Source: Combretum micranthum (lineage: Eukaryota > Streptophyta > Magnoliopsida > Myrtales > Combretaceae). Taken from it: a stretch of DNA of 64,000 nt. Within the stretch, counting starts at the first letter, position 1, and every line of letters starts with the position of its first letter. The stretch covers positions 682,001 to 746,000 of the forward strand of contig JAMXBD010000577.1 of assembly GCA_024138025.1 (NCBI GenBank), given 5' to 3'. Below are positions 1 through 64,000 of this stretch, piece by piece. The position numbers were made by a program, and so were the translations under genes. The notes beneath the pieces are model-generated. The model was not told where the DNA came from. It saw only the letters and a list, made by a program, of their open reading frames with translations, and did no database searches.

Positions 1-211
1 TTTTATAAAAATAGTTTTAGAAATGGTAGATCTTTTCAAATAGGTAGAAATCGGTATATTATATGCGCAATTCCGAGTTAAAATGACCAAGTTATGGCTA
101 TTTTAAATTAGAATTTTCCTTTATACGAACTTTAACGTTCTTATAACATTGTTTTGTCAAAATTTAAGAAGGTCATCAAGAAATACTCATTTTGGGTATT
201 TTTTTTTACTA

Positions 212-259
212 GGTGATTCCGAGGAAGGATACCCATACCCCAAGGACTATTTCGACTAA
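212..259 (+). other. LTR peptide exon, copy in S0
   Basis: After a T-rich tract and an ACTAG acceptor-like site, a 16-codon frame reads GDSEEGYPYPKDYFD followed by TAA. This is the divergent K-D-Y-F-D version of the exon found in eleven LTRs. Downstream lies CATGGCATC|GTGAGT, an ATG beside a donor-like site. Translation is inferred from conservation only. Confidence 0.55.
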
Positions 260-792
260 GTGGATTGTGTGAACGACTCATCCGTTTAGAGAATTGTCGA
301 CATGGCATCGTGAGTTTTCTTGAAATGCTTTACTTTATTGTGCTTGTAGTCTAGTTGCAGTAGACTTAAGAAAAGACAAATGGATATGTATGCAAGAAAA
401 TTTGTTGAAAGGATCCTAAGAATATTAAAGTCGGAATTGATTAAATGTTTGTTTTAGTATAACATTTGATTTTTCTAAAATTATATGATCACCTTAACTT
501 GATAATAATGATGCTATGATATCATAAATAAACTAATTCATGCATACCATGAAGTGAGTCACATTGCATTGGGTTATTATCCTTAGGTGAGAAGGATGGT
601 AGCTTAGGTCGAAAGCAACACTTGGCTAAGTGACCGAAAGCGATTGCTTGGCGACATGGAATTAAATGCTTGGCAGAATGTCCGAAAGCATGGCTCAATT
701 CAAGTAGACTTAATATGCTTGACGGTGTTGATCGAAAGCATACATTTTTTTAACTAAAACTACTTGTTTTGAGGTTACGTATCACTAAACCC

Positions 793-840
793 GAATGGAG
801 GGCGTAAATCCATTCAACATGTAGTTCCCGAAACTATATG
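793..840 (+). ncRNA. Conserved LTR double hairpin, S0 copy
   Basis: Hairpin 1: GAATGGA pairs with TCCATTC around loop GGGCGTAAA. Hairpin 2: CATGTAGTT pairs with AACTATATG (one G-U) around loop CCCGA. Confidence 0.6.
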
Positions 841-1347
841 CCTTGTTTGCTCATGTGTATGTTACATTTCATTGTTTGCTTAAATAACTTGTTTGAATTT
901 CATTTCAAAAAGCCATTTATGGAAATAGTTCTCATTAAGCCTATTAGCTTATACCCCTATAGATATCTTTTGCAGGTCACCTATTTGTGGTTGAGGCCAT
1001 GTGGATCCTGTAGCTAGGTACTTTTCCCTTTAGTTAAGGAATTTCTAGATGAAGTTTAGTGATGGATAAGATGTAGAAATATTCTTGTAATAGATTTGTG
1101 ACTGGAGAATGCCCTTAAGTTTTGTAAGATCATTGTTATGAATAAATGAATATTATGAATCCTCTTTTCTTAATGTGTTATTATATCTTCTTAAGCTTCA
1201 TAATTCTATGTATGGTCCTCTAAATTTGTGAGTGCACGCCTTACACTTAATATCAAAGCTTCTGGGAATGGGTAAGGTTGTCATACTTAAGCTTTAATGT
1301 TAAGTGTGGCGAACTGTTACGTTTAGGGTACCCCTTGGGGCATGACA

Positions 1348-2397
1348 TCCCTTATTTTTCATGCTTATGTTTGTGCTTGTAATTTAGATGCACTAGATTT
1401 ATGAAAAGATAAAGTTGTATGTATTGATAACATGTTGAAAGAATATTAAGCATATCGAGACACATAATGCTTGTGATAAATTGTATGTTTATTAGCACAT
1501 TGGAGTGTCTGAAATTGGTTGATTGCTTGCGAGAAATTGAAATGTAATGGCTAGACTCTAAATAAAAGTTGATGCATGCACTGAATAAGTTGAGTTACAT
1601 TGCATTCACTATTATACAATTGGTGGGTTAAGTGTATGATAGTGGTGGTAAACATAACCAGTATATTATGTATGTGGCAAGTAAGAACCGATAGAAACTA
1701 CATAAATTGATGGCTAGTAGGAGCCGATAATAACTACATGTTTTTATGGCGAATAGGAGTCGGCAAGGTCTATAAAAATGATTTTTTTTTTAAAAAAAGA
1801 AGTGATGGCCGTTATACTTAACCTCAAATGAAGGGCGTAATTCATTCAACATATGATTCCCGGAAAATCATATATCTTGTATGCTCTAGACTTGGTTGTT
1901 ATTTTGTTTTAAGTATGATTATTAAGATTATACTCACTAAGCCCGTGAGCTTATGCCTTTATAGATATTTATATTCACAGGAACACCTGTTTTTGTACCT
2001 GAGGTCTCCTCTTATCCGCGTAAGTTTTCTTTTGGGAGCTTTTGAAGGAAATTTACTTGAAGGATTGACTAGAATTCCTTTAAAATATTTTGATGTAGTA
2101 TTTAAGTTAATGTAAAGACTATTAAGTATTTCGATAATTGGAGTTTTGATAGGGATATGCCCTTAAGAATCATGTAATAGACCTTTAATTGTTATTATTA
2201 TGATCTATTTTATTTCTAGATTCTTGCATGTTCATTATTACTTGCTTAGACCACACTTCCCAAAAGCAATTCCTATTACCGTGTTTGATGCCTTATATGT
2301 GATACCAAGACTTTCACATGACTAAGATAGTCATTTTTAAGTCTTGATATTATATGTGGCGAACTACCATGTTTAGGGTACCCTTCGGGGTGTGACA
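1348..2397 (+). mobile_element. E1 5' LTR, 3' portion
   Basis: This is the LTR directly upstream of the E1 primer site. It ends GGGTACCCTTCGGGGTGTGACA. Its left part is missing because S0 is inserted and the rest is off the window. It contains its own double hairpin (1827-1873) and a TTCACAG|G acceptor-like site near 1981. It is diverged from the truncated E1 3' LTR only in that the two retained portions do not overlap, so they cannot be compared for dating. Confidence 0.75.
1827..1873 (+). ncRNA. Conserved LTR double hairpin, E1 5' LTR copy
   Basis: Hairpin 1: AATGAA pairs with TTCATT around GGGCGTAA, one A shorter than the usual loop. Hairpin 2: ATATGATT pairs perfectly with AATCATAT around CCCGGAA. 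Both stems differ from the S0 copy and pairing is kept. Confidence 0.6.
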
Positions 2398-2405
2398 GTT
2401 TAAGT

Positions 2406-2417
2406 TGGTATAAGAGC
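2406..2417 (+). other. E1 primer binding site (initiator tRNA-Met)
   Basis: TGGTATAAGAGC lies 8 bases after the LTR end. It differs at one base from TGGTATCAGAGC, the complement of the plant initiator tRNA-Met 3' end used by many Ty3/gypsy elements. Confidence 0.75.
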
Positions 2418-2607
2418 AACAAGTTTAAAGGAATAAAGGTAATAGGAATGAATCTAGAAAAGGAAAGGGTAGATAATTTAAAATTAATTAGACATAGACC
2501 TAGACTTAAATAAGTTAGACAAGCTTAGAATTTTCTAAAAAGAGAATTAATGACCTTCCTTGTCTTTTATAGCTTACTCTTGGTGAATTTAGAGCTAAGG
2601 CCAACGT

Positions 2608-3433
2608 TTGAACATGAAGAGTGACGAGACTCTTGTAGACTATCAATTGAAAGTAAGAAGCTTATGTGAGGAGTTTACCCTAGTAGGACGGCTTAGGTCC
2701 GCTCAAGAAATGTATAACATGTGGAGAAGAGGACTCCGTGACACTATATGGGAGTATGTAATTGATGGGTTAAGATATGATGCCACAAGATGCACTAATT
2801 GGACCGACATGGAGGTTATATATGGAATGGAACGGCTCATGTGCTATTAGAACCAAACCCTTATGCTCCAAGAGGTTACGTTCATTTTCCGGAACGATAG
2901 ACATCCAGTCTTCCCCGACTTTCGAACTTGGAATTCCATAGGCCCGGTGGATATCTATGCCTATGATGAGCTAGCTGACCACACTGATTGGGGACAAGTA
3001 GATGAAGAGTCTTACTTCTTTTGGTACAGAGGTTATCAAAATTTATGGCTGCACCCTGATGAACTGCCTCCACCACCATCGTCAAAAGAAGGAAGACGTG
3101 AACAAGTTGAATCTGGAGAAGATATGGAAGGAGCCGAGGAAAGAATGGAAGGAGAAGAAGTGAATCAAGGAACGGAACTCGTAGTGCCACAAGCAAATCA
3201 CGGATGATGTTTCCAACCATCAGGAAGTCAATCATGATTTCGGATAGCCTATCGAACCAACCCCGAATGAGAACATCCCAGATAGAAGCCAATCTCACAC
3301 TCCCCTGCTAAAAGATCAAACCGAGGATGTAAGGATGGAAGAATCCGATGGAGGACATGCACCACGAATGACTTATGATCAAGGGGAACCTAGCACGTCT
3401 AGGAGTCAACCCTCCCATAAGGGAAAAGGATGA
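2608..3433 (+). pseudogene. E1 additional ORF (aORF) upstream of gag
   Basis: This decayed reading frame is homologous to the E2 and E3 aORFs: SDETLVDYQLK here matches EEETLTDYRRR there, and PDFRTW matches the conserved DFRVW. It has an in-frame TAG at 2848-2850, a frameshift near 3203 and another stop near 3248, then a hydrophilic tail ending PSHKGKG before TGA (compare EKGKG in E3). The first half looks like a Gag capsid helical segment (acidic residues, T-x-D-Y, later W-x-R-G-L), so a duplicated, diverged Gag domain is possible. No catalytic motif is seen. The function is unknown. Confidence 0.6.
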
Positions 3434-3905
3434 CAATTCGAAGCTACCTAAGGCAATTCGTAGCAAAAAAGCCAATGATGACTCCTAGCCCCAATCACCG
3501 TGACATGACCCCTTCACGCTGATGGATGACTGAAGAAGGAATGAAGGAAGGATCTACCTGAGAAAATCCCATGTGTCAACTACAATTTTGTAAGCAAATC
3601 GACTTAAGATGTAGGATCGATTAGAAGTTTGATTTATGTTTTCGGAAAGGTGTTTGATGCTATTGTGTTTTGAATTTCTCTTGTAAGCTTTGATTTCTTC
3701 TATGTATGGGTTTCATGTCCTTGAATGATTTTGACTTAATGAAGTATTTTGGTTTGAACAAATTTTATTTCTTGACTTAATTACTTAAATTTCTTTTGTA
3801 TGATGTATTTCTTTATATGATTGAATTATCAAAATTTTCACAATTTCCGTAACTTAGCATGTAAAAGACTTAATAATATGAAATTTACGTAACAAAATTT
3901 AAGAT
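3434..3905 (+). other. E1 spacer between aORF and gag
   Basis: About 470 bases with no supported ORF. E2 and E3 have a similar untranslated gap between aORF and gag (about 270-300 bases). It could hold the gag leader; I see no specific motif. Confidence 0.45.
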
Positions 3906-5263
3906 AGCCGACCTCGAAGAAGACGACCAAGAGAAAGGCGTGCATCGAATAATCCATCTGAGGAAGCAAACTAACTAGAAGTGCCCCCTGTGGCTTCGCC
4001 CCCAAACCTGCAAGGTGATCTACAAGCCATGCTTGGTCAATCAACACAACTTCTAAATGTGTTAGTTCAGCAACAATAAATGAATATGCCACCATCGGCA
4101 CCAGCTCAAGCACCACCCCAACAAGCACCTTAAGCATCCGTACATGGACCAGCACCACCTGATGCTCAATTGCATACCATACTTTTGCCTCCTCCACAAC
4201 CACCCTGACCATATAGGACTTCACTTTTGAACTTCATTAAAAGTAATCATTACTTTGACGGAGCTTTCGGAAAACCAGATGAAGCTGAGGATTGGCTAGC
4301 ATAGATAGAGCGATCTTTTGCCACCTATGAAGTTCCCCATCATCTTCGATTAAGCTATGATACCTACATGTTGAGGTTTAATGCTCGAATCTAGTGGGAG
4401 TCAAAGAATCGAGAGTTGCCACCACCCATCACCTGGGATATGTTTCGAAATGGGTTTTTGGAAAACTATTTCCTGGGAAGTTTAAGAGTGAGGTATAGTG
4501 CGGATTTTGTGCACATGTCTCAAAAGGGAAGATCCATAAAACAGTACGAGACGGAGTTTAATTGATTCTATAGTATGCCCCTAATTCCTTTAAGTATAAT
4601 GAAGAGTTGAAACATCAAGTGTTTCGAAATGGGCTAGATGAAGATTTGAGGATGTGGTTAGAAGAATTTGACATCCATACCTTCAGTGAATTAGTTGAAA
4701 GAGCAAAAATTTTTGAAGGAGCCAAGAAAAGGAAAGGTGGGACTTCTGAGAGAAAAGTACATGTGTTCGGGAAGAAATTTCAACCAGGGACAAGCTCCCA
4801 TTTCCCTTCTAAGAGGTTTAAGTCTATTAGCCACTTTAAGGGAAATTTCAGTGGACGAAAAGATGTTTCTAAGGCAATAGTAACTTGTTGGAAGTGCAAA
4901 GAAGCACACTACTCGAAGGCATGCCCCCTCCTCCAGAACAAATGCTATTTCTGTGGTGCCCGAGCCATAAGATTTTAGATTAGCCAAAGAAGGCTTCTAC
5001 GACTTGTTTTGTATGCAAGCTGATTGGACATTTTGCCAATGAGTGTCCTCAAAGGAAATCTACAACGGTCCTACCTGATGGATCTTCGGGAGGACTTGCT
5101 CTAACAAGAAGTAATGGAAGTGGAAATCACTTGGGATCATCCATGCATGGGCTGAGAATCTACAACCTTGAAGGGCAATGGCTTTGTGAAGATGCTGAAG
5201 AGGAAGGAATGGAATTAGCTGCCCTAGACAATGGAGAGAAGTACGATTATGGCCTAGTTACAG
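3906..5263 (+). pseudogene. gag: E1 gag (capsid-nucleocapsid), degenerate
   Basis: The frame opens with an arginine-rich stretch (RPRRRRPRERR), then a Pro/Gln-rich linker, then the capsid block with YFDGAFGKPDEAEDWLA and LRLSYDTYMLRFNARI, typical of plant Ty3/gypsy Gag. A clean stretch at 4607-4978 covers the capsid end and the first zinc knuckle; the last knuckle at 5005-5046 is an intact CX2CX4HX4C. There are at least six in-frame stops in the first half. The start ATG is not intact. The frame reaches the putative gag-protease intron at 5264. Confidence 0.8.
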
Positions 5264-5407
5264 GTTAGTTTTGATCCATAAATATCTATTTGTTTTGTTA
5301 TCTATTGAGCAAAAAGTGTTGAGATATGATATGTATTTGAAAACGATAGATGCCTAGGAAACCCAATAAAGACAATAAGATTAGTAACATATGCGTCTTG
5401 AATGCAG
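5264..5407 (+). other. Putative gag-protease intron in E1
   Basis: ACAG|GTTAGT at the end of the Gag frame and TGCAG|A before the protease frame bracket 144 bases containing stops. Removing them puts Gag (…YGLVT) in frame with protease (ETIQIGDQ…). The same arrangement, with 112-base introns, is in E2 and E3. Confidence 0.55.
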
Positions 5408-5618
5408 AAACCATACAAATAGGAGACCAAACCACTTATACCCTCTTTGATACTGGTGCAACACATTCCTTTGTCGCCACTAGTATAGCCTTGAAGACCG
5501 ATTTACCCATGACCACAACTGCAACTAATTTTCGCATAAAAACCCCCATGGGTAGTATGGTGACTACCAATGAGGTAATAAGGAATTGTCCAACGAAGAT
5601 ACAAGGCCATGAAGCTAC
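5408..5618 (+). pseudogene. pro: E1 protease, N-terminal part
   Basis: This is an aspartic protease domain with the catalytic DTG at 5449-5457 (LFDTGATHSF). The frame is open until S1 interrupts it after GHEA; the rest continues at 9022 beyond S1. In the family this enzyme cleaves the Gag-Pol polyprotein inside the particle. Confidence 0.85.
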
Positions 5619-6135
5619 TGTCATGCCCCATAGGAGTATCCTAAACGTAACAGTCCGCCACATACTATATAAGACTCTCGAATTTCTATCCGAGCACTTC
5701 GGGAGTCTTGTATAGATTTAAAGCGTCCCTTTACGACAATAAAATACTCTAATCAATGGAGTTAAGAAGTTTAATGTGGCATTCATTAGCCATAGATAAT
5801 AAACCAAAACACATCTATAAATTACAAAGTCTAAGGGGCATTCCCCCACAAAAATAATATTAAGTCTATTACAATCATCCAGAGTCTTTTGGTTTCCAAC
5901 GGAAGTCTAAACAAAACCGAAGTAAACTTCTAAGAGAAACTCCTAGCTCCGGTACCTGAGCTGTAGCCTGCCTTGGCCTAAGCCAAATGAATTCATGCTA
6001 CAACAAGTAAAAACTATAGGGGCGTAAGCTAACTAGCTTAGTGAGTGAAAACTTCCATATCACAATTATGACAAATCATTCAAGCAAGTGATTATTCAAT
6101 CAAGTGAAATGCATCAAACAAGTGAGTTCAAAAAA

Positions 6136-6183
6136 CATATGACCAGCCGGAAATCATATGTGGATGGACTTGCGTCTCCATCC
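6136..6183 (-). ncRNA. Conserved LTR double hairpin, S1 copy
   Basis: On the minus strand, hairpin 1 pairs GGATGGA with TCCATCC around GACGCAAG; hairpin 2 pairs CATATGA with TCATATG around a loop with a CCGG core. Confidence 0.6.
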
Positions 6184-6658
6184 CGGGTTAGCAGATTAAT
6201 GAATCCTGCGGTACGATGCCGTTTAAGCTCATGGTCAACTGAACAATATTTCGTTTTATGGATCACCATTAACCAACATATTCGTTTTATGGATCACGAA
6301 AAATCAACAAATGATAATGCTCCATCCCCATCGTGATATGAATGAGTTCAATTATAATTGAAGTCAAATAATTGAAGTCAAATAATTGATTAATCTAATT
6401 CTTTAAGGTAGCCAAGCAATATTCGCAGACAATCAATTCTAGCTCATCTCTATACAAGCAATAACTTATCACCCGGCTTCGATATTCTTTAAGTTCAACT
6501 TCACATATCAACAACAGAAATTTATAATTCCCAACTAATCCCATCATGCATAATCATTCCTTTTTTCTTTACTTAGCAACCAGTGCAGCTATCATTACAA
6601 TCACAAGCAATAATTGAAATCGGAAGTGATACTCACTCGGCCATGGTACGCCAGTCTC

Positions 6659-6706
6659 TTAATAGTAGTAGTCAGGTGGTAGGGTATCATCGTTCTTGGG
6701 ATCACC
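6659..6706 (-). other. LTR peptide exon, copy in S1
   Basis: Minus-strand frame GDPKNDDTLPPDYYY then TAA, preceded by a TTGGTAG acceptor-like site and followed by ACCATGGCCGA|GTGAGT. Same length and pattern as the other ten copies. Confidence 0.6.
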
Positions 6707-9021
6707 TACCAAATAAGAATAACCTAATAAGAATCTCATCACTTAACTAATTCAAACTACACATAAAACTAAACAAAATCGTGATTCTCGCTATTTGCGG
6801 AAGTTCCAACATAAAACGGCTATAACTTGGTCATTTTAACTCGGAATTTTCCAAATTTTATATCAATTTCTATCTACTTCGAAAGATATATCTAATTCTA
6901 ATATTATTTTCAAGTTTTGAAAAAATTAAGGTCACGGAACTGAGGGATCAGATCTGTTATGTAACTTTTCCATTTCCGAAAAATTGTTTTGCATTTGGTA
7001 AAATGTTTCTAGTTGATGATTCATGTATAGATGGAATATGAATGAATTCCTAATATGAATGTCATGTAATGAGTTCAATATATGTATGATCTTGATGATT
7101 TTGATAATGAACTTTTAAGAACTCCTAATTATTACAAGACTCCACAATAGTCACTTCTTAAAAATCCATTCTTTCAAATTTTGCATTTCTAGGGTTTTAG
7201 GATTTTATTCTTAGAATTTAGCTATCTAAATAAAAATGAGTCTTCATCATCTATACTATCCAAGACCTTCATTTCTACATAGAAATTCACTTTTTTCACC
7301 TTACAAACATGTTTTAAACAAGCTTTTCACAAAAATCTGAATTTTGGAAATTTTCATTTCTTGCATATTTCTTATGAGAAAACTTGTTTGATGCATCAAA
7401 ATTTGAAGCTTTACTACATCTATTGTCTAAGGACTTCATTTTACACATAAAACTTGCAATTTGAGCTCAAATACTAGGTGATTACATATGTATCATCTCA
7501 AATTACGAATTTGACAATTTGATCACTAACTCAAAAATTTCCATTTTAATTCCATTACTTGTTTTACACATTACTCATGCCTAAACTCATTTTAACTTGT
7601 AAAAGGAATTCCTTAGATTACATATACCTTTCATTTTCCATGAAAAATATGAGTTTCAAAGTGGTTTCAAGGGTTTTTAAAATAGGTTTAAAAAATAATC
7701 CAAATTTTCCACTAGACATTTCTAACAAAAATCTTTTCTTTTTCAAGTTCCTTGTCCTATATCCATAAAGATCTATCATCTAACATATCTATATGCATGC
7801 AAGGCTAAGCTTTTATGATCATTAATGCATGAAAGCTCAAAATATTCACATGAACATAAATGTCAAGAAAGATATAAATGTCTAAACACTAGATTTACAA
7901 GTTATAGTGCATGAACATGAGTTAAAGACATGAACATAAACTTTCCATGCAAGATCCCTACTTTACATGCATGAACAAGATATTATTTCAACAAAAATTC
8001 ATTAAACATAAGATCTACTTCTTGTGATGGCTTGATATTCTTGTATTAGTGTTTTTCTATCCCTAGCATTTGCTCATTGGAATTTAAGGTGGAAAACACA
8101 CAAGAATGGTCTTGCCATTACAAGATAATGTAAGAACAAAGCTTGAATCATCACCTAAATGAAGATTTGGAGTAGAAAAGAAGATGAAATGAGCTTGTGA
8201 AGGTGTGTGTGTGTGAGGGTGTCACGGCAATACTAGAGGGGAGAAGAGAGAGTTTAGCTTTTGTAAAAATTTTGAATGAGTGAAAATGAAGAGAGAGAGA
8301 AAATATGATTATATATTAGAAGAATTATGATTTAATTGAATAAAAGAAGTAGAAATAAAACAAATAAGAGGGAAATGGGGAGGGGGTGCACCGGCCATAT
8401 GTGTGGGGGAGAGAGAGGGATTTGAATTTTTGATAAAATTTGTAATTTAAGTAATAAAATGTAATAAATGTAATAATTAATTAGGAAACAAAATTTCTTG
8501 GAAAAGAAAATATAATGAGTAGTTGTAAGGATGTAAGAATAGGGTACGGGTAGTGTGTAGTGTAGGTTGTACTTGTGAATAGTGGTAAATAGTAGACAAG
8601 ACATCTACTTTACAGTAGTAAAGAAAATACGGGAAAAATGTTATAACTGTAATTTTTATAGCCCGGAAAATTATAAAATTTATATATTTGAAATCCTTAT
8701 AAAATTTCGGTTCTAATGAATATTCCAAAATATTTTTCTGAGCTTCTGGTCTCGGGGCACGTTTTTTGTAATTGAGCTCGAGAAGGCCCGAAATTGAAAA
8801 ATTTTCCGAATTTAAAGCTTTTTAAGGTTTAAAATACACTTTAAAAACAATAATTCATATTCATTTACTTTATAAAACTTTTTTGTTATGAACCGAAGAG
8901 GAAAGCCGAATTTAGGGTTTCTAAACTTCTCTCACTAAGCTTGAACTGGACTGGATTAGGGTTTTGCTTTTCGATCCCTGGAGTTTACTTGACTACTAAG
9001 AATACCAGAGTTTACAGCTAC

Positions 9022-9331
9022 CACCAATCTTATAGTGGTGGAAATAAGCAAGTACAAAGTAATTTTCGAAATGAGTTGGTTGTCCATGGTAGAAGCTAAG
9101 GTAGATTGTAGAAGCAAGAAAGTGGAATTCGTAGGACAAGTTTTGGAGAAGGCTACGTTTTTGGGAGAGTCGACGGCTTCTAAAAGATTGAAGTTACCCT
9201 CATTCGAATTAATTGAAGAAGTTGAGGAAGGAGTAGAAGGCTATGTAGGGAGCACGAAAGAGGAGAAAGAAAGGCCTAACATTGATGACATCCCCATCGT
9301 CAATGAGTTCTCTGATGTTTTTCCAGAATAA
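9022..9331 (+). pseudogene. pro: E1 protease C-terminal part and linker to RT
   Basis: This continues the protease after S1. The frame VEISKYKVIFEMSWL is the conserved region ending plant Ty3/gypsy proteases (compare MQKYDIILGM-WL in E2 and E3). It then runs through an acidic linker to IVNEFSDVFPE at the entry to reverse transcriptase, ending at a TAA. Confidence 0.8.
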
Positions 9332-10224
9332 TTGCCTGGATTACCTCCAAAATGAGAGATTGATTTCGAGATCGATCTAATACCTAAAACCGAACCCATA
9401 TCCAAGGCACCGTACCGAATGGCAGCCGTTAAGCTCAAAGAACTTAAAAAGCAATTACAAGAGGTGCTTGACCAATGATTCATTAGACCAAGTGTCTTGC
9501 CTTAGGGAGCTCTGATGTTATTTGTAAAGAAGAAGGATAGATCGATGAGGCTATGTATTAATTACCGGGAACTCAATAAGATCACTATAAAGAATAAGTA
9601 TCCATTGCCAAGGATTGACGATCTCTTTGATCAATTGCAAGAAGTAAGTGTGTTCTCGTGTATTGATTTGTGATCGGGATACCACTAGCTAAGGATAAAA
9701 CCTGATGATGTATCAAAGACCACTTTTAGAACTCGGTATAGACACTATGAGTTCATGGTTATGCCATTTAGATTGACTAATGCACCAGCTGCTTTCATGG
9801 ACTTGATGAATTGAGTTTATAAATCGCTTTTGGATAAGTGCTTAATTGTCTTCATCGACGATATTTGGTCTATTCTAAGACACGAGAGCAACATGAAGAA
9901 CATCTAAGGATGTCATTACAAACTTTAAGGGAGCACAAGTTATATGACAAACTGTCCAAGTGTGACTTTTGGCTGGATCAGACATCCTTTCTAGGACTTG
10001 TTGTCTCAGGGAACGGAATAGCTATAGACCCTAAAAAGATTAAGGCCGTGATGGAATGGAAACAACCAAGGACAGTAACTGAGATTAGGAGTTTTCTCGA
10101 ATTAGCTGGCTATTATAAGAAGTTTGTACAAGATTTCTCGAAAATAGTTAAGCCACTAACTCAGTTGACCCAGAAGAATGAGAAGTTTGTTTGGAATGAA
10201 AAGTGAGAACAAAGTTTTCAAAAG
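9332..10224 (+). pseudogene. E1 reverse transcriptase, degenerate
   Basis: The RT motifs appear in order: [58 protein letters not shown], and the catalytic box FIDD at 9851-9862. A 1-base deletion just after it (9863-9868) shifts the frame; 9838-10206 then holds an intact thumb/connection stretch (SFLG, AGYYKKFVQDFSKI). Several stops occur (for example at 9352, 9475, 9670). In life it copies element RNA into DNA. Confidence 0.85.
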
Positions 10225-10345
10225 TTGAAGCGACGGTTAGTATCCACCTTAATTCTAACCTTACCGGATTCGGAGAAGCCATATACAATTCATTGCGATG
10301 CATCGATGATTGGCTTAGGATGTGTGCTTATGCAAGAAGGGAAGG
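10225..10345 (+). pseudogene. E1 RNase H, N-terminal part
   Basis: The frame LILTLPDSEKPYTIHCDAS...GCVLMQEGK is the start of the Ty3/gypsy RNase H domain and contains the catalytic Asp of CDAS. It is cut by E2 in the middle of the conserved [12 protein letters not shown] motif; the motif resumes exactly at 23525. Confidence 0.85.
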
Positions 10346-10793
10346 TGTCACGCCCCAAGGGTACCCTAGTAGTAATAAACAAGTTACACTTGAATATTAT
10401 CACTAGATTACCTTCAGAGAATGTCAGGTTTTCAAAACAACAGGATCTTTTAAGTTGCTTGATAAGAAATAACAAAATATGAGAGAAATGATTTAGTGAA
10501 TAACCATTACAAACTATTACAAACCATATATCTCGTTGAAGTATACAAACTAAATAATCTACTCTAATAGTACATAACCATCAACTAAAATAGATCTGTA
10601 GGCTTCTAGCTTCAAAACCCTTACCGGAGCCATATTCCTGGATGTAACTAACCAGGGACGTAAAGTGAACCAGAAAAGACTGTAGGAGTATGAGCGAAAC
10701 CACAGCTCAGTGAATAACCAGACATACCATACATCACACAAGTCATTAACCAATCATATGCAATGCAAGCATCAACCGTATGCACAGATACAA

Positions 10794-10843
10794 GTTTGGA
10801 TGATCTAGAATCCAAACAGGAAAAAGATTTACGCCCTCTTTTT
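10794..10843 (-). ncRNA. Conserved LTR double hairpin, E2 3' LTR copy
   Basis: Minus strand: AAAAAGA pairs with TCTTTTT around GGGCGTAAA; then GTTTGGAT pairs perfectly with ATCCAAAC around TCTAGATC, whose TCTAGA is self-complementary. Confidence 0.65.
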
Positions 10844-11434
10844 AATGGGTTGAAGAAAAAACTCAATGACCCACCTGCCCAGGAGAGACTAAGTATATAG
10901 GAGAATCAACGATTTCTCGTTTTAATGTTATCACTTTGAATTAGTGGCTTCCACAAACCATCCCTGCAATCCCTTAGAAACTCCTAAGTATTGATCATTT
11001 CAAAGCAATTCTACGGGCGACGTTCTTCGGTGCTTTTAGTTCCTCATAGGACCGCCAGACCAAAGAGAACCTTGGAAGACTCACACATTGGATCAACCAA
11101 GCAAAAACAGAGATCCGAAATTTAATACGTGGCAGGCTGTCACAACCATATATGCAATAATGCAATTCATGCAATGCATGTCCATATTATTTGGTTAAGT
11201 CCATAATTCTTAGTCAAATTCGGGGTAACCATACATTACACACAATCATCAATATACTATTATACATCACCAACCACTGCGTTATCACTTGTATAAAAAT
11301 ATTTTAGCAATTATACAATCAGATCATATCATACTTTCAACAACCACTCATTTGTTTATCTTGCATTACATATTCAACTATTTACAACCACAATCAGCAC
11401 AATATGACTGAATTACTCACTTGCTCATACCGAC

Positions 11435-11482
11435 TCAGTCGTAGTAGTCCACTGGTAGATCTTCTAATGAGTCAAATTCACC
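11435..11482 (-). other. LTR peptide exon, copy in E2 3' LTR
   Basis: Minus-strand frame GEFDSLEDLPVDYYD then TGA. TAAATAG acceptor-like site before it; GGTATGAGCAA|GTGAGT after it. Confidence 0.65.
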
Positions 11483-11884
11483 TATTTAAAACAAAATATT
11501 CATCAATAAAATCTAGCTAAATTCCTACATGTGCCTTGTGTCCTAGACTCGACATTGATACTTAGTATTGTCGTGTTTTTCCTATTTAATCTCACATAAT
11601 TGTTTGGTTATTTTTAGAAGTCATAATACTCAGGAAATTAACTTATTTCAATTTCCATTCTTATATATTTTATCTTGCTAAAACAAATATTAGACTAATA
11701 TTACTCTAAATATTTTTTTAGTTCTAGGGTTTCAAAAGTTAATAGATATTAATTATAAATAGACTTAATTATTTGTATTAAAGTCACTATCTAATACATA
11801 TTTATATAACATACATATATATATACTTAGTAGATATATTATATATATATAAATTTAGTTTAGGTCAGAAAAGCTTTCATTGGA

Positions 11885-12190
11885 AAAATTTAGCTGTAAG
11901 CCGGCTCAAGGCCGCCGGCCTAAATCTCCAGATGCCGGTGTAAAATCATTTTGAAGAAAAATTTCGTATCGAAAGCACCGGTGTTGAAAACTGCCAGCTT
12001 ACAACGTACGCCGGCCCTACGCTGCCCGCGTAGATCTCCAGGTAGCCGGCTTACGTTGAATCTTTACGTGAAAATTATTTTACGTAGCCTCTGTTCGAGT
12101 GTAAGCCGCCTGTAAGCTGCCGGCCTATCCATGTAAGTCGCCGGCGTACAGCGTTTACACTGCCGGCCTTGAGGCAGTGTTGCACTGTTC
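11885..12190 (-). repeat. GC-rich CCGGC/TAAGCC repeat cluster, E2 3' LTR
   Basis: A GC-rich island in AT-rich DNA, with many imperfect copies of GCCGGC next to GTAAGCC or GCGTA in both orientations. It lies in the putative second LTR intron. Related, more decayed clusters sit in E3 and E4 LTRs. Confidence 0.6.
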
Positions 12191-12372
12191 ATCATCTTCC
12201 TCCTCGGTTCGATTCTTTTTCTTTGATTTTTACACGTTAAAAACTTATTTAAACTACTTCTAAGAGTTGATATATCATATATAAGGATATATAACAACTT
12301 TTAACACGTTTAAAAACATAAATATATAGATTTCGATTTTGTGAAAGTAAAACTAGGGTTTTGAAGTTTTAC

Positions 12373-12427
12373 CTCGTTGGAGCTCTTTGAGTGCAATTCG
12401 AAGCTTGTGTTTGTGTTTATTATGTTC
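12373..12427 (-). other. Putative LTR exon 2, E2 3' LTR
   Basis: 55 bases between acceptor TCCTAG|G and donor CGAG|GTAAAA. In the phase that joins the peptide exon, it is open for 18 codons and ends ...LKELQR before GEFDSLEDLP. E3 exon 2 ends ...SLQLQR in the same position, so this exon is also conserved in frame. Confidence 0.5.
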
Positions 12428-13784
12428 CTAGGATGATTTTAAGTCAGATACAACTCTTATATTTGAACGACAATCCTTTGAATCATGTCAACTTACCTTT
12501 GAGCTCGTTTTTGAGGGTTTTTGGCTCCGTTTTTCCTTTGATCCGAGTTTATGGTTTATGATCTGTTTGTTCTTCGTTTTTAGTTCGATTTGATTGTTGT
12601 TTAGGAGTATTTTCGTGCTGAGGAATGCAAAGATTAACGAGTTTTGGCCTGTTCTCCATTAAGATCACTTATTGCACATATATATAAGAGAAGAAAAGAA
12701 AGAAGTTTCGGTTGCTTTCTCCTCCAATTCTCCCCCGAATTTGTTCTCATCCTGCTGTTATTTTCAAGCCATTAATGGTTAAAGTGACTTGGCAACATGT
12801 GATTGGTGTGGGTGGTTGATTTTTGTGGAAATTTGGTCCATGATTGAAGCAAATCCGGCTCTCCTCTTCTTCTACTTCAACTTGCATCAACTCAGCCGCA
12901 TTTTCCCCACCGAAACAGCAGCCCAATATATATATTAGTTTAATATTCTAATTAAATTTGAGTCAATTATACGAGTTATACGGATATATATAAGCTAATT
13001 TGGAAGTTTTTGTACAAAAATATGCTTATAAATTTATACAAAACACTTAGATTTTCAAATAATACAAATTTAGGTATTATACGTAGTTAATTATTCGTAT
13101 AATTTTATCTCGCGATTTGGATTTCTTAAGCTCATTGGGTCAATTTTTGTTTCAGGCTCCGATAGCTTAAGAAAACTCGGTTTAGAAAATAGCGTGATCC
13201 GATTATTTATTTGAAGTTTAGATTTTGAGTTATTTTCAGTTTATATTTTCGTTGTGTATTTAAAATCTTAATTCATTTTTGGATCATCGTTTTCTAGTTA
13301 TAAGCGTATATGATCATTTATACAGTATTGGCTTCATACAGAAATTAAACTATTTTATATCTTAGTTTTGATACTAAACATAAATTCTTATTAGTAGCTT
13401 TTAAATTTAACTAGGAATCTCAAAATTAGGGTTTAAGTCTAAATATAAACTCATTACTACTCGTTATTCTAGTCTGAATCATTATCGAGATCAAAACAAT
13501 CATTTAATCTTTATATTCACATTTTCTATTTAAATCTATTGTATACTAGGTTTCGGGTCTAGATTTAGATCATATCTTGAATTAGTTATTCAAGACACAA
13601 GATTTCGTTTTCGGTATTAACTAGGGTTAAAGAATCTCTTTATTCGATTCCTAAATCTTTCATTATCCAAAAATCTAAATATTAGCCTATTATTAGACTT
13701 CACTCAGAATCTAAATCTATTATCTAGTTTATATAATCTATTATGAAGTCGGTACTAATGTGAAAAATTCCCGGGGTTTACATT

Positions 13785-13795
13785 CTCCCCCCTTA
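13785..13795 (-). other. E2 polypurine tract
   Basis: Minus-strand TAAGGGGGGAGA directly upstream of the 3' LTR start; the plus-strand DNA primer in this family. Confidence 0.8.
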
Positions 13796-13796
13796 A

Positions 13797-14040
13797 AATA
13801 AGCTTTGTCCTCAAAGCTTGAATGCGTACCTGAGTTTTCAAACAAATGAGGATAGCTTTTCTTGATCTCCTCTTCTAATTCCCATGTAATCTCTTCTGTC
13901 TGTGGATCCCATAATACTTTGATAGTGGATTTCTTTATTCCTGAGAACTTGCACTTTCCGGTCCAAAATCTTAACTGGATGCTTTTCATAAGTCAAATTC
14001 TCCTTCAAATCAATTGGTTCTAATTCCACTATCTTATCTG
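13797..14040 (-). pseudogene. E2 integrase C-terminus with chromodomain
   Basis: Two overlapping frames give the Tekay-type chromodomain: [16 protein letters not shown] then, after a frameshift, KVLWDPQTEEITWELEEEIKKSYPHLF. In chromoviruses this domain steers integration through chromatin marks. The frame ends in the polypurine tract with FEDKAYFKGG, as in E1 and E3. Confidence 0.85.
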
Positions 14041-15107
14041 GATCCGGTACATACTTTCTTAGAACGATACATGGAAAACATTATGTATACCAGACAAATT
14101 AGGTGGCAATGCAAGACGTATGCCAGATTCCCAACTCGTTCTAATATCTCAAATGGTCCAATATATCTAGGACTCAACTTGCCTTTTGTTTGTCTACCAT
14201 GAAGACTTTGATTGGACTTACTTTAAGTATACATGTTCTCCTTCATTAAATTCCAATTCTCTTTTCAAGTCGCCCAGCTCTTTTGTCTATCTTGTGCTGC
14301 TTTCATTCTTTGCTTTATCACGAAATCTTTTCATTAGTTTCTTGAACCAATTCAGGTCCAACCAATACTTTCTCCAAGTTATCCCAGAACAATGGTGACC
14401 GACACTTTCTACCATATAAAGCTTCATAAGGTGGCATTCCTATGCTTGAATGGTAGCTGTTATTGTACGCAAATTCCACTAATGGTAAATGTTGGTCCCA
14501 ATTTCCTTTGAATTCCATAATACATGCTCTCAACATATCTTCCAATGTCTGAATAGTCCTTTGTTTGTCCATCAGTTTGAGGATGATAAGCTGTACTGAA
14601 ATTCAACCGGGTTCCCAAAGCTTTTTGTAATCCTTGCCAAAATCTGGATACAAACCGTGGATCTCTATCTGATACTATCCAGCAGGCACACCATGCAATC
14701 TCACAATCTCCTTCAAATATATTCGTGCCAATTTCTCCAATGGATATGTCATGTTAATTGGCAAGAAATGAGCTGATTTTGTAAGTCTATCCACAATAAC
14801 CCAAACAGCATCATGACCTGCATTTGTTTTGGGTAATGAGCACAAAATCCATAGAAATTTGATCCCACTTCCACTCAGGTATTGGTAATGGTTTCAACAA
14901 TCCACCTGGTTTTTGATGTTCACTTTGATCCTTTGACATACATCACATTTAGCAACAAATTCTGCAATATCCTTTTTCATTCCATTCCACCAATGCACTT
15001 TTCAACTCTTGATATGTCTTTTCTCCTGGGTGTATAGAATATCCAGATAATGTGCTTCATGCATTAATTCCTTCCTCAAGCTTTCATCATGTGGCACACA
15101 CAATCTT
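14041..15107 (-). pseudogene. int: E2 integrase, frameshifted
   Basis: Reading on the minus strand: HDESLRKELMHEAHY and CDVCQRIK form the HHCC zinc-binding domain; [14 protein letters not shown] and [28 protein letters not shown] mark the catalytic core and the family motif after the last catalytic Glu. At least three frameshifts and a stop break it; the longest clean piece is 14318-14572. The enzyme joins the cDNA to host DNA, producing the 5-bp duplications seen here. Confidence 0.85.
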
Positions 15108-15891
15108 TTATTCATTCTCAATACTTCTTCTCCATCCACATGAAAATCTTTGTACTTTCCTGGGATATTCCCTGTTTAATTTCTTGAATTTCAATATCCT
15201 CCTTCTGGGCTTCTTAATTCTTTGAAGCAAAGTAGGTTCCAAAATTAGATTTCCTAACTCAGCTTCCAAACCTTGTATTGAGAATTCCAAGTTTAATCTC
15301 TCAAATTCCTTGATAAGTTCTTTTTGTTCCGTTAGAATTGAAGCCACTTCTCCATAACTTTTCCGGCTCAATGCATCGCCACAGCATTCACTTTACCCGG
15401 ATGGTAATTAATGGTAAGATCATAATCTTTAATTAATTCCAACCATCGCCTTTGTCTCATATTCAACTCTTTTTGTGTAAATATATACTTCAAACTCTTG
15501 TGATCCGTATATATTTCACATTTCTGCCCATACAAATAGTGACGCCAAATCTTGAGTGCAAAAACAATAGCAGCCAATTCTAGATCATGAGTGGGGTAAT
15601 TCATCTCATGTGGTTTCAATTGTCTAGAAGCATATGCTATTACTTTTCCATTTTGCATTAACACACATCCCAATCCATTTCTAGATGCATCACTATAGAC
15701 AGTATATAAATCTTGTCATTGGGCAAGACCAAGATTGGTGCTGATATTAACCTTTTCTTCAACTCTTGGAAACTTTGTTCACGTACATCATTCCACTCGA
15801 ATTTCTCATTCTTTCGAGTCAATTGAGTTAAAGGTCGTGCAATCTTTGAGAAATCCTTCACAAATTTCCGATAATATCCTGCCAATCCCAA
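15108..15891 (-). pseudogene. E2 RNase H and integrase linker
   Basis: The minus-strand frame 15658-15891 holds the RT connection ([19 protein letters not shown]). 15368-15673 holds RNase H ([51 protein letters not shown]). 15108-15371 holds the linker (EQKELIKEFERLNLEF). A frameshift in NAVADALSRK separates the last two. RNase H removes the RNA template during cDNA synthesis. Confidence 0.85.
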
Positions 15892-16732
15892 GAAACTCCT
15901 AATTTCAGTAACAGTTTCAGGTCTTTTCCATTCACAATAGCTTTAACTTTTGCAGGATCAACTGATATCCCTTCTCCAGAAACAATATGTCCAAGGAATG
16001 ATATACTGCTAAGCCAAAATTCACACTTAGACAGTTTGGCATACTTATTGTCTCTCAATATCTGTAACACACTTCTCAAATTCTCATCATGTTGTTCTTC
16101 ATTAGACGAATATACAAGTATATCATCTATGAAAACAATCACACAATTATCCAGCAAAGGTCTAAAAATACGATTCATCAGATCCATAAAAACTGCTGGT
16201 GCATTGGTTAATCCAAATGGCATGACCAAAAATTCATAATGACCATACCTAGTTCGGAATGCAGTCTTTGGTACATCTTCTGCTTTGATTCGATTTGATG
16301 ATATCCTGACTTTAAATCAATTCGGGAAAATACCTTTGCTCCTCTCAGTTGATCAAAAAGATCATCAATCCTGGGTAAGGATATTTGTTCTTGATAGTAC
16401 CCTGTTTAATTCCCTGTAATCGATACAGAGTCTCATTGATCCATCTTTCTTTTTCACAAACAGCACGGGTGCTCCCCAGGTGAAACACTGGGTCTGATAA
16501 ATCCTTTATCCAACAATTCTTGTAACTGCACCTTCAATTCTTTCAATTCCACAGGTGCCATTCGATACGGAGCTTTTGATACTGGTTCGGTTCCAGGTAT
16601 CAAATCAATTGAGAATTCCACTTCTCTGTGTGGGGGTAATCCCGGTAATTCATCTGGAAATACATCTGAGTATTCACATACTGTTCGAATGGTATGAATA
16701 TCCAATTTCTTGGATTCCTTCAGTTGCTCCAA
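15892..16732 (-). pseudogene. E2 reverse transcriptase, frameshifted
   Basis: 16454-16732 covers [16 protein letters not shown] through [13 protein letters not shown]; 15858-16229 covers [19 protein letters not shown], catalytic FIDD at 16122-16133, and SFLGHIVS. Frameshifts near 16480 and 16370 break the palm. Domain order and spacing are those of a normal Ty3/gypsy RT. Confidence 0.85.
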
Positions 16733-17165
16733 GAATACAACCGTTCATCTCCATATCTTCTTCATTTTCCACTTCAATTGCTGTTATCCTACTTCTGACT
16801 TCTCTGAGTATCTCACCTTTATATTCTTTTCTTTCTCCTTGATTATTGACAAAAGATACTATTTTGAGATGGCAATTAACTTTTGCTTTTACAGCAGTTA
16901 ACCAAACCATACCCAAAATAATATCATATTTTTGCATCTCTATCAAATTAAATCAGCAATTGATTCATGATCTCCGATCTTTATTGGACAACTCTTGATC
17001 ATTTCCCGTGTCACCACTAAATCTCCAGTTGGCGTAGTAACTCTCAATTCTTTACTCATGCTCCAATTGGTATTTTATACCTTGCTAATCCGGTATTTAT
17101 GAAAGAATGCGTTGCTCCAGTGTCAAACAAAGCATACGCAGTCTGATCCCCTACTTGAATGGATC
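16733..17165 (-). pseudogene. pro: E2 protease
   Basis: The frame begins after the putative intron with SIQVGDQTAYALFDTGATHSF, the catalytic DTG at 17116-17124, and later MQKYDIILGMVWLTAVKAKVNC. Single-base changes shift the frame between these blocks (near 17070 and 16940). Confidence 0.85.
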
Positions 17166-17277
17166 CTAAGTATCAATTATTAAGTTCATGTTATTTTCAA
17201 CTTATAAAGACTTCTACTTCTCATCTACTTGTGATTGTGTCTAATAACTTTAAGTAAACAAATATATATTTACATAC
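17166..17277 (-). other. Putative gag-protease intron in E2
   Basis: On the minus strand, TTGCAG|GTATGT and ACTTAG|GATCC bracket 112 bases with in-frame stops. Splicing would join GLIAG to SIQVGDQ in frame; unspliced RNA would stop two codons after the donor (Met, stop). E3 has the same length and sites. Confidence 0.6.
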
Positions 17278-18675
17278 CTGCAATGAGTCCATATTCTTCG
17301 GGATCAACTTCCTCCCAAATATTTTCTTCATCTCCTTCCTCTATCTCCACATTCTCTACAGGACTTCCATACATGGCAAAAACTCTGGCCGTCGCACTGG
17401 CTTTGTTAGCATTCCCATTTTTCGATCCTGAGGCTCCAATCACTCCTTTAGATTGTGAAGATCCAGTTATTGCACTGTTTTCTGTGGCAATTGGGTGATA
17501 TGTGCCCAACTTTATTGCATATGAAGCAAGTAGCAGTTTTTCTCTTTGGACAATCGTTTATCATATGCCCACTGTCCCCACAATAATAACATTTGTTCTG
17601 TAATTGTGGACAATACCTTGGGTAATGAGAACCTTTACATTTCCAACAAGTTACATTATTCTTCCCATTGCTCCTCCTTTGTTCACATTGAAAGGTTTGA
17701 AGAATTTAACCTTCTTAGGCACAGAACTTGCTGTAGAACCATCATACATTCTTTTCCCGAACATAGTTCCTTTCTTTTTATACCTCTCAAGTTCATACTT
17801 CCTTGCACGTTCAATAATACGAGCTTTTTCCAACATAGCTGCAAAGTTATCAATCTCAAATTCAGCAAGTCTTCTTTGGAAATGAGGTTCGAGTCCAGCC
17901 ATGAAAGTCTGTCTCTTAAGTTCATCACTGTCCGATAAGCATCTGGAGCAAATTGCAACAACCGATTAAACTCATGCTCATATTCATCAATGGTTTTAGC
18001 TCCTTGGGTCAAATTCATCAGGTCAGTGCTATACTTTGCTTTTAGGCTGCTTGGAAAATATTCCTTCAAAAATTCTCGTTTGAATACTTCCCAAGTAATT
18101 GGTTGGGACAAACTTCTTTGTTTCGAATTCCACCATATCCTTGCTCTTAACCTTAATAAATAAGTTCCATAAGATACTTTCAAAGCTTCAGGCACTTGAA
18201 AAACATCAAGGGATCGCTCAATCTGAGCTAGCCAATCTTCAGCTTCCTCTGGCTTTCCCGGTATTCCCTCAAAATATCTGTTGCACTTAATGAATTCCGG
18301 CAACAAATTCCTCTGAGGTCGTAAAGGTGGTGGTGGTGGCAATTCCTGTTCATATTGAGGGGGTCCTTGTACCTCAGCAGCAGACTCATTTGGATTCACT
18401 GGTCCATTTTCCTGAAATTGAACCGGTGGAGTATGCCTTTCATTCCTTCTAGGATTTGGTGGAGTCATTGCTGGTGCTCCAACAGGTGGTGCTCCATTTG
18501 TGGCTTGCATGTTTTGCAAAGCTTGTAAAATCAAAACATTTTGTTGTTGAAGACTTTGTAAAACATCCTCAATTCGGTTTTGAGGTTCTGCAGGAGCATC
18601 TATTGGTGGATCCCCAGAAATTCTGGCATTTCTACTTTTATTTCTTCCCCTTGGCATTCTATTAACATTAAACAT
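17278..18675 (-). pseudogene. gag: E2 gag
   Basis: Starts MFNVNRMPRGRNKSRN at 18675, followed by a Gln/Pro-rich linker, the capsid block (YFEGIPGKPEEAEDWLAQIERSLDVF near residues 140-165; ARIWWNSKQRS; KTIDEYEHEFNRLLQFAPDAY) and three zinc knuckles (CYYCGDSGHMINDC and CFICNKVGHISPNC are intact CX2CX4HX4C). Single-base indels near 17935 and 17661 split it; the first 230 codons are clean, making this the best-preserved gag in the window. It ends with an acidic tail (EEGDEENIWEEVDPEEYGL) at the putative intron. Confidence 0.9.
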
Positions 18676-18946
18676 ATTACTTAAGTCAGATCATAACTCG
18701 TCTTATCAAAAGTCATCAAGATCATTCATGTATATATGCAACACATATATATACATAACCAAAATACATCAAAGCTTTTCATGGTTAGTGCATTATGTAC
18801 ATATCCAAAAATTGCACTACCCTAACTTAGCTTCCTATCATAGTCATCAAAAGATACATATATAAGTCATCAAAAGTCTACTAATATCGTCCTGTAATGT
18901 CATCATAACAGATAATACACATCATCATATAATACTCAAGTCAAAC
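18676..18946 (-). other. E2 spacer between aORF and gag
   Basis: 270 AT-rich bases with short ATATAT runs and no ORF; it corresponds to the E3 spacer at 48409-48709. Confidence 0.5.
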
Positions 18947-19890
18947 TCAGGGACTGGGATGAAGACGACCCTTGCCCTTCTCCTGAGGGCCTAATCGTGG
19001 ATAATCATCCTCTCCCTCAGAACTACTATCATCGATCTCAATCATCACACTCTCGTCCCTGGAGGTGCAAAGTCAGGGCTGTGTCCATCACCCTAATGCC
19101 TCTGGGTGCTGGCCTCCTCTCATCCTCAGCTCTAGATGGAATATCTCTCTCAATCCATCCTCCCTGTGCTGATCCAATCCATCTGGCATAATTATAATCT
19201 GAGACATACTTCTCTGCCTCAATCCTTCTTTTCTTACCCTCTCTCTCATCTAACAGCTCTGTGGTGATACTCCTCATGTGGACAGTAGTCTGAACTGTCT
19301 CCTGTACTACTCGATCCTGTACACAGCAGGACGCTGGAACTCACCTGCTATCTCAGGGATAATAGGCGGTTTCCTCATCAACATGCGTCTAGAGTGACTG
19401 CACCTGCTGAGTCGTGCAAGCATCAAATCATCATCATAGGCGCATCACCTCTGACCCGGGCATGATCCTGCCTCACATCATGAGCATAGACTGCTCCTCT
19501 GCCAATCTCTACCCAGACTCTAAAATCTGGGAGCTCTGGTCTCTCTGATCTGGATGAGACTATAAATGCTATGTTATCGATCTCCAGACCACCTCCTTTC
19601 TGTACTATCAACCTCTCAAATCTGTAGAGCGTCTCTATAGCTGATCCATTATCTGGAAAAGCCCGCTCCATCAAGAATAACCAGCCTTTAAACAAAGGCA
19701 ATAATCCTCGCTTCCAGGTGCTGAGGATCTCATCCAAAGTCTTAGTAATCCCGCTCAGATACAAGTCCTCTACCAGAACTCGTAGTCTGCGCCTGTAGTC
19801 TGTCAAAGTCTCCTCCTCCTGCATACTAAAGATCTCCCATCTAATGTGACACGTAGCAGGATTAGTCTGCACACACAATAAAATTTGCAT
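18947..19890 (-). pseudogene. E2 additional ORF (aORF), frameshifted
   Basis: 19423-19890 is clean and reads ...CHIRWEIFSMQEEETLTDYRRRL..., ILSTWKRGLLPLFKGWLF, RFERLIVQ, ERPELPDFRVW. Indels near 19440 and 19320 break it; 19038-19277 resumes with TTELLDEREGKKRRIEAEKY and NYARWIGSAQGGWIERD. TGA at 18947-18949. A GTGTGCAG| acceptor-like site stands just before TNPATCH. Homologues lie in E1 and E3. The T-x-D-Y ... W-x-R-G-L spacing resembles a Gag capsid segment, but this is only a pattern similarity. Confidence 0.7.
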
Positions 19891-20046
19891 GATTAATAAT
19901 AATCACACATACTTTATTCCTAGTTGTGCAGTATAATTCTACCATGACTACCCAACTACTACTAATGAATGCTAACTAAATCTAATTTACTACATTCACT
20001 AAATGCAATTCTTTCACATATTCATCTTTCTTATTCTAGCAACCAT

Positions 20047-20058
20047 GCTCTGATACCA
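20047..20058 (-). other. E2 primer binding site (initiator tRNA-Met)
   Basis: Minus strand TGGTATCAGAGC, exact complement of the plant initiator tRNA-Met 3' end, 9 bases from the 5' LTR. Confidence 0.95.
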
Positions 20059-20517
20059 ACTTAATTCTGTCACGCCCCGAGGGTACCCTAGTAGTAATAA
20101 ACAAGTTACACTTGAATATTATCACTAGATTACCTTCAGAGAATGACAGGTTTTCAAAACAACAGGATCTTTTAAGTTGCTTGATAAGAAATAACAAATA
20201 TATGAGAGAAATGATTTAGTGAATAACCATTACAAACTATTACAAACCATATATCTCTGTTGAAGTATACAACTAAATAATCTACTCTAATAGTACATAA
20301 CCATCAAACTAAAATAGATCTGTAGACTTCTAGCTTCAAAGCCCTTACCGGAGCCATATTCCTGGATGTAACTAACCAGGGACGTAAAGTGAACCTGAAA
20401 AGACTGTAGGAGTATGAGCGAAACCACAGCTCAGTGAATAACCAGACATACCATACATCACACAAGTCATTAACAATCATATGCAATGCAAGCACTCAAC
20501 CATATGCACAGATACAA

Positions 20518-20567
20518 GTTTGGATGATCTAGAATCCAAACAGGAAAAAGATTTACGCCCTCTTTTT
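20518..20567 (-). ncRNA. Conserved LTR double hairpin, E2 5' LTR copy
   Basis: Same as the 3' LTR copy: AAAAAGA/TCTTTTT around GGGCGTAAA, then GTTTGGAT/ATCCAAAC around TCTAGATC. Confidence 0.65.
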
Positions 20568-21154
20568 AATGGGTTGAAGAACAAAACTCAATGACCCACC
20601 TGCCCAGGAGAGACTAAGTACACAGGAGAATCAACGATTTCTCGTTTTAATGTTATCACTTTGAATATAGTGGCTTCCACAAACCATCTCCTGCAATCCC
20701 CTTAGAAACTCCCTAAGTATTAATCATTTCAAAGCGATTCTACGGGCGACGTTCTTCGGTGCCTTTTAGTTCCTCATAGGACCGCCAGACCAAAGAGAAC
20801 CTTGGAAGACTCACACATTGGATCAACCAAGCAAAAACAGAGATCCGAAATATTAATACGTAGCAGGCTGTCACAACCATATATGCAATAATGCAATTCG
20901 TGCAATGCATGTCCATATTATTTGTTAAGTCAAATTCTTAATCAAATTCGGGTGACCATACATTACACACAATCATCATATACTATACAACACCAACCAT
21001 TGCGTTATCGCTTGTATAAAGATATTTTAGCAATCATACAATCAGATCATATACTTTCAACAAACACTCATTTGTTTATCTTGCATTACATATTCGACTA
21101 TTTACAACCACAACCAGTACAATATGACTGAATTACTCACCTGCTCATACCGAC

Positions 21155-21202
21155 TCAGTCGTAGTAGTCCACTGGTAGATCTTCTAATGAGTCAAATTCA
21201 CC
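21155..21202 (-). other. LTR peptide exon, copy in E2 5' LTR
   Basis: Minus-strand frame GEFDSLEDLPVDYYD then TGA, followed by GGTATGAGCAG|GTGAGT. Confidence 0.65.
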
Positions 21203-21599
21203 TATTTAAAACAAAATATTCATCAATATCTAGCTAAATTCCTACATGTGCCTTGTGTCCTAGACTCGATATTAATACTTAGTATTGTCGGTTTTTCCTA
21301 TTTATCTCACATAATTGTTTGGTTATTTTTAGAAGTCATTGCTCAAGAAATTAACTTATTTCAATTTCCATTCTTATATTTTATCTTGTTAAAACAAATA
21401 TTAGACTAATTACTCTAAATATTTTCTTAGTTCTAGGGTTTCAAAAGTTAATAGATATTAATTCTAAATAGACTTAAATATTTGTATTAAAGTCACTATC
21501 TAATACATATTTATATAACAAACATATATATACTTAGTAGATATATTATATATATATATATAAATTCGGTTTAGGTCAGAAAAGCTTTCGTTGAAAATT

Positions 21600-21895
21600 T
21601 TAGCTGTAAGCCGGCTCAAGGCCGCCGGCCTAAATCCCAGGTGCCGGTGTAAATCATTTTGAAGAAAAATTTCTTATCGAAAGCACCGGTGTTGAAAGCT
21701 GCCAGCTTACAACGTACGCCGGCCCTACGCCGCCGGCGTAGATCTCCAGGTAGCCGGCTTACGTGAATTTTACGTGAAAATTATTTTACGTAGCCTCTGT
21801 TTGAGTGTAAGCCGCCTGTAAGCCGCCGGCCTATCCATGTAAGCCGCCGGCGTACATCGTTTACACTGCCGGCCTTGAGGCAGCGTTGCACTGTT
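21600..21895 (-). repeat. GC-rich CCGGC/TAAGCC repeat cluster, E2 5' LTR
   Basis: Partner of the 11885-12190 cluster, with slightly more intact GCCGCCGGC units. Confidence 0.6.
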
Positions 21896-22077
21896 CATCA
21901 TCTTCCTCCTCGGTTCGATTCTTTTTCTTTGTTTTTACACGTTAGAAACTTACTTAAACTACTTCTAAGAGTTTATACATCATATATAAGGATATATAAC
22001 AACTTTTAACACGTTTAAACACATAAATATATAGATTTCGATTTTGTGAAAGTAAAACTAGGGTTTTGAAGTTTTAC

Positions 22078-22132
22078 CTCGTTGGAGCTCTTTGAGTGCA
22101 ATCCGAAGCTTGTGTTTGTGTTTATTATGTTC
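22078..22132 (-). other. Putative LTR exon 2, E2 5' LTR
   Basis: 55 bases with TCTAG acceptor and CGAG|GTAAAA donor; encodes the same 18 codons ending LKELQR in phase with the peptide exon. Exon 1 upstream is out of phase in this copy because of a 2-base deletion. Confidence 0.5.
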
Positions 22133-22627
22133 CTAGATGATTTTAAGTCAGATACAATCTTATATTTGAACGAAATCCTTTGAATCATGTCAACTTACCT
22201 TTGAGCTCGTTTTTTAGGGTTTTTGGCTGTTTTTCCTTTGATCCGAGTTTATGGTTTATGATCTGTTTGTTCTTCGTTTTTAGTTCGATTTGATTGTTGT
22301 TTGGGAGTATTTTCGTGCTGAGGAATGCAAAGATTAACGAGTTTTGGCCTGTTCTCCATCAAGATCACTTATTGCACATATATATAAGAGAAGAAAAAGA
22401 AAGAAGTTTCGGTTGCTTTCTCCTCCAATTCTCCCCCGAATTTGTTCTCATCCTGCTGTTATTTTCAAGCCCATTAATGTTAAAGTGACTTGGCAACATG
22501 TGATTGGTGTGGATGGTTGATTTTTGTGGAAATTTGGTCCATGATTGAAGCAAATCCGGCTCTCCTCTTCTTCTACTTCAACTTGCACCAACTCAGCCGC
22601 ATTTTCCCCACCGAAACAGCAGCCCCA

Positions 22628-22652
22628 ATATATATATATATATATATATATA
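22628..22652. repeat. (TA)n microsatellite in E2 5' LTR
   Basis: Continuous TA dinucleotide run; much shorter in the 3' LTR copy near 12930. Confidence 0.9.
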
Positions 22653-23524
22653 GTTTAATATTCTAATTAAATCTTGAGTCAATTATACGAGTTATACGGA
22701 TATATATTAGCTAGTATTTGGAAGTTTTTGTACAAAAATATGCTTATCAATTTATACAAAACACTTAGATTTTCAAATAATACAAATTTAGGGTATACAT
22801 ACACGTAGTTAATTATTCGAATAATTTTATCTTCTGCGATTTAGATTTCTTAAGCTCATTGGTTCAATTTTTGTTTCAGGCTCCGATAGCTTAAGAAAAC
22901 TCGATTTAGAATAAAAGCGTGATCTGATTATTTATTTGAAGTTTAGATTTTGAGTTATTTGTCAGTTTATATTTTCGTTGTGTATTTAAAATCTTGACAA
23001 TTCATTTTTGGATCATCGTTTTCTAGTTATAAGCGTATATGATCATTTATACAGTATTGGGCTTCATACAAAAATTAAACTATGTTTATATCTCTAGTTT
23101 TGATACTGAACATAAATTCTTATTAGTAGCTTTTAAATTTAACTAGGAATCTCAAAATTAGGGTTTAAGTCTATATATAAACTCATTACTACTCGTTATT
23201 CTAGTCTTGAATCATTATCGGAATAAAAAACAATCATTTAATCTTTATATCCACATTTTCTATCTAAATCTATTAGTATACTAGGTTTTCGGGTCTTAGA
23301 TTTTAGATCATATCTTGAATTAGTTATTCAAGACACAAGATTTCCTTTTGGTATTAACTAGGATTAAAGAATCTATTTATTCGGTTCCTAAATCTTCCAT
23401 TTATCCAAAAATCTAATTTTAACCTATTATTAGACTTCACTCAGAATCAAAATCTATTATCTAATTTATATAATCTATTATGAAGTCGGGTACTAATGTG
23501 AAAAATTCCCAGTTTTATAGAAGG

Positions 23525-23939
23525 TAATTGCATACGCTTCGCTACAGTTAAGGCCGTACGAACAGAATTACCCGAGGCATGATCTTGAGTTAGCTGTTGT
23601 TGTCTTTGCCCTCAAGCTTTGGAGGCATTACCTATATGGATAGAGATGTGAGATATACAAGGACCATAAGAGCCTCAAGTATTTATTTATACAAAAGGAA
23701 TTGAATATGAGGCGAAGAAGATGGTTGGAGTTGATCAAGGACTATGATCTCAGGATAAACTATTGCCCTAGAAGAGTGAACGCTATAGCAGATGCCTTAA
23801 GTCGGAAAAACCATGAGGAAGTTGTAGCCATGCTCACAACCCAAAAGGAGCTTGTAAAGGAATTCGAGAGATTAAGCATGGAATTTGTGGGATAAAGTGT
23901 AGAAGTGGAAATTTCCCATTTGGTGATGGAGTCGACACT
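23525..23939 (+). pseudogene. E1 RNase H C-terminal part and linker
   Basis: Resumes the E1 frame at VIAYAS after E2. Contains [56 protein letters not shown] and the linker [14 protein letters not shown]. One early TAG follows YLYG. S2 cuts the linker after 23939. Confidence 0.85.
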
Positions 23940-26900
23940 TGTAAGCCCTGGAAAATTTCAGTAAATAATTTCAAGATGAACTTCGAAAATAAACCCTAAA
24001 AATCACTCCAAATTAAAATCGAATTCAACTAGTCCAAAACACGAACGAATTCGGAACTTCTTAATCTTGAGAAAATGAAAATCTTTAAAATAAAATAAGA
24101 ACACAGTGGTCTTCAAATTCAAAACCACGACGTACAAAAATTTCCATATTTAACTCCGACTTATAAAATCGGGTAATATAAAGCTCAAAAACAAATTATT
24201 AAAAAGCAAATAACAATTGACTTTCGAAAATATAACTCAATTCAAGAATTCCGAAAACATTAAGAGATATTAAATACTTACAAAAATAAAATTTAAAATA
24301 AATTTCTCAAATTAAATATGTTGTATAAACATAAATATCAGTTTCCAAATTGTCAAAGGTCTAAACCGGAAAATCACCCGGAAACCCTAACCGGAATACA
24401 ATAGCGTTAGTTCGGCAACTTAGTGCCCCTAACCCTAGAGGCCGAGGCATAGCTAAATATGTAGAATAACTCATAGTAATACGAGTTTGTTTAAAAATAT
24501 CAGATTGGTAAATTTTTGACCTATTTCGAACCCGTTCGGATACAGACTTTGAAAAGCGTGTCCCGAGGCTCGAGATATCAAAATATACCAATAGTACCGT
24601 TAGACTCGTAATTTCATGAGATTTTTGAATATATCAGTTATATAATTTTCGGGTTATAAAAGTTACAGTTATAACCCTTTTATCGTATTTCTATTATTAC
24701 CGGTAATTGATTAGTCTTTTGCACTATTTATTTTTATTTATTTATTATAAAATTTATTATTCTTATAAAGCCTTATTTTTAGATAAATAATTTATATATT
24801 ATATAAAATTTTGTTTTTCTAAAAATTAGTTAGTTCGGGCTTTTACAGGATCAGATTCTGTTTAAGACCCGATACTAAAAATAAAATAAATTAATTTAAT
24901 AATTAAAAAAATATTTTTATTCTCATAAAATATTTTTTTAGAATTTTTCGGGTTATAAAAATATTATTTATAGCCCATAATCGCGTATTTTGACCGTACG
25001 TGTAACATATTTATTAAAATACTAAAATAATTCGAATAATTATTTAATTTTAAATATGAAAAATCTGCTACAAATATTTGCAATAAACTTTTTAATTTTA
25101 TTTTATTTTAATTTATTTTATTAATAAAGTGCTTTTACAACCCATACCTTCAAGTACACCTTACACATATCACTTCATTTTTACTTCAATCTTTCTACAC
25201 ATTATCCCACAATTGATGGCAGATTTTTGAACCTCTTTATGGCGCCATTGTCCTTCATTTATTCATATTTGGACTAAAATTAATTTATATTTCAATCCTT
25301 CTTCAAAAAGTTACATTACACATTAATTATACAATTCAATTTGAGTCAAATTTCAACAAAATCCTCCCTCTCTCCTCTCCATGTTTCACGTGCAGCATGC
25401 CCCTCCCCTTGGCTGCCTTGTTTTATTTTTTTTCTCTTCTTTCATTCATTAAAACACTCATTTTCTCTCACTCCTTCATTTATTCACTTTCCCTCTTTCA
25501 TTCTTTAATCTTTCTCTCTCATTTTTCCTCTCTTTCTTCTTCATTTCCTCTTGTTCCTCCATGAAAACAAGCTGCCCCCTTCTTCTTCCATGGCTTCCAC
25601 ACTTCATTTTTAAAGATTTCTAAGCAAATCTTCTTCCCAAAGCTCCATAGGTGATATAGGTAAAGTGTAATGAAGGTGTCATGCATCAAATAAACTTCCA
25701 TAAGCTTAAAAGCTTAGGATGATGATGCCAAAAATGAAATCTTTCTCTACTCCACTTTTATTATCTTGTATCTCAATTATTTTCTTGTTTAAAGTTGATA
25801 TATTTTGTAGATCTAAATTTTGTAGCTTTGATTTTGTTTATGCCATAATCTTGTTATTTAAGTTGTTATATTTGTTATTTCTTATGATTCATGCATAGAT
25901 CTATCATCCACATATTCATCATAGTGATTCATCCATTAAAAACTAGTTTAAAAGACTAGATCTAGTGTTTTGAGTTCATAAATGCATTAGATCTTTGTTT
26001 TATGTTCATGAGCCACTTGTGATGGCATGATGATGGTAGGAAGATTGTAGAAAACTCAAGATCTATCTTATTTTCAAGAAAAATCAATTTTGAAAATTCG
26101 GATGAAAATGGAACCATATTTAGAAAAGTGGTTTTTCAACTTCAAAATGTGTATTTTTCATTTAAAATGAAGGGCTTAGGGTATAGATAACATAAATGAG
26201 TAATTTTGATGAGCAAAGTTTAGATCTATGAGTTTAAAGTTTGTTTTCATGGGTTTCATCTAGGTGTATGTTCATATTATGTGTAGATCTTAGATTTGAA
26301 CTTGAACAAAATTTGTGAAATTCGTATTTTGGCAAGACCAACATTTAAAAACCACTTTTCAAGTGTCAAAATGTAATTTTTTCTTAAGAAAATAAAGGCT
26401 TAATATATGTATATCATCAAGACTTCTTTTTACAAGAATCAAAAGTGATTTCCAAAAGTTATTTTCAAAATGAAAATTCTATTTTCTGATTTTGGCCAAG
26501 GCATATTTTAAAAACATGTTTTCCAACTCAAAAATGAAGTTTTTATTTAAGAAACGAAAGGCTCATAAATAGACATGTAAGGAATAGATTTTCATGAGCT
26601 TAGATAGATTTATCAAAAGATATAACCAAAATGAATTTTGTAAATTCGGATCCCAACTAAGACCAATTTTTAGAACCCATGTATCCACTCCAAAACTCAT
26701 GTTTTATGTGAAAAATGAAGTATATAGGTAATAGATATCATTAAGCAATGATTTTTACAAGTTAAAATGAGTTTAGGCATGAGCAATGTGTAAAACAAGT
26801 AATGGAATTAAATTGGAAAATTTTGAGTTAGTGATCAAATTGTCAAATTCGTAATTTGAGATGATGCATTAATAATCACTTAGTATATGAGCTCAAATTG

Positions 26901-27656
26901 CAAGTTTTATGTATTAAATGAAGTCCTTAAGTAATAGGTATCATAAGGTCTTAAATTTTAATGCATTAAACAAGTTTTCCCAAATGAATCGTTCAAAAAA
27001 ATGGATTTTCTAAAATTCGGATTTTGAGTAAATCATATGGTTGAAAACATATTTACAAAGTGTAAAATGGGAATTTTTTTATGTAGAAATGAAGGTCATA
27101 AGTAGTGTATATATGAAGACTCAATTTTAACAAAAATAATTATATTTTCTTAAGTAACAAATCCAAAACAAATGGAAATGATAAAAGTTAGAAAACTAGA
27201 TTTTTCATAAGTAAGTTGTCATTATGGTCTCGCAAAATAATAGTTATAAATTTCCTTTTAGTAAAATCATCAAGAATCATGCATGCAATAGCTCATCTCA
27301 TGTCATTCATGTTAGAAATCACTCATATTGCATGTATTGTTAAGTTATTTAGTAGGAACATTTCAAACATTTACAAACTATTTTTCGGAAAGTGAAATTG
27401 TTGCTGACCTAATCTGATCCGAACTTTTCGAAGCTTCAAAGTTTTCAAAACTTGAAAAAATGTTAGAATTAGATAGATCTTTCGAAGTAGATAGAAATCG
27501 ATATATAATTTGCGAGATTCCGAGTTAAAAACCAATTATGGCCGTTTTAAGTCGGAATTCCCGCTTGGGACGAGAATTACGAATTTGATAGTTCGTATGA
27601 AAATTGTTTGGATTAGTTTGAGTTGAAATACTTATTAAAGTATTTCTTCCTTTTTA

Positions 27657-27704
27657 GGAGATCCCGAAATCGACGATTCACTACCACCGGATTACTATTA
27701 CTAG
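27657..27704 (+). other. LTR peptide exon, copy in S2
   Basis: CCTTTTTAG acceptor-like site, then GDPEIDDSLPPDYYY and TAG, then CCAATGACCGA|GTGAGT. Confidence 0.65.
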
Positions 27705-28221
27705 AAGACCGTGATCCAATGACCGAGTGAGTTTTCTCTTTGTTTTGTGACCTTGATTGTGATTATAGTTAGTTACATTAGAATTATAGAACAAGATAAA
27801 AATCGATATGAATGGGGATGGGATATATGAGACTGTGATGAATGTATGCCAAAGAATACTAAAGCATATCGAAACCATGATTTGATTGGATAACTGCAAC
27901 CGTTCATATTATTCCTGTATATGTATGATATTGGTTGGTCACTCTAAAGAATGTAAATATTTTTGTCCTAAACAAAAAACTTAAATTGGTCATGCTTCAC
28001 ATCGGACATATTACATTTGGTAGCATGCTACTCCTACGTAGGTCGATCGGTATGGTCCGTTGTTGCCTCGTTTGGATAACGAGCTCGATGCCAGAGCTCA
28101 TTCAGGGTACTGAGGCGCATGCGGATGCATTCTTGGATGAGCCTAGCTGAGTCGAGTGCTAAGAGCCGAGGGCTTGGGACTAGAAGCGGTCGTGAACTCA
28201 ATACCATTCCTAACCCAAGAT

Positions 28222-28268
28222 ACAGAGGGCGTAAATCCGTTCTGTGTGTGGGTTCCGGATACCCACGC
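28222..28268 (+). ncRNA. Conserved LTR double hairpin, S2 copy
   Basis: ACAGA/TCCGT around GGGCGTAAA (one A-C mismatch), then GTGTGGGT/ACCCACGC around TCCGGAT, with self-complementary TCCGGA in the loop. Confidence 0.6.
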
Positions 28269-28804
28269 ATAATTGCTTGCTCACGTGTTTGTTCATGCAT
28301 AGCATATGATTGACTAATACTTGTTTGTTATGGTACGGAATTAAGGGAATTCTCACTAAGCTAGTGTAGCTTATACCCCAATAGTTGTTTAAATGAACAG
28401 TTATCTCAAGAATGCAAGGTGGGGACCGAATTAGTTGGAGCCGAGAATGACTTAGGATTTCGGCAAGTAATACGAATGTTTGAAGTTATCTGCTAGTTTT
28501 AGGATTTTGTCTTGTAATAGTTTATGCAGGGAAGCCTGTGGATGAATGTAATTGGAGTTGAATGATTTGTATTTTGAAGTGTAGTGATTTACATCTGAAG
28601 TATAGTAAATTTGTATTTCCTTTACATTGTTACTCAAGCTATATCAACGTAAAAATGTATTACTCCGATGAGTCTCCTCCATGTGTTAGACGCCTTGTAC
28701 ATAGTATGGAAGCCTTTGCGTGACTAAGGTGGTCATTCTTAGGATTTAATATTGTGTACGGTGGACTGCCACGTTTAGGGTACCCTTCGGGGCGTGACAA
28801 CACT

Positions 28805-29283
28805 GATAGATAAGATTAAGGAATCTTAGCGATATGACGATGCTATACAAAAGGTGAGACATGAAGTACAAGGAGAAAATATGTTGATTTCGAAATAGAT
28901 AAGGAGGATGTAGGAATGCAGAGAAGATTATGTATGCCAGATGACGAGGAATGAAAATGGATTATGAGTAAGGCACATACTCGGGATATACAATATACCT
29001 AATGGTATCAAGATGTACCAAGATCTTAAAAGTTGTTTTGGTGGAATTGCATGAAAAGAGATGTAGTTGAATTTGTAATGAAGTGTTCATCGTGCCAACA
29101 AGTAAAGATTGAACACTAGAGACTAGAAGGACTTTTGAAGCCATTGACCATACCAGAATGGAAATAAGACCAAATTACGATGGACTTTATGTGTGGTTTA
29201 CCCCGAACATCAACTGGATGTGATGCCATATGGGTCATAGTGGATCGACTTACTAAGTCGGCACACTTTATCTCTATCAACAT
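28805..29283 (+). pseudogene. int: E1 integrase, zinc-binding domain and start of core
   Basis: Recognisable in scattered frames: KCSSCQQVKIEH (the CC of HHCC), [24 protein letters not shown] with the first catalytic Asp, and [14 protein letters not shown] with the second. Several stops and frameshifts. S3 interrupts the core directly after this. Confidence 0.8.
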
Positions 29284-29777
29284 TGTCACGCCCCAAGGGT
29301 TACCCTAAACGTAACAGTTCGCCACACTCAATATTAAAGCTTAAGTGTGACAACCTTAGCCATTCTCAAAAGTTTTGATATTAAGTGTAAGGCGTGCTAT
29401 CACAATTAGAGGACCATACATGGAATTATGAAGCTTAAGAAGATAATAACACATTACGAAAAGAGGATTCATATATTCATTGTTCATAATAAGATCTTAC
29501 AAAACTTAGGGGTATTCCCTATTCTCAAATCTATTATCAGAATATTTCTATATCTTATCCAACACTAAACTTCATCTAGAAATTCCTTAACCAGAAGGAA
29601 ATTACCTGACTGTAGGGTCCACGTAGCCTCAACCACAAATAAGGAAACTACAAAAGATAGCTATATGGGTATAAGCTACTAGGCTTAGAGAACTATTTCC
29701 ATAAATGTCTTGAATTGAAATTTCAAACAAGTTATTTAAGCAAACAAATGAGATGCAACATCCAAGTGGCAGATAAG

Positions 29778-29827
29778 CATATAGTTTTCTGGGAACTATA
29801 TGTTGAATGGATTTACGCCCTCCATTC
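29778..29827 (-). ncRNA. Conserved LTR double hairpin, S3 copy
   Basis: Minus strand: GAATGGA/TCCATTC around GGGCGTAAA, then CATATAGTT/AACTATATG (9 bp, perfect) around CCCAGAA. Confidence 0.65.
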
Positions 29828-30365
29828 GGGGTTTGGTGATACGTAACCTTAAAATAAGTAGTTTTAGTTAAAAAGATTCGTGCTTTCGATCAATATCACG
29901 AAGCACATTAAGTCTACTTGAATTATGCTTTGCTTCCGGACTATCCGCCAAGCATTTTCTCCATGTTGCCAAGCAATCGCTTTCAATCACTCCGCCAAGT
30001 GTTGTTTTCGACCTAAACTACCATCCTTCTCACCCAAGGATAATAGCCCAATGTAATGTGACTTACTTCGTGGTATGCATGAACCAATTTATTTATGACT
30101 TCATAGCATCATTATTATCAAAGTTACGGTGACCATAGAATTTCAAATAAATCAAGTGTTATACTAAAACAAACATTTAATCAATTTCTGTCTTGATATT
30201 CTTAGGGTCTTTTCAATCAATTACCTTACATACATATTCATTTTTCTTTCCTTAATTCTAATGAGACTAGATTACAAGCATAATCAAGTAAAGCATTTTA
30301 AGGAAATAAACTCACGTTGCCATGACGACGATTTCTCTAGTGGATGAGTCACTCACACAATCCTC

Positions 30366-30413
30366 CTAATCGAAATAGTCTTTGGGGTATAGGTATCCTT
30401 CGTCGGAATCACC
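30366..30413 (-). other. LTR peptide exon, copy in S3
   Basis: Minus-strand GDSDEGYLYPKDYFD then TAG; TAGCTAG acceptor-like site before, CATGGCAAC|GTGAGT after. Two residues differ from the S0 copy. Confidence 0.6.
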
Positions 30414-32091
30414 TAGCTAAAGAAAATACTCAAATGAGTATTTCTTGATGATTTTCTTGAATTTTGACAAAACAATGTCATGAGAATGCTAAATTCGTAT
30501 AAAGGAGAATTCCAATTTAAAATGGTCATAACTTGGTCATTTTAACTCGGAATTGCGCATATAATATATCGATTTCTACCTACTCAAAAAGATCTACCCA
30601 TTTCTAAAACTATTTTTAACAAACTAGATCATATAGGCTCTGAAACAGTGGCGATAAAATTCACCACGAATTTTCCAACCCGAAAACAATTTTGGTTCAA
30701 TCATTAAATCTTTCAAAATTTGTTTGATAAATACTTAGTTATCTATATAGTTGAAAATTCTCTTTTTATAGCTACTTAACTCAATTATTTTCATCTCAAG
30801 TGTTTGTTGTCCATTCATGTTTCTTGAGAAAAACAATGTCACTTTGGATTTAGAAAAACTATAGTTTATAAGAAATTCTTTTTGTAAATCTTTTAAAATG
30901 AATACGTTGATTCTTTTGTTTTTAAAGAATTACTTTATTTTTTACTTATTATTTTCTTAGATGAATTTTCGAAAAAATAATTTCTTCTTTTCCTAAATTC
31001 TTTTATATTAGTATTTTTTCCTATTTATTTCCTATACAATTTTTCTTTAACCATTTGTTTAAAAAGATCTAAATTAGAAAATTCTTATAACTTCCTCTTA
31101 ACGTTTTCCTTTATGTTATGTTTTTAAAAATCATCTTGTAAAGAAATCGTTTTTTTTTTAAAAGCAAAGTGATATAGAATGATTTAAAAAGTTCCTTAAA
31201 CAAAAATAGTTCAAAAATTGTAGTGAGTTGTTCTTAAAACTTGAAAAGAAATAACTTTTACTTTTGCTAAACCATAGGTTTTATATTTCATATAAACTTA
31301 TTCCTAAGTGAAAAAATCTCCTTTCTATCAAGTATTTTAGAGCTTTGAAAAATTTGGACAACAATCTTAATGGCATGATTTATGAGAAATAATATCAACA
31401 AGCGAAAATAACATGAATAATAAATAAAGTCAAGTATTGGGAGTTTTAGCTTCTTCAAGGCTCCCAGGACTAAGAAGTAGACTAGTCCTAAAAGAAAAAT
31501 AAAATGAAAGCAAGAAAGAAAAAAATTGTTTTGACTTGATGATGACAAGTCTAAGACTAGAGACTAGTCTTAAAATAACAAGAAATAAATAAATTACTTT
31601 GCATGAAAATAAATAAATTACAAGTAAGCTTATATGCTCTAAAGAATATGTACATATAGATAGATACATAGTAATACTTAGGTATAATGACAATAATATG
31701 AACAAAGTAAAACAATATAAACATAAATGGATTTTCATGAACAAGAATAATACATGAACATAGTGTAGCTTCCATAACACTTAGTTTTTGCAAACTCACA
31801 CCATGGTCATGTAAAGTTATTGACATGAGGAGAAGAAAATAATAAGAAAAGTTTACCTAAATAAGGCTTTTGTTGTAGGTAGAAAGTGGTTTTGTAATTA
31901 TTTAAAAGAGTTTTGGGAGGGTATTTGGAGAGAGTTTTGAGAGGGAATTTAAGAGAGTTTTTGTAGAGTTTGTGAGTAGTAATTGTGTGAAAGAGTGAAA
32001 GAGGATGATGGTATTTATAAAAAATGTGGAGTGATTTTTGAGTGATTAAATAAAAGAAGATTGAAACAAAAATTGAGGGGATAGGTGGTTT

Positions 32092-32108
32092 GGGGGGGGG
32101 GGGGGGGG
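32092..32108. repeat. G17 homopolymer in S3
   Basis: Seventeen consecutive G in the transcribed leader region of S3 (C-run in transcript orientation). Homologous positions in other LTRs are only C/T-rich. Confidence 0.9.
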
Positions 32109-32749
32109 TTAGGTGGGGCGCGCGGCCATGCTTTAATGGGGGGAGAGGAGTGTTTTAATATTTTTATTTGTTAAATAAATGTAATATTACGTAAGGTAGA
32201 TGTGAAATAAAGTTATGGGAAAGGTAAAAAGTAAAGGTTATAGGTTATGGTGTTTGTAAGAGTAGGTGTAAGAAAAAGTAGAGATAAAAGAATAGTATAG
32301 AATAGTAATGAATAGTGTAATGTAAAGTAGATATAACTAATAAAGTACTGGTAGTGAGAAAATACGCATATAATTGCGATATTTGTTTTGCTTATAAAAA
32401 AATTATAAAACTAATATTTTTGAAAACCTTATATTTTTACGAATGTATTGGTATATTTAGAATATTTTTACTATTGCGAGTCTTGGAACACGTTTTTCAA
32501 GAACTGTATCCTATCGGATTCGAAACGAGTCGCAGGTTTACTAATATGATCTTTTTAAGCTTCCTTAGATAATTACGAACTATTCTACATACTAAACTCT
32601 TACTTACTCTCTCGGGGTTGCTTATTCGAGATTACTGGATTTTAAGCTATTACATATAACTAGGTTTTGTTGACTTTTAGGTTTTCGGTTGACTTCCAGA
32701 TTAGGGTTTAAGCTAAATCGATCTCAAAGCTTTTGGGGTTTACAAACAT

Positions 32750-33466
32750 GACCTACTTGATGGAGAAGTAGGCCCGGTTGTATTTGAAGGTGATTGTAAG
32801 ACTGCATGGAATTCTAGCGGGAATTGTATCAGATCGAGACCTCCAATCGTGTCAAAATTCTGGACAAGTCTTCAAAGTTGTATGGGAACTAAATTACATT
32901 TCAATATGGCTTATCATCCACAAATCGATGGACAGTCAGAGTGAACTATTTAGACCTTGGAAGATATGTTGTGAGCCTATGTCATGGAATTCAAGGGAAG
33001 TTGGGGAGCTCATTTACCTTTGGTAGAATTTGCTTACAACAACAACTACTATTTGACGATTAAAATGCCACCATATAAAGCTTTAGATGGAAGAAGGTGC
33101 AAATCACCTCTATTTTGGGATGATGTGGAGAAGCTAGTTATTGTACTGGATCTCATCTAGGATGACGCAAACAAAGTTAGAATCATTCAACAAAGGATGA
33201 AAGAGGCCCAAGATAAGCAGAAAAGTTGGGCAGATCAAAAGTGCCTAGTTCTTGAATTTGATGTCAGTGACTATGTATACCTAAAGGTAAATTTGATAAA
33301 AAGTATTCATCATATACAGGCTCAAGGAAAGCTAAGCCTAAGATATATTGAACCATTTGAGGTTCTTGAACGAGTGGGAGATCTAGCTTATCGTGTGGCA
33401 CTATTGCTAAATTTATTGGGAGTACATAATGCCTTCCATGTTAAGAAAGCGTGTAGCCGACCCTGA
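32750..33466 (+). pseudogene. int: E1 integrase core end and C-terminus
   Basis: Continues the core after S3: LYLKVIVRLHGILAGIVSDRD, AYHPQIDGQSE near the last catalytic Glu, then [12 protein letters not shown]...PLFWDDVEK, and a clean stretch 33197-33466 (KSWADQKCLVLEFDVSDYVYLK; GKLSLRYIEPFEVLERVGDLAYRVAL), the GPF/Y-like module before the chromodomain. Confidence 0.85.
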
Positions 33467-33713
33467 TCGAATCGTAGAGCTCGAACCAGTTAGATTAAAG
33501 GAGAACTTGACCTACGAAGAACACCTAGTTCAAATTCTAGATCGGAAGGTTGAAAAGCTGAGAAAGAAGAAGATCTGATACGTCAAAGTATTATAGAGGA
33601 ATCATTCACGTGAAAAGGCAACTTCGAAGCCGAAGAGGATATCTGAAAGAAATATCCGAATCTTTTCGAAGAATTAGGTACGAATTTCAAGTTTTGAGGA
33701 CAAAACTTTCTTT
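33467..33713 (+). pseudogene. E1 chromodomain, degenerate
   Basis: [22 protein letters not shown] and QILDRKVEKLRKKKI match the E2/E3 chromodomain entry. Two stops and frameshifts obscure the core; it ends SFEDKTFFKGG into the polypurine tract. Confidence 0.75.
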
Positions 33714-33725
33714 AAGGGGGATAGG
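33714..33725 (+). other. E1 polypurine tract
   Basis: AAGGGGGATAGG immediately before TGTAAACCC, the LTR start. Confidence 0.75.
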
Positions 33726-33726
33726 T

Positions 33727-34184
33727 TGTAAACCCTTGAAATTTCGTTAATATTAAGCTTAATTTAGAATTAAAAGTCAACCATGAATCCTAAAGGTTAA
33801 CAAAAGACTAGTATAAACCTTAGAATTTAGATCCGACATTCCTTTACTCTTTAGCCTTAGAAAACGAAGTTGAAATAATTAGTGATAATAGTTCATAATA
33901 ATATAAGGAAGCGTAAAAATATTAGACTCATGAATTTTGAGTGTCCTTCGGATTCGAATAGGATCAACTCTCGAAAAGCATGTCTCGGGACTCGGAATAG
34001 TAAAAATATTCTGATAACATCGTCAACACCGATTTAATACAAGGAATTTAAAAATATCAATTTCGTAATTTTTTGGTAATTGAAAATAACAGATATTGCA
34101 TTTATACGCATATTTTTTTACTATCAGTGTATTATTAGTCTTGTTTACTATTCATTGTCCTATACTAATATTCATTACTATTCA
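33727..34184 (+). mobile_element. E1 3' LTR, first 458 bases
   Basis: Starts TGTAAACCCTTGAAATTTCG and is homologous to the first part of S3, including the GAAAAGC...CTCGGGACTCGG block near 33975. E3 interrupts it. The expected continuation (pyrimidine-rich leader, then ~2.9 kb) is not recognisable after 59371, so the distal part appears deleted. Confidence 0.8.
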
Positions 34185-34747
34185 TGTAAACCTCACAAAT
34201 TTTTCACATTAGTACACTACTCTAAAGTAGAATGTATGAATTAGTTAATAAACTTAGATTCCAATAAAAACCTATGAATAGATCAATGCATTGAATTTGG
34301 CTAGATAAGGATCTAGAAATTGAATAAAGAACTTCTTTAACCCTAATTGATACCAAAAACGAGATTTCGTATCTTGAACGGATAATTCAAGATATGATTA
34401 AAGGAAATCTAAATTTTCAAACCCGAAACTTGTTATACAAATAGATTAAATAGAAAAATATAAATATAGAGATTAAATGGCTGCTTTTGAATTCAACAAT
34501 GATTTGAGATTAGAACAATGAGTAGTAATGAGCCTACGCATGGATTTAAACCCTAAATTCAAGATTCCTAGATAGTATTAAACGCTACTAATAAGATTTC
34601 ATAATAGGTATCAAAAATTAAAGATAAATAGATAATTTAGCTTCTATATCAAATGCGATATTAAGTAGTTAACAACTACGCTTATAGACAGGAAACAATA
34701 ACCTAAAGATAAACCGTTAGGATTATAAATACACAATAAATACATAA
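34185..34747 (+). mobile_element. E3 5' LTR, segment 1
   Basis: Starts TGTAAACCTCAC and matches 52264-52830. Interrupted by S4 after CATAA (34743-34747). Confidence 0.9.
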
Positions 34748-36003
34748 TGTAAGCCCCGGAAAATTTCAGTAAATAATTCCAAAATGAACTTCGAAATAAA
34801 CCTTGAAAATCACTCCAAATTAAAACCGAATTTCGACAAATCCTAAATACGAATGAATCCAAAAATTTCTCAATCTTGAGAAAATCTAAAATAAAATAAG
34901 GACTACAAAAGTCCTTAAGTCCAAAAACCATTACGTAAGATAAATTGCTTACCTAATCTATAATTCATAAAATCGGGATAAAAATAAAACACAGTGATAA
35001 TTTGCTAAAAGCAATTAATCCATAACATGACAATTTGAAGGATCAGGAAATCACCAAAGGCCAATTCCATAATTAGGCTTTGGCACGATTAAGAAAACTT
35101 CATCTGCCAATAATAAAATATAGACTTTGGAAATTCCCCAAACGACCAGACTAATAATCCTAAGAGACGGAAATCACAATAAAGCCCTAACGATCAAATC
35201 AAACTCCCAAGAATCATAGAACGAGTTAGAAATTGAAATCTCGTAATCTTAAGAAGGAAGAATTCAAGAAACAAAATAACAAATTAAATAATCCTTAAAG
35301 TTAACCAATTGTTCATAAAACCTTAAATCGAAGCAAAAATAAATTCGAAAACAAAACACTATGAAGATCCTTTTTCAAAACAAATTATAAGAATCAAGAT
35401 TTCCCCAAATCATTCCAAAAATCGATATTGACTCAAACTCAAGAAAATCATATCTGGTAACCATTACCGATATAATTCCGAATATAATAATTCAACTCAA
35501 GATTTCCGAAAGCAATAGAGATATTAAATACTTATAAAAATAAAATTTAAAATAAATTTCTCAAACTAATACGTTGTATAAACAGAAAATCTAAGTTTCC
35601 AACTTGGCAAAGGTCTAAACCGGAAAATCATCGGAAACCCTAACCGGAATACAATAGCTTAAGTCCGGCAATCTAGCGCCCTTAACTCTAGAGGCCGAAA
35701 GATAGTTTAAATAAGTAGAATAGCTCGTAGTAATATAAGTTTGTTAAAATATCAGATTGGTAAATTTTTGACCTATCTCGAACCCGTTCGGATACAGACT
35801 TCGAAAAGCGTGTCCCGGGACTCGAGATATCAAAAATATACCATTAGTACCGTTAGACTCGTAATTCACGAGATTTCTAAATATATCAGTTATATAATTT
35901 TTCGGGTTATAAAAGTTACAGTTATAACTTTTTATCGTATTTTCATTTCGACCGGTAATTGATTATTCTTTTGCACTATTCATTTTATTTCATTACACAA
36001 TTT

Positions 36004-36030
36004 TATTATTATTATTATTATTATTATTTT
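36004..36030. repeat. (ATT)n microsatellite at the S4 internal junction
   Basis: Run of TTA/ATT triplets ending exactly where the S1/S6-like LTR unit begins. S5 has an A/T-rich remnant at the same place. Confidence 0.85.
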
Positions 36031-36712
36031 TATACCCTGGGTTTCCTAGTAATCAAGTAAACTTCGAAAACCAGAAAATGAAACCCTAAATCAGTTTAGT
36101 TCAAAGCGTTATGAGAAAGACCTAGAAACCCTGAATCCGGCTTTTCCTCGATTTCCAAATAAGAAACTTTTATAAGCAAAATTAATTTTGAATATAGTTC
36201 TTGATTATATTTCAAACCAAGAAAAGATCAGATTTTAAGAAAATTTCAATTCCGGGTCATCCCGAGACCCATTATAGAAAAGCGTGCCCCGGAACTAGAA
36301 TTTCAAAAATTTCTTTATGAATACTCATTTGAATCGAAATAAAATAAGGATTTCAAAAATATATTTTTCATAATTTTCCGGCTTATGAAAAATACAGTTA
36401 TAGCCTTTTTATTCGTATTCCATTACTACCGGGAAATCAAATTGTCTTGTCAACTATTCCTCACTATTCAAAAAGTACAACCTATGACTACCTATTAGCT
36501 ACCCTACAAGTCTAACCCTTACCATCACTCACATCAAACCCATTCTTCCATAACTTTTGTCCCTTAACTTCTCTTACACTCTTAACTATTTCACATCAAG
36601 TTAAATCAATCAAACTTTTTCTCCCCCCCTCATGAATAGTGACCGAGTGAATAGTCCCCCATCCATGCTCCATTTAAAATTTTCCTTCTTCTTTTAACCT
36701 AAATCCATTTCA

Positions 36713-36720
36713 TATATAAG
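36713..36720 (+). promoter_or_regulatory. LTR TATA box, S4
   Basis: TATATAAG followed by a long CT-rich tract (TTTCCTCTCTCTCTCC), the plant TATA plus Y-patch arrangement. It lies about 680 bases into the inner LTR unit. Confidence 0.6.
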
Positions 36721-38326
36721 CTATCTTTCCTCTCTCTCTCCTCATTCTTTCACTTCCCAAAATTTACAAAGTGTAAAAAGCTCTCTTTCTCTCCCCATTT
36801 TCCCCTTTGGCCGAAACTCTCCTTAGCCCCCACACACATATAACTTCCATTTCTTCATTCCATCTCCTATTTTACTTCAAGTAAGTAAGCTTTTACCTCC
36901 TTCCACCTTAGATCTTTGTTATGGCTAAGTGATTTTGGATATTTCCAACCAAGGACCCCATGCTTTTGCTGGTCAAGGAAAGATCAAAACAAGAATACCG
37001 AACCATTACAAAGTAGATCTACCTTTTAAAGAAGCTTTCATGCCAAAAGCTTTATGTTCTCCAATCAAAAAGTTTTAAAAAAGATCTTTTAAAAATATAG
37101 TTTTTATGTTTTCAAAACTCATTTAAGTATGATATAGATCTATCTTTTACTACTCATGATCATGTAGGCATTTAAGGTTTCATTTCTATTTTGTGTTTAT
37201 GTGCATTAATAGTCTTTAATGCTTTTGTCTTTAGTAAATCACCTTCCTAGTATGTAGATCTATGGTTAGATAAGTTAATAAAGTCAAAAAGGAAAACACT
37301 TTTCAAAATATGAACTTGTGTAAATTCGGATCACTTTGAAAACCTAGGTAAAAACACTTTTATCAACTTCTAAACATGTATTTTACAAGAGAAATGAAGC
37401 CTATGGGTAATAGATAATGTTTAGTAGTATTTTTCATGAGTCTAAATGAGTTTTTCTAAAGAAAATGTTGGAAACAAGAAATGAAGTCCATAGAAGTTTT
37501 GACTAAAAGTCATGTAGAAAATTCGTAATAATGGATGTAGGGTTAGAAAACACTATTTTTCCAACTTCAAAAATGGTATTTTCTTAAATAAATGAAGTCC
37601 TTAGGATATAGGTATAATAAATACTTAAAGTTTTGAGTAAAAATATTTTTCTCAAAGGAATCAACTTGAAATGGAATTTTCTAAATTCGGATTTTTGGAA
37701 ACCCATAGTAAAAGACCCACTTAAAAGTTTATAAATGAATTTTATTAAAGAAATAAAGGCCTTAGGATATAACTAATATAAGGGTCAAAATTTCTTTAAA
37801 CAAAGTGGAGTTTTTCTAAAGAAAATCCTTGTAAAATGTAGATGTGGTCAAGTGTAGTAAATTCACTTACTAAACATTGGTATGAAATGGTTTCTAAGAA
37901 AGTTTATTTTCAAATTCTTTAAATCTAAAAAGTTATAAGAACATAGACTCTTAAGTTCACATCATGACATTCATGATAGGGAAAATCATTACCATTGCAT
38001 TTAGTTTCATTTTACACTTAGGAATCTCAAGTGCATTCATGAAAACCGCATTTTCGGAATTTATGTTACCGCTGTACAGATCTGATCCTCGTTTCCGAGG
38101 CTTAGATATTTTCAAAACTTGATTTAAACTTCGTATTTAGAAAGCTCTTCCGAAGTAGATAGAAATCGATATAAAATTTGCGAGATTCCGAGTTAAAATG
38201 ACCAAGTTATGGCCGTTTTAAGTTGGAATTCCCGCTTAGGACGCGAATTACGAATTTGATAAGTTCGTATGAAGTCGTTGGATTAGTTTGAGTTGAAATA
38301 CTGATTAGAGTATTTCTTCCTTTTTA

Positions 38327-38374
38327 GGTTATCCCGAGTTCGACGATTCCCTACCACCGGATTATTATTACTAG
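38327..38374 (+). other. LTR peptide exon, copy in S4
   Basis: CCTTTTTAG acceptor-like site, then GYPEFDDSLPPDYYY and TAG, then CCAATGGCTGA|GTGAGT. Confidence 0.65.
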
Positions 38375-38886
38375 AAGACCGGTGATCCAATGGCTGAGTG
38401 AGTTTTCTCCTTGTTTTGTTACCTTGATTGTGCTTGTAATTAGTCGCATTAGAATTTTAGGAACAAGATAAAAATCGATGTGAATGGGGATGGGATATAT
38501 GATGAGACTGTGATGAATGTATGCCAAGGAATACTAAAGCATATCGAAACCACGATTTGATTGGATAACTGCATGATTCATATTATTTATGTGTATGATA
38601 TTGCCTGGTCACTCTAAAGAATGTATAAATATTTTGACCTAAGCAAAAAGTAAATTGATCATGCATCGCATCGGACATATTGCATTTGGTAGCGTGCTAC
38701 TCCTACGCAGGTCGATCGGTATGGTCCGAGGACTCGTTTGTACGAGCCCGGTGCCAGAGCTCATTCTCGGGTACTAAGGCGCATGTGGATGCATCCTTGA
38801 TGAGCCTAGCCGAGTCGAGTGCTAAGAGCCAGGGCTTGGGGACTAGCAGCGGTCGTGTAGACTCAATACCATTCCTAACCCAAGAT

Positions 38887-38933
38887 ACGGAGGGCGTAAA
38901 TCCGTTCTGTGTGTGGGTTCCGGTTACCCATGC
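38887..38933 (+). ncRNA. Conserved LTR double hairpin, S4 copy
   Basis: ACGGA/TCCGT around GGGCGTAAA, then GTGTGGGT/ACCCATGC around TCCGGTT. Confidence 0.65.
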
Positions 38934-40026
38934 ATAATTGCTTGCTCACGTGTTTGTTCATGCATAGCATATGATTGATTAATAACTTGTTTGTTATGGT
39001 ACGGAATTAAGGGAATTCTCACTAAGCTAGTGTAGCTTATACCCCAATAGTTGTTTAAATGAGCAGGTTATTCCAAGAATGCTAAGTGGGGACCAAGATG
39101 GTTGAAGTCGAGAATGACTTCGGGATTCCGGCAAGATATAAGAATGCTTGAAGTTTTTGGCTAAGCTTTACGATTGCCTTGTAATAGTTTTATGTAGTGA
39201 AGTCTTGGGATGAATGTAATTGAAGTTTGATGATTTTGAAGTATAGTGTTTTGTATTTGGAGTATAGTGGATTGTATTTCCTTTACATTGTTACTCAATT
39301 GTATCAACATAAAATGTATCATTCCGATTTGTCTCCTTTATGTGTTAGACGCCTTGTACATAGTATGGAAGCCTTCGCGTGACTGAGGTGGTCATTCTTA
39401 GGCTTTAATATTGTGTACGGCGGACTGCCACGTTTAGGGTACCCTTCGGGGTGACACATAAACTGATGTATAACTCAAGATCTAAACTTCAAATAGATAA
39501 TTGAATCACACCATTGTTCTAATTAGGGATTTCTTAAGCTATTGGAGCCTAAAACAAAAATTGACCTGATGAGTTTAGGAAACACTAATCGTGGGAGATA
39601 AAATTCTAAAAATAATTAATCACGTAAAGTTAAAACTTAAAGTTGTATTGTTTGATAATCCAAGTATTTTGTAAAATCCAATAAAAATATTTTTGCACAA
39701 AAACTCTCAAATATTAGCTAATTTGTACCTGTATAACTTATTAAACTATCCTAAATTAAGATAATTAACTAACTAAGTATTATTATATTATTATATGCTT
39801 GATTTACGGTGTAAATGGTGTAAAATATGTGGCTGAAATTCTGTCATTTATCCTCACTCGAAATCAATCCAAATTAAGTCAATAAAAGTCATGATAAAAT
39901 ACAAACCAATTAGGAGCTCCCAAGTCAGCTAAGGGTATTAAATGCATTAGGATGTGTAATGCAATTTGCATTTTCGATGGAGACATTGTCCTTAGAAGAT
40001 CCCTTTGTAGCTACCTTCTCCTTCAT

Positions 40027-40047
40027 CATCTATATATATATATATAT
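40027..40047 (+). promoter_or_regulatory. TATA-like run, E3 5' LTR
   Basis: TATATATATATATATATATG upstream of the putative first exon; the 3' LTR copy is at 53409-53427. Confidence 0.45.
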
Positions 40048-40296
40048 GTCTTCATAATGAACAAAGAAACAATACTTTAACATACAACCAAACACCATCT
40101 AAAGCTCTCAATTCGTGCTTCCCAACAGCCCATCAAACACAAATAGACCACATACAAACAATACCAAAAACAAAACAACAAAATCTATCAAAACTTTAGC
40201 TTAAGCTCGGATTAAGGAAGAACAATGTAAGACAAATCTGTTTTAAGTTGTTTTAAGTATTGAACTCTAATCTAAATAACTTTTTCATTAATTTAG

Positions 40297-40350
40297 GATC
40301 GAAACAAACTCTGGAATTAAGTTCAAAACGTTCACTTCAGCTCCAACGAG
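40297..40350 (+). other. Putative LTR exon 2, E3 5' LTR
   Basis: 54 bases between AATTTAG|G and ACGAG|GTAAAA. In phase with the peptide exon it is open for 17 codons ending RSLQLQR. In the 3' LTR copy the acceptor AG is mutated to TG (53676), though the frame remains open. Confidence 0.5.
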
Positions 40351-40555
40351 GTAAAAATTCGAAAACCATAGTTGTACCTTTCTAAAATTCGAAAATTTAA
40401 GATTTCATACTTGTAGATGCGTTATGAGTTGATGTACGTATATATACATGATATAGAAACACTTAGGAATGGTTTAGGAATGCTTTTGACGTAGAAAATT
40501 CAAGAAATATGAATTGTTTCATCGAGGAAGATGATGAACAGTGCTAACTCTGTCC

Positions 40556-40845
40556 ATAAGCTGGCAGTGTAAACGTCCAAATCCAGCGGCTTACAAGGAT
40601 AGGCCGGTGGTGTAGAGACGGCTTATTCTAGAACAGAAGTTACGTAAAACTTATTTTCACGTTACATAAACGAATGCTGGCTATCTGGGATTTTACGCTG
40701 GCGGCGTATAGTCCGGCGTACTTGAGAACGCTGGCAGCCTACAAGCCAGTTCACCCAATATGAAATTTTATTTAAAACAAAAGAACACCGGCACTTGGGT
40801 TTCAATGCCGGCAGCATTTCAGCCGGCGTACACCCGCGTTTCTTC
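40556..40845 (+). repeat. GC-rich repeat cluster, E3 5' LTR
   Basis: Homologue of the E2 cluster, with many CG steps changed to TG or CA (for example GCTGGC for GCCGGC), consistent with decay of methylated cytosines. Confidence 0.55.
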
Positions 40846-41905
40846 TGTGGGAAGTTTGTATACATGAACAGAATATAATTATATAGATATACAATAAATA
40901 CTACTAAATATATTATATATATGTCAACATAGAATTTATTAAGTAGATAACTAAATACAAACATTTAGAATAAATTTAAGTAATATTTGATAAGTCTTGT
41001 AACCTTAAAATTAGAGAAAAATGTTAAGTGTTAATAACAACTATAAATAATCAAATATTTGTTCTTTGCAAATAAAATAGGTAAGAATGGAAATTGAAAT
41101 AAGCTAAATTTACAAATAATGTGACTTCTAAAAATGACAAAATAGTGATACAAAATAAATTAGGAGAAACACGACGACACTAAATAATAATAAACAAATA
41201 TGATTTACTATATTGAGTCAGGTATAGAATAACATAAAATTAGTATTAATCACTACAAAACTTGATAAATATCAGTTTAGGACACTAGACATGTATAGGA
41301 ATTTAGCTATATGGTCTATATTATATTGATAAATACTTTATTCATATCAATAGGTGACTTTGATACCATAGAAGATGTCACGCCCCGAAGGGTACCCTAA
41401 ACGTGGCAGTCTGCCGTACACAATATTAAAGCCTAAGAATGACCACCTCAGTCACGCGAAGGCTTCCATACTATGTACAAGGCGTCTAACACATAGAGGA
41501 GACACATCGGAATGATACGTTTTATGTTGATACAATTGAGTAAACAATGTAAAGGAAATACAATCCACTATACTCCAAATACAAAACACTATACTTCAAA
41601 ATATAAATCATCAAACTTCAATTACATTTATCCAAGACCTCACTACTAAAACTATTACAAGGCAAAACGTAAGGCTTAGCCAAAAACTTCAAGCATTCTC
41701 ATATCTTGCCGGAAACCCAAAGTCATTCTCGACTTCAACCATCTCGGTCCCCACTTAGCATTTCTTGGAATAACCTGCTCATTTAAACAACTATTGGGGT
41801 ATAAGCTACACTAGCTTAGTGAGAATTCCTTAATTCGTATCATAACAAACAAGCTATTAATCAATCATATGCTATGCATGAACAAGCACGTGAGCAAGCA
41901 ATTAC

Positions 41906-41949
41906 GCATAGGTATCCGGAACCCACACAGAACGGATTTACGCCCTCGT
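41906..41949 (-). ncRNA. Conserved LTR double hairpin, S5 copy
   Basis: Minus strand: ACGA/TCCGT around GGGCGTAAA with one bulge, then GTGTGGGT/ACCTATGC (G-U pairs) around TCCGGAT. Confidence 0.55.
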
Positions 41950-42456
41950 ATCTTGGGTTAGGTATGGTATTGAGTCTACACGACCGTATCTAGTCCCCAA
42001 GCCCTCAGTTCTTAGCACTCGACTCGGCTAGGCTCATCCAAGGATGCACATGCGCCTTAGTACCCTGAATGAGCTTTGGCACCGGGCTCGTTATCCAAAT
42101 GAGGCAACAACGGACCATACCGATCGACCTGCGTAGGAGTAGCATGCTACCAAATGCATATGTCCGATGTGATGCATGATCAATTTACTTTTTTGCTTAG
42201 GTCAAAATATTTATACATTCTTTAGAGTGACCAGGTAATATCATACACATAAATAATGTGAACCATGCAGTTATCCAATCAAATCGTGGTTTCGATATGC
42301 TTTAGTATTCCTTGGTACATTCATCACAGTCTCATATTATCCCATCCCCATTCATATCTTTTTATCTTGTTTAAAATTCTAATGCGACTAATTACAAGCA
42401 CAATCAAGGTAACAAAACAAGGAGAAAACTCACTCGGCCATTGGATCACCGGTCTT

Positions 42457-42504
42457 CTAGTAATAATAATCCGGTGGTAGGAAATCGTCGAACTCGGGAT
42501 TACC
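42457..42504 (-). other. LTR peptide exon, copy in S5
   Basis: Minus-strand GNPEFDDFLPPDYYY then TAG; CCTTTTTAG before, CCAATGGCCGA|GTGAGT after. Confidence 0.65.
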
Positions 42505-44132
42505 TAAAAAGGAAGAAATACTCTAATAAGTATTTCAACTCAAACATCCAACGACTTCATACGAACTTATCAAATTCGTAATTCGCGTACTAAGCGGGAA
42601 TTCCAACTTAAAACGGCTATACTTGGTCATTTTAACTCGGAATCTCGCAAATTTTATATTGATTTCTATCTACTTCGGAAGAGTTTTCTAAATATGAAGT
42701 TTAAATCAAGTTTTGAAAATATCTAAGCCTCAGAAATGAGGGATCAGATCTGTACAGCGGTAACATAGATTCCAAAATGCGGTTTTCATGAATGCACTTG
42801 AGATTCCTAAGTGTAAAATGAAACTAAATGCAATGGTAATGATTTTCCCTATCATGAATGTCATGATATGAACTCTAATGACTAAGTTCTTATAGTTCTT
42901 TAGGTTTAAAGAATTTACATAAACTTTTCTTAGAAAACCATTTCATATTAATGTTTAACAGTGAGTTTACTACACTTAGTCACACCTACATATTACAAGG
43001 ATTTTCTTTTATGAAAACTCTATTTTGCTTAAAGAATTTTGACCCTCATATTAGTTATATCCTAAGGTTTATTTCTTAAATAAAATCTTCATTTATAACT
43101 TTCAAGTGGGTCCTTTACTAGGGGGTTTCCAAAAATCCGAATTTAGTAAAGTCCATTTTCAAGTTGATTTCTTTAGGAAAAATGTATTCTATACTTAAAA
43201 CTTTAAGTGTTTATTATACCTTTATCCTAAGGACTCTATTTATTTAAGAAAATCATTTTTGAAGTTGGAAAAATAGTGTTTTCTAGCCATCTATCCATTA
43301 TTACGAATTTAGTTGTTAAGACTTTTAACTCTAAATTTCTTTTAGACTTCATCTCGTTTTCACTATTTTCCTTAATAAAACACATTTAGATCCATGAAAA
43401 ATATTGCTAAACATTATCTATTACCTATAGGCTCCATTTCTCTGAAAATATATGTTTAGAAGTTGATAAAGTGTTTTTGACCTAGGTTTACAAAGTCATG
43501 CGAATTTACACAAGTCCATTTCTTGAAAAGTGTTTCCTTTTTGACTTTATTAACTCATGTACCTATAGATCTATATGCTAGGAAGGTTATTTACTAAAGA
43601 CAAAAGCATTAAAAGACTATTATGCACATAAACAAAAATAAGATGAGATCTTAAATGCCTACATGAATATGAGTAGTAAAATGGTAGATCACTATATCAA
43701 GTGCTTAAATAGGTTTTGAAAACACAAAAACTATATTTTTATAAAGATCTTTTGTTCAAAATACTTTTTGATGAAACTCATAAAGCTTTTGGATGAAAGC
43801 TCCTTTAAATACAAGATCTACTTTGTGATGGTTTGGTATTCTTTTTTTGATATTTCCTTGTCCTATCAAGAGATCATGGGGACATATAGTTGGAAATATC
43901 CAAGAATGACCTAGCCATTAAAGGATTTATGAGTAGAAGGAGTAAAAGTTCTTTTACATAGAGTAAAATAGGAGATAAAAGAGAGGGAAACAAGTTGAGT
44001 GTGAGTGTGGGGGGGAAGGCCATGGAGGTCTCGGCCAAAGGGAGAAAGGGGAGTGGAGAGGAGAGAAAAAGAGTGTTTTACCTTTTAGAAAGTTTGAAAA
44101 GTGAAGAATGAAGTGAGAGAGAGAAAAAGTAG

Positions 44133-44140
44133 CTTATATA
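44133..44140 (-). promoter_or_regulatory. LTR TATA box, S5
   Basis: Minus-strand TATATAAG followed by CT-rich leader (TTTTTCTCTCTCTC); same position as in S4. Confidence 0.6.
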
Positions 44141-46121
44141 TTAAATGGAATTAGGTTAAATGGAGAAAGAAAAATTGCAAATTGGAGCATGGAGGGGGGC
44201 CATTTTCGCCGGTCACTATTCATCAAGGGGGAGGAAGTTTGATTTTCAAAATTTTTGTTTTGATTGATTTAACTTGATGTTTGACTTGTCATAACTTGTA
44301 AGGAAAGTTAAGGGACAAAAGTTATGGAGAAAATGAATTGATTTGAGTGATGGTAAGGGTTGAATTTGTAGAGTGTGCTAATAGGTAGACTAGGTGGTAC
44401 TTTGTGAATAGTGAGGAATAGTTGACAAGACAATTTAATTTCCGGTAGTAAGAAATACGAATAAAAAGGCTATAACTGTATTTTTCATAAACCGGAAAAT
44501 TATGAAAATATATTTTTGAAATCCTTATTTTATTTCGATTCAAATGAGTACTCATAAGTAAATTTTTGAAATTCTAGTTCCGGGGCACGCTTTTCTATAA
44601 TGGGTCTCGGGATGACCCGGAATTGAAATTTTCTTAAAATCTGATCTTTTCTTGTTTGAAATATAATCAAGAACTATATTCAAAATTAATTTTTTATAAA
44701 AGCTTATTGGAAACCGAGGAAAAGCCGGAATAGGGTTTCTAAGTCTTTCTCACAAAGCTTGAACTAAACCGGTTTAGGGTTTCATTTTCCGGTTTCGAAG
44801 TTTACTTGATTACTAGGAAACCCGGGTATACATTATAAAAAAAATATATAATAAAATTGTGTAATGAAATAAAATGAATAGTGCAAAAGACTAATCAATT
44901 ACCGGTAGAAATGAAAATACATAAAAAGGTTATAATGTAACTTTTATAACCCGAAAAATTATATAACTGATATATTTAGAAATCTCGTGGAATTACGAGT
45001 CTAACGGTACTAATGGTATATTTTTTATATCAAGCCCGGGATACACTTTTCGAAGTCTGTATCCGAACGGGTTCAAAATAGGTAAAAATTTACCAATCTT
45101 ATGTTTTTAAATAAACTTATATTACTACGAGCTATTCTACATATTTAAACTACCTTTCGGCCTCTAGAGTTAGGGGCGCTAGATTGCGGACTTACACTAT
45201 TGTATTCGGTTAGGGTTTCCGGATGATTTTCCGGTTTAGACCTTTGCCAAATTGGAAACTGAGATTTTCTTTTATACAACGTATTTAGTTTGAGAAATTT
45301 ATTTTAAATTTTATTTTTATAAGTACTTAATATCTCTTACTGCTTTCAGAAATCTGAATTGAATTATTATATCCGGAGTTATATCGGTAATGGTTACCAG
45401 ATATGATTTTCTTGAGTTTGAGTCAAATATCGATTTTGGAATGATTTTGGGGAAATCTTGATTTTTATAATTTTGCTTTTGAAAAAGGATCTTCATAGTG
45501 TTTTGTTTTCGAATTTATTTTTGCTTCGATTTAAGGTTTTATGAACAATTGGTTAACTTAAGGATTATCTAATTTGTTATTTTGTTTCTTGAATTCTTCC
45601 TTCTTAAGATTACGAGATTTCAATTTCTAACTCGTTCTATGATTCTTGAGAGTTTGATTTGATCGTTAGGGCTTTATTGTGATTTCCGTCTCTTAGGATT
45701 ATTAGTCTGGTCGTTTGGGGAATTTCCAAAGTCTATATTTTATTATTGGCAGATAAAGTTTTCTTAATCGTGCCAAAGCCTAATTATGGAATTGGCCTTT
45801 GGTGATTTCCTAATCCTTCAAATTGTCATGTTATGGATTAACTTGCTTTTTAGCAAATTATCACTGTGTTTTATTTTTATCCCGATTTTTATGAATTATA
45901 GATTAGGTAAGCAGTTTATCTTACGTAATGGTTTTTTGGACTTAAGGACTTTTGTAGTCCTTATTTTATTTTTAGATTTTCTCAAGACTAATGAATTCTT
46001 ACTTTCGTTTATATTTCAGGACTCGTTCAAAGTTCGGATTTAATTTGGAGTGATTTTTAGGGTTTATTTTCGAAGTTCATCGTAGAATTATTTACTGAAA
46101 TTTTCCGGGGCTTACAGAAGA

Positions 46122-47290
46122 TCTTCCAACAGATTATTACGATTAAGTCACCATGAACAGGTGAGTAATTCAGTCATATTATATTGTTTGTACTTGCAAA
46201 TAGCTGAAGATGTAATGCAAAGACAGTAATAATAAAATAAATGTTGTGACGGAAAATGTGTTGTGATATGATTGTATGATTGTTAATCTACCATTACAAA
46301 AGTGATAATACAATGATTTGATATTGTGAAGTAATATGATGATGATTGTGTGTAATGTATGATCACCGTGAAATTGAATAAGAACTATTGACTTATTAAA
46401 ATAATCTGTCCATACATTGCACGTACTGCATTATTGCATATATAAACGGGTGACAGCCTACTACGTATTAATATTTCGGTTCTCTGTTAACGCTTGGTTT
46501 TTCTAAAGTATTGGTTCTTCCAAGGTTTTCTTTGTTCCTTGGTTCTACGGGAACTATGTGGTAATGAAGAACGCCGCCCATAGTATCCCTTTGAAATGAT
46601 TAATACTTAGGGAGTTTCTAAGGATAGATACAGGAAATGGTCAGTTAATACTATTATAATTAAAGTGATAACCTTAAAAACGAGAAATCTTTGATTTTCC
46701 TGTATACTTAGTCTCTCCTGGGTAGGTGGGTCATAAAGTAAATGTTAGTCAACCCTAAAAAGAGGGCGTAAATCTTTTTCCTGTGTGGATTCTAGATCAT
46801 CCAAGCTTGTATCTGAGCATATAATTGAGTGATTACATTACATATGATTTGTTAATAATTGTTTGGTTGTGTAATATGTCTGGTTATTCACTAAGTCATG
46901 GTTTCGCTCATACTCCAACAACCTTTTTAGGTTTACACTTCGACCCTAGTTAGTCACTTCCAAGAACATGGCTCCGGTAAAGGCTTAAGAACTGGAAGCC
47001 TATGGATCTACTTGAGATTTATGGTTATGTTTTCTTAGAATAGATTAACTAGTGCTATTTTATTAGTTATGAACTACAAGAAGACTACAGGTTTGTAATA
47101 GTTCTGTGATACTTTATGATTAAGATAGCAGTTATTTACTAATTTATTTTTATATGTATTTATCATTTCTTATCAAAGCAACTAAAAGATCCTAGTATTT
47201 TGGAAAACATGTCACTCTTTGAAGGTAATGTAGTGACAGTATTCAAGTGTGACTTGTCTACTCCTACTAGGATACCCTCGGGGCGTGACA
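46122..47290 (+). mobile_element. E3 5' LTR, segment 3
   Basis: Completes the LTR after S5: end of the peptide exon, ATGAACAG|GTGAGT donor, double hairpin (46757-46806), TTTTTTAG|G acceptor-like site near 46929, and terminus CCCTCGGGGCGTGACA. Confidence 0.92.
46757..46806 (+). ncRNA. Conserved LTR double hairpin, E3 5' LTR copy
   Basis: AAAAAGA/TCTTTTT around GGGCGTAAA, then a GTGTGGAT/ATCCAAGC stem (one mismatch) around TCTAGATC. Confidence 0.6.
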
Positions 47291-47299
47291 GATTTTGGT

Positions 47300-47311
47300 T
47301 GGTATCAGAGC
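47300..47311 (+). other. E3 primer binding site (initiator tRNA-Met)
   Basis: TGGTATCAGAGC, exact, 9 bases after the LTR. Confidence 0.95.
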
Positions 47312-47484
47312 ATGGTTGCTAGTATAAGAAAATATGTGAAAGAATTACATTGGTGAATGTAGTAAGTTTAGATCTAATTAACACCTCTAGTAATAGTTGG
47401 GTAGTTATGGGTAAAGTTGAATTGCACAATTTGGAATAAAATATGTGTGATTATTATTAATCATGCAAATTTTGTTGTGTGCAG

Positions 47485-48408
47485 ACTAATCTTGCTACAT
47501 GCCATATTAGATGGGAGATATTTAGTATGCAGGAAGAGGAGACCCTGACAGATTACAGACGCAGATTGCGAGTCCTGATAGAGGATTTGTATTTATGTAG
47601 GATTACCAAAACCCTAGAGGAGATTCTTAGCACTTGGAAAAGAGGATTACAGCCTTTATTTAAAGGATGGTTATTTCTGATGGAGAGGGCTTTTCCAGAT
47701 AATGGATCAGCTATAGAGAAACTTTATAGATTTGAGAGGTTGATAGTTCAGAAGGAAGGTGATCTAGAGATTGATAACATAGCATTCATAGTCTCGTCTA
47801 GATCTGTGAGACCCAATCCTGTTGATTTTAGAGTTTGGGTATCTATTGGAGGAGGGGCAGTTTATGCTCATGATGTTCGACATGATCACACTCGGATGAG
47901 AGACGATACAGGTTACGATGATTACCGGATGCTTGCACAGGTGAGCAGATGCAACCATTCCAGACGTATCTTGATGAGGAAACCTCTTATTATACCTGAG
48001 ATAGCAGGTGAGTTCCAGTGTCCCCCTTCTATGCAGGATAGAGTAGTGCAGGAGTCGGTTCAGACTACAGTTCATAAAAGAAGTATAACAATGGAGTTGC
48101 TGGATGAAAGAGAAGGAAAGAGTCGAAGGATTGAGATAGAAAAGTATGTCTCCAATTATAATTATGCTAGATGGATCGGGACTGCACATGGAGGGTGGAT
48201 TGAAAGAGATGTACTACCTAATTCTGAGAGTGAGCTGAGGCCTGCACTCAGAGGTATTCGAGTGATGGATACAGATTTGACCCTGGCACCCCCAGGACAT
48301 AGAGACACGAGGATCGATATTAGCGATAGCAGTTCTAAGGGAGAGGATGATTACCCTCAGTTAGGTCCTCAGGAGAAGGGTAAGGGTCGCCTTTATCCTA
48401 GCCCTTGA
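47485..48408 (+). CDS. E3 additional ORF (aORF), intact
   Basis: A single open frame of about 308 codons between primer site and gag, preceded by TTGTGTGCAG, a plausible splice acceptor. It is the only uninterrupted large ORF of an E3 with broken gag and pol. Recognisable blocks: IRWEIFSMQEEETLTDYRRRL (about residues 8-28), ILSTWKRGLQPLFKGWLF, RFERLIVQ, DFRVWVSIGGGAVYAHDVR, a basic segment (KRSITMELLDEREGKSRR), NYARWIGTAHGGWIERD, and an acidic/serine tail ending GKGRLYPSP. It has no signal peptide, membrane segment, or catalytic motif. The first third resembles Gag capsid spacing; a chaperone or Gag-accessory role is conceivable but unproven. First possible ATG within the block is 47527; an upstream exon could supply the start. 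Confidence 0.7.
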   Translation, partial: TNLATCHIRWEIFSMQEEETLTDYRRRLRVLIEDLYLCRITKTLEEILSTWKRGLQPLFKGWLFLMERAFPDNGSAIEKLYRFERLIVQKEGDLEIDNIAFIVSSRSVRPNPVDFRVWVSIGGGAVYAHDVRHDHTRMRDDTGYDDYRMLAQVSRCNHSRRILMRKPLIIPEIAGEFQCPPSMQDRVVQESVQTTVHKRSITMELLDEREGKSRRIEIEKYVSNYNYARWIGTAHGGWIERDVLPNSESELRPALRGIRVMDTDLTLAPPGHRDTRIDISDSSSKGEDDYPQLGPQEKGKGRLYPSP

Positions 48409-48709
48409 GTTCGATCTAGTATATATGATGATTTGTACTATCTATTAATGATGACATGATAGGGTGATATCGATAGACTTCTAATGATATACATATGATA
48501 TGTAGGGCGATGCATATGTATCTTTTGATGACTATAGTAGTAAAAACTAGGTATAGGGTTAGTGCCATTTTTGATATGTACATAACGCACTAACCATGAG
48601 AAGCTTATGTGTATTTTGGTTATGTATATATATATGTGTGATATATATATATATATGAATGACTTTGATGTCTTTTAGTAAAGATGAATTATGATCTAAT
48701 CTAAATAAC
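48409..48709 (+). other. E3 spacer between aORF and gag
   Basis: 300 AT-rich bases without ORF, with (AT)n runs at 48625-48655. Confidence 0.5.
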
Positions 48710-50114
48710 ATGTTTAATGTTAATAGAATGCCAAGAGGGAGAAATAGAAGTAAAAACGCAAGGATTTCTGGAAATCCACCAATAAATGCTCCTGCATCAT
48801 CCCAAAACCGACTAGAGGATGTTTTACAAAGTCTTTAACAACAAAATGTATTGATTTTGCAAGCTTTACAAAATATCCAAGCAACAAATATAGCACCACC
48901 TACTGAGGCACCAGCAATGCCTCCACCAACTCCCAGAGGAAATGAAAGATATACTGCACCGGTTCAATTTCAGGAAAATGGACCAATGAACTTTGATGAA
49001 TCTGCTGTAGAGGTGCAAGGACCGCCTCGATATGAACAAGAATTGCTACCACCACCACCTTTACGTCCTTAGAGGAACTTGTTACTGGAATTCATTAAAT
49101 GCAACAGGTACTTTAAAGGACTACCAGGAAATCTAGAAGAAGCAGAGGATTGGCTAGCTCAGATTGAATGATCCCTTGATGTTTTCTAAGTACCTGAAGC
49201 TTTGAGAGTATCATATGGAACTTATTTACTAAGATTGAGAGCAAGAATATGGTGGAACTCAAAACAAAGAAGTTTGTCACAACTTGTTACTTGGAAAGTA
49301 TTTAGACGATAATTTTTAAAGGAATATTTCCCAGGTAGTCTAAAAGCAAAATATAGCACTGACCTGATGAATTTGACACAAGGAAATAAAACCATTGATG
49401 AGTATGAACATGAGTTTAATCGGTTGTTATAGTTTGCTCTAGATGCTTATCGGGACAATGATGAGCTAAAGACACAGACTTTCATGGCTGGATTAGAAGA
49501 TCATTTTCAGAGAAGACTTGCTGAATTTGAAGTCGATAACTTTGCAGCTAAGATAGAAAAAGCTCGAATCATTGAACGAGCAAGGAGGTATGAAATTGAA
49601 AGGTATGAGAAGAAAGGACCCATTTTCGGGAAGAGAATATAATGGTTCTATGGCAAGTTCTGTGCCTAAGAAGATTAAATTCTTCAAACCTTTCAGTGTG
49701 AACAAAGGAGGAGTAATTGGGAAGACTAATGTTACATGCTGGAAATGTAAGGGTTTTCATTATCCAAGGGAGTGTCCACAATTGCAACACAAATGTTACT
49801 ATTGTGGAGAAAGTGGGCACATAGCAAATAATTGTCCAAAAAGAAAAATTACAACTTGTTTTGTATGTAACAAGTTGGGCATATATCAACCAACTGTCCA
49901 CAGAAAGTGAGTACAGTAGCTGGATCGTCACAGCCTAGATGAATGATTGGAGTTGCAGGATCGAAAAATGGAAACACCAATACTAGTAAAGCTAGTACGA
50001 CGGCCAAAGTCTTTGCTATGTATGGAAATCCTGTTGAGAATGTGGAGGTGGAGAAGGAAGATGAAGAAAATATATGGGAAGAAGTTGATCATGAAGAATA
50101 TGGTCTCATTGCAG
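48710..50114 (+). pseudogene. gag: E3 gag
   Basis: Starts MFNVNRMPRGRNRSKN as in E2. Same domain order: Gln/Pro linker, capsid (YFKGLPGN, EAEDWLAQIE, ARIWWNSKQRS, KTIDEYEHEFNRLL), then three zinc knuckles between 49737 and 49900, the second (CYYCGESGHIANNC) intact and the third shifted by a 1-base loss. Stops at 48836-48838 and 49070-49072, with others near 49170-49430. Acidic tail reaches the intron. Confidence 0.88.
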
Positions 50115-50226
50115 GTATGTAGTTACATATTTGTTTATTTAAAGTTATTAGACACAATCACAAGTAAATGAGCAATAGAAGTCCTTATGAATTGAAAATA
50201 ACGTGAATTTAATAATTGATAAATAG
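50115..50226 (+). other. Putative gag-protease intron in E3
   Basis: TTGCAG|GTATGT to AAATAG|GG, 112 bases, containing TAG shortly after the donor. Splicing joins Gag to protease in frame, exactly as in E2. Confidence 0.6.
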
Positions 50227-50617
50227 GGTCAATTCAAGTAGGGGGTCAGACTGCGTATGCTTTGTTTGACACATGAGCAACACGTTCTTTCGTTAATACC
50301 GGATTAGCAAGGCGTATAGGATTACCAATTGAAAACATGAGTAAAGAATTGAGAGTTACTATACCAACCAGAGACTTAGTAATAACACGAGAAATGATAA
50401 AGAGTTGTCCATTAAAGATTGGAAATCAAGAATCAATTGCTGATTTAATCATGATAGATATGCAAAAATATGATATTATTTTGGGTATGAGTTGGTTAAC
50501 TGCTATAGAAGCAAAAGTTGATTGTTGTCTCAAAATGGTATTTTTTTTGTCAATTATCAAGGAGAAAGAAAAGTGTATAGGGGTGAGATACTCAAAGGAA
50601 TCGAAAATTGGATAACA
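50227..50617 (+). pseudogene. pro: E3 protease, inactivated
   Basis: SIQVG-QTAYALFDT precedes a stop: the Gly codon of the catalytic DTG is TGA (50274-50276). The rest (LRVTIPTRDLVITREMIKSCPLKIGNQESIADL..., QKYDIILGMSWL) is well kept. The frame ends where RT should begin. Confidence 0.85.
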
Positions 50618-50882
50618 TCAATTGAAGTGGAATGCCGTGGCTGATGCATTGAGTCGTAAGAATTATGGAGAAGTAGCCTCAATATTGACGGAACAGAAAG
50701 AACTCATCAAGGAATTTGAGAGATTAAACTTGGAATTTTCAATGCAAGGTTTGGAAGTTGAATTAGGAAACTTAATTTTGGAACCTACTTTACTCCAACG
50801 GAATAAGGAAGCTCAGAAAGAGGATATTGAAATCCAAGAGACTAAATAAGGAATATCCCAAGGAAAATATAAGGATTTTCAT
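50618..50882 (+). pseudogene. E3 RNase H tail and integrase linker after internal deletion
   Basis: Protease sequence passes directly into WNAVADALSRK, the very end of RNase H, then the linker (SILTEQKELIKEFERLNLEF). Compared with E2, all of RT and nearly all RNase H are missing here. Confidence 0.85.
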
Positions 50883-52250
50883 GTGGATGAAGAAGAAGTG
50901 TTAAGAATGAATAAAAGATTATGTGTGCCACATGATGAAAACTTAAGGAAGGAATTAATGCATGAAGCACATTATTCTGGATATTCTATACATCCAGGAG
51001 AAACAAAGACATACCAAGAGCTGAAAAGTACATATTGGTGGAGTGGAATGAAAAAGGATATTGCAGAATTTGTTGCTAAGTGTGATGTGTGTCAAAGGAT
51101 AAAAGCTGAACACCAAAAACCAGGTGGGTTATTGAAACCATTGCCAATTCCCGAATGGAAATGGGATCAAATTTCCATGGATTTTATGTGCTCACTACCT
51201 AAGACAAGTGCGGGTCATGATGCTGTTTAGGTTATTGTGGATAGACTCACTAAATCAGCTCATTTCTTGCCAATTAACATGACATATCCATTAGAAAAAT
51301 TGGCACGAATATATTTGAAGGAGATTGTGAGATTGCATCGTATATCTGCTAGTATAGTATCATATTGAGATCTACGGTTTGTTTTCAGATTTTAGCAAGG
51401 ATTACAAAAAGCTTTAGGGACCCAATTGAAATTTAGCGCAGCTTATCATCCTCAAACTGATGGACAAACAGAAAGGACCATTCAGACACTGGAGGATATG
51501 TTAAAAGCATGTATTCTAGAGTTCAAAGGAAATTGGGATCAACATTTACCACTAGTGGAATTTGCATACAATAACAGTTACCATTCAAGCATAGAGATGC
51601 CACCTTATGAAGCCTTATATGGTAGAAAGTGCCGGTTACCATTATTCTGGGATAACTTGGAAAAAGTATTGGTTGGACCTGAATTGATTCAAGAAACAAT
51701 TGAAAAGGTTTTAGTAATAAAGCAAAGAATGAAAGCAGCACAAGATAGACAAAAGATTTGGGCAGACTTGAAAAGAAGAGAATTGGAATTTAATGAAGGA
51801 GAACATGTATATTTAAAGATAAGTCCAATCAAAAGTCTTCATGGCAGACAAACAAAAGGAAAGTTAAGTCCTAGATATATTGGACCATTTGAGATATTAG
51901 AACGAGTTGGGAATCTGGCATACCATCTTGCATTGCCACCCAATTTATCTGGTATACATAATGTTTTTCATGTATTGGTTCTACGAAAATATGTACCGAA
52001 TCTAGATAAGATAGTCAAGTTGGAGCCAATTGATTTAAAGGAGAATCTGACTTACGAAAAACATCCAGTTAGAATATTAGACCAGCAAATGCAAGTTCTC
52101 AGGAATAAAGAAATTCATTATGTCAAAGTATTGTGGGATCTCTGAACAGAAGAGATTACATGGGAGCTGGAAGAGGAGATCAAGAAAAACTATCCGCATT
52201 TGTTTGAGAATTCAGGTACGTGCTCAAGCTTTGAGGACAAAGCTTATTTT
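50883..52250 (+). pseudogene. int: E3 integrase and chromodomain
   Basis: 50883-51230 gives the whole HHCC zinc domain (HEAHYSGYSIHPGETKTY..., CDVCQRIK) and first catalytic Asp (SMDFMCSLPKTS). A TAG replaces Trp at 51229; the next block has [13 protein letters not shown], then stops near 51366-51398. 51426-52145 (239 codons) is clean: [57 protein letters not shown], then chromodomain [26 protein letters not shown] at 52143 splits the chromodomain, whose end (EEITWELEEEIKKNYPHLFE) is still readable. Confidence 0.9.
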
Positions 52251-52263
52251 AAGGGGGAGAGAA
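52251..52263 (+). other. E3 polypurine tract
   Basis: AAGGGGGAGAGAA directly before the 3' LTR start TGTAAACCCCGG. Confidence 0.85.
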
Positions 52264-53934
52264 TGTAAACCCCGGAAATTTTCCACATTAGTACACTACT
52301 CTAAAGTAGAATGTATGAATTAGTTAATAAACTTAGATTCCAATAAAAACCTATGAATAGATCAATGCATTGAATTTGGCTAGATAAGGATCTAGAAATT
52401 GAATAAGGAACTTCTTTGACCCTAATTGATATCAAAAAACGAGATTTCGTATCTTGAACGGATAATTCAAGATATAATTAAAGGAAATCTAAATTTTCAA
52501 ACCCAAAACTTGTTATACAAATAGATTAAATAGAAAAATATAAATATAGAGATTAAATGGCTGCTTTTGAATTCAGCAATGATTTGAGATTAGAACAATG
52601 AGTAGTAATGAGCCTACGCATGGATTTAAACCCTAAATTCAAGATTCCTAGATAGTATTAAATGCTACTAATAAGATTTCATAATAGGTACCAAAAATTA
52701 AAGATGAATAGATAATTTAGCTTCTATATCAAATGCGATATTAAGTAGTTAATCAACTGCGCTTATAGACAGGAAATGATAACCTAAGGATAAATCATTA
52801 GGATTATAAATACACAATAAAAACATAAACTGATGTATAACTCAAGGTCTAAACTTCAAATGAATAATTGAATCACACTATTGTTCTAATTAGGGATTTT
52901 TTAAGCTATTGGAGCTTAAAACAAAAATTGACCTGATGAGTTTAGGAAACCCTAATCGTGGGCGATAAAATTCTAAAAATAATTAATCACGTAAAGTTAA
53001 AACTTAAAGTTGTATTGTTTGATAATCCAAGTATTTTGTAAAATCCTATAAAAATATTTTTACAAAAACTCTCAAATATTAGCTAATTTGTACCCATATA
53101 ACTTATTAAACTATCCTAAAATTAAGATAATTAACTAATTAAGTATTATTATTTTATTATATGCATGATTTATGGTGCAAATGGTGTAAAATATGTGGCT
53201 GAAATTCTGTCATTTATCCTCAGCCGAAATCAATCCAAATTAAGTCAACAAATGCAACTAAAGTCAAGATAAAATATGTACAAACCAATTAGGAGCTTCC
53301 AAGTCAGCTAAGGGTGTTAAATGCATTAGGATGTGTAATGCAATTTGCATTTTCGGTGGAGACATTGTCCTTAGAAGATCCCTTTGTAGCTGCCTTCTCC
53401 TTCATCATCTATATATATATATATATGTCTTCATAATGAACAAAGAAACAAAACTTTAACATACAACCAAACACCATCTAAAGCTCAAAATTCATGCTTC
53501 CTAACAGCCCATCAAACACACATAGACCACATACAAACAATACCAAAAACAAAACAACAAAATCTATCAAAACTTTGGCTTAAGCTCGGATTAAGGAAGA
53601 ACAAGGTAAGACAAATCTGTTTTAAGTTGTTTTAGGTATTGAACTCTAATCCAAATAACTTTTTCATTAATTTTGGATCGAAACAAACTCTAGAATTAAG
53701 CTCAAAACGTTCACTTCAGCTCCAACAAGGTAAAAATTAAAAAACCCTAGTTATACCTTTCTAAAATTTGAAAATTTAAGCTTTCATACTTGTAGATGCG
53801 TTATGAGTTGATGTATGTATATATACATGATATAGAAACACTTAGGAATGGTTTAAGAATGCTTTTGACGTAGAAAATTCAAGAAATATGAACTGTTTCA
53901 TCGGGGAAGATGATGAACAGTGCTAACTCTGTCC

Positions 53935-54225
53935 ATAAACCGACAGTGTAAACATCTAAAGTCGGCGGCTTACAAGGGTAGGCCGGCGGTGTAGAGACGG
54001 CTTACACTGGAACAGAAGTTACGGAAAACTTATTTTCACGTTACATGAGCAAACGCCGGCTATTTGGGATTTTACGGTGGCAACATATAGTCCGGTGTAC
54101 CTGGAAACGCTGGCAGCCTACAAGCCAGTGTACCCGATATGAAATTTTATTTAAAACAAAATAACACCGGTGCCTGGGTTTCACCGCCTGTGGCATTTGA
54201 GCAGGCGTACACCCACGTTTCTTCT
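53935..54225 (+). repeat. GC-rich repeat cluster, E3 3' LTR
   Basis: Partner of 40556-40845, also partly decayed at CG sites. Confidence 0.55.
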
Positions 54226-54732
54226 ACGGGAAGTTTGTATTACATAAACAGTATATATATATACATATACAATAAATACTACTAAATATATATTATATAT
54301 ATGTCAACATATAATTTATTAAGTAGATAACTAAATACAAACATTTAGAATAAATTTAAGTAATATTTGATAAGTCTTAAAACCTTAAAATTAGAGAAAA
54401 ATATTAAGTGTTAATAACAACAATAAATAATCAAATATATGTTCTTTGCAAATAAAATAGGTAAGAATGAAAATTGAAATAAGCTAAATTTACAAATAAT
54501 GTGACTTCTAAAAATGACAAAATAGTTATACAAAATAATTTAGGAGAAACATGATGACACTAAGTAATAATAAACAAATATGATTTACTATATTGAGTCA
54601 GGTATGGAATAACATAAAATTATTATTAATCACTACAAAACTTGATAAATATCAGCTTACGACACTAGACATGTATAGGAATTTAGCTATATAGTCTATA
54701 TTATATTGATGAATACTTTATTCATATCAATA

Positions 54733-54780
54733 GGTGACTTTGATACCATAGAAGATCTTCCGACGGATTATTACGATTAA
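54733..54780 (+). other. LTR peptide exon, E3 3' LTR
   Basis: AATAG acceptor-like site, GDFDTIEDLPTDYYD then TAA, then ACCATGAGCAG|GTGAGT. Identical peptide to the 5' LTR copy in spite of nucleotide differences (CCGACG versus CCAACA). Confidence 0.68.
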
Positions 54781-55751
54781 ATCACCATGAGCAGGTGAGT
54801 AATTCAGTCATATTATACTGTTTGTACTTACAAATAGCTAAAGATGTAATGCAAAGACAGTAATAATAAAATGAATGTTGTGACGGAAAATGTGTTGTGA
54901 TATGATTGTATGATTATTAATCTACCATTACAAAAGTGATAATACAATGATTTGATGTTGTGAAGTAATATGATGATGATTGTGTGTAATGTATGATCAC
55001 CATGAGATTGCATAAGAACTATTGACTTATTAAAATAATCTGGTCATTGTAAACCCTGGTTTTTCTAGTAACTAAGATGACTCGAGAACCGGAAACCAAA
55101 ACCCTAAACCGAAATAGCTTAAGATGGGAGTGAGACCTAGGAGCCCTAAATCCGACTTTTCCTTGGTTTCCAATTAAGAAAATTTTTAAAGAAAAATTGA
55201 TATTGAATATAGTTCTTGAATATATTTCAAACCAAGAAAAGATTAGATTTTGAGAAAATTTCAATTCCGGGCCTTTCGAAGACCTGTTACAGAAAAGCGT
55301 GCCACGAAACTTGAATTTCGAAAAATTACTTGTGAATACTCATTTGAATCAAAATTAAATAAGGATTTCAAAAATATGAATTTCATAATTTTTTGGTTTA
55401 TGAAAAATCAGTTAGTAGTCTTTTTATTCGTATTTTTCTTACTACCGGTAATTAAGTTGTCTTGATTACTATTCATTACTATTCACAAGTACAACCACTA
55501 CACTCACAACACCACAAATTACCCTACTCTTACATCCTTACAAACACTCCATTACATTTTCTTTTCCAAGAATTATTTGTCTCTAAATAATTATTACCAT
55601 TTATGACTTTTAATACACAAACCTATCAAACAAATTAAAAAAAATCAAACACTCTCCCTCCATGCAATGGCCGGCGTGATCCTCCCCAATTTAGCTCCAT
55701 TTGTGTAATTTTTTTTATTTATTTTATCTCATTTAACCTAATTCCACTTCA

Positions 55752-55759
55752 TATATAAA
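55752..55759 (+). promoter_or_regulatory. LTR TATA box, S6
   Basis: TATATAAA followed by a CTCTCTCTCT tract, matching S4 and S5. Confidence 0.6.
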
Positions 55760-57409
55760 CCACTTTTTCTCTCTCTCTCTTCATTCTTCTCATTTCAAAT
55801 TTTACTAAGGTAGAAAACACTCTCTTTTTCTCTCCTCCCCACTCCTATTGCCATGAGCTTCATGGCTCCACACACACACAAAAAAAACACTTTTCTTCTT
55901 CCTTTTGTCTTCTATTTTGACCTTAAGTAAAAGAACTTTACTTCTTTTACCTTTAGATCCTTATAATGGCAAGGATATTCTTGTGTATTTTCATTTAAGA
56001 TCCCCATGAGCTCTTGCTAGGGACAAGAAAATACCAATACAAGAATACCAAACCATCACAAGAGTGGATCTAGCATTTAAACAAGCTTTCATGCCATGAG
56101 CTTCATGATCATCCATCTAAAAGTTGTTTTGAACAAAAGACCTTTCATAAAAATATAGTTTTTATGTTTTCAAAACCTATTTAAGTATTTAAGATGGTAG
56201 ATCTATCATTTCACCATCCATATTCATGTAAGCATTTAAGATCTCATCTCTATTTTGAGTTTGTGTGCATTAATAGTCATCAAGACCTTTGTCTTGAGTA
56301 AATAAGCTTGCTAGTATATAGATCTCTAGGTAGATGAGTTAAGGAAACCAAAAAGGAAAGCTCTTTTCAAGAAATGAAATAGGGTAAATTCGGATGACAT
56401 GGAAAACCTAGCTTAAAAACCCTTTTATTAACTTCAAAACATATATTTTACAAGAAAAATGAAGCCTATAGGTGATATATGATGTTTGATGATAATTTTC
56501 ATGAGTTTAAATGAGTTTTTACCAAGGAAAATATTTAAAACAAGAGATGACGTCAAATAGAAATTTTGGGTTGAAAGTTCTTGTAGGGAAAATTCGTAAT
56601 ACTCAATAGGTGGTTAGAAAACACTAGTTTTCCAACCTCAAAAATGGTATTTTATTAAATAAATAAATTCCTTAGGGTATAGATAAAGTAAATACCTAAA
56701 TTTCTATGTATAAAATGCATTTTTCTTAAGAGAATCAACTTAAGAATGAGTTTTACAAAATTCGGATTTTTGGATCAATCCTATTATAAGAATCATTTAT
56801 AAGTTTACAAATGAAGATTTAATTAAAGAAATAAAGACCTTAGGATATAGTTAATGTAAGGGTCAAGTTTTCTTTATAGTAAATAGAATTTTCCTAAGGA
56901 AAATCCTTAGAACAAGTAAGAGTGACTAAGTGTATCAAATCTACTAGTTAACAAATGGCATGAAATGGTTTCCTAAAATAAAGGTTATTTAAATTCTTTT
57001 AATCTATAAATTTATAAGAACTTAGGCACATAAGAATTCATATCATGACATTCATGATAGGTAAATTCATTACCATGGCATTTATTTTCATTCTACACTT
57101 AGGAACCTCAAGAGCATTCATGAAAATCACATTTTTGGAAATCAACATACCTACTGGTCAGAACTGATCTTTCATTTCCGAGACTTAAATGTTTTCAAAA
57201 CTTAATTTAAACAATATGTTTAGAAAGCTCTTTCGAAGTAGATAGAAATCGATATAAAATTTACGAAATTTCAAGTTAAAACGACAAAGTTATGACCATT
57301 TTAAATCGGGACTTCGGAAATGACGCGAATTTCGGTTTCACTAAGTTGTCTTAGAGTTTTGGTATTCTTAGATGGTAGAATACTTATTAGGGTGTTTCTT
57401 TTGTGTTTA

Positions 57410-57457
57410 GGCGAACCCGAGGACGTCGAGTCTTTACCCCCGGATTATTACTACTAA
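57410..57457 (+). other. LTR peptide exon, copy in S6
   Basis: TGTTTAG acceptor-like site, GEPEDVESLPPDYYY then TAA, then CCAATGGCGGA|GTGAGT. Confidence 0.65.
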
Positions 57458-57915
57458 GAGACCGATGAACCAATGGCGGAGTGAGTTTTCTCTTCCCAAT
57501 TTGTTTATTGTATGTGATTGATAATTTAGTGCACTAGAGTGTAGGTCAAGAGAAATGAATATGTAGGATAGGGAATAATGGGAAATTGTATGTTGATGAT
57601 GGTATGAGAACTAAAAATAAGAATATCGAAACCGGGTGATAATTTCTGATTGTGTAGTTGGTTATGATGTATTGTTTGAGAAATTGTTTGATCGCCTGAA
57701 TAAAATGACTTAATCAACTATTCAAACTAATTCCAAATTCAAACATATGCATATCATAATGGGAAGGAGCATTAGCATTGGTTGGTTAATCGTGATCTAT
57801 AAACGAGATTAATTATTGGTTAATCGTGATCCAGAAACGAAATAATTGTTGGTTACCTGTGAATCATAAACGGCACAAAGTTAGTACCGCAGTATTCTTT
57901 AATCTGCTAACCCGG

Positions 57916-57964
57916 GATGGAGGGCGCAAGTCCATCTACATATGATTTCCGGCTAGTCATATGT
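57916..57964 (+). ncRNA. Conserved LTR double hairpin, S6 copy
   Basis: GATGGA/TCCATC around GGGCGCAAG, then ACATATGA/TCATATGT around a loop with CCGG. Confidence 0.65.
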
Positions 57965-58486
57965 ATGTTGTTCTCATGTGTTTGGTGTATTGACTTGCTT
58001 ATATAATCACTTGCTTGGATTATTGTGACATGAATGTTGTTGTGGAAGATTTCACTCACTAAGCTAGTTAGCTTACGTCCCTACAGTTTCTTCCTTTTGC
58101 AGCTACCGAATATATGGCTTAGACAGCGTCACCCGACCGCACTGGTACAAGAGTTAGGAGTCTCCCCTAGAAGTTGGAATTTCTGTTTAGACTTCCATAG
58201 GAAACTTTTAAGACTTTGGATGATTGTATAAGGCCACTAAATATTCTTTTGCGGGGGTATGCCCCTTAGTAAATGTAATATTTATGTATGCATCATGAGT
58301 TATATCCTACTTCTAATGTATGCCAAGTTAAGCTTTTATCTCCATTCGAACTTGTATTCTATTGTCGTAAAGGTACGCTTTACATCTATACGAGGCCCTC
58401 AAAGGACTAAGATGGTAATTCGAGAGTTTTGTATGGCATGTGGCGGACTGTTACGTTTAGAGTACCCTATGGGGCATGACAGTTAT

Positions 58487-59366
58487 GCATTGCACGTACT
58501 GCATTATTGCATATATAAACGGGTGATAGCCTGCTACGTATTAATATTTCGGTTCTCTGTTAACGCTTGGTTTTTCTAAAGTGTTAGTTCTTTCAAGGTT
58601 TTCTTTGTTCCGTTGGTTCTACGGGAACTATATGGTAATGAAGAATACCGCCCGTAGTATCACTTTGAAATGATTAATACTTAGGGAGTTTCTAAGAATG
58701 GATACAGGAAATGGTCAGTTAATACTATTATAATTAAAGTGATAACCTTAAAACGAGAAATCATTGATTTTTCGGTATACTTAGTCTCTCCTAGGCAGGT
58801 GGGTCATAAAGTAAATGTTCTTCAACCCTAAAAAGAGGGCGTAAATCTTTTTCCTGTTTGGATTTTAGATCATCCAAGCTTGTATCTAACCATATGATTG
58901 AGTGATTGCATTACATATGATTTGTTAATAACTTGTTTGGTTGTATAATATGTCTGGATATTCACTAAGCCGTGGTTTCGCTCATACTCCAACAGTCTTT
59001 TCAGGTTTACACTTTGACCTTGGTTAGTCACTTCCAGGAACATGGCTCCGGTAAGGGCTTAAGAACTGGAAGCCTATGGATCTACTTGGGATTTATGGTT
59101 ATGTTTTCTTAGAATAGATTAACTATTGCTATTTTATTAGTTATGAACTATTAGAAGACTACGTGGTTTATAATAGTTCTGTGATACTTTATGATTGAGA
59201 TAGCGGTTATTTACTAATTTATTTCTTATATGTATTTATCATTTCTTATCAGAGCAACTAAAAGATCCTGATATTTTGGAAAACATGTCACTCTTTGAAG
59301 ATAATGTAGTGACAGTATTCAAGTGTGACTTGCCTACTCCTACTAGGATACCCTCGGGGCATGACA
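58487..59366 (+). mobile_element. E3 3' LTR, segment 2
   Basis: Completes the LTR after S6, with the double hairpin at 58830-58879 and a TTTTCAG|G acceptor-like site near 59005. Ends CCCTCGGGGCATGACA, next to ATTCA. Confidence 0.93.
58830..58879 (+). ncRNA. Conserved LTR double hairpin, E3 3' LTR copy
   Basis: AAAAAGA/TCTTTTT around GGGCGTAAA, then GTTTGGAT/ATCCAAGC (one G-U) around TTTAGATC. Confidence 0.62.
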
Positions 59367-59371
59367 ATTCA

Positions 59372-59519
59372 TCTATTTCTATTGCAATATGCAAGTAAAT
59401 ATTTTATAGGGAGGGGTCTTAGTATAATATATAGTCGATTAGAAGGGTATTTTCGTCTTGAAATAGATGAATTTAGACACGGGGATGTTGTACTCGAATG
59501 GCTGAACGATTTGAAGTAG
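59372..59519. other. Unassigned junction between E1 3' LTR and E4 LTR
   Basis: This follows the right target copy of E3. It does not resemble the part of S3 expected to continue the E1 LTR and has no clear LTR start. A deletion joining E1 and E4 LTR sequence probably lies here or was present before E3 inserted. Confidence 0.4.
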
Positions 59520-59775
59520 GCCAGCACATAAGCTGCCAGCCTATAATTCTAAGCCATCAACCTATATGCAAGTACGACGGCCGATAGCACCAGCTTTGGA
59601 GTTTTTGGAGTTATCAAAGTATTTGGCTGTAAGCTGGCCTCTAAGCCACTAGTGTACAAATGTAGGTCGTTGGCGTACCCAAGAAGGCCACCGACTTAAG
59701 TAGTGGCCTTGGATGATTTTGTGTGACTCGAGACTTTTAAGCTGCCAGCTTTGTTTCGTACACATCCAGCCTATA
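59520..59775 (+). repeat. Decayed GC-rich repeat cluster, E4 LTR
   Basis: Repeated AAGCTGCCAGC, AAGCCAC and GTTGGCGTAC motifs related to the E2 and E3 clusters, but positioned upstream of the TATA box instead of downstream. Confidence 0.5.
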
Positions 59776-59794
59776 TCCCTTCAAGATTTAACTC

Positions 59795-59802
59795 TATAAA
59801 TA
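59795..59802 (+). promoter_or_regulatory. LTR TATA box, E4
   Basis: TATAAATA in CTCTATAAATACATCC, followed by a leader with repeated CCCTAA/AACCCT. Confidence 0.6.
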
Positions 59803-61312
59803 CATCCTAAACTCAACCCTAATCCTCATAACCTCTTTTAAGCTTTATGAAACCCTAGCCGACACTCTCCAAAGTGGATTTCATCAAAGAATAGGGTGAG
59901 TAACCTCTCCTAATCCTTTAATTCATGCTAAGATGTTTTCTTTCTAAAATTTTGTTGTTGATTGGTGAAGGGAATTGATCGTTAGTAGAAATTGAAGGAA
60001 AACCCTAAGTGTAGAAATTAGGGGATTTCAAATCTACAATCAATTGAGGAAGGTAAGACTCAACTCGAAACTATATAATTCATAGACCTTAAGTTGTTAG
60101 GAGAATTTGAATCATAATTGTTGTTGAGGATGGTTTGTGAATGTATGAACAATGGTGAACAGATATTCATTTGAATTAGGGTTTCGTTATTTCATGGTGT
60201 TGATTAGAGATCTGGTGATTCTACGGATTTCACAGGAGAAAGGTGTGTTAGAGATTCTAGATTGATGAAGTAGGGTTTAGGGTTTATATTTCTTATGTTG
60301 TTATCAATGTGTAATTGATTAGTGCAATGGGAGATTCTTTGTTCAGGTGTTTAATTGAGAATAGGATTTCGATTTCATAAACGGAAACATGTATGTCCTT
60401 ACCATGCTTGATTGTTCGCGCTTGTAGGATTAGTTTGTAAATCTGACCTAATTTATATCTGATTATAATTGAATCGACTGTTGGTTGTGAATGGCTACGG
60501 TTAGTAAAGACTACGTAGAGTGTGATACTAACGCCGACAACCTGATAATCCATGTGTGAGGTTATCCCGAGTGGACTCATGCATAGAGATGATTCCGATA
60601 GTTTAGGAGTAGTACGAGTACAGCACCCGAGTGTGTAGGAGTTCCCAATACCATATATGTATTATATTACCTATTTTCCTATACTAATTGTTTTTAAGGA
60701 GTCTGAGTTACTCCAAGTTTAGGGTTAGACGTGGATGATCTTGAACTCTGTTGTATGCTGGATTAATAAAAAGATTATAATTGGTGCTTACTGCATTAAA
60801 TACTAAGTCGTGTGTGACCTATTTAATATATGATCATACACCTGTGTTTTTGGTTTGGATGTACTGGGCCTTTGTGCTTATTCCTTTTTTTGTTTTTTTA
60901 GGAATAGGTGAAGACCAGATAGTGTATGGTTTATCTGGCTTTGATGTATTTGTAGAGCTTGGGGAGGACGATAGTAGACCTAATTACCCAGCTAATATGT
61001 AGACGACTGGAGTGAAGTTTTACTGATTGTATTGAGTTGTTAGATTTCCAATTAAAAAGATTTTATGAGTTAGTTGTTTTATGTTTGTTATAAGGTTTTT
61101 ATTAGTTGGCTTGGTCTATGCTGACATAGATGTTATCAAAGTTATATTATCTGAATTTTCAAATTGAGTATCATTTATGTGAGTTGTGGAGTTTTGTGAT
61201 GATATATATATATATATATTGTGGTTTATATATTTATAGCCTTTGTGTGTGCCTTTTAGGAGATGACACGTAGTAGGTTGTAAAGCCTTAGTTTAGGGCG
61301 TTACAGCTTATT

Positions 61313-61324
61313 TGGTATCAAGGC
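61313..61324 (+). other. E4 primer binding site (candidate)
   Basis: TGGTATCAAGGC starts 8 bases after the LTR. It matches the tRNA-Met site over its first eight bases and at the final GC. Confidence 0.65.
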
Positions 61325-61512
61325 TTTCGGTTTATGATCTCTTTAGAAATAAGTTATGAACTCCATAGGGCAGTGAGCATTAATGAGTAGGGTAGAAATA
61401 ATAGGGTTGTTTATATATTTGGTTTTATAGTACCTTGTAGTTTATGTAGTGTTTAATCTCTGAAGTTAGTTTTTCCTTTTTATCTCATGTTTTGGTGTAT
61501 GCTTGTGATAGA

Positions 61513-62756
61513 ATGCCCCCAAGAAGTAGAGCCCCTAATACTGGTTCCTCTAAGAATGGTGATGAGGAACAAGCACCTGTGAACCAGCTACCTTTGAACC
61601 AAGTACCTGGAGACATGCCCCTACCACCACCTCTACCTATAGGACAACAGGTGCCTAATGCTACTGCTGGAGGACAAGTACCTATTGATGCTACATAATT
61701 GATGCAGGCAGTGAATGCTCTGTTAGGAGTAGTTACCCAGCAACAGCAAACTATGAGGCAGGATATGTAAGTTATTCAGGCCAATGCTGAGGCTTGGAGG
61801 CAGGAGGCACAGAGGAATAATGGAAATGGTGGAAATAGAGGCAATGGAGCAAGACACACTGATGTGCTCAGCTTAAACAAGTTTGTAGAAGCCTTTGGAG
61901 GCTCAGTTGTGGATAGAGGAGGTAGAAAAGGCATTTGTTGCCTTGGACATACCAGATAACAAAAATGGTGGAATATGCCTCCTATTTGCTAATAGGGAGA
62001 GTAAACAACTGGTGGATGAGCACCAAGTGTCATATGGTAGGAGTAATCACATGGGAGATGTTCAAATAGGCCTTCTATAAGGAGTTCTTTCCCGATAGTG
62101 TGAAGCAGAAGATGCTTTAGGAGTATTATACATTGCAGCAAGGCAAGATGATGGTAGAAGAGTATGAAGCTGAGCTGCACCGATTGATGAGGTTTCTACC
62201 AGACCCCCAAAAGGAAAGTGAAGAGGCCTAAGTGAGCAGGTTTATCACTAGTCTAGAGCTTCAAATTCAATATCAAGTCAATCTGATGGACTTGAATAAC
62301 TACACTACTATGATTAACAAAGCCAAGACAGTAGAGCAGGGCCTAAACAAAATTAAGGGGCGTAAAACTCAGAAGAGTCAAATCTATTATGGGAAGCAAC
62401 CAGCTGCTAGTGTTCTTTATCAAGATAGAGGGAAAAGACCAGTTATATAGCAGAATAGACCAATAATTCAGGGTGTAGAAAAGAAGTCCATTAGATGCCT
62501 TGGACCTCACGACATTAGGGAGTGCAAGTAGCCCGAGAATGCATGCTTTACATGTGGCAAGGTGGGACATAACCACCAATTTTGCGTAGAGAGAAGCATT
62601 CCCCAAGTCTATTATTTTAAGTGCGGGCAGAGAGGGCAAAAACCCGTTGATTGCAAGGAGTTAAGAAGGCTTCTAGGTTCAGCAGCACAGATAGGTCAAA
62701 CTTAAGGTGGACTAGAACAAAGGGCGCTAGCTAAGGTGTATGCCCTCCAGCATCGA
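61513..62756 (+). pseudogene. gag: E4 gag, 3'-truncated by S7
   Basis: Starts MPPRSRAPNTGSS; no aORF lies between primer site and gag, unlike E1-E3. Pro/Gln-rich linker, capsid traces (LWIEEVEKAFVALDIPDN, EEYEAELHRLMRFLPDPQKE, FITSLELQIQYQVNLMDL) and one intact zinc knuckle CFTCGKVGHNHQFC at 62544-62585, with a second degenerate one after it. Stops at 61696, 61770 and later, with frameshifts near 61900. Sequence is clearly distinct from E2/E3 Gag, so E4 belongs to another lineage. Confidence 0.8.
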
Positions 62757-62761
62757 GATAC

Positions 62762-64000
62762 TGTAAGCCCCTAATTTTTTGTAGGGTAATATCAAGTTCA
62801 AACCCTAAATCGGAAAGTCAATTGGAACCTTAAGTCAACAAATTCCCAAGAAACCTTAGTATTTTAGATCCGGCAATTCTACGTTCCTAAACCAAGAAGT
62901 CGAATTATGAGTAAAGAGTGTAGTTTGATTCATGATAATATTATGGTATTTAAAAAGATCTTATTAGCGAATTTTTGATCTATTTCGAACCCGATCGGAT
63001 ATAGACTTTGAAAAGCGTGTCCCGGGGCTCGAGATATTAAATATATGATATTAGTATCGTTAAAATCGTAATTTAATGAGATTTCCAAATATATCAATTG
63101 TATAATTTTTCAGGTTATAAAAGTTACAGTTATAACCTTTTTATCGTATTTTCATTTCAACCGGTACTTTAAGTGTCTAATCTACTTTTTGATTTTTTTC
63201 ACACTATTCACCAAGTACAACTACCCATAACCTATTGCTTACATCCTTACAACCTATTTCTTCTATTTCATAATTATCCTTACAATTTACTTTTCCAATA
63301 CAACTTTTATTACTTATTTAATTTTGAAACTTACTCAACACATCTCTCTCTCTCTCTCCTTACCGTCCAAACCGGTGCCCCCTCTCACTTCTTCCCTCTC
63401 TCCAATTTGTTTTATTTTCTTTTCTTAAATTAAAAGCAAACCCTAATTCACTTTTCCATATAAACCCCTCTATGCCAACTTTATTTCATTTTCTCTCTTT
63501 CTTCTTTTTCACTTTAGAAAATTTTTTACAAAACTCTCCTCCTCTCCTCTCTTTGTGCCATGAGCTCCCCTCCCTCTATACACACACACACACTTTGTTT
63601 TTCTTTCAAGTTTCTTACTCCACATAACCAATAGGTAATAGATCTATACTTTATTACATTAAAAACATGTAATGGCAAGTTCATTTATGTGTGATTCCAC
63701 TAAAAAATCCCCATAAGCTTCAAGCTAGGGATGTGGAAACACTTGAACATGAGATCCTTGCCATCACAATGTTATAGATCTTGTTATTTAAGTTATTTTG
63801 CTATTATCTTATTTTATTATAAAGTTATGTAGTTATTAGTAATGATTTGTGCATATATTCATCATCTATTCATATTCACATAACCATCATAGTGTTCATG
63901 CATTTATGACTAGTACAGTAAACTAGATCTAGTTGTTTTGAGTTCATAAATGCATTAGGATTTTGTTTTATGTTGATAAATAACTTGTAATAGCTTGATG
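62762..64000 (+). mobile_element. S7: 5' part of an LTR, continues past the window
   Basis: Starts TGTAAGCCCC at 62762 after GATAC (possible target copy 62757-62761). Contains the GAAAAGCGTGTCCCGGGGCTCG block (near 63010), the GGTTATAA inverted block (63112-63140), TATAAA (63459), CT-rich leader with ATG at 63560 and donor CAATAG|GTAATAG (near 63632). It is a single-unit LTR, without the inner repeat of S4/S5. Solo LTR or 5' LTR cannot be decided. Confidence 0.82.
63459..63464 (+). promoter_or_regulatory. LTR TATA box, S7
   Basis: TATAAA in CCATATAAACCCC, about 700 bases from the LTR start and ahead of a CT-rich leader, as in S4-S6. Confidence 0.6.

What the first reader, a model, noticed from the sequence alone, without database searches (positions are those of the whole stretch)
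212..57457. A 15-residue LTR exon with fixed length, frame and stop in eleven diverged LTRs
Eleven LTR copies (212, 6659-, 11435-, 21155-, 27657, 30366-, 38327, 41353/46122, 42457-, 54733, 57410) contain, right after a T-rich AG acceptor-like site, a 48-nt frame coding 15 residues plus stop. Variants include GDSEEGYPYPKDYFD, GDPEIDDSLPPDYYY, GEPEDVESLPPDYYY, GEFDSLEDLPVDYYD and GDFDTIEDLPTDYYD. The flanking LTR sequence is often unalignable between families, yet length, P-x-D-Y core and stop (TAA, TAG or TGA) persist. That pattern suggests selection on a peptide. I infer it is the C-terminal exon of a small spliced protein encoded by the LTR itself. The N-terminal exon is not settled.
Basis: partly seen in the sequence, partly recalled or inferred. 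Interest (0 to 1): 0.88.

Follow-up and report, generated by a model that had tools for sequence, protein, structure and literature searches.

The report
LTR exon carrying two reading frames
The repeated ends of a group of plant jumping genes contain a short exon that appears to hold both the last 15 amino acids of one protein and the start codon of another, so these repeats seem to carry protein-coding exons as well as control signals.

Summary
Ten intact copies of the 15-codon frame, plus one split by a nested insertion, lie in Tekay-type chromovirus LTRs, and the frame is under purifying selection. In 10 of 10 intact copies the stop is followed 6-42 nt later by ATG, five bases and a perfect GTGAGT donor, so this is an internal exon, not a terminal one. 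A further LTR exon continues the ATG frame: its length keeps phase in 10 of 11 copies, and between elements A and B it shows 7 synonymous to 1 nonsynonymous change in that frame alone. It joins in phase to an extra ORF of a known kind (5'aORF/ORF0) between the 5' LTR and gag. The LTR thus seems to supply that protein's N-terminus by splicing. The 15-codon frame is locked to the acceptor instead. I found no consistent start codon for it in the LTR. Its best in-phase partner is the end of pol, which carries a donor-like G|GTACG in 3 of 3 pol ends, so it is probably an alternative spliced integrase tail. No RNA evidence was available.

The parts
213..309 (+). F1a exon 2: 15 codons + TAA, 42-nt spacer, ATGGCATC|GTGAGT
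963..1017 (+). F1a exon 3 (stop in last codon)
5956..6013 (-). F3a exon 3 (one stop)
6637..6705 (-). F3a exon 2
10625..10679 (-). Element A 3' LTR exon 3 (open)
11421..11481 (-). Element A 3' LTR exon 2
13830..13850 (-). Element A, end of pol before the proposed donor (..FENSG|GTACG); exon would end at 13830
18950..19866 (-). Element A 5'aORF exon 4 (frame broken in this copy)
20349..20403 (-). Element A 5' LTR exon 3 (open, ends ATGGCTCCG|GTAAGG)
21141..21201 (-). Element A 5' LTR exon 2
27658..27726 (+). F2c exon 2
28385..28466 (+). F2c exon 3 (open)
29606..29660 (-). F1b exon 3 (one stop)
30316..30412 (-). F1b exon 2
33657..33677 (+). Third pol end (..FEELG|GTACG); exon would end at 33677
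38328..38397 (+). F2a exon 2
39051..39134 (+). F2a exon 3 (frame lost)
41353..41375 (+). Element B 5' LTR, first half of the 15-codon frame; second half resumes at about 46117 after a nested LTR
41706..41790 (-). F2b exon 3 (open)
42434..42503 (-). F2b exon 2
46922..46976 (+). Element B 5' LTR exon 3 (one stop; acceptor AG lost)
47485..48408 (+). Element B 5'aORF exon 4, acceptor TGCAG|ACT
   Evidence: relatives P0001 and P0002
52195..52215 (+). Element B, end of pol before the proposed donor (..FENSG|GTACG); exon would end at 52215
53410..53605 (+). Element B 3' LTR: TATA box and leader exon ending AACAAG|GTAAGA
   Evidence: TATA and start site by eye
54734..54794 (+). Element B 3' LTR exon 2: 15 codons + TAA, 6-nt spacer, ATGAGCAG|GTGAGT
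57411..57480 (+). F3b exon 2
58087..58144 (+). F3b exon 3 (open)
58996..59050 (+). Element B 3' LTR exon 3 (one stop)

Best explanation
The block is an internal exon of Tekay-type chromovirus LTRs with two separate coding parts. Right part (well supported): ATG NNN NN|GTGAGT is the start codon of the extra ORF between the 5' LTR and gag (5'aORF/ORF0). In the 5' LTR, RNA from the TATA promoter is spliced exon 1 - exon 2 - exon 3 (all in the LTR) - exon 4 (body of the aORF), so the LTR encodes the first 20-30 residues. Left part (inferred, moderate): the 15 codons are locked in phase 1 to the exon's acceptor and end in a fixed stop. They are most likely a spliced C-terminal tail of pol, after the integrase chromodomain, made when a donor at the end of pol (..LFExxG|GTACG) is joined to the same exon in the 3' LTR. 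That removes the polypurine tract and U3 and gives an mRNA that cannot serve as a genome. Shown: frames, phases, selection, splice motifs. Inferred: that splicing happens and that both products are made.
For: ATG + 5 nt + GTGAGT in 10 of 10 intact exon-2 copies, with a spacer of 6-42 nt, so one frame is tied to the acceptor and the other to the donor. Exon 3: length = 1 mod 3 in 10 of 11 copies, acceptor AG in 10 of 11, GTA donor in 9 of 11. A versus B3 7:1 synonymous:nonsynonymous in the ATG frame against 1:9 and 2:8 in the others; F3a versus F3b 11.5:12.5 against 4.5:17.5 and 3.5:20.5. Exon 4 joins in phase 0 and has 58 synonymous to 24 nonsynonymous changes, simulated mean 57.9 nonsynonymous. 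Relatives P0001 (41%) and P0002 (69%). For the pol tail: phase-1 G|GTACG in 3 of 3 pol ends at the 97.6-99.7 percentile of GT sites by a recalled matrix; the exon starts GT, GA or GC, so codon 1 would stay Gly; in 33 related pol tails with a scorable Gly, the next residue is M, T, K or N in 25, and beyond it relatives use different frames (6, 8 and 2 of 16).
Against: No RNA data. Exon 3 is open in only 5 of 11 copies, and both LTRs of element B carry a stop in it. In A and in P0002 an in-frame ATG lies just upstream of the aORF acceptor (MQILLCVQ|..), so the aORF could also start there unspliced. Synonymous excess in the 15 codons weakens between distant families (pN/pS 0.34-0.99). The pol-tail evidence from relatives is protein, not DNA, and a dispensable tail would also lose frame. 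In Ab a leader frame in the right phase is open for 53 codons but has no ATG. The third pol end is degenerate.
Confidence: 0.58

Rival explanations
1. Upstream-ORF model: the 15 codons are the conserved end of a uORF in the spliced leader; its peptide or its stop, 6-42 nt before the aORF start codon, controls reinitiation or stalls ribosomes on that mRNA.
For: The stop lies close upstream of the ATG in 10 of 10 copies. In Ab the leader frame in the right phase is open for 53 codons up to a strong donor.
Against: No ATG followed by a good phase-1 donor in either A copy; candidates in the other copies are not shared in position or sequence, judged by eye. Leader exon 1 of F2a has no ATG between its TATA box and the donor (by eye).
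Confidence: 0.2
2. One reading: C-terminal exon of a small protein encoded only by the LTR, with an undiscovered N-terminal exon there.
For: Selection on the 15 codons and phase-locked acceptor.
Against: Same lack of a shared start exon. The downstream ATG and donor are not explained.
Confidence: 0.12
3. No peptide is made: the block is kept as a splicing or RNA element, and the codon pattern is chance in related copies.
For: The exon ends and a hairpin just before the acceptor are kept; z-scores -2.5, -3.6, -1.0 and -2.8 in four families. Copies are related and few.
Against: Third-position excess in one frame only, over four separate pairs; length and stop fixed although all three stop codons are used.
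Confidence: 0.1

Closest known systems
5'aORF / ORF0 of Tekay-clade elements: sunflower Tekay group 2 (PMC11728184) and rice Retrosat2, RIRE3, RIRE8 (PMC3485330)
   Same: Extra ORF between 5' LTR and gag, no Pfam domain, long LTRs (over 3 kb in Retrosat2); LTR ends GGGCGTGACA in Retrosat2 as here.
   Different: There the ORF is described as a single frame. Splicing from LTR exons does not appear in the passages seen: 'splic' occurs 0 times in the main text of PMC11728184 and once, unseen, in PMC3485330.
CRM and some Reina elements whose gag-pol frame runs into the 3' LTR (PMC3605345, passages)
   Same: Pol C-terminus encoded inside the 3' LTR.
   Different: Contiguous frame there; here it would be reached by splicing over the polypurine tract and U3.
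Spliced plant LTR elements Ogre, BARE1, EVD (PMC6317226, PMC3735527, PMC12786077, passages)
   Same: Subgenomic or alternative mRNAs by splicing.
   Different: Their introns as described lie between or within gag and pol; no coding exon in the LTR.
C. elegans Cer1 accessory nuclear protein from a spliced mRNA (cited in PMC12786077, passage)
   Same: Accessory protein from a spliced retroelement RNA; a possible functional analogue of the aORF.
   Different: No sequence link tested; function of the aORF is unknown.

Membership tests
Tekay-type chromovirus | gag, then pol with integrase and a C-terminal chromodomain before the polypurine tract | tested here: met
   PF03732 and PF24626; chromodomain-type tail and PPT read by eye; best relatives are plant chromovirus integrases. 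No tree was built, so the clade name rests on recall.
Tekay-type chromovirus | Initiator tRNA-Met primer site next to the 5' LTR | tested here: inconclusive
   TGGTATCAGAGC follows the 5' LTR; identity of the tRNA recalled, not searched.
5'aORF / ORF0 elements | Extra sense ORF between 5' LTR and gag under coding constraint | tested here: met
   58 synonymous to 24 nonsynonymous; relatives at 41% and 69%.
5'aORF / ORF0 elements | Sequence or fold relation to published 5'aORF proteins | not tested
   Those sequences were not to hand; structure models failed (pLDDT 37.7 and 40.2).
pol frame extended into the 3' LTR (CRM-like) | Contiguous gag-pol frame into the LTR | tested here: not met
   No contiguous frame reaches the exon: the frame stops near the LTR start in B and within about 50 nt of it in A; the exon lies 2.3-2.5 kb into the A/B LTRs.
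spliced retroelement mRNA | Splice junctions seen in RNA | not testable with these tools
   No RNA data held.
conserved-peptide uORF | A start codon in frame in the leader | tested here: not met
   No shared ATG in phase; non-AUG starts not excluded.

The most novel reading that the evidence does not exclude
Plant Tekay retrotransposons use one LTR exon twice. In the 5' LTR it starts the accessory aORF protein; in the 3' LTR it ends pol with a conserved acidic, aromatic tail reached by splicing over the polypurine tract and U3. Integrase then exists in a form read from genome-type RNA and a form read from spliced mRNA, and the long LTRs are kept because they carry coding exons.
Probability: 0.45. 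Interest if true: 0.85.

Novelty: new variant of a known kind. Interest (0 to 1): 0.7.

Why it matters
LTRs are treated mostly as non-coding control DNA, and the published extra ORFs seen here were called as single frames. If LTR exons supply the first residues of the aORF, such models lack their true N-terminus. If pol also ends in the LTR, models of these integrases lack a conserved tail next to the chromodomain, the part thought to steer integration. It would also offer a way for one element to keep RNA for translation apart from RNA for genomes, and a reason why these LTRs are 3-5 kb long. Existing long-read RNA data could test all of it.

Tried and rejected
Start exon for the 15 codons in the leader: 8 LTR copies scanned for an ATG followed by a good donor in phase 1; none in the two A copies, no shared candidate in the other six. 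A first choice of exon-3 acceptor, 9 nt further in for A/B, was replaced because only the upstream acceptor keeps the other families in the ATG frame; in A/B both give the same frame. The aORF as a second gag: hhalign against element A's gag found nothing. Structure models of the aORF: mean pLDDT 37.7 and 40.2, so no fold search was made. No Pfam match for the aORF up to E 10, no PDB sequence match for P0001, no Rfam match in the window at gathering scores. No relatives in viral contigs or genome contigs. Literature: nine searches and the passages read gave no report of coding exons inside plant chromovirus LTRs. One survey of extra ORFs that I looked for by DOI (Steinbauerova and others, recalled) was not held, so earlier description cannot be excluded. 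Errors of mine: the splice table used a wrong pattern and its 15-mer count there is 0 for that reason (replaced); one search joined the two halves of element B's split copy one base off, so that line is wrong (one search shows the right join).
Full report
Setting. The window is a nest of Tekay-type chromovirus elements and solo LTRs. Element A (minus strand) has LTRs at about 10346-13772 and 20068-23510. Element B (plus strand) has its 5' LTR in three pieces between 34184 and 47290 and its 3' LTR at 52264-55047 plus 58485-59366; both are interrupted by inserted LTRs. A gag (PF03732) and an integrase C-terminal domain (PF24626) are present. LTR ends, polypurine tract and primer site were read by eye. 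The clade name rests on recall and on relatives; no tree was built.

Observation. The 15-codon frame is present in 10 intact copies and one split copy. The pattern arises once in 100 simulated windows. Over four separate pairs there are 20 synonymous and 15 nonsynonymous changes where 24.9 nonsynonymous are expected (P = 0.00025). Two of those pairs are significant alone (A-B P 0.014, F3a-F3b P 0.009) and two are not (P 0.28, 0.15). The other two frames show no such excess (6:25 and 8:21). pN/pS is 0.16 for A-B and 0.19 for F3a-F3b; between distant groups it is 0.34 to 0.99.

In 10 of 10 intact copies the stop is followed after 6, 14, 15 or 42 nt by ATG, five bases and GTGAGT. One frame is tied to the acceptor, the other to the donor, and the spacer between them changes length and phase. 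They are therefore two frames, not one. A TATA box lies upstream in 7 of the 8 LTR copies scanned; in the eighth, F1b, none was placed. Leader exons with strong donors were found in Ab, B3 and F2a.

The ATG frame. A third LTR exon lies near the LTR's 3' end. Its acceptor is AG in 10 of 11 copies, its donor begins GTA in 9 of 11, and its length is 1 mod 3 in 10 of 11 (55, 58, 82 or 85 nt; F2a, 84 nt, is the exception). Read from the exon-2 ATG, A gives MSSLFRFTLRPWLVTSRNMAP and F3b gives MADFFLLQLPNIWLRQRHPTAL. The frame is open in 5 of 11 copies (Aa, Ab, F2b, F2c, F3b) and broken in 6, including both LTRs of B. Despite that decay the codon signal is clear: A and B3 differ by 7 synonymous and 1 nonsynonymous change in this frame and by 1:9 and 2:8 in the others; F3a and F3b give 11.5:12.5 against 4.5:17.5 and 3.5:20.5. 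Exon 3 ends in phase 0, and the extra ORF begins in phase 0 at TGCAG|ACT. The ORF body shows 58 synonymous and 24 nonsynonymous changes between A and B, where simulation gives a mean of 57.9 and a minimum of 45 nonsynonymous in 300 runs. A degenerate relative lies at 2608-2985 (31%, E 6e-13). The database holds two relatives, P0001 (41% over the whole query) and P0002 (69% over 44%).

A point against. In A and in P0002 the frame continues upstream of the acceptor into an ATG (MQILLCVQ|), so an unspliced start there is possible. In B and P0001 the upstream letters fall in another frame (SCKF..), as expected of an intron end. The codon signal in exon 3 argues that translation begins further upstream, in exon 2. 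I take this half as well supported, about 0.85.

The 15-codon frame. It needs an upstream exon that ends in phase 1. Leader exons give no consistent start codon. Of 7,998 scored integrase relatives (a capped list) 120 were shown, and 97 have a recognisable YPxLF end. In the 33 with a scorable Gly soon after it, the next residue is M, T, K or N in 25. After other glycines in these proteins the share of M, T, K, N or I is 31% (nominal P 1e-7; relatives are not independent). Such residues have codons that start with A, as G|GTA would give. Of 16 tails with at least six further residues, 6 go on in a 'FED' frame, 8 in an 'FxG' frame and 2 in neither. Frame conservation thus seems to end at G|GTA. 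This fits an intron start; a dispensable tail would fit too. The closest relative, P0003 (78%), ends ..LFEESGKF. I rate this half at about 0.5 to 0.6.

Mechanism proposed. The promoter in the 5' LTR makes one primary RNA. Unspliced, it is the genome and the source of gag-pol. Spliced through LTR exons 1, 2 and 3 it makes the aORF protein. Spliced at the end of pol into exon 2 of the 3' LTR it makes a pol with a 15-residue tail and cannot be a genome. Hairpins just upstream of the exon-2 acceptor (z -2.5, -3.6, -1.0, -2.8 in four families) may regulate this; that is speculation.

Known and new. Extra ORFs upstream of gag in long-LTR Tekay elements are known: sunflower group 2, 500 of 523 elements (PMC11728184; section 2.5 and passages) and rice Retrosat2 ORF0 (PMC3485330; abstract and passages). 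CRM and some Reina gag-pol frames run contiguously into the 3' LTR (PMC3605345, passages). Splicing inside gag-pol is known for Ogre, BARE1 and EVD (PMC6317226, PMC3735527, PMC12786077; passages). A review of December 2025 says that plant LTR elements generally lack introns, with Ogre and EVD among the exceptions. A review of extra ORFs (PMC7264820, part 1 of 3 seen) treats mainly those between pol and the 3' LTR. Coding exons inside the LTR and a spliced integrase tail were not found by the nine searches listed, but one key survey was not held.

Verdict. The feature is real and coding. It is an internal LTR exon that seems to serve two coding units: the start of the 5'aORF and, less surely, the end of pol. 

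Noticed in passing
just upstream of exon 2, e.g. 38290-38326 and 54704-54733: A hairpin sits right before the exon-2 acceptor in the four family sequences folded (z -2.54, -3.58, -1.03, -2.77); it may control splicing.
   Followed up: partly
before exon 3, e.g. 58069-58086 and 20403-20425: A small stem (TAAGC..GCTTA in F families, TGAGC..GCTCA in A) lies before the exon-3 acceptor with paired changes by eye; folding z-scores are weak (-1.60, -0.30, -0.93).
   Followed up: partly
52222-52250, 13795-13822, 33688-33715: An 8-bp stem with loop AGGA lies between the end of pol and the polypurine tract; A/B and the third pol end differ by a paired change (z -1.90 and -0.11).
   Followed up: partly
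3' third of the LTRs (alignment): A block GAGGGCGTAAATC or near it is kept in all families inside the intron between exons 2 and 3; no role known.
   Followed up: no
downstream of the exon-1 donor in F2/F3 LTRs (alignment): ATTCTTG..TATTT.C pairs with a G.AAATA..AAGAAT arm about 50 nt on, with paired changes by eye; its place after the leader donor recalls a retroviral packaging signal. Not folded.
   Followed up: no
41375-46116 and 34748-39459: Two solo LTRs of one family sit in opposite orientation in element B's 5' LTR with duplications GAAGA and CATAA (by eye); the first cuts the 15-codon frame.
   Followed up: yes
2405-5100: A degenerate element with a distant aORF copy (2608-2985) and gag (4215-4562) behind a truncated LTR; its exon 2 is missing.
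   Followed up: partly
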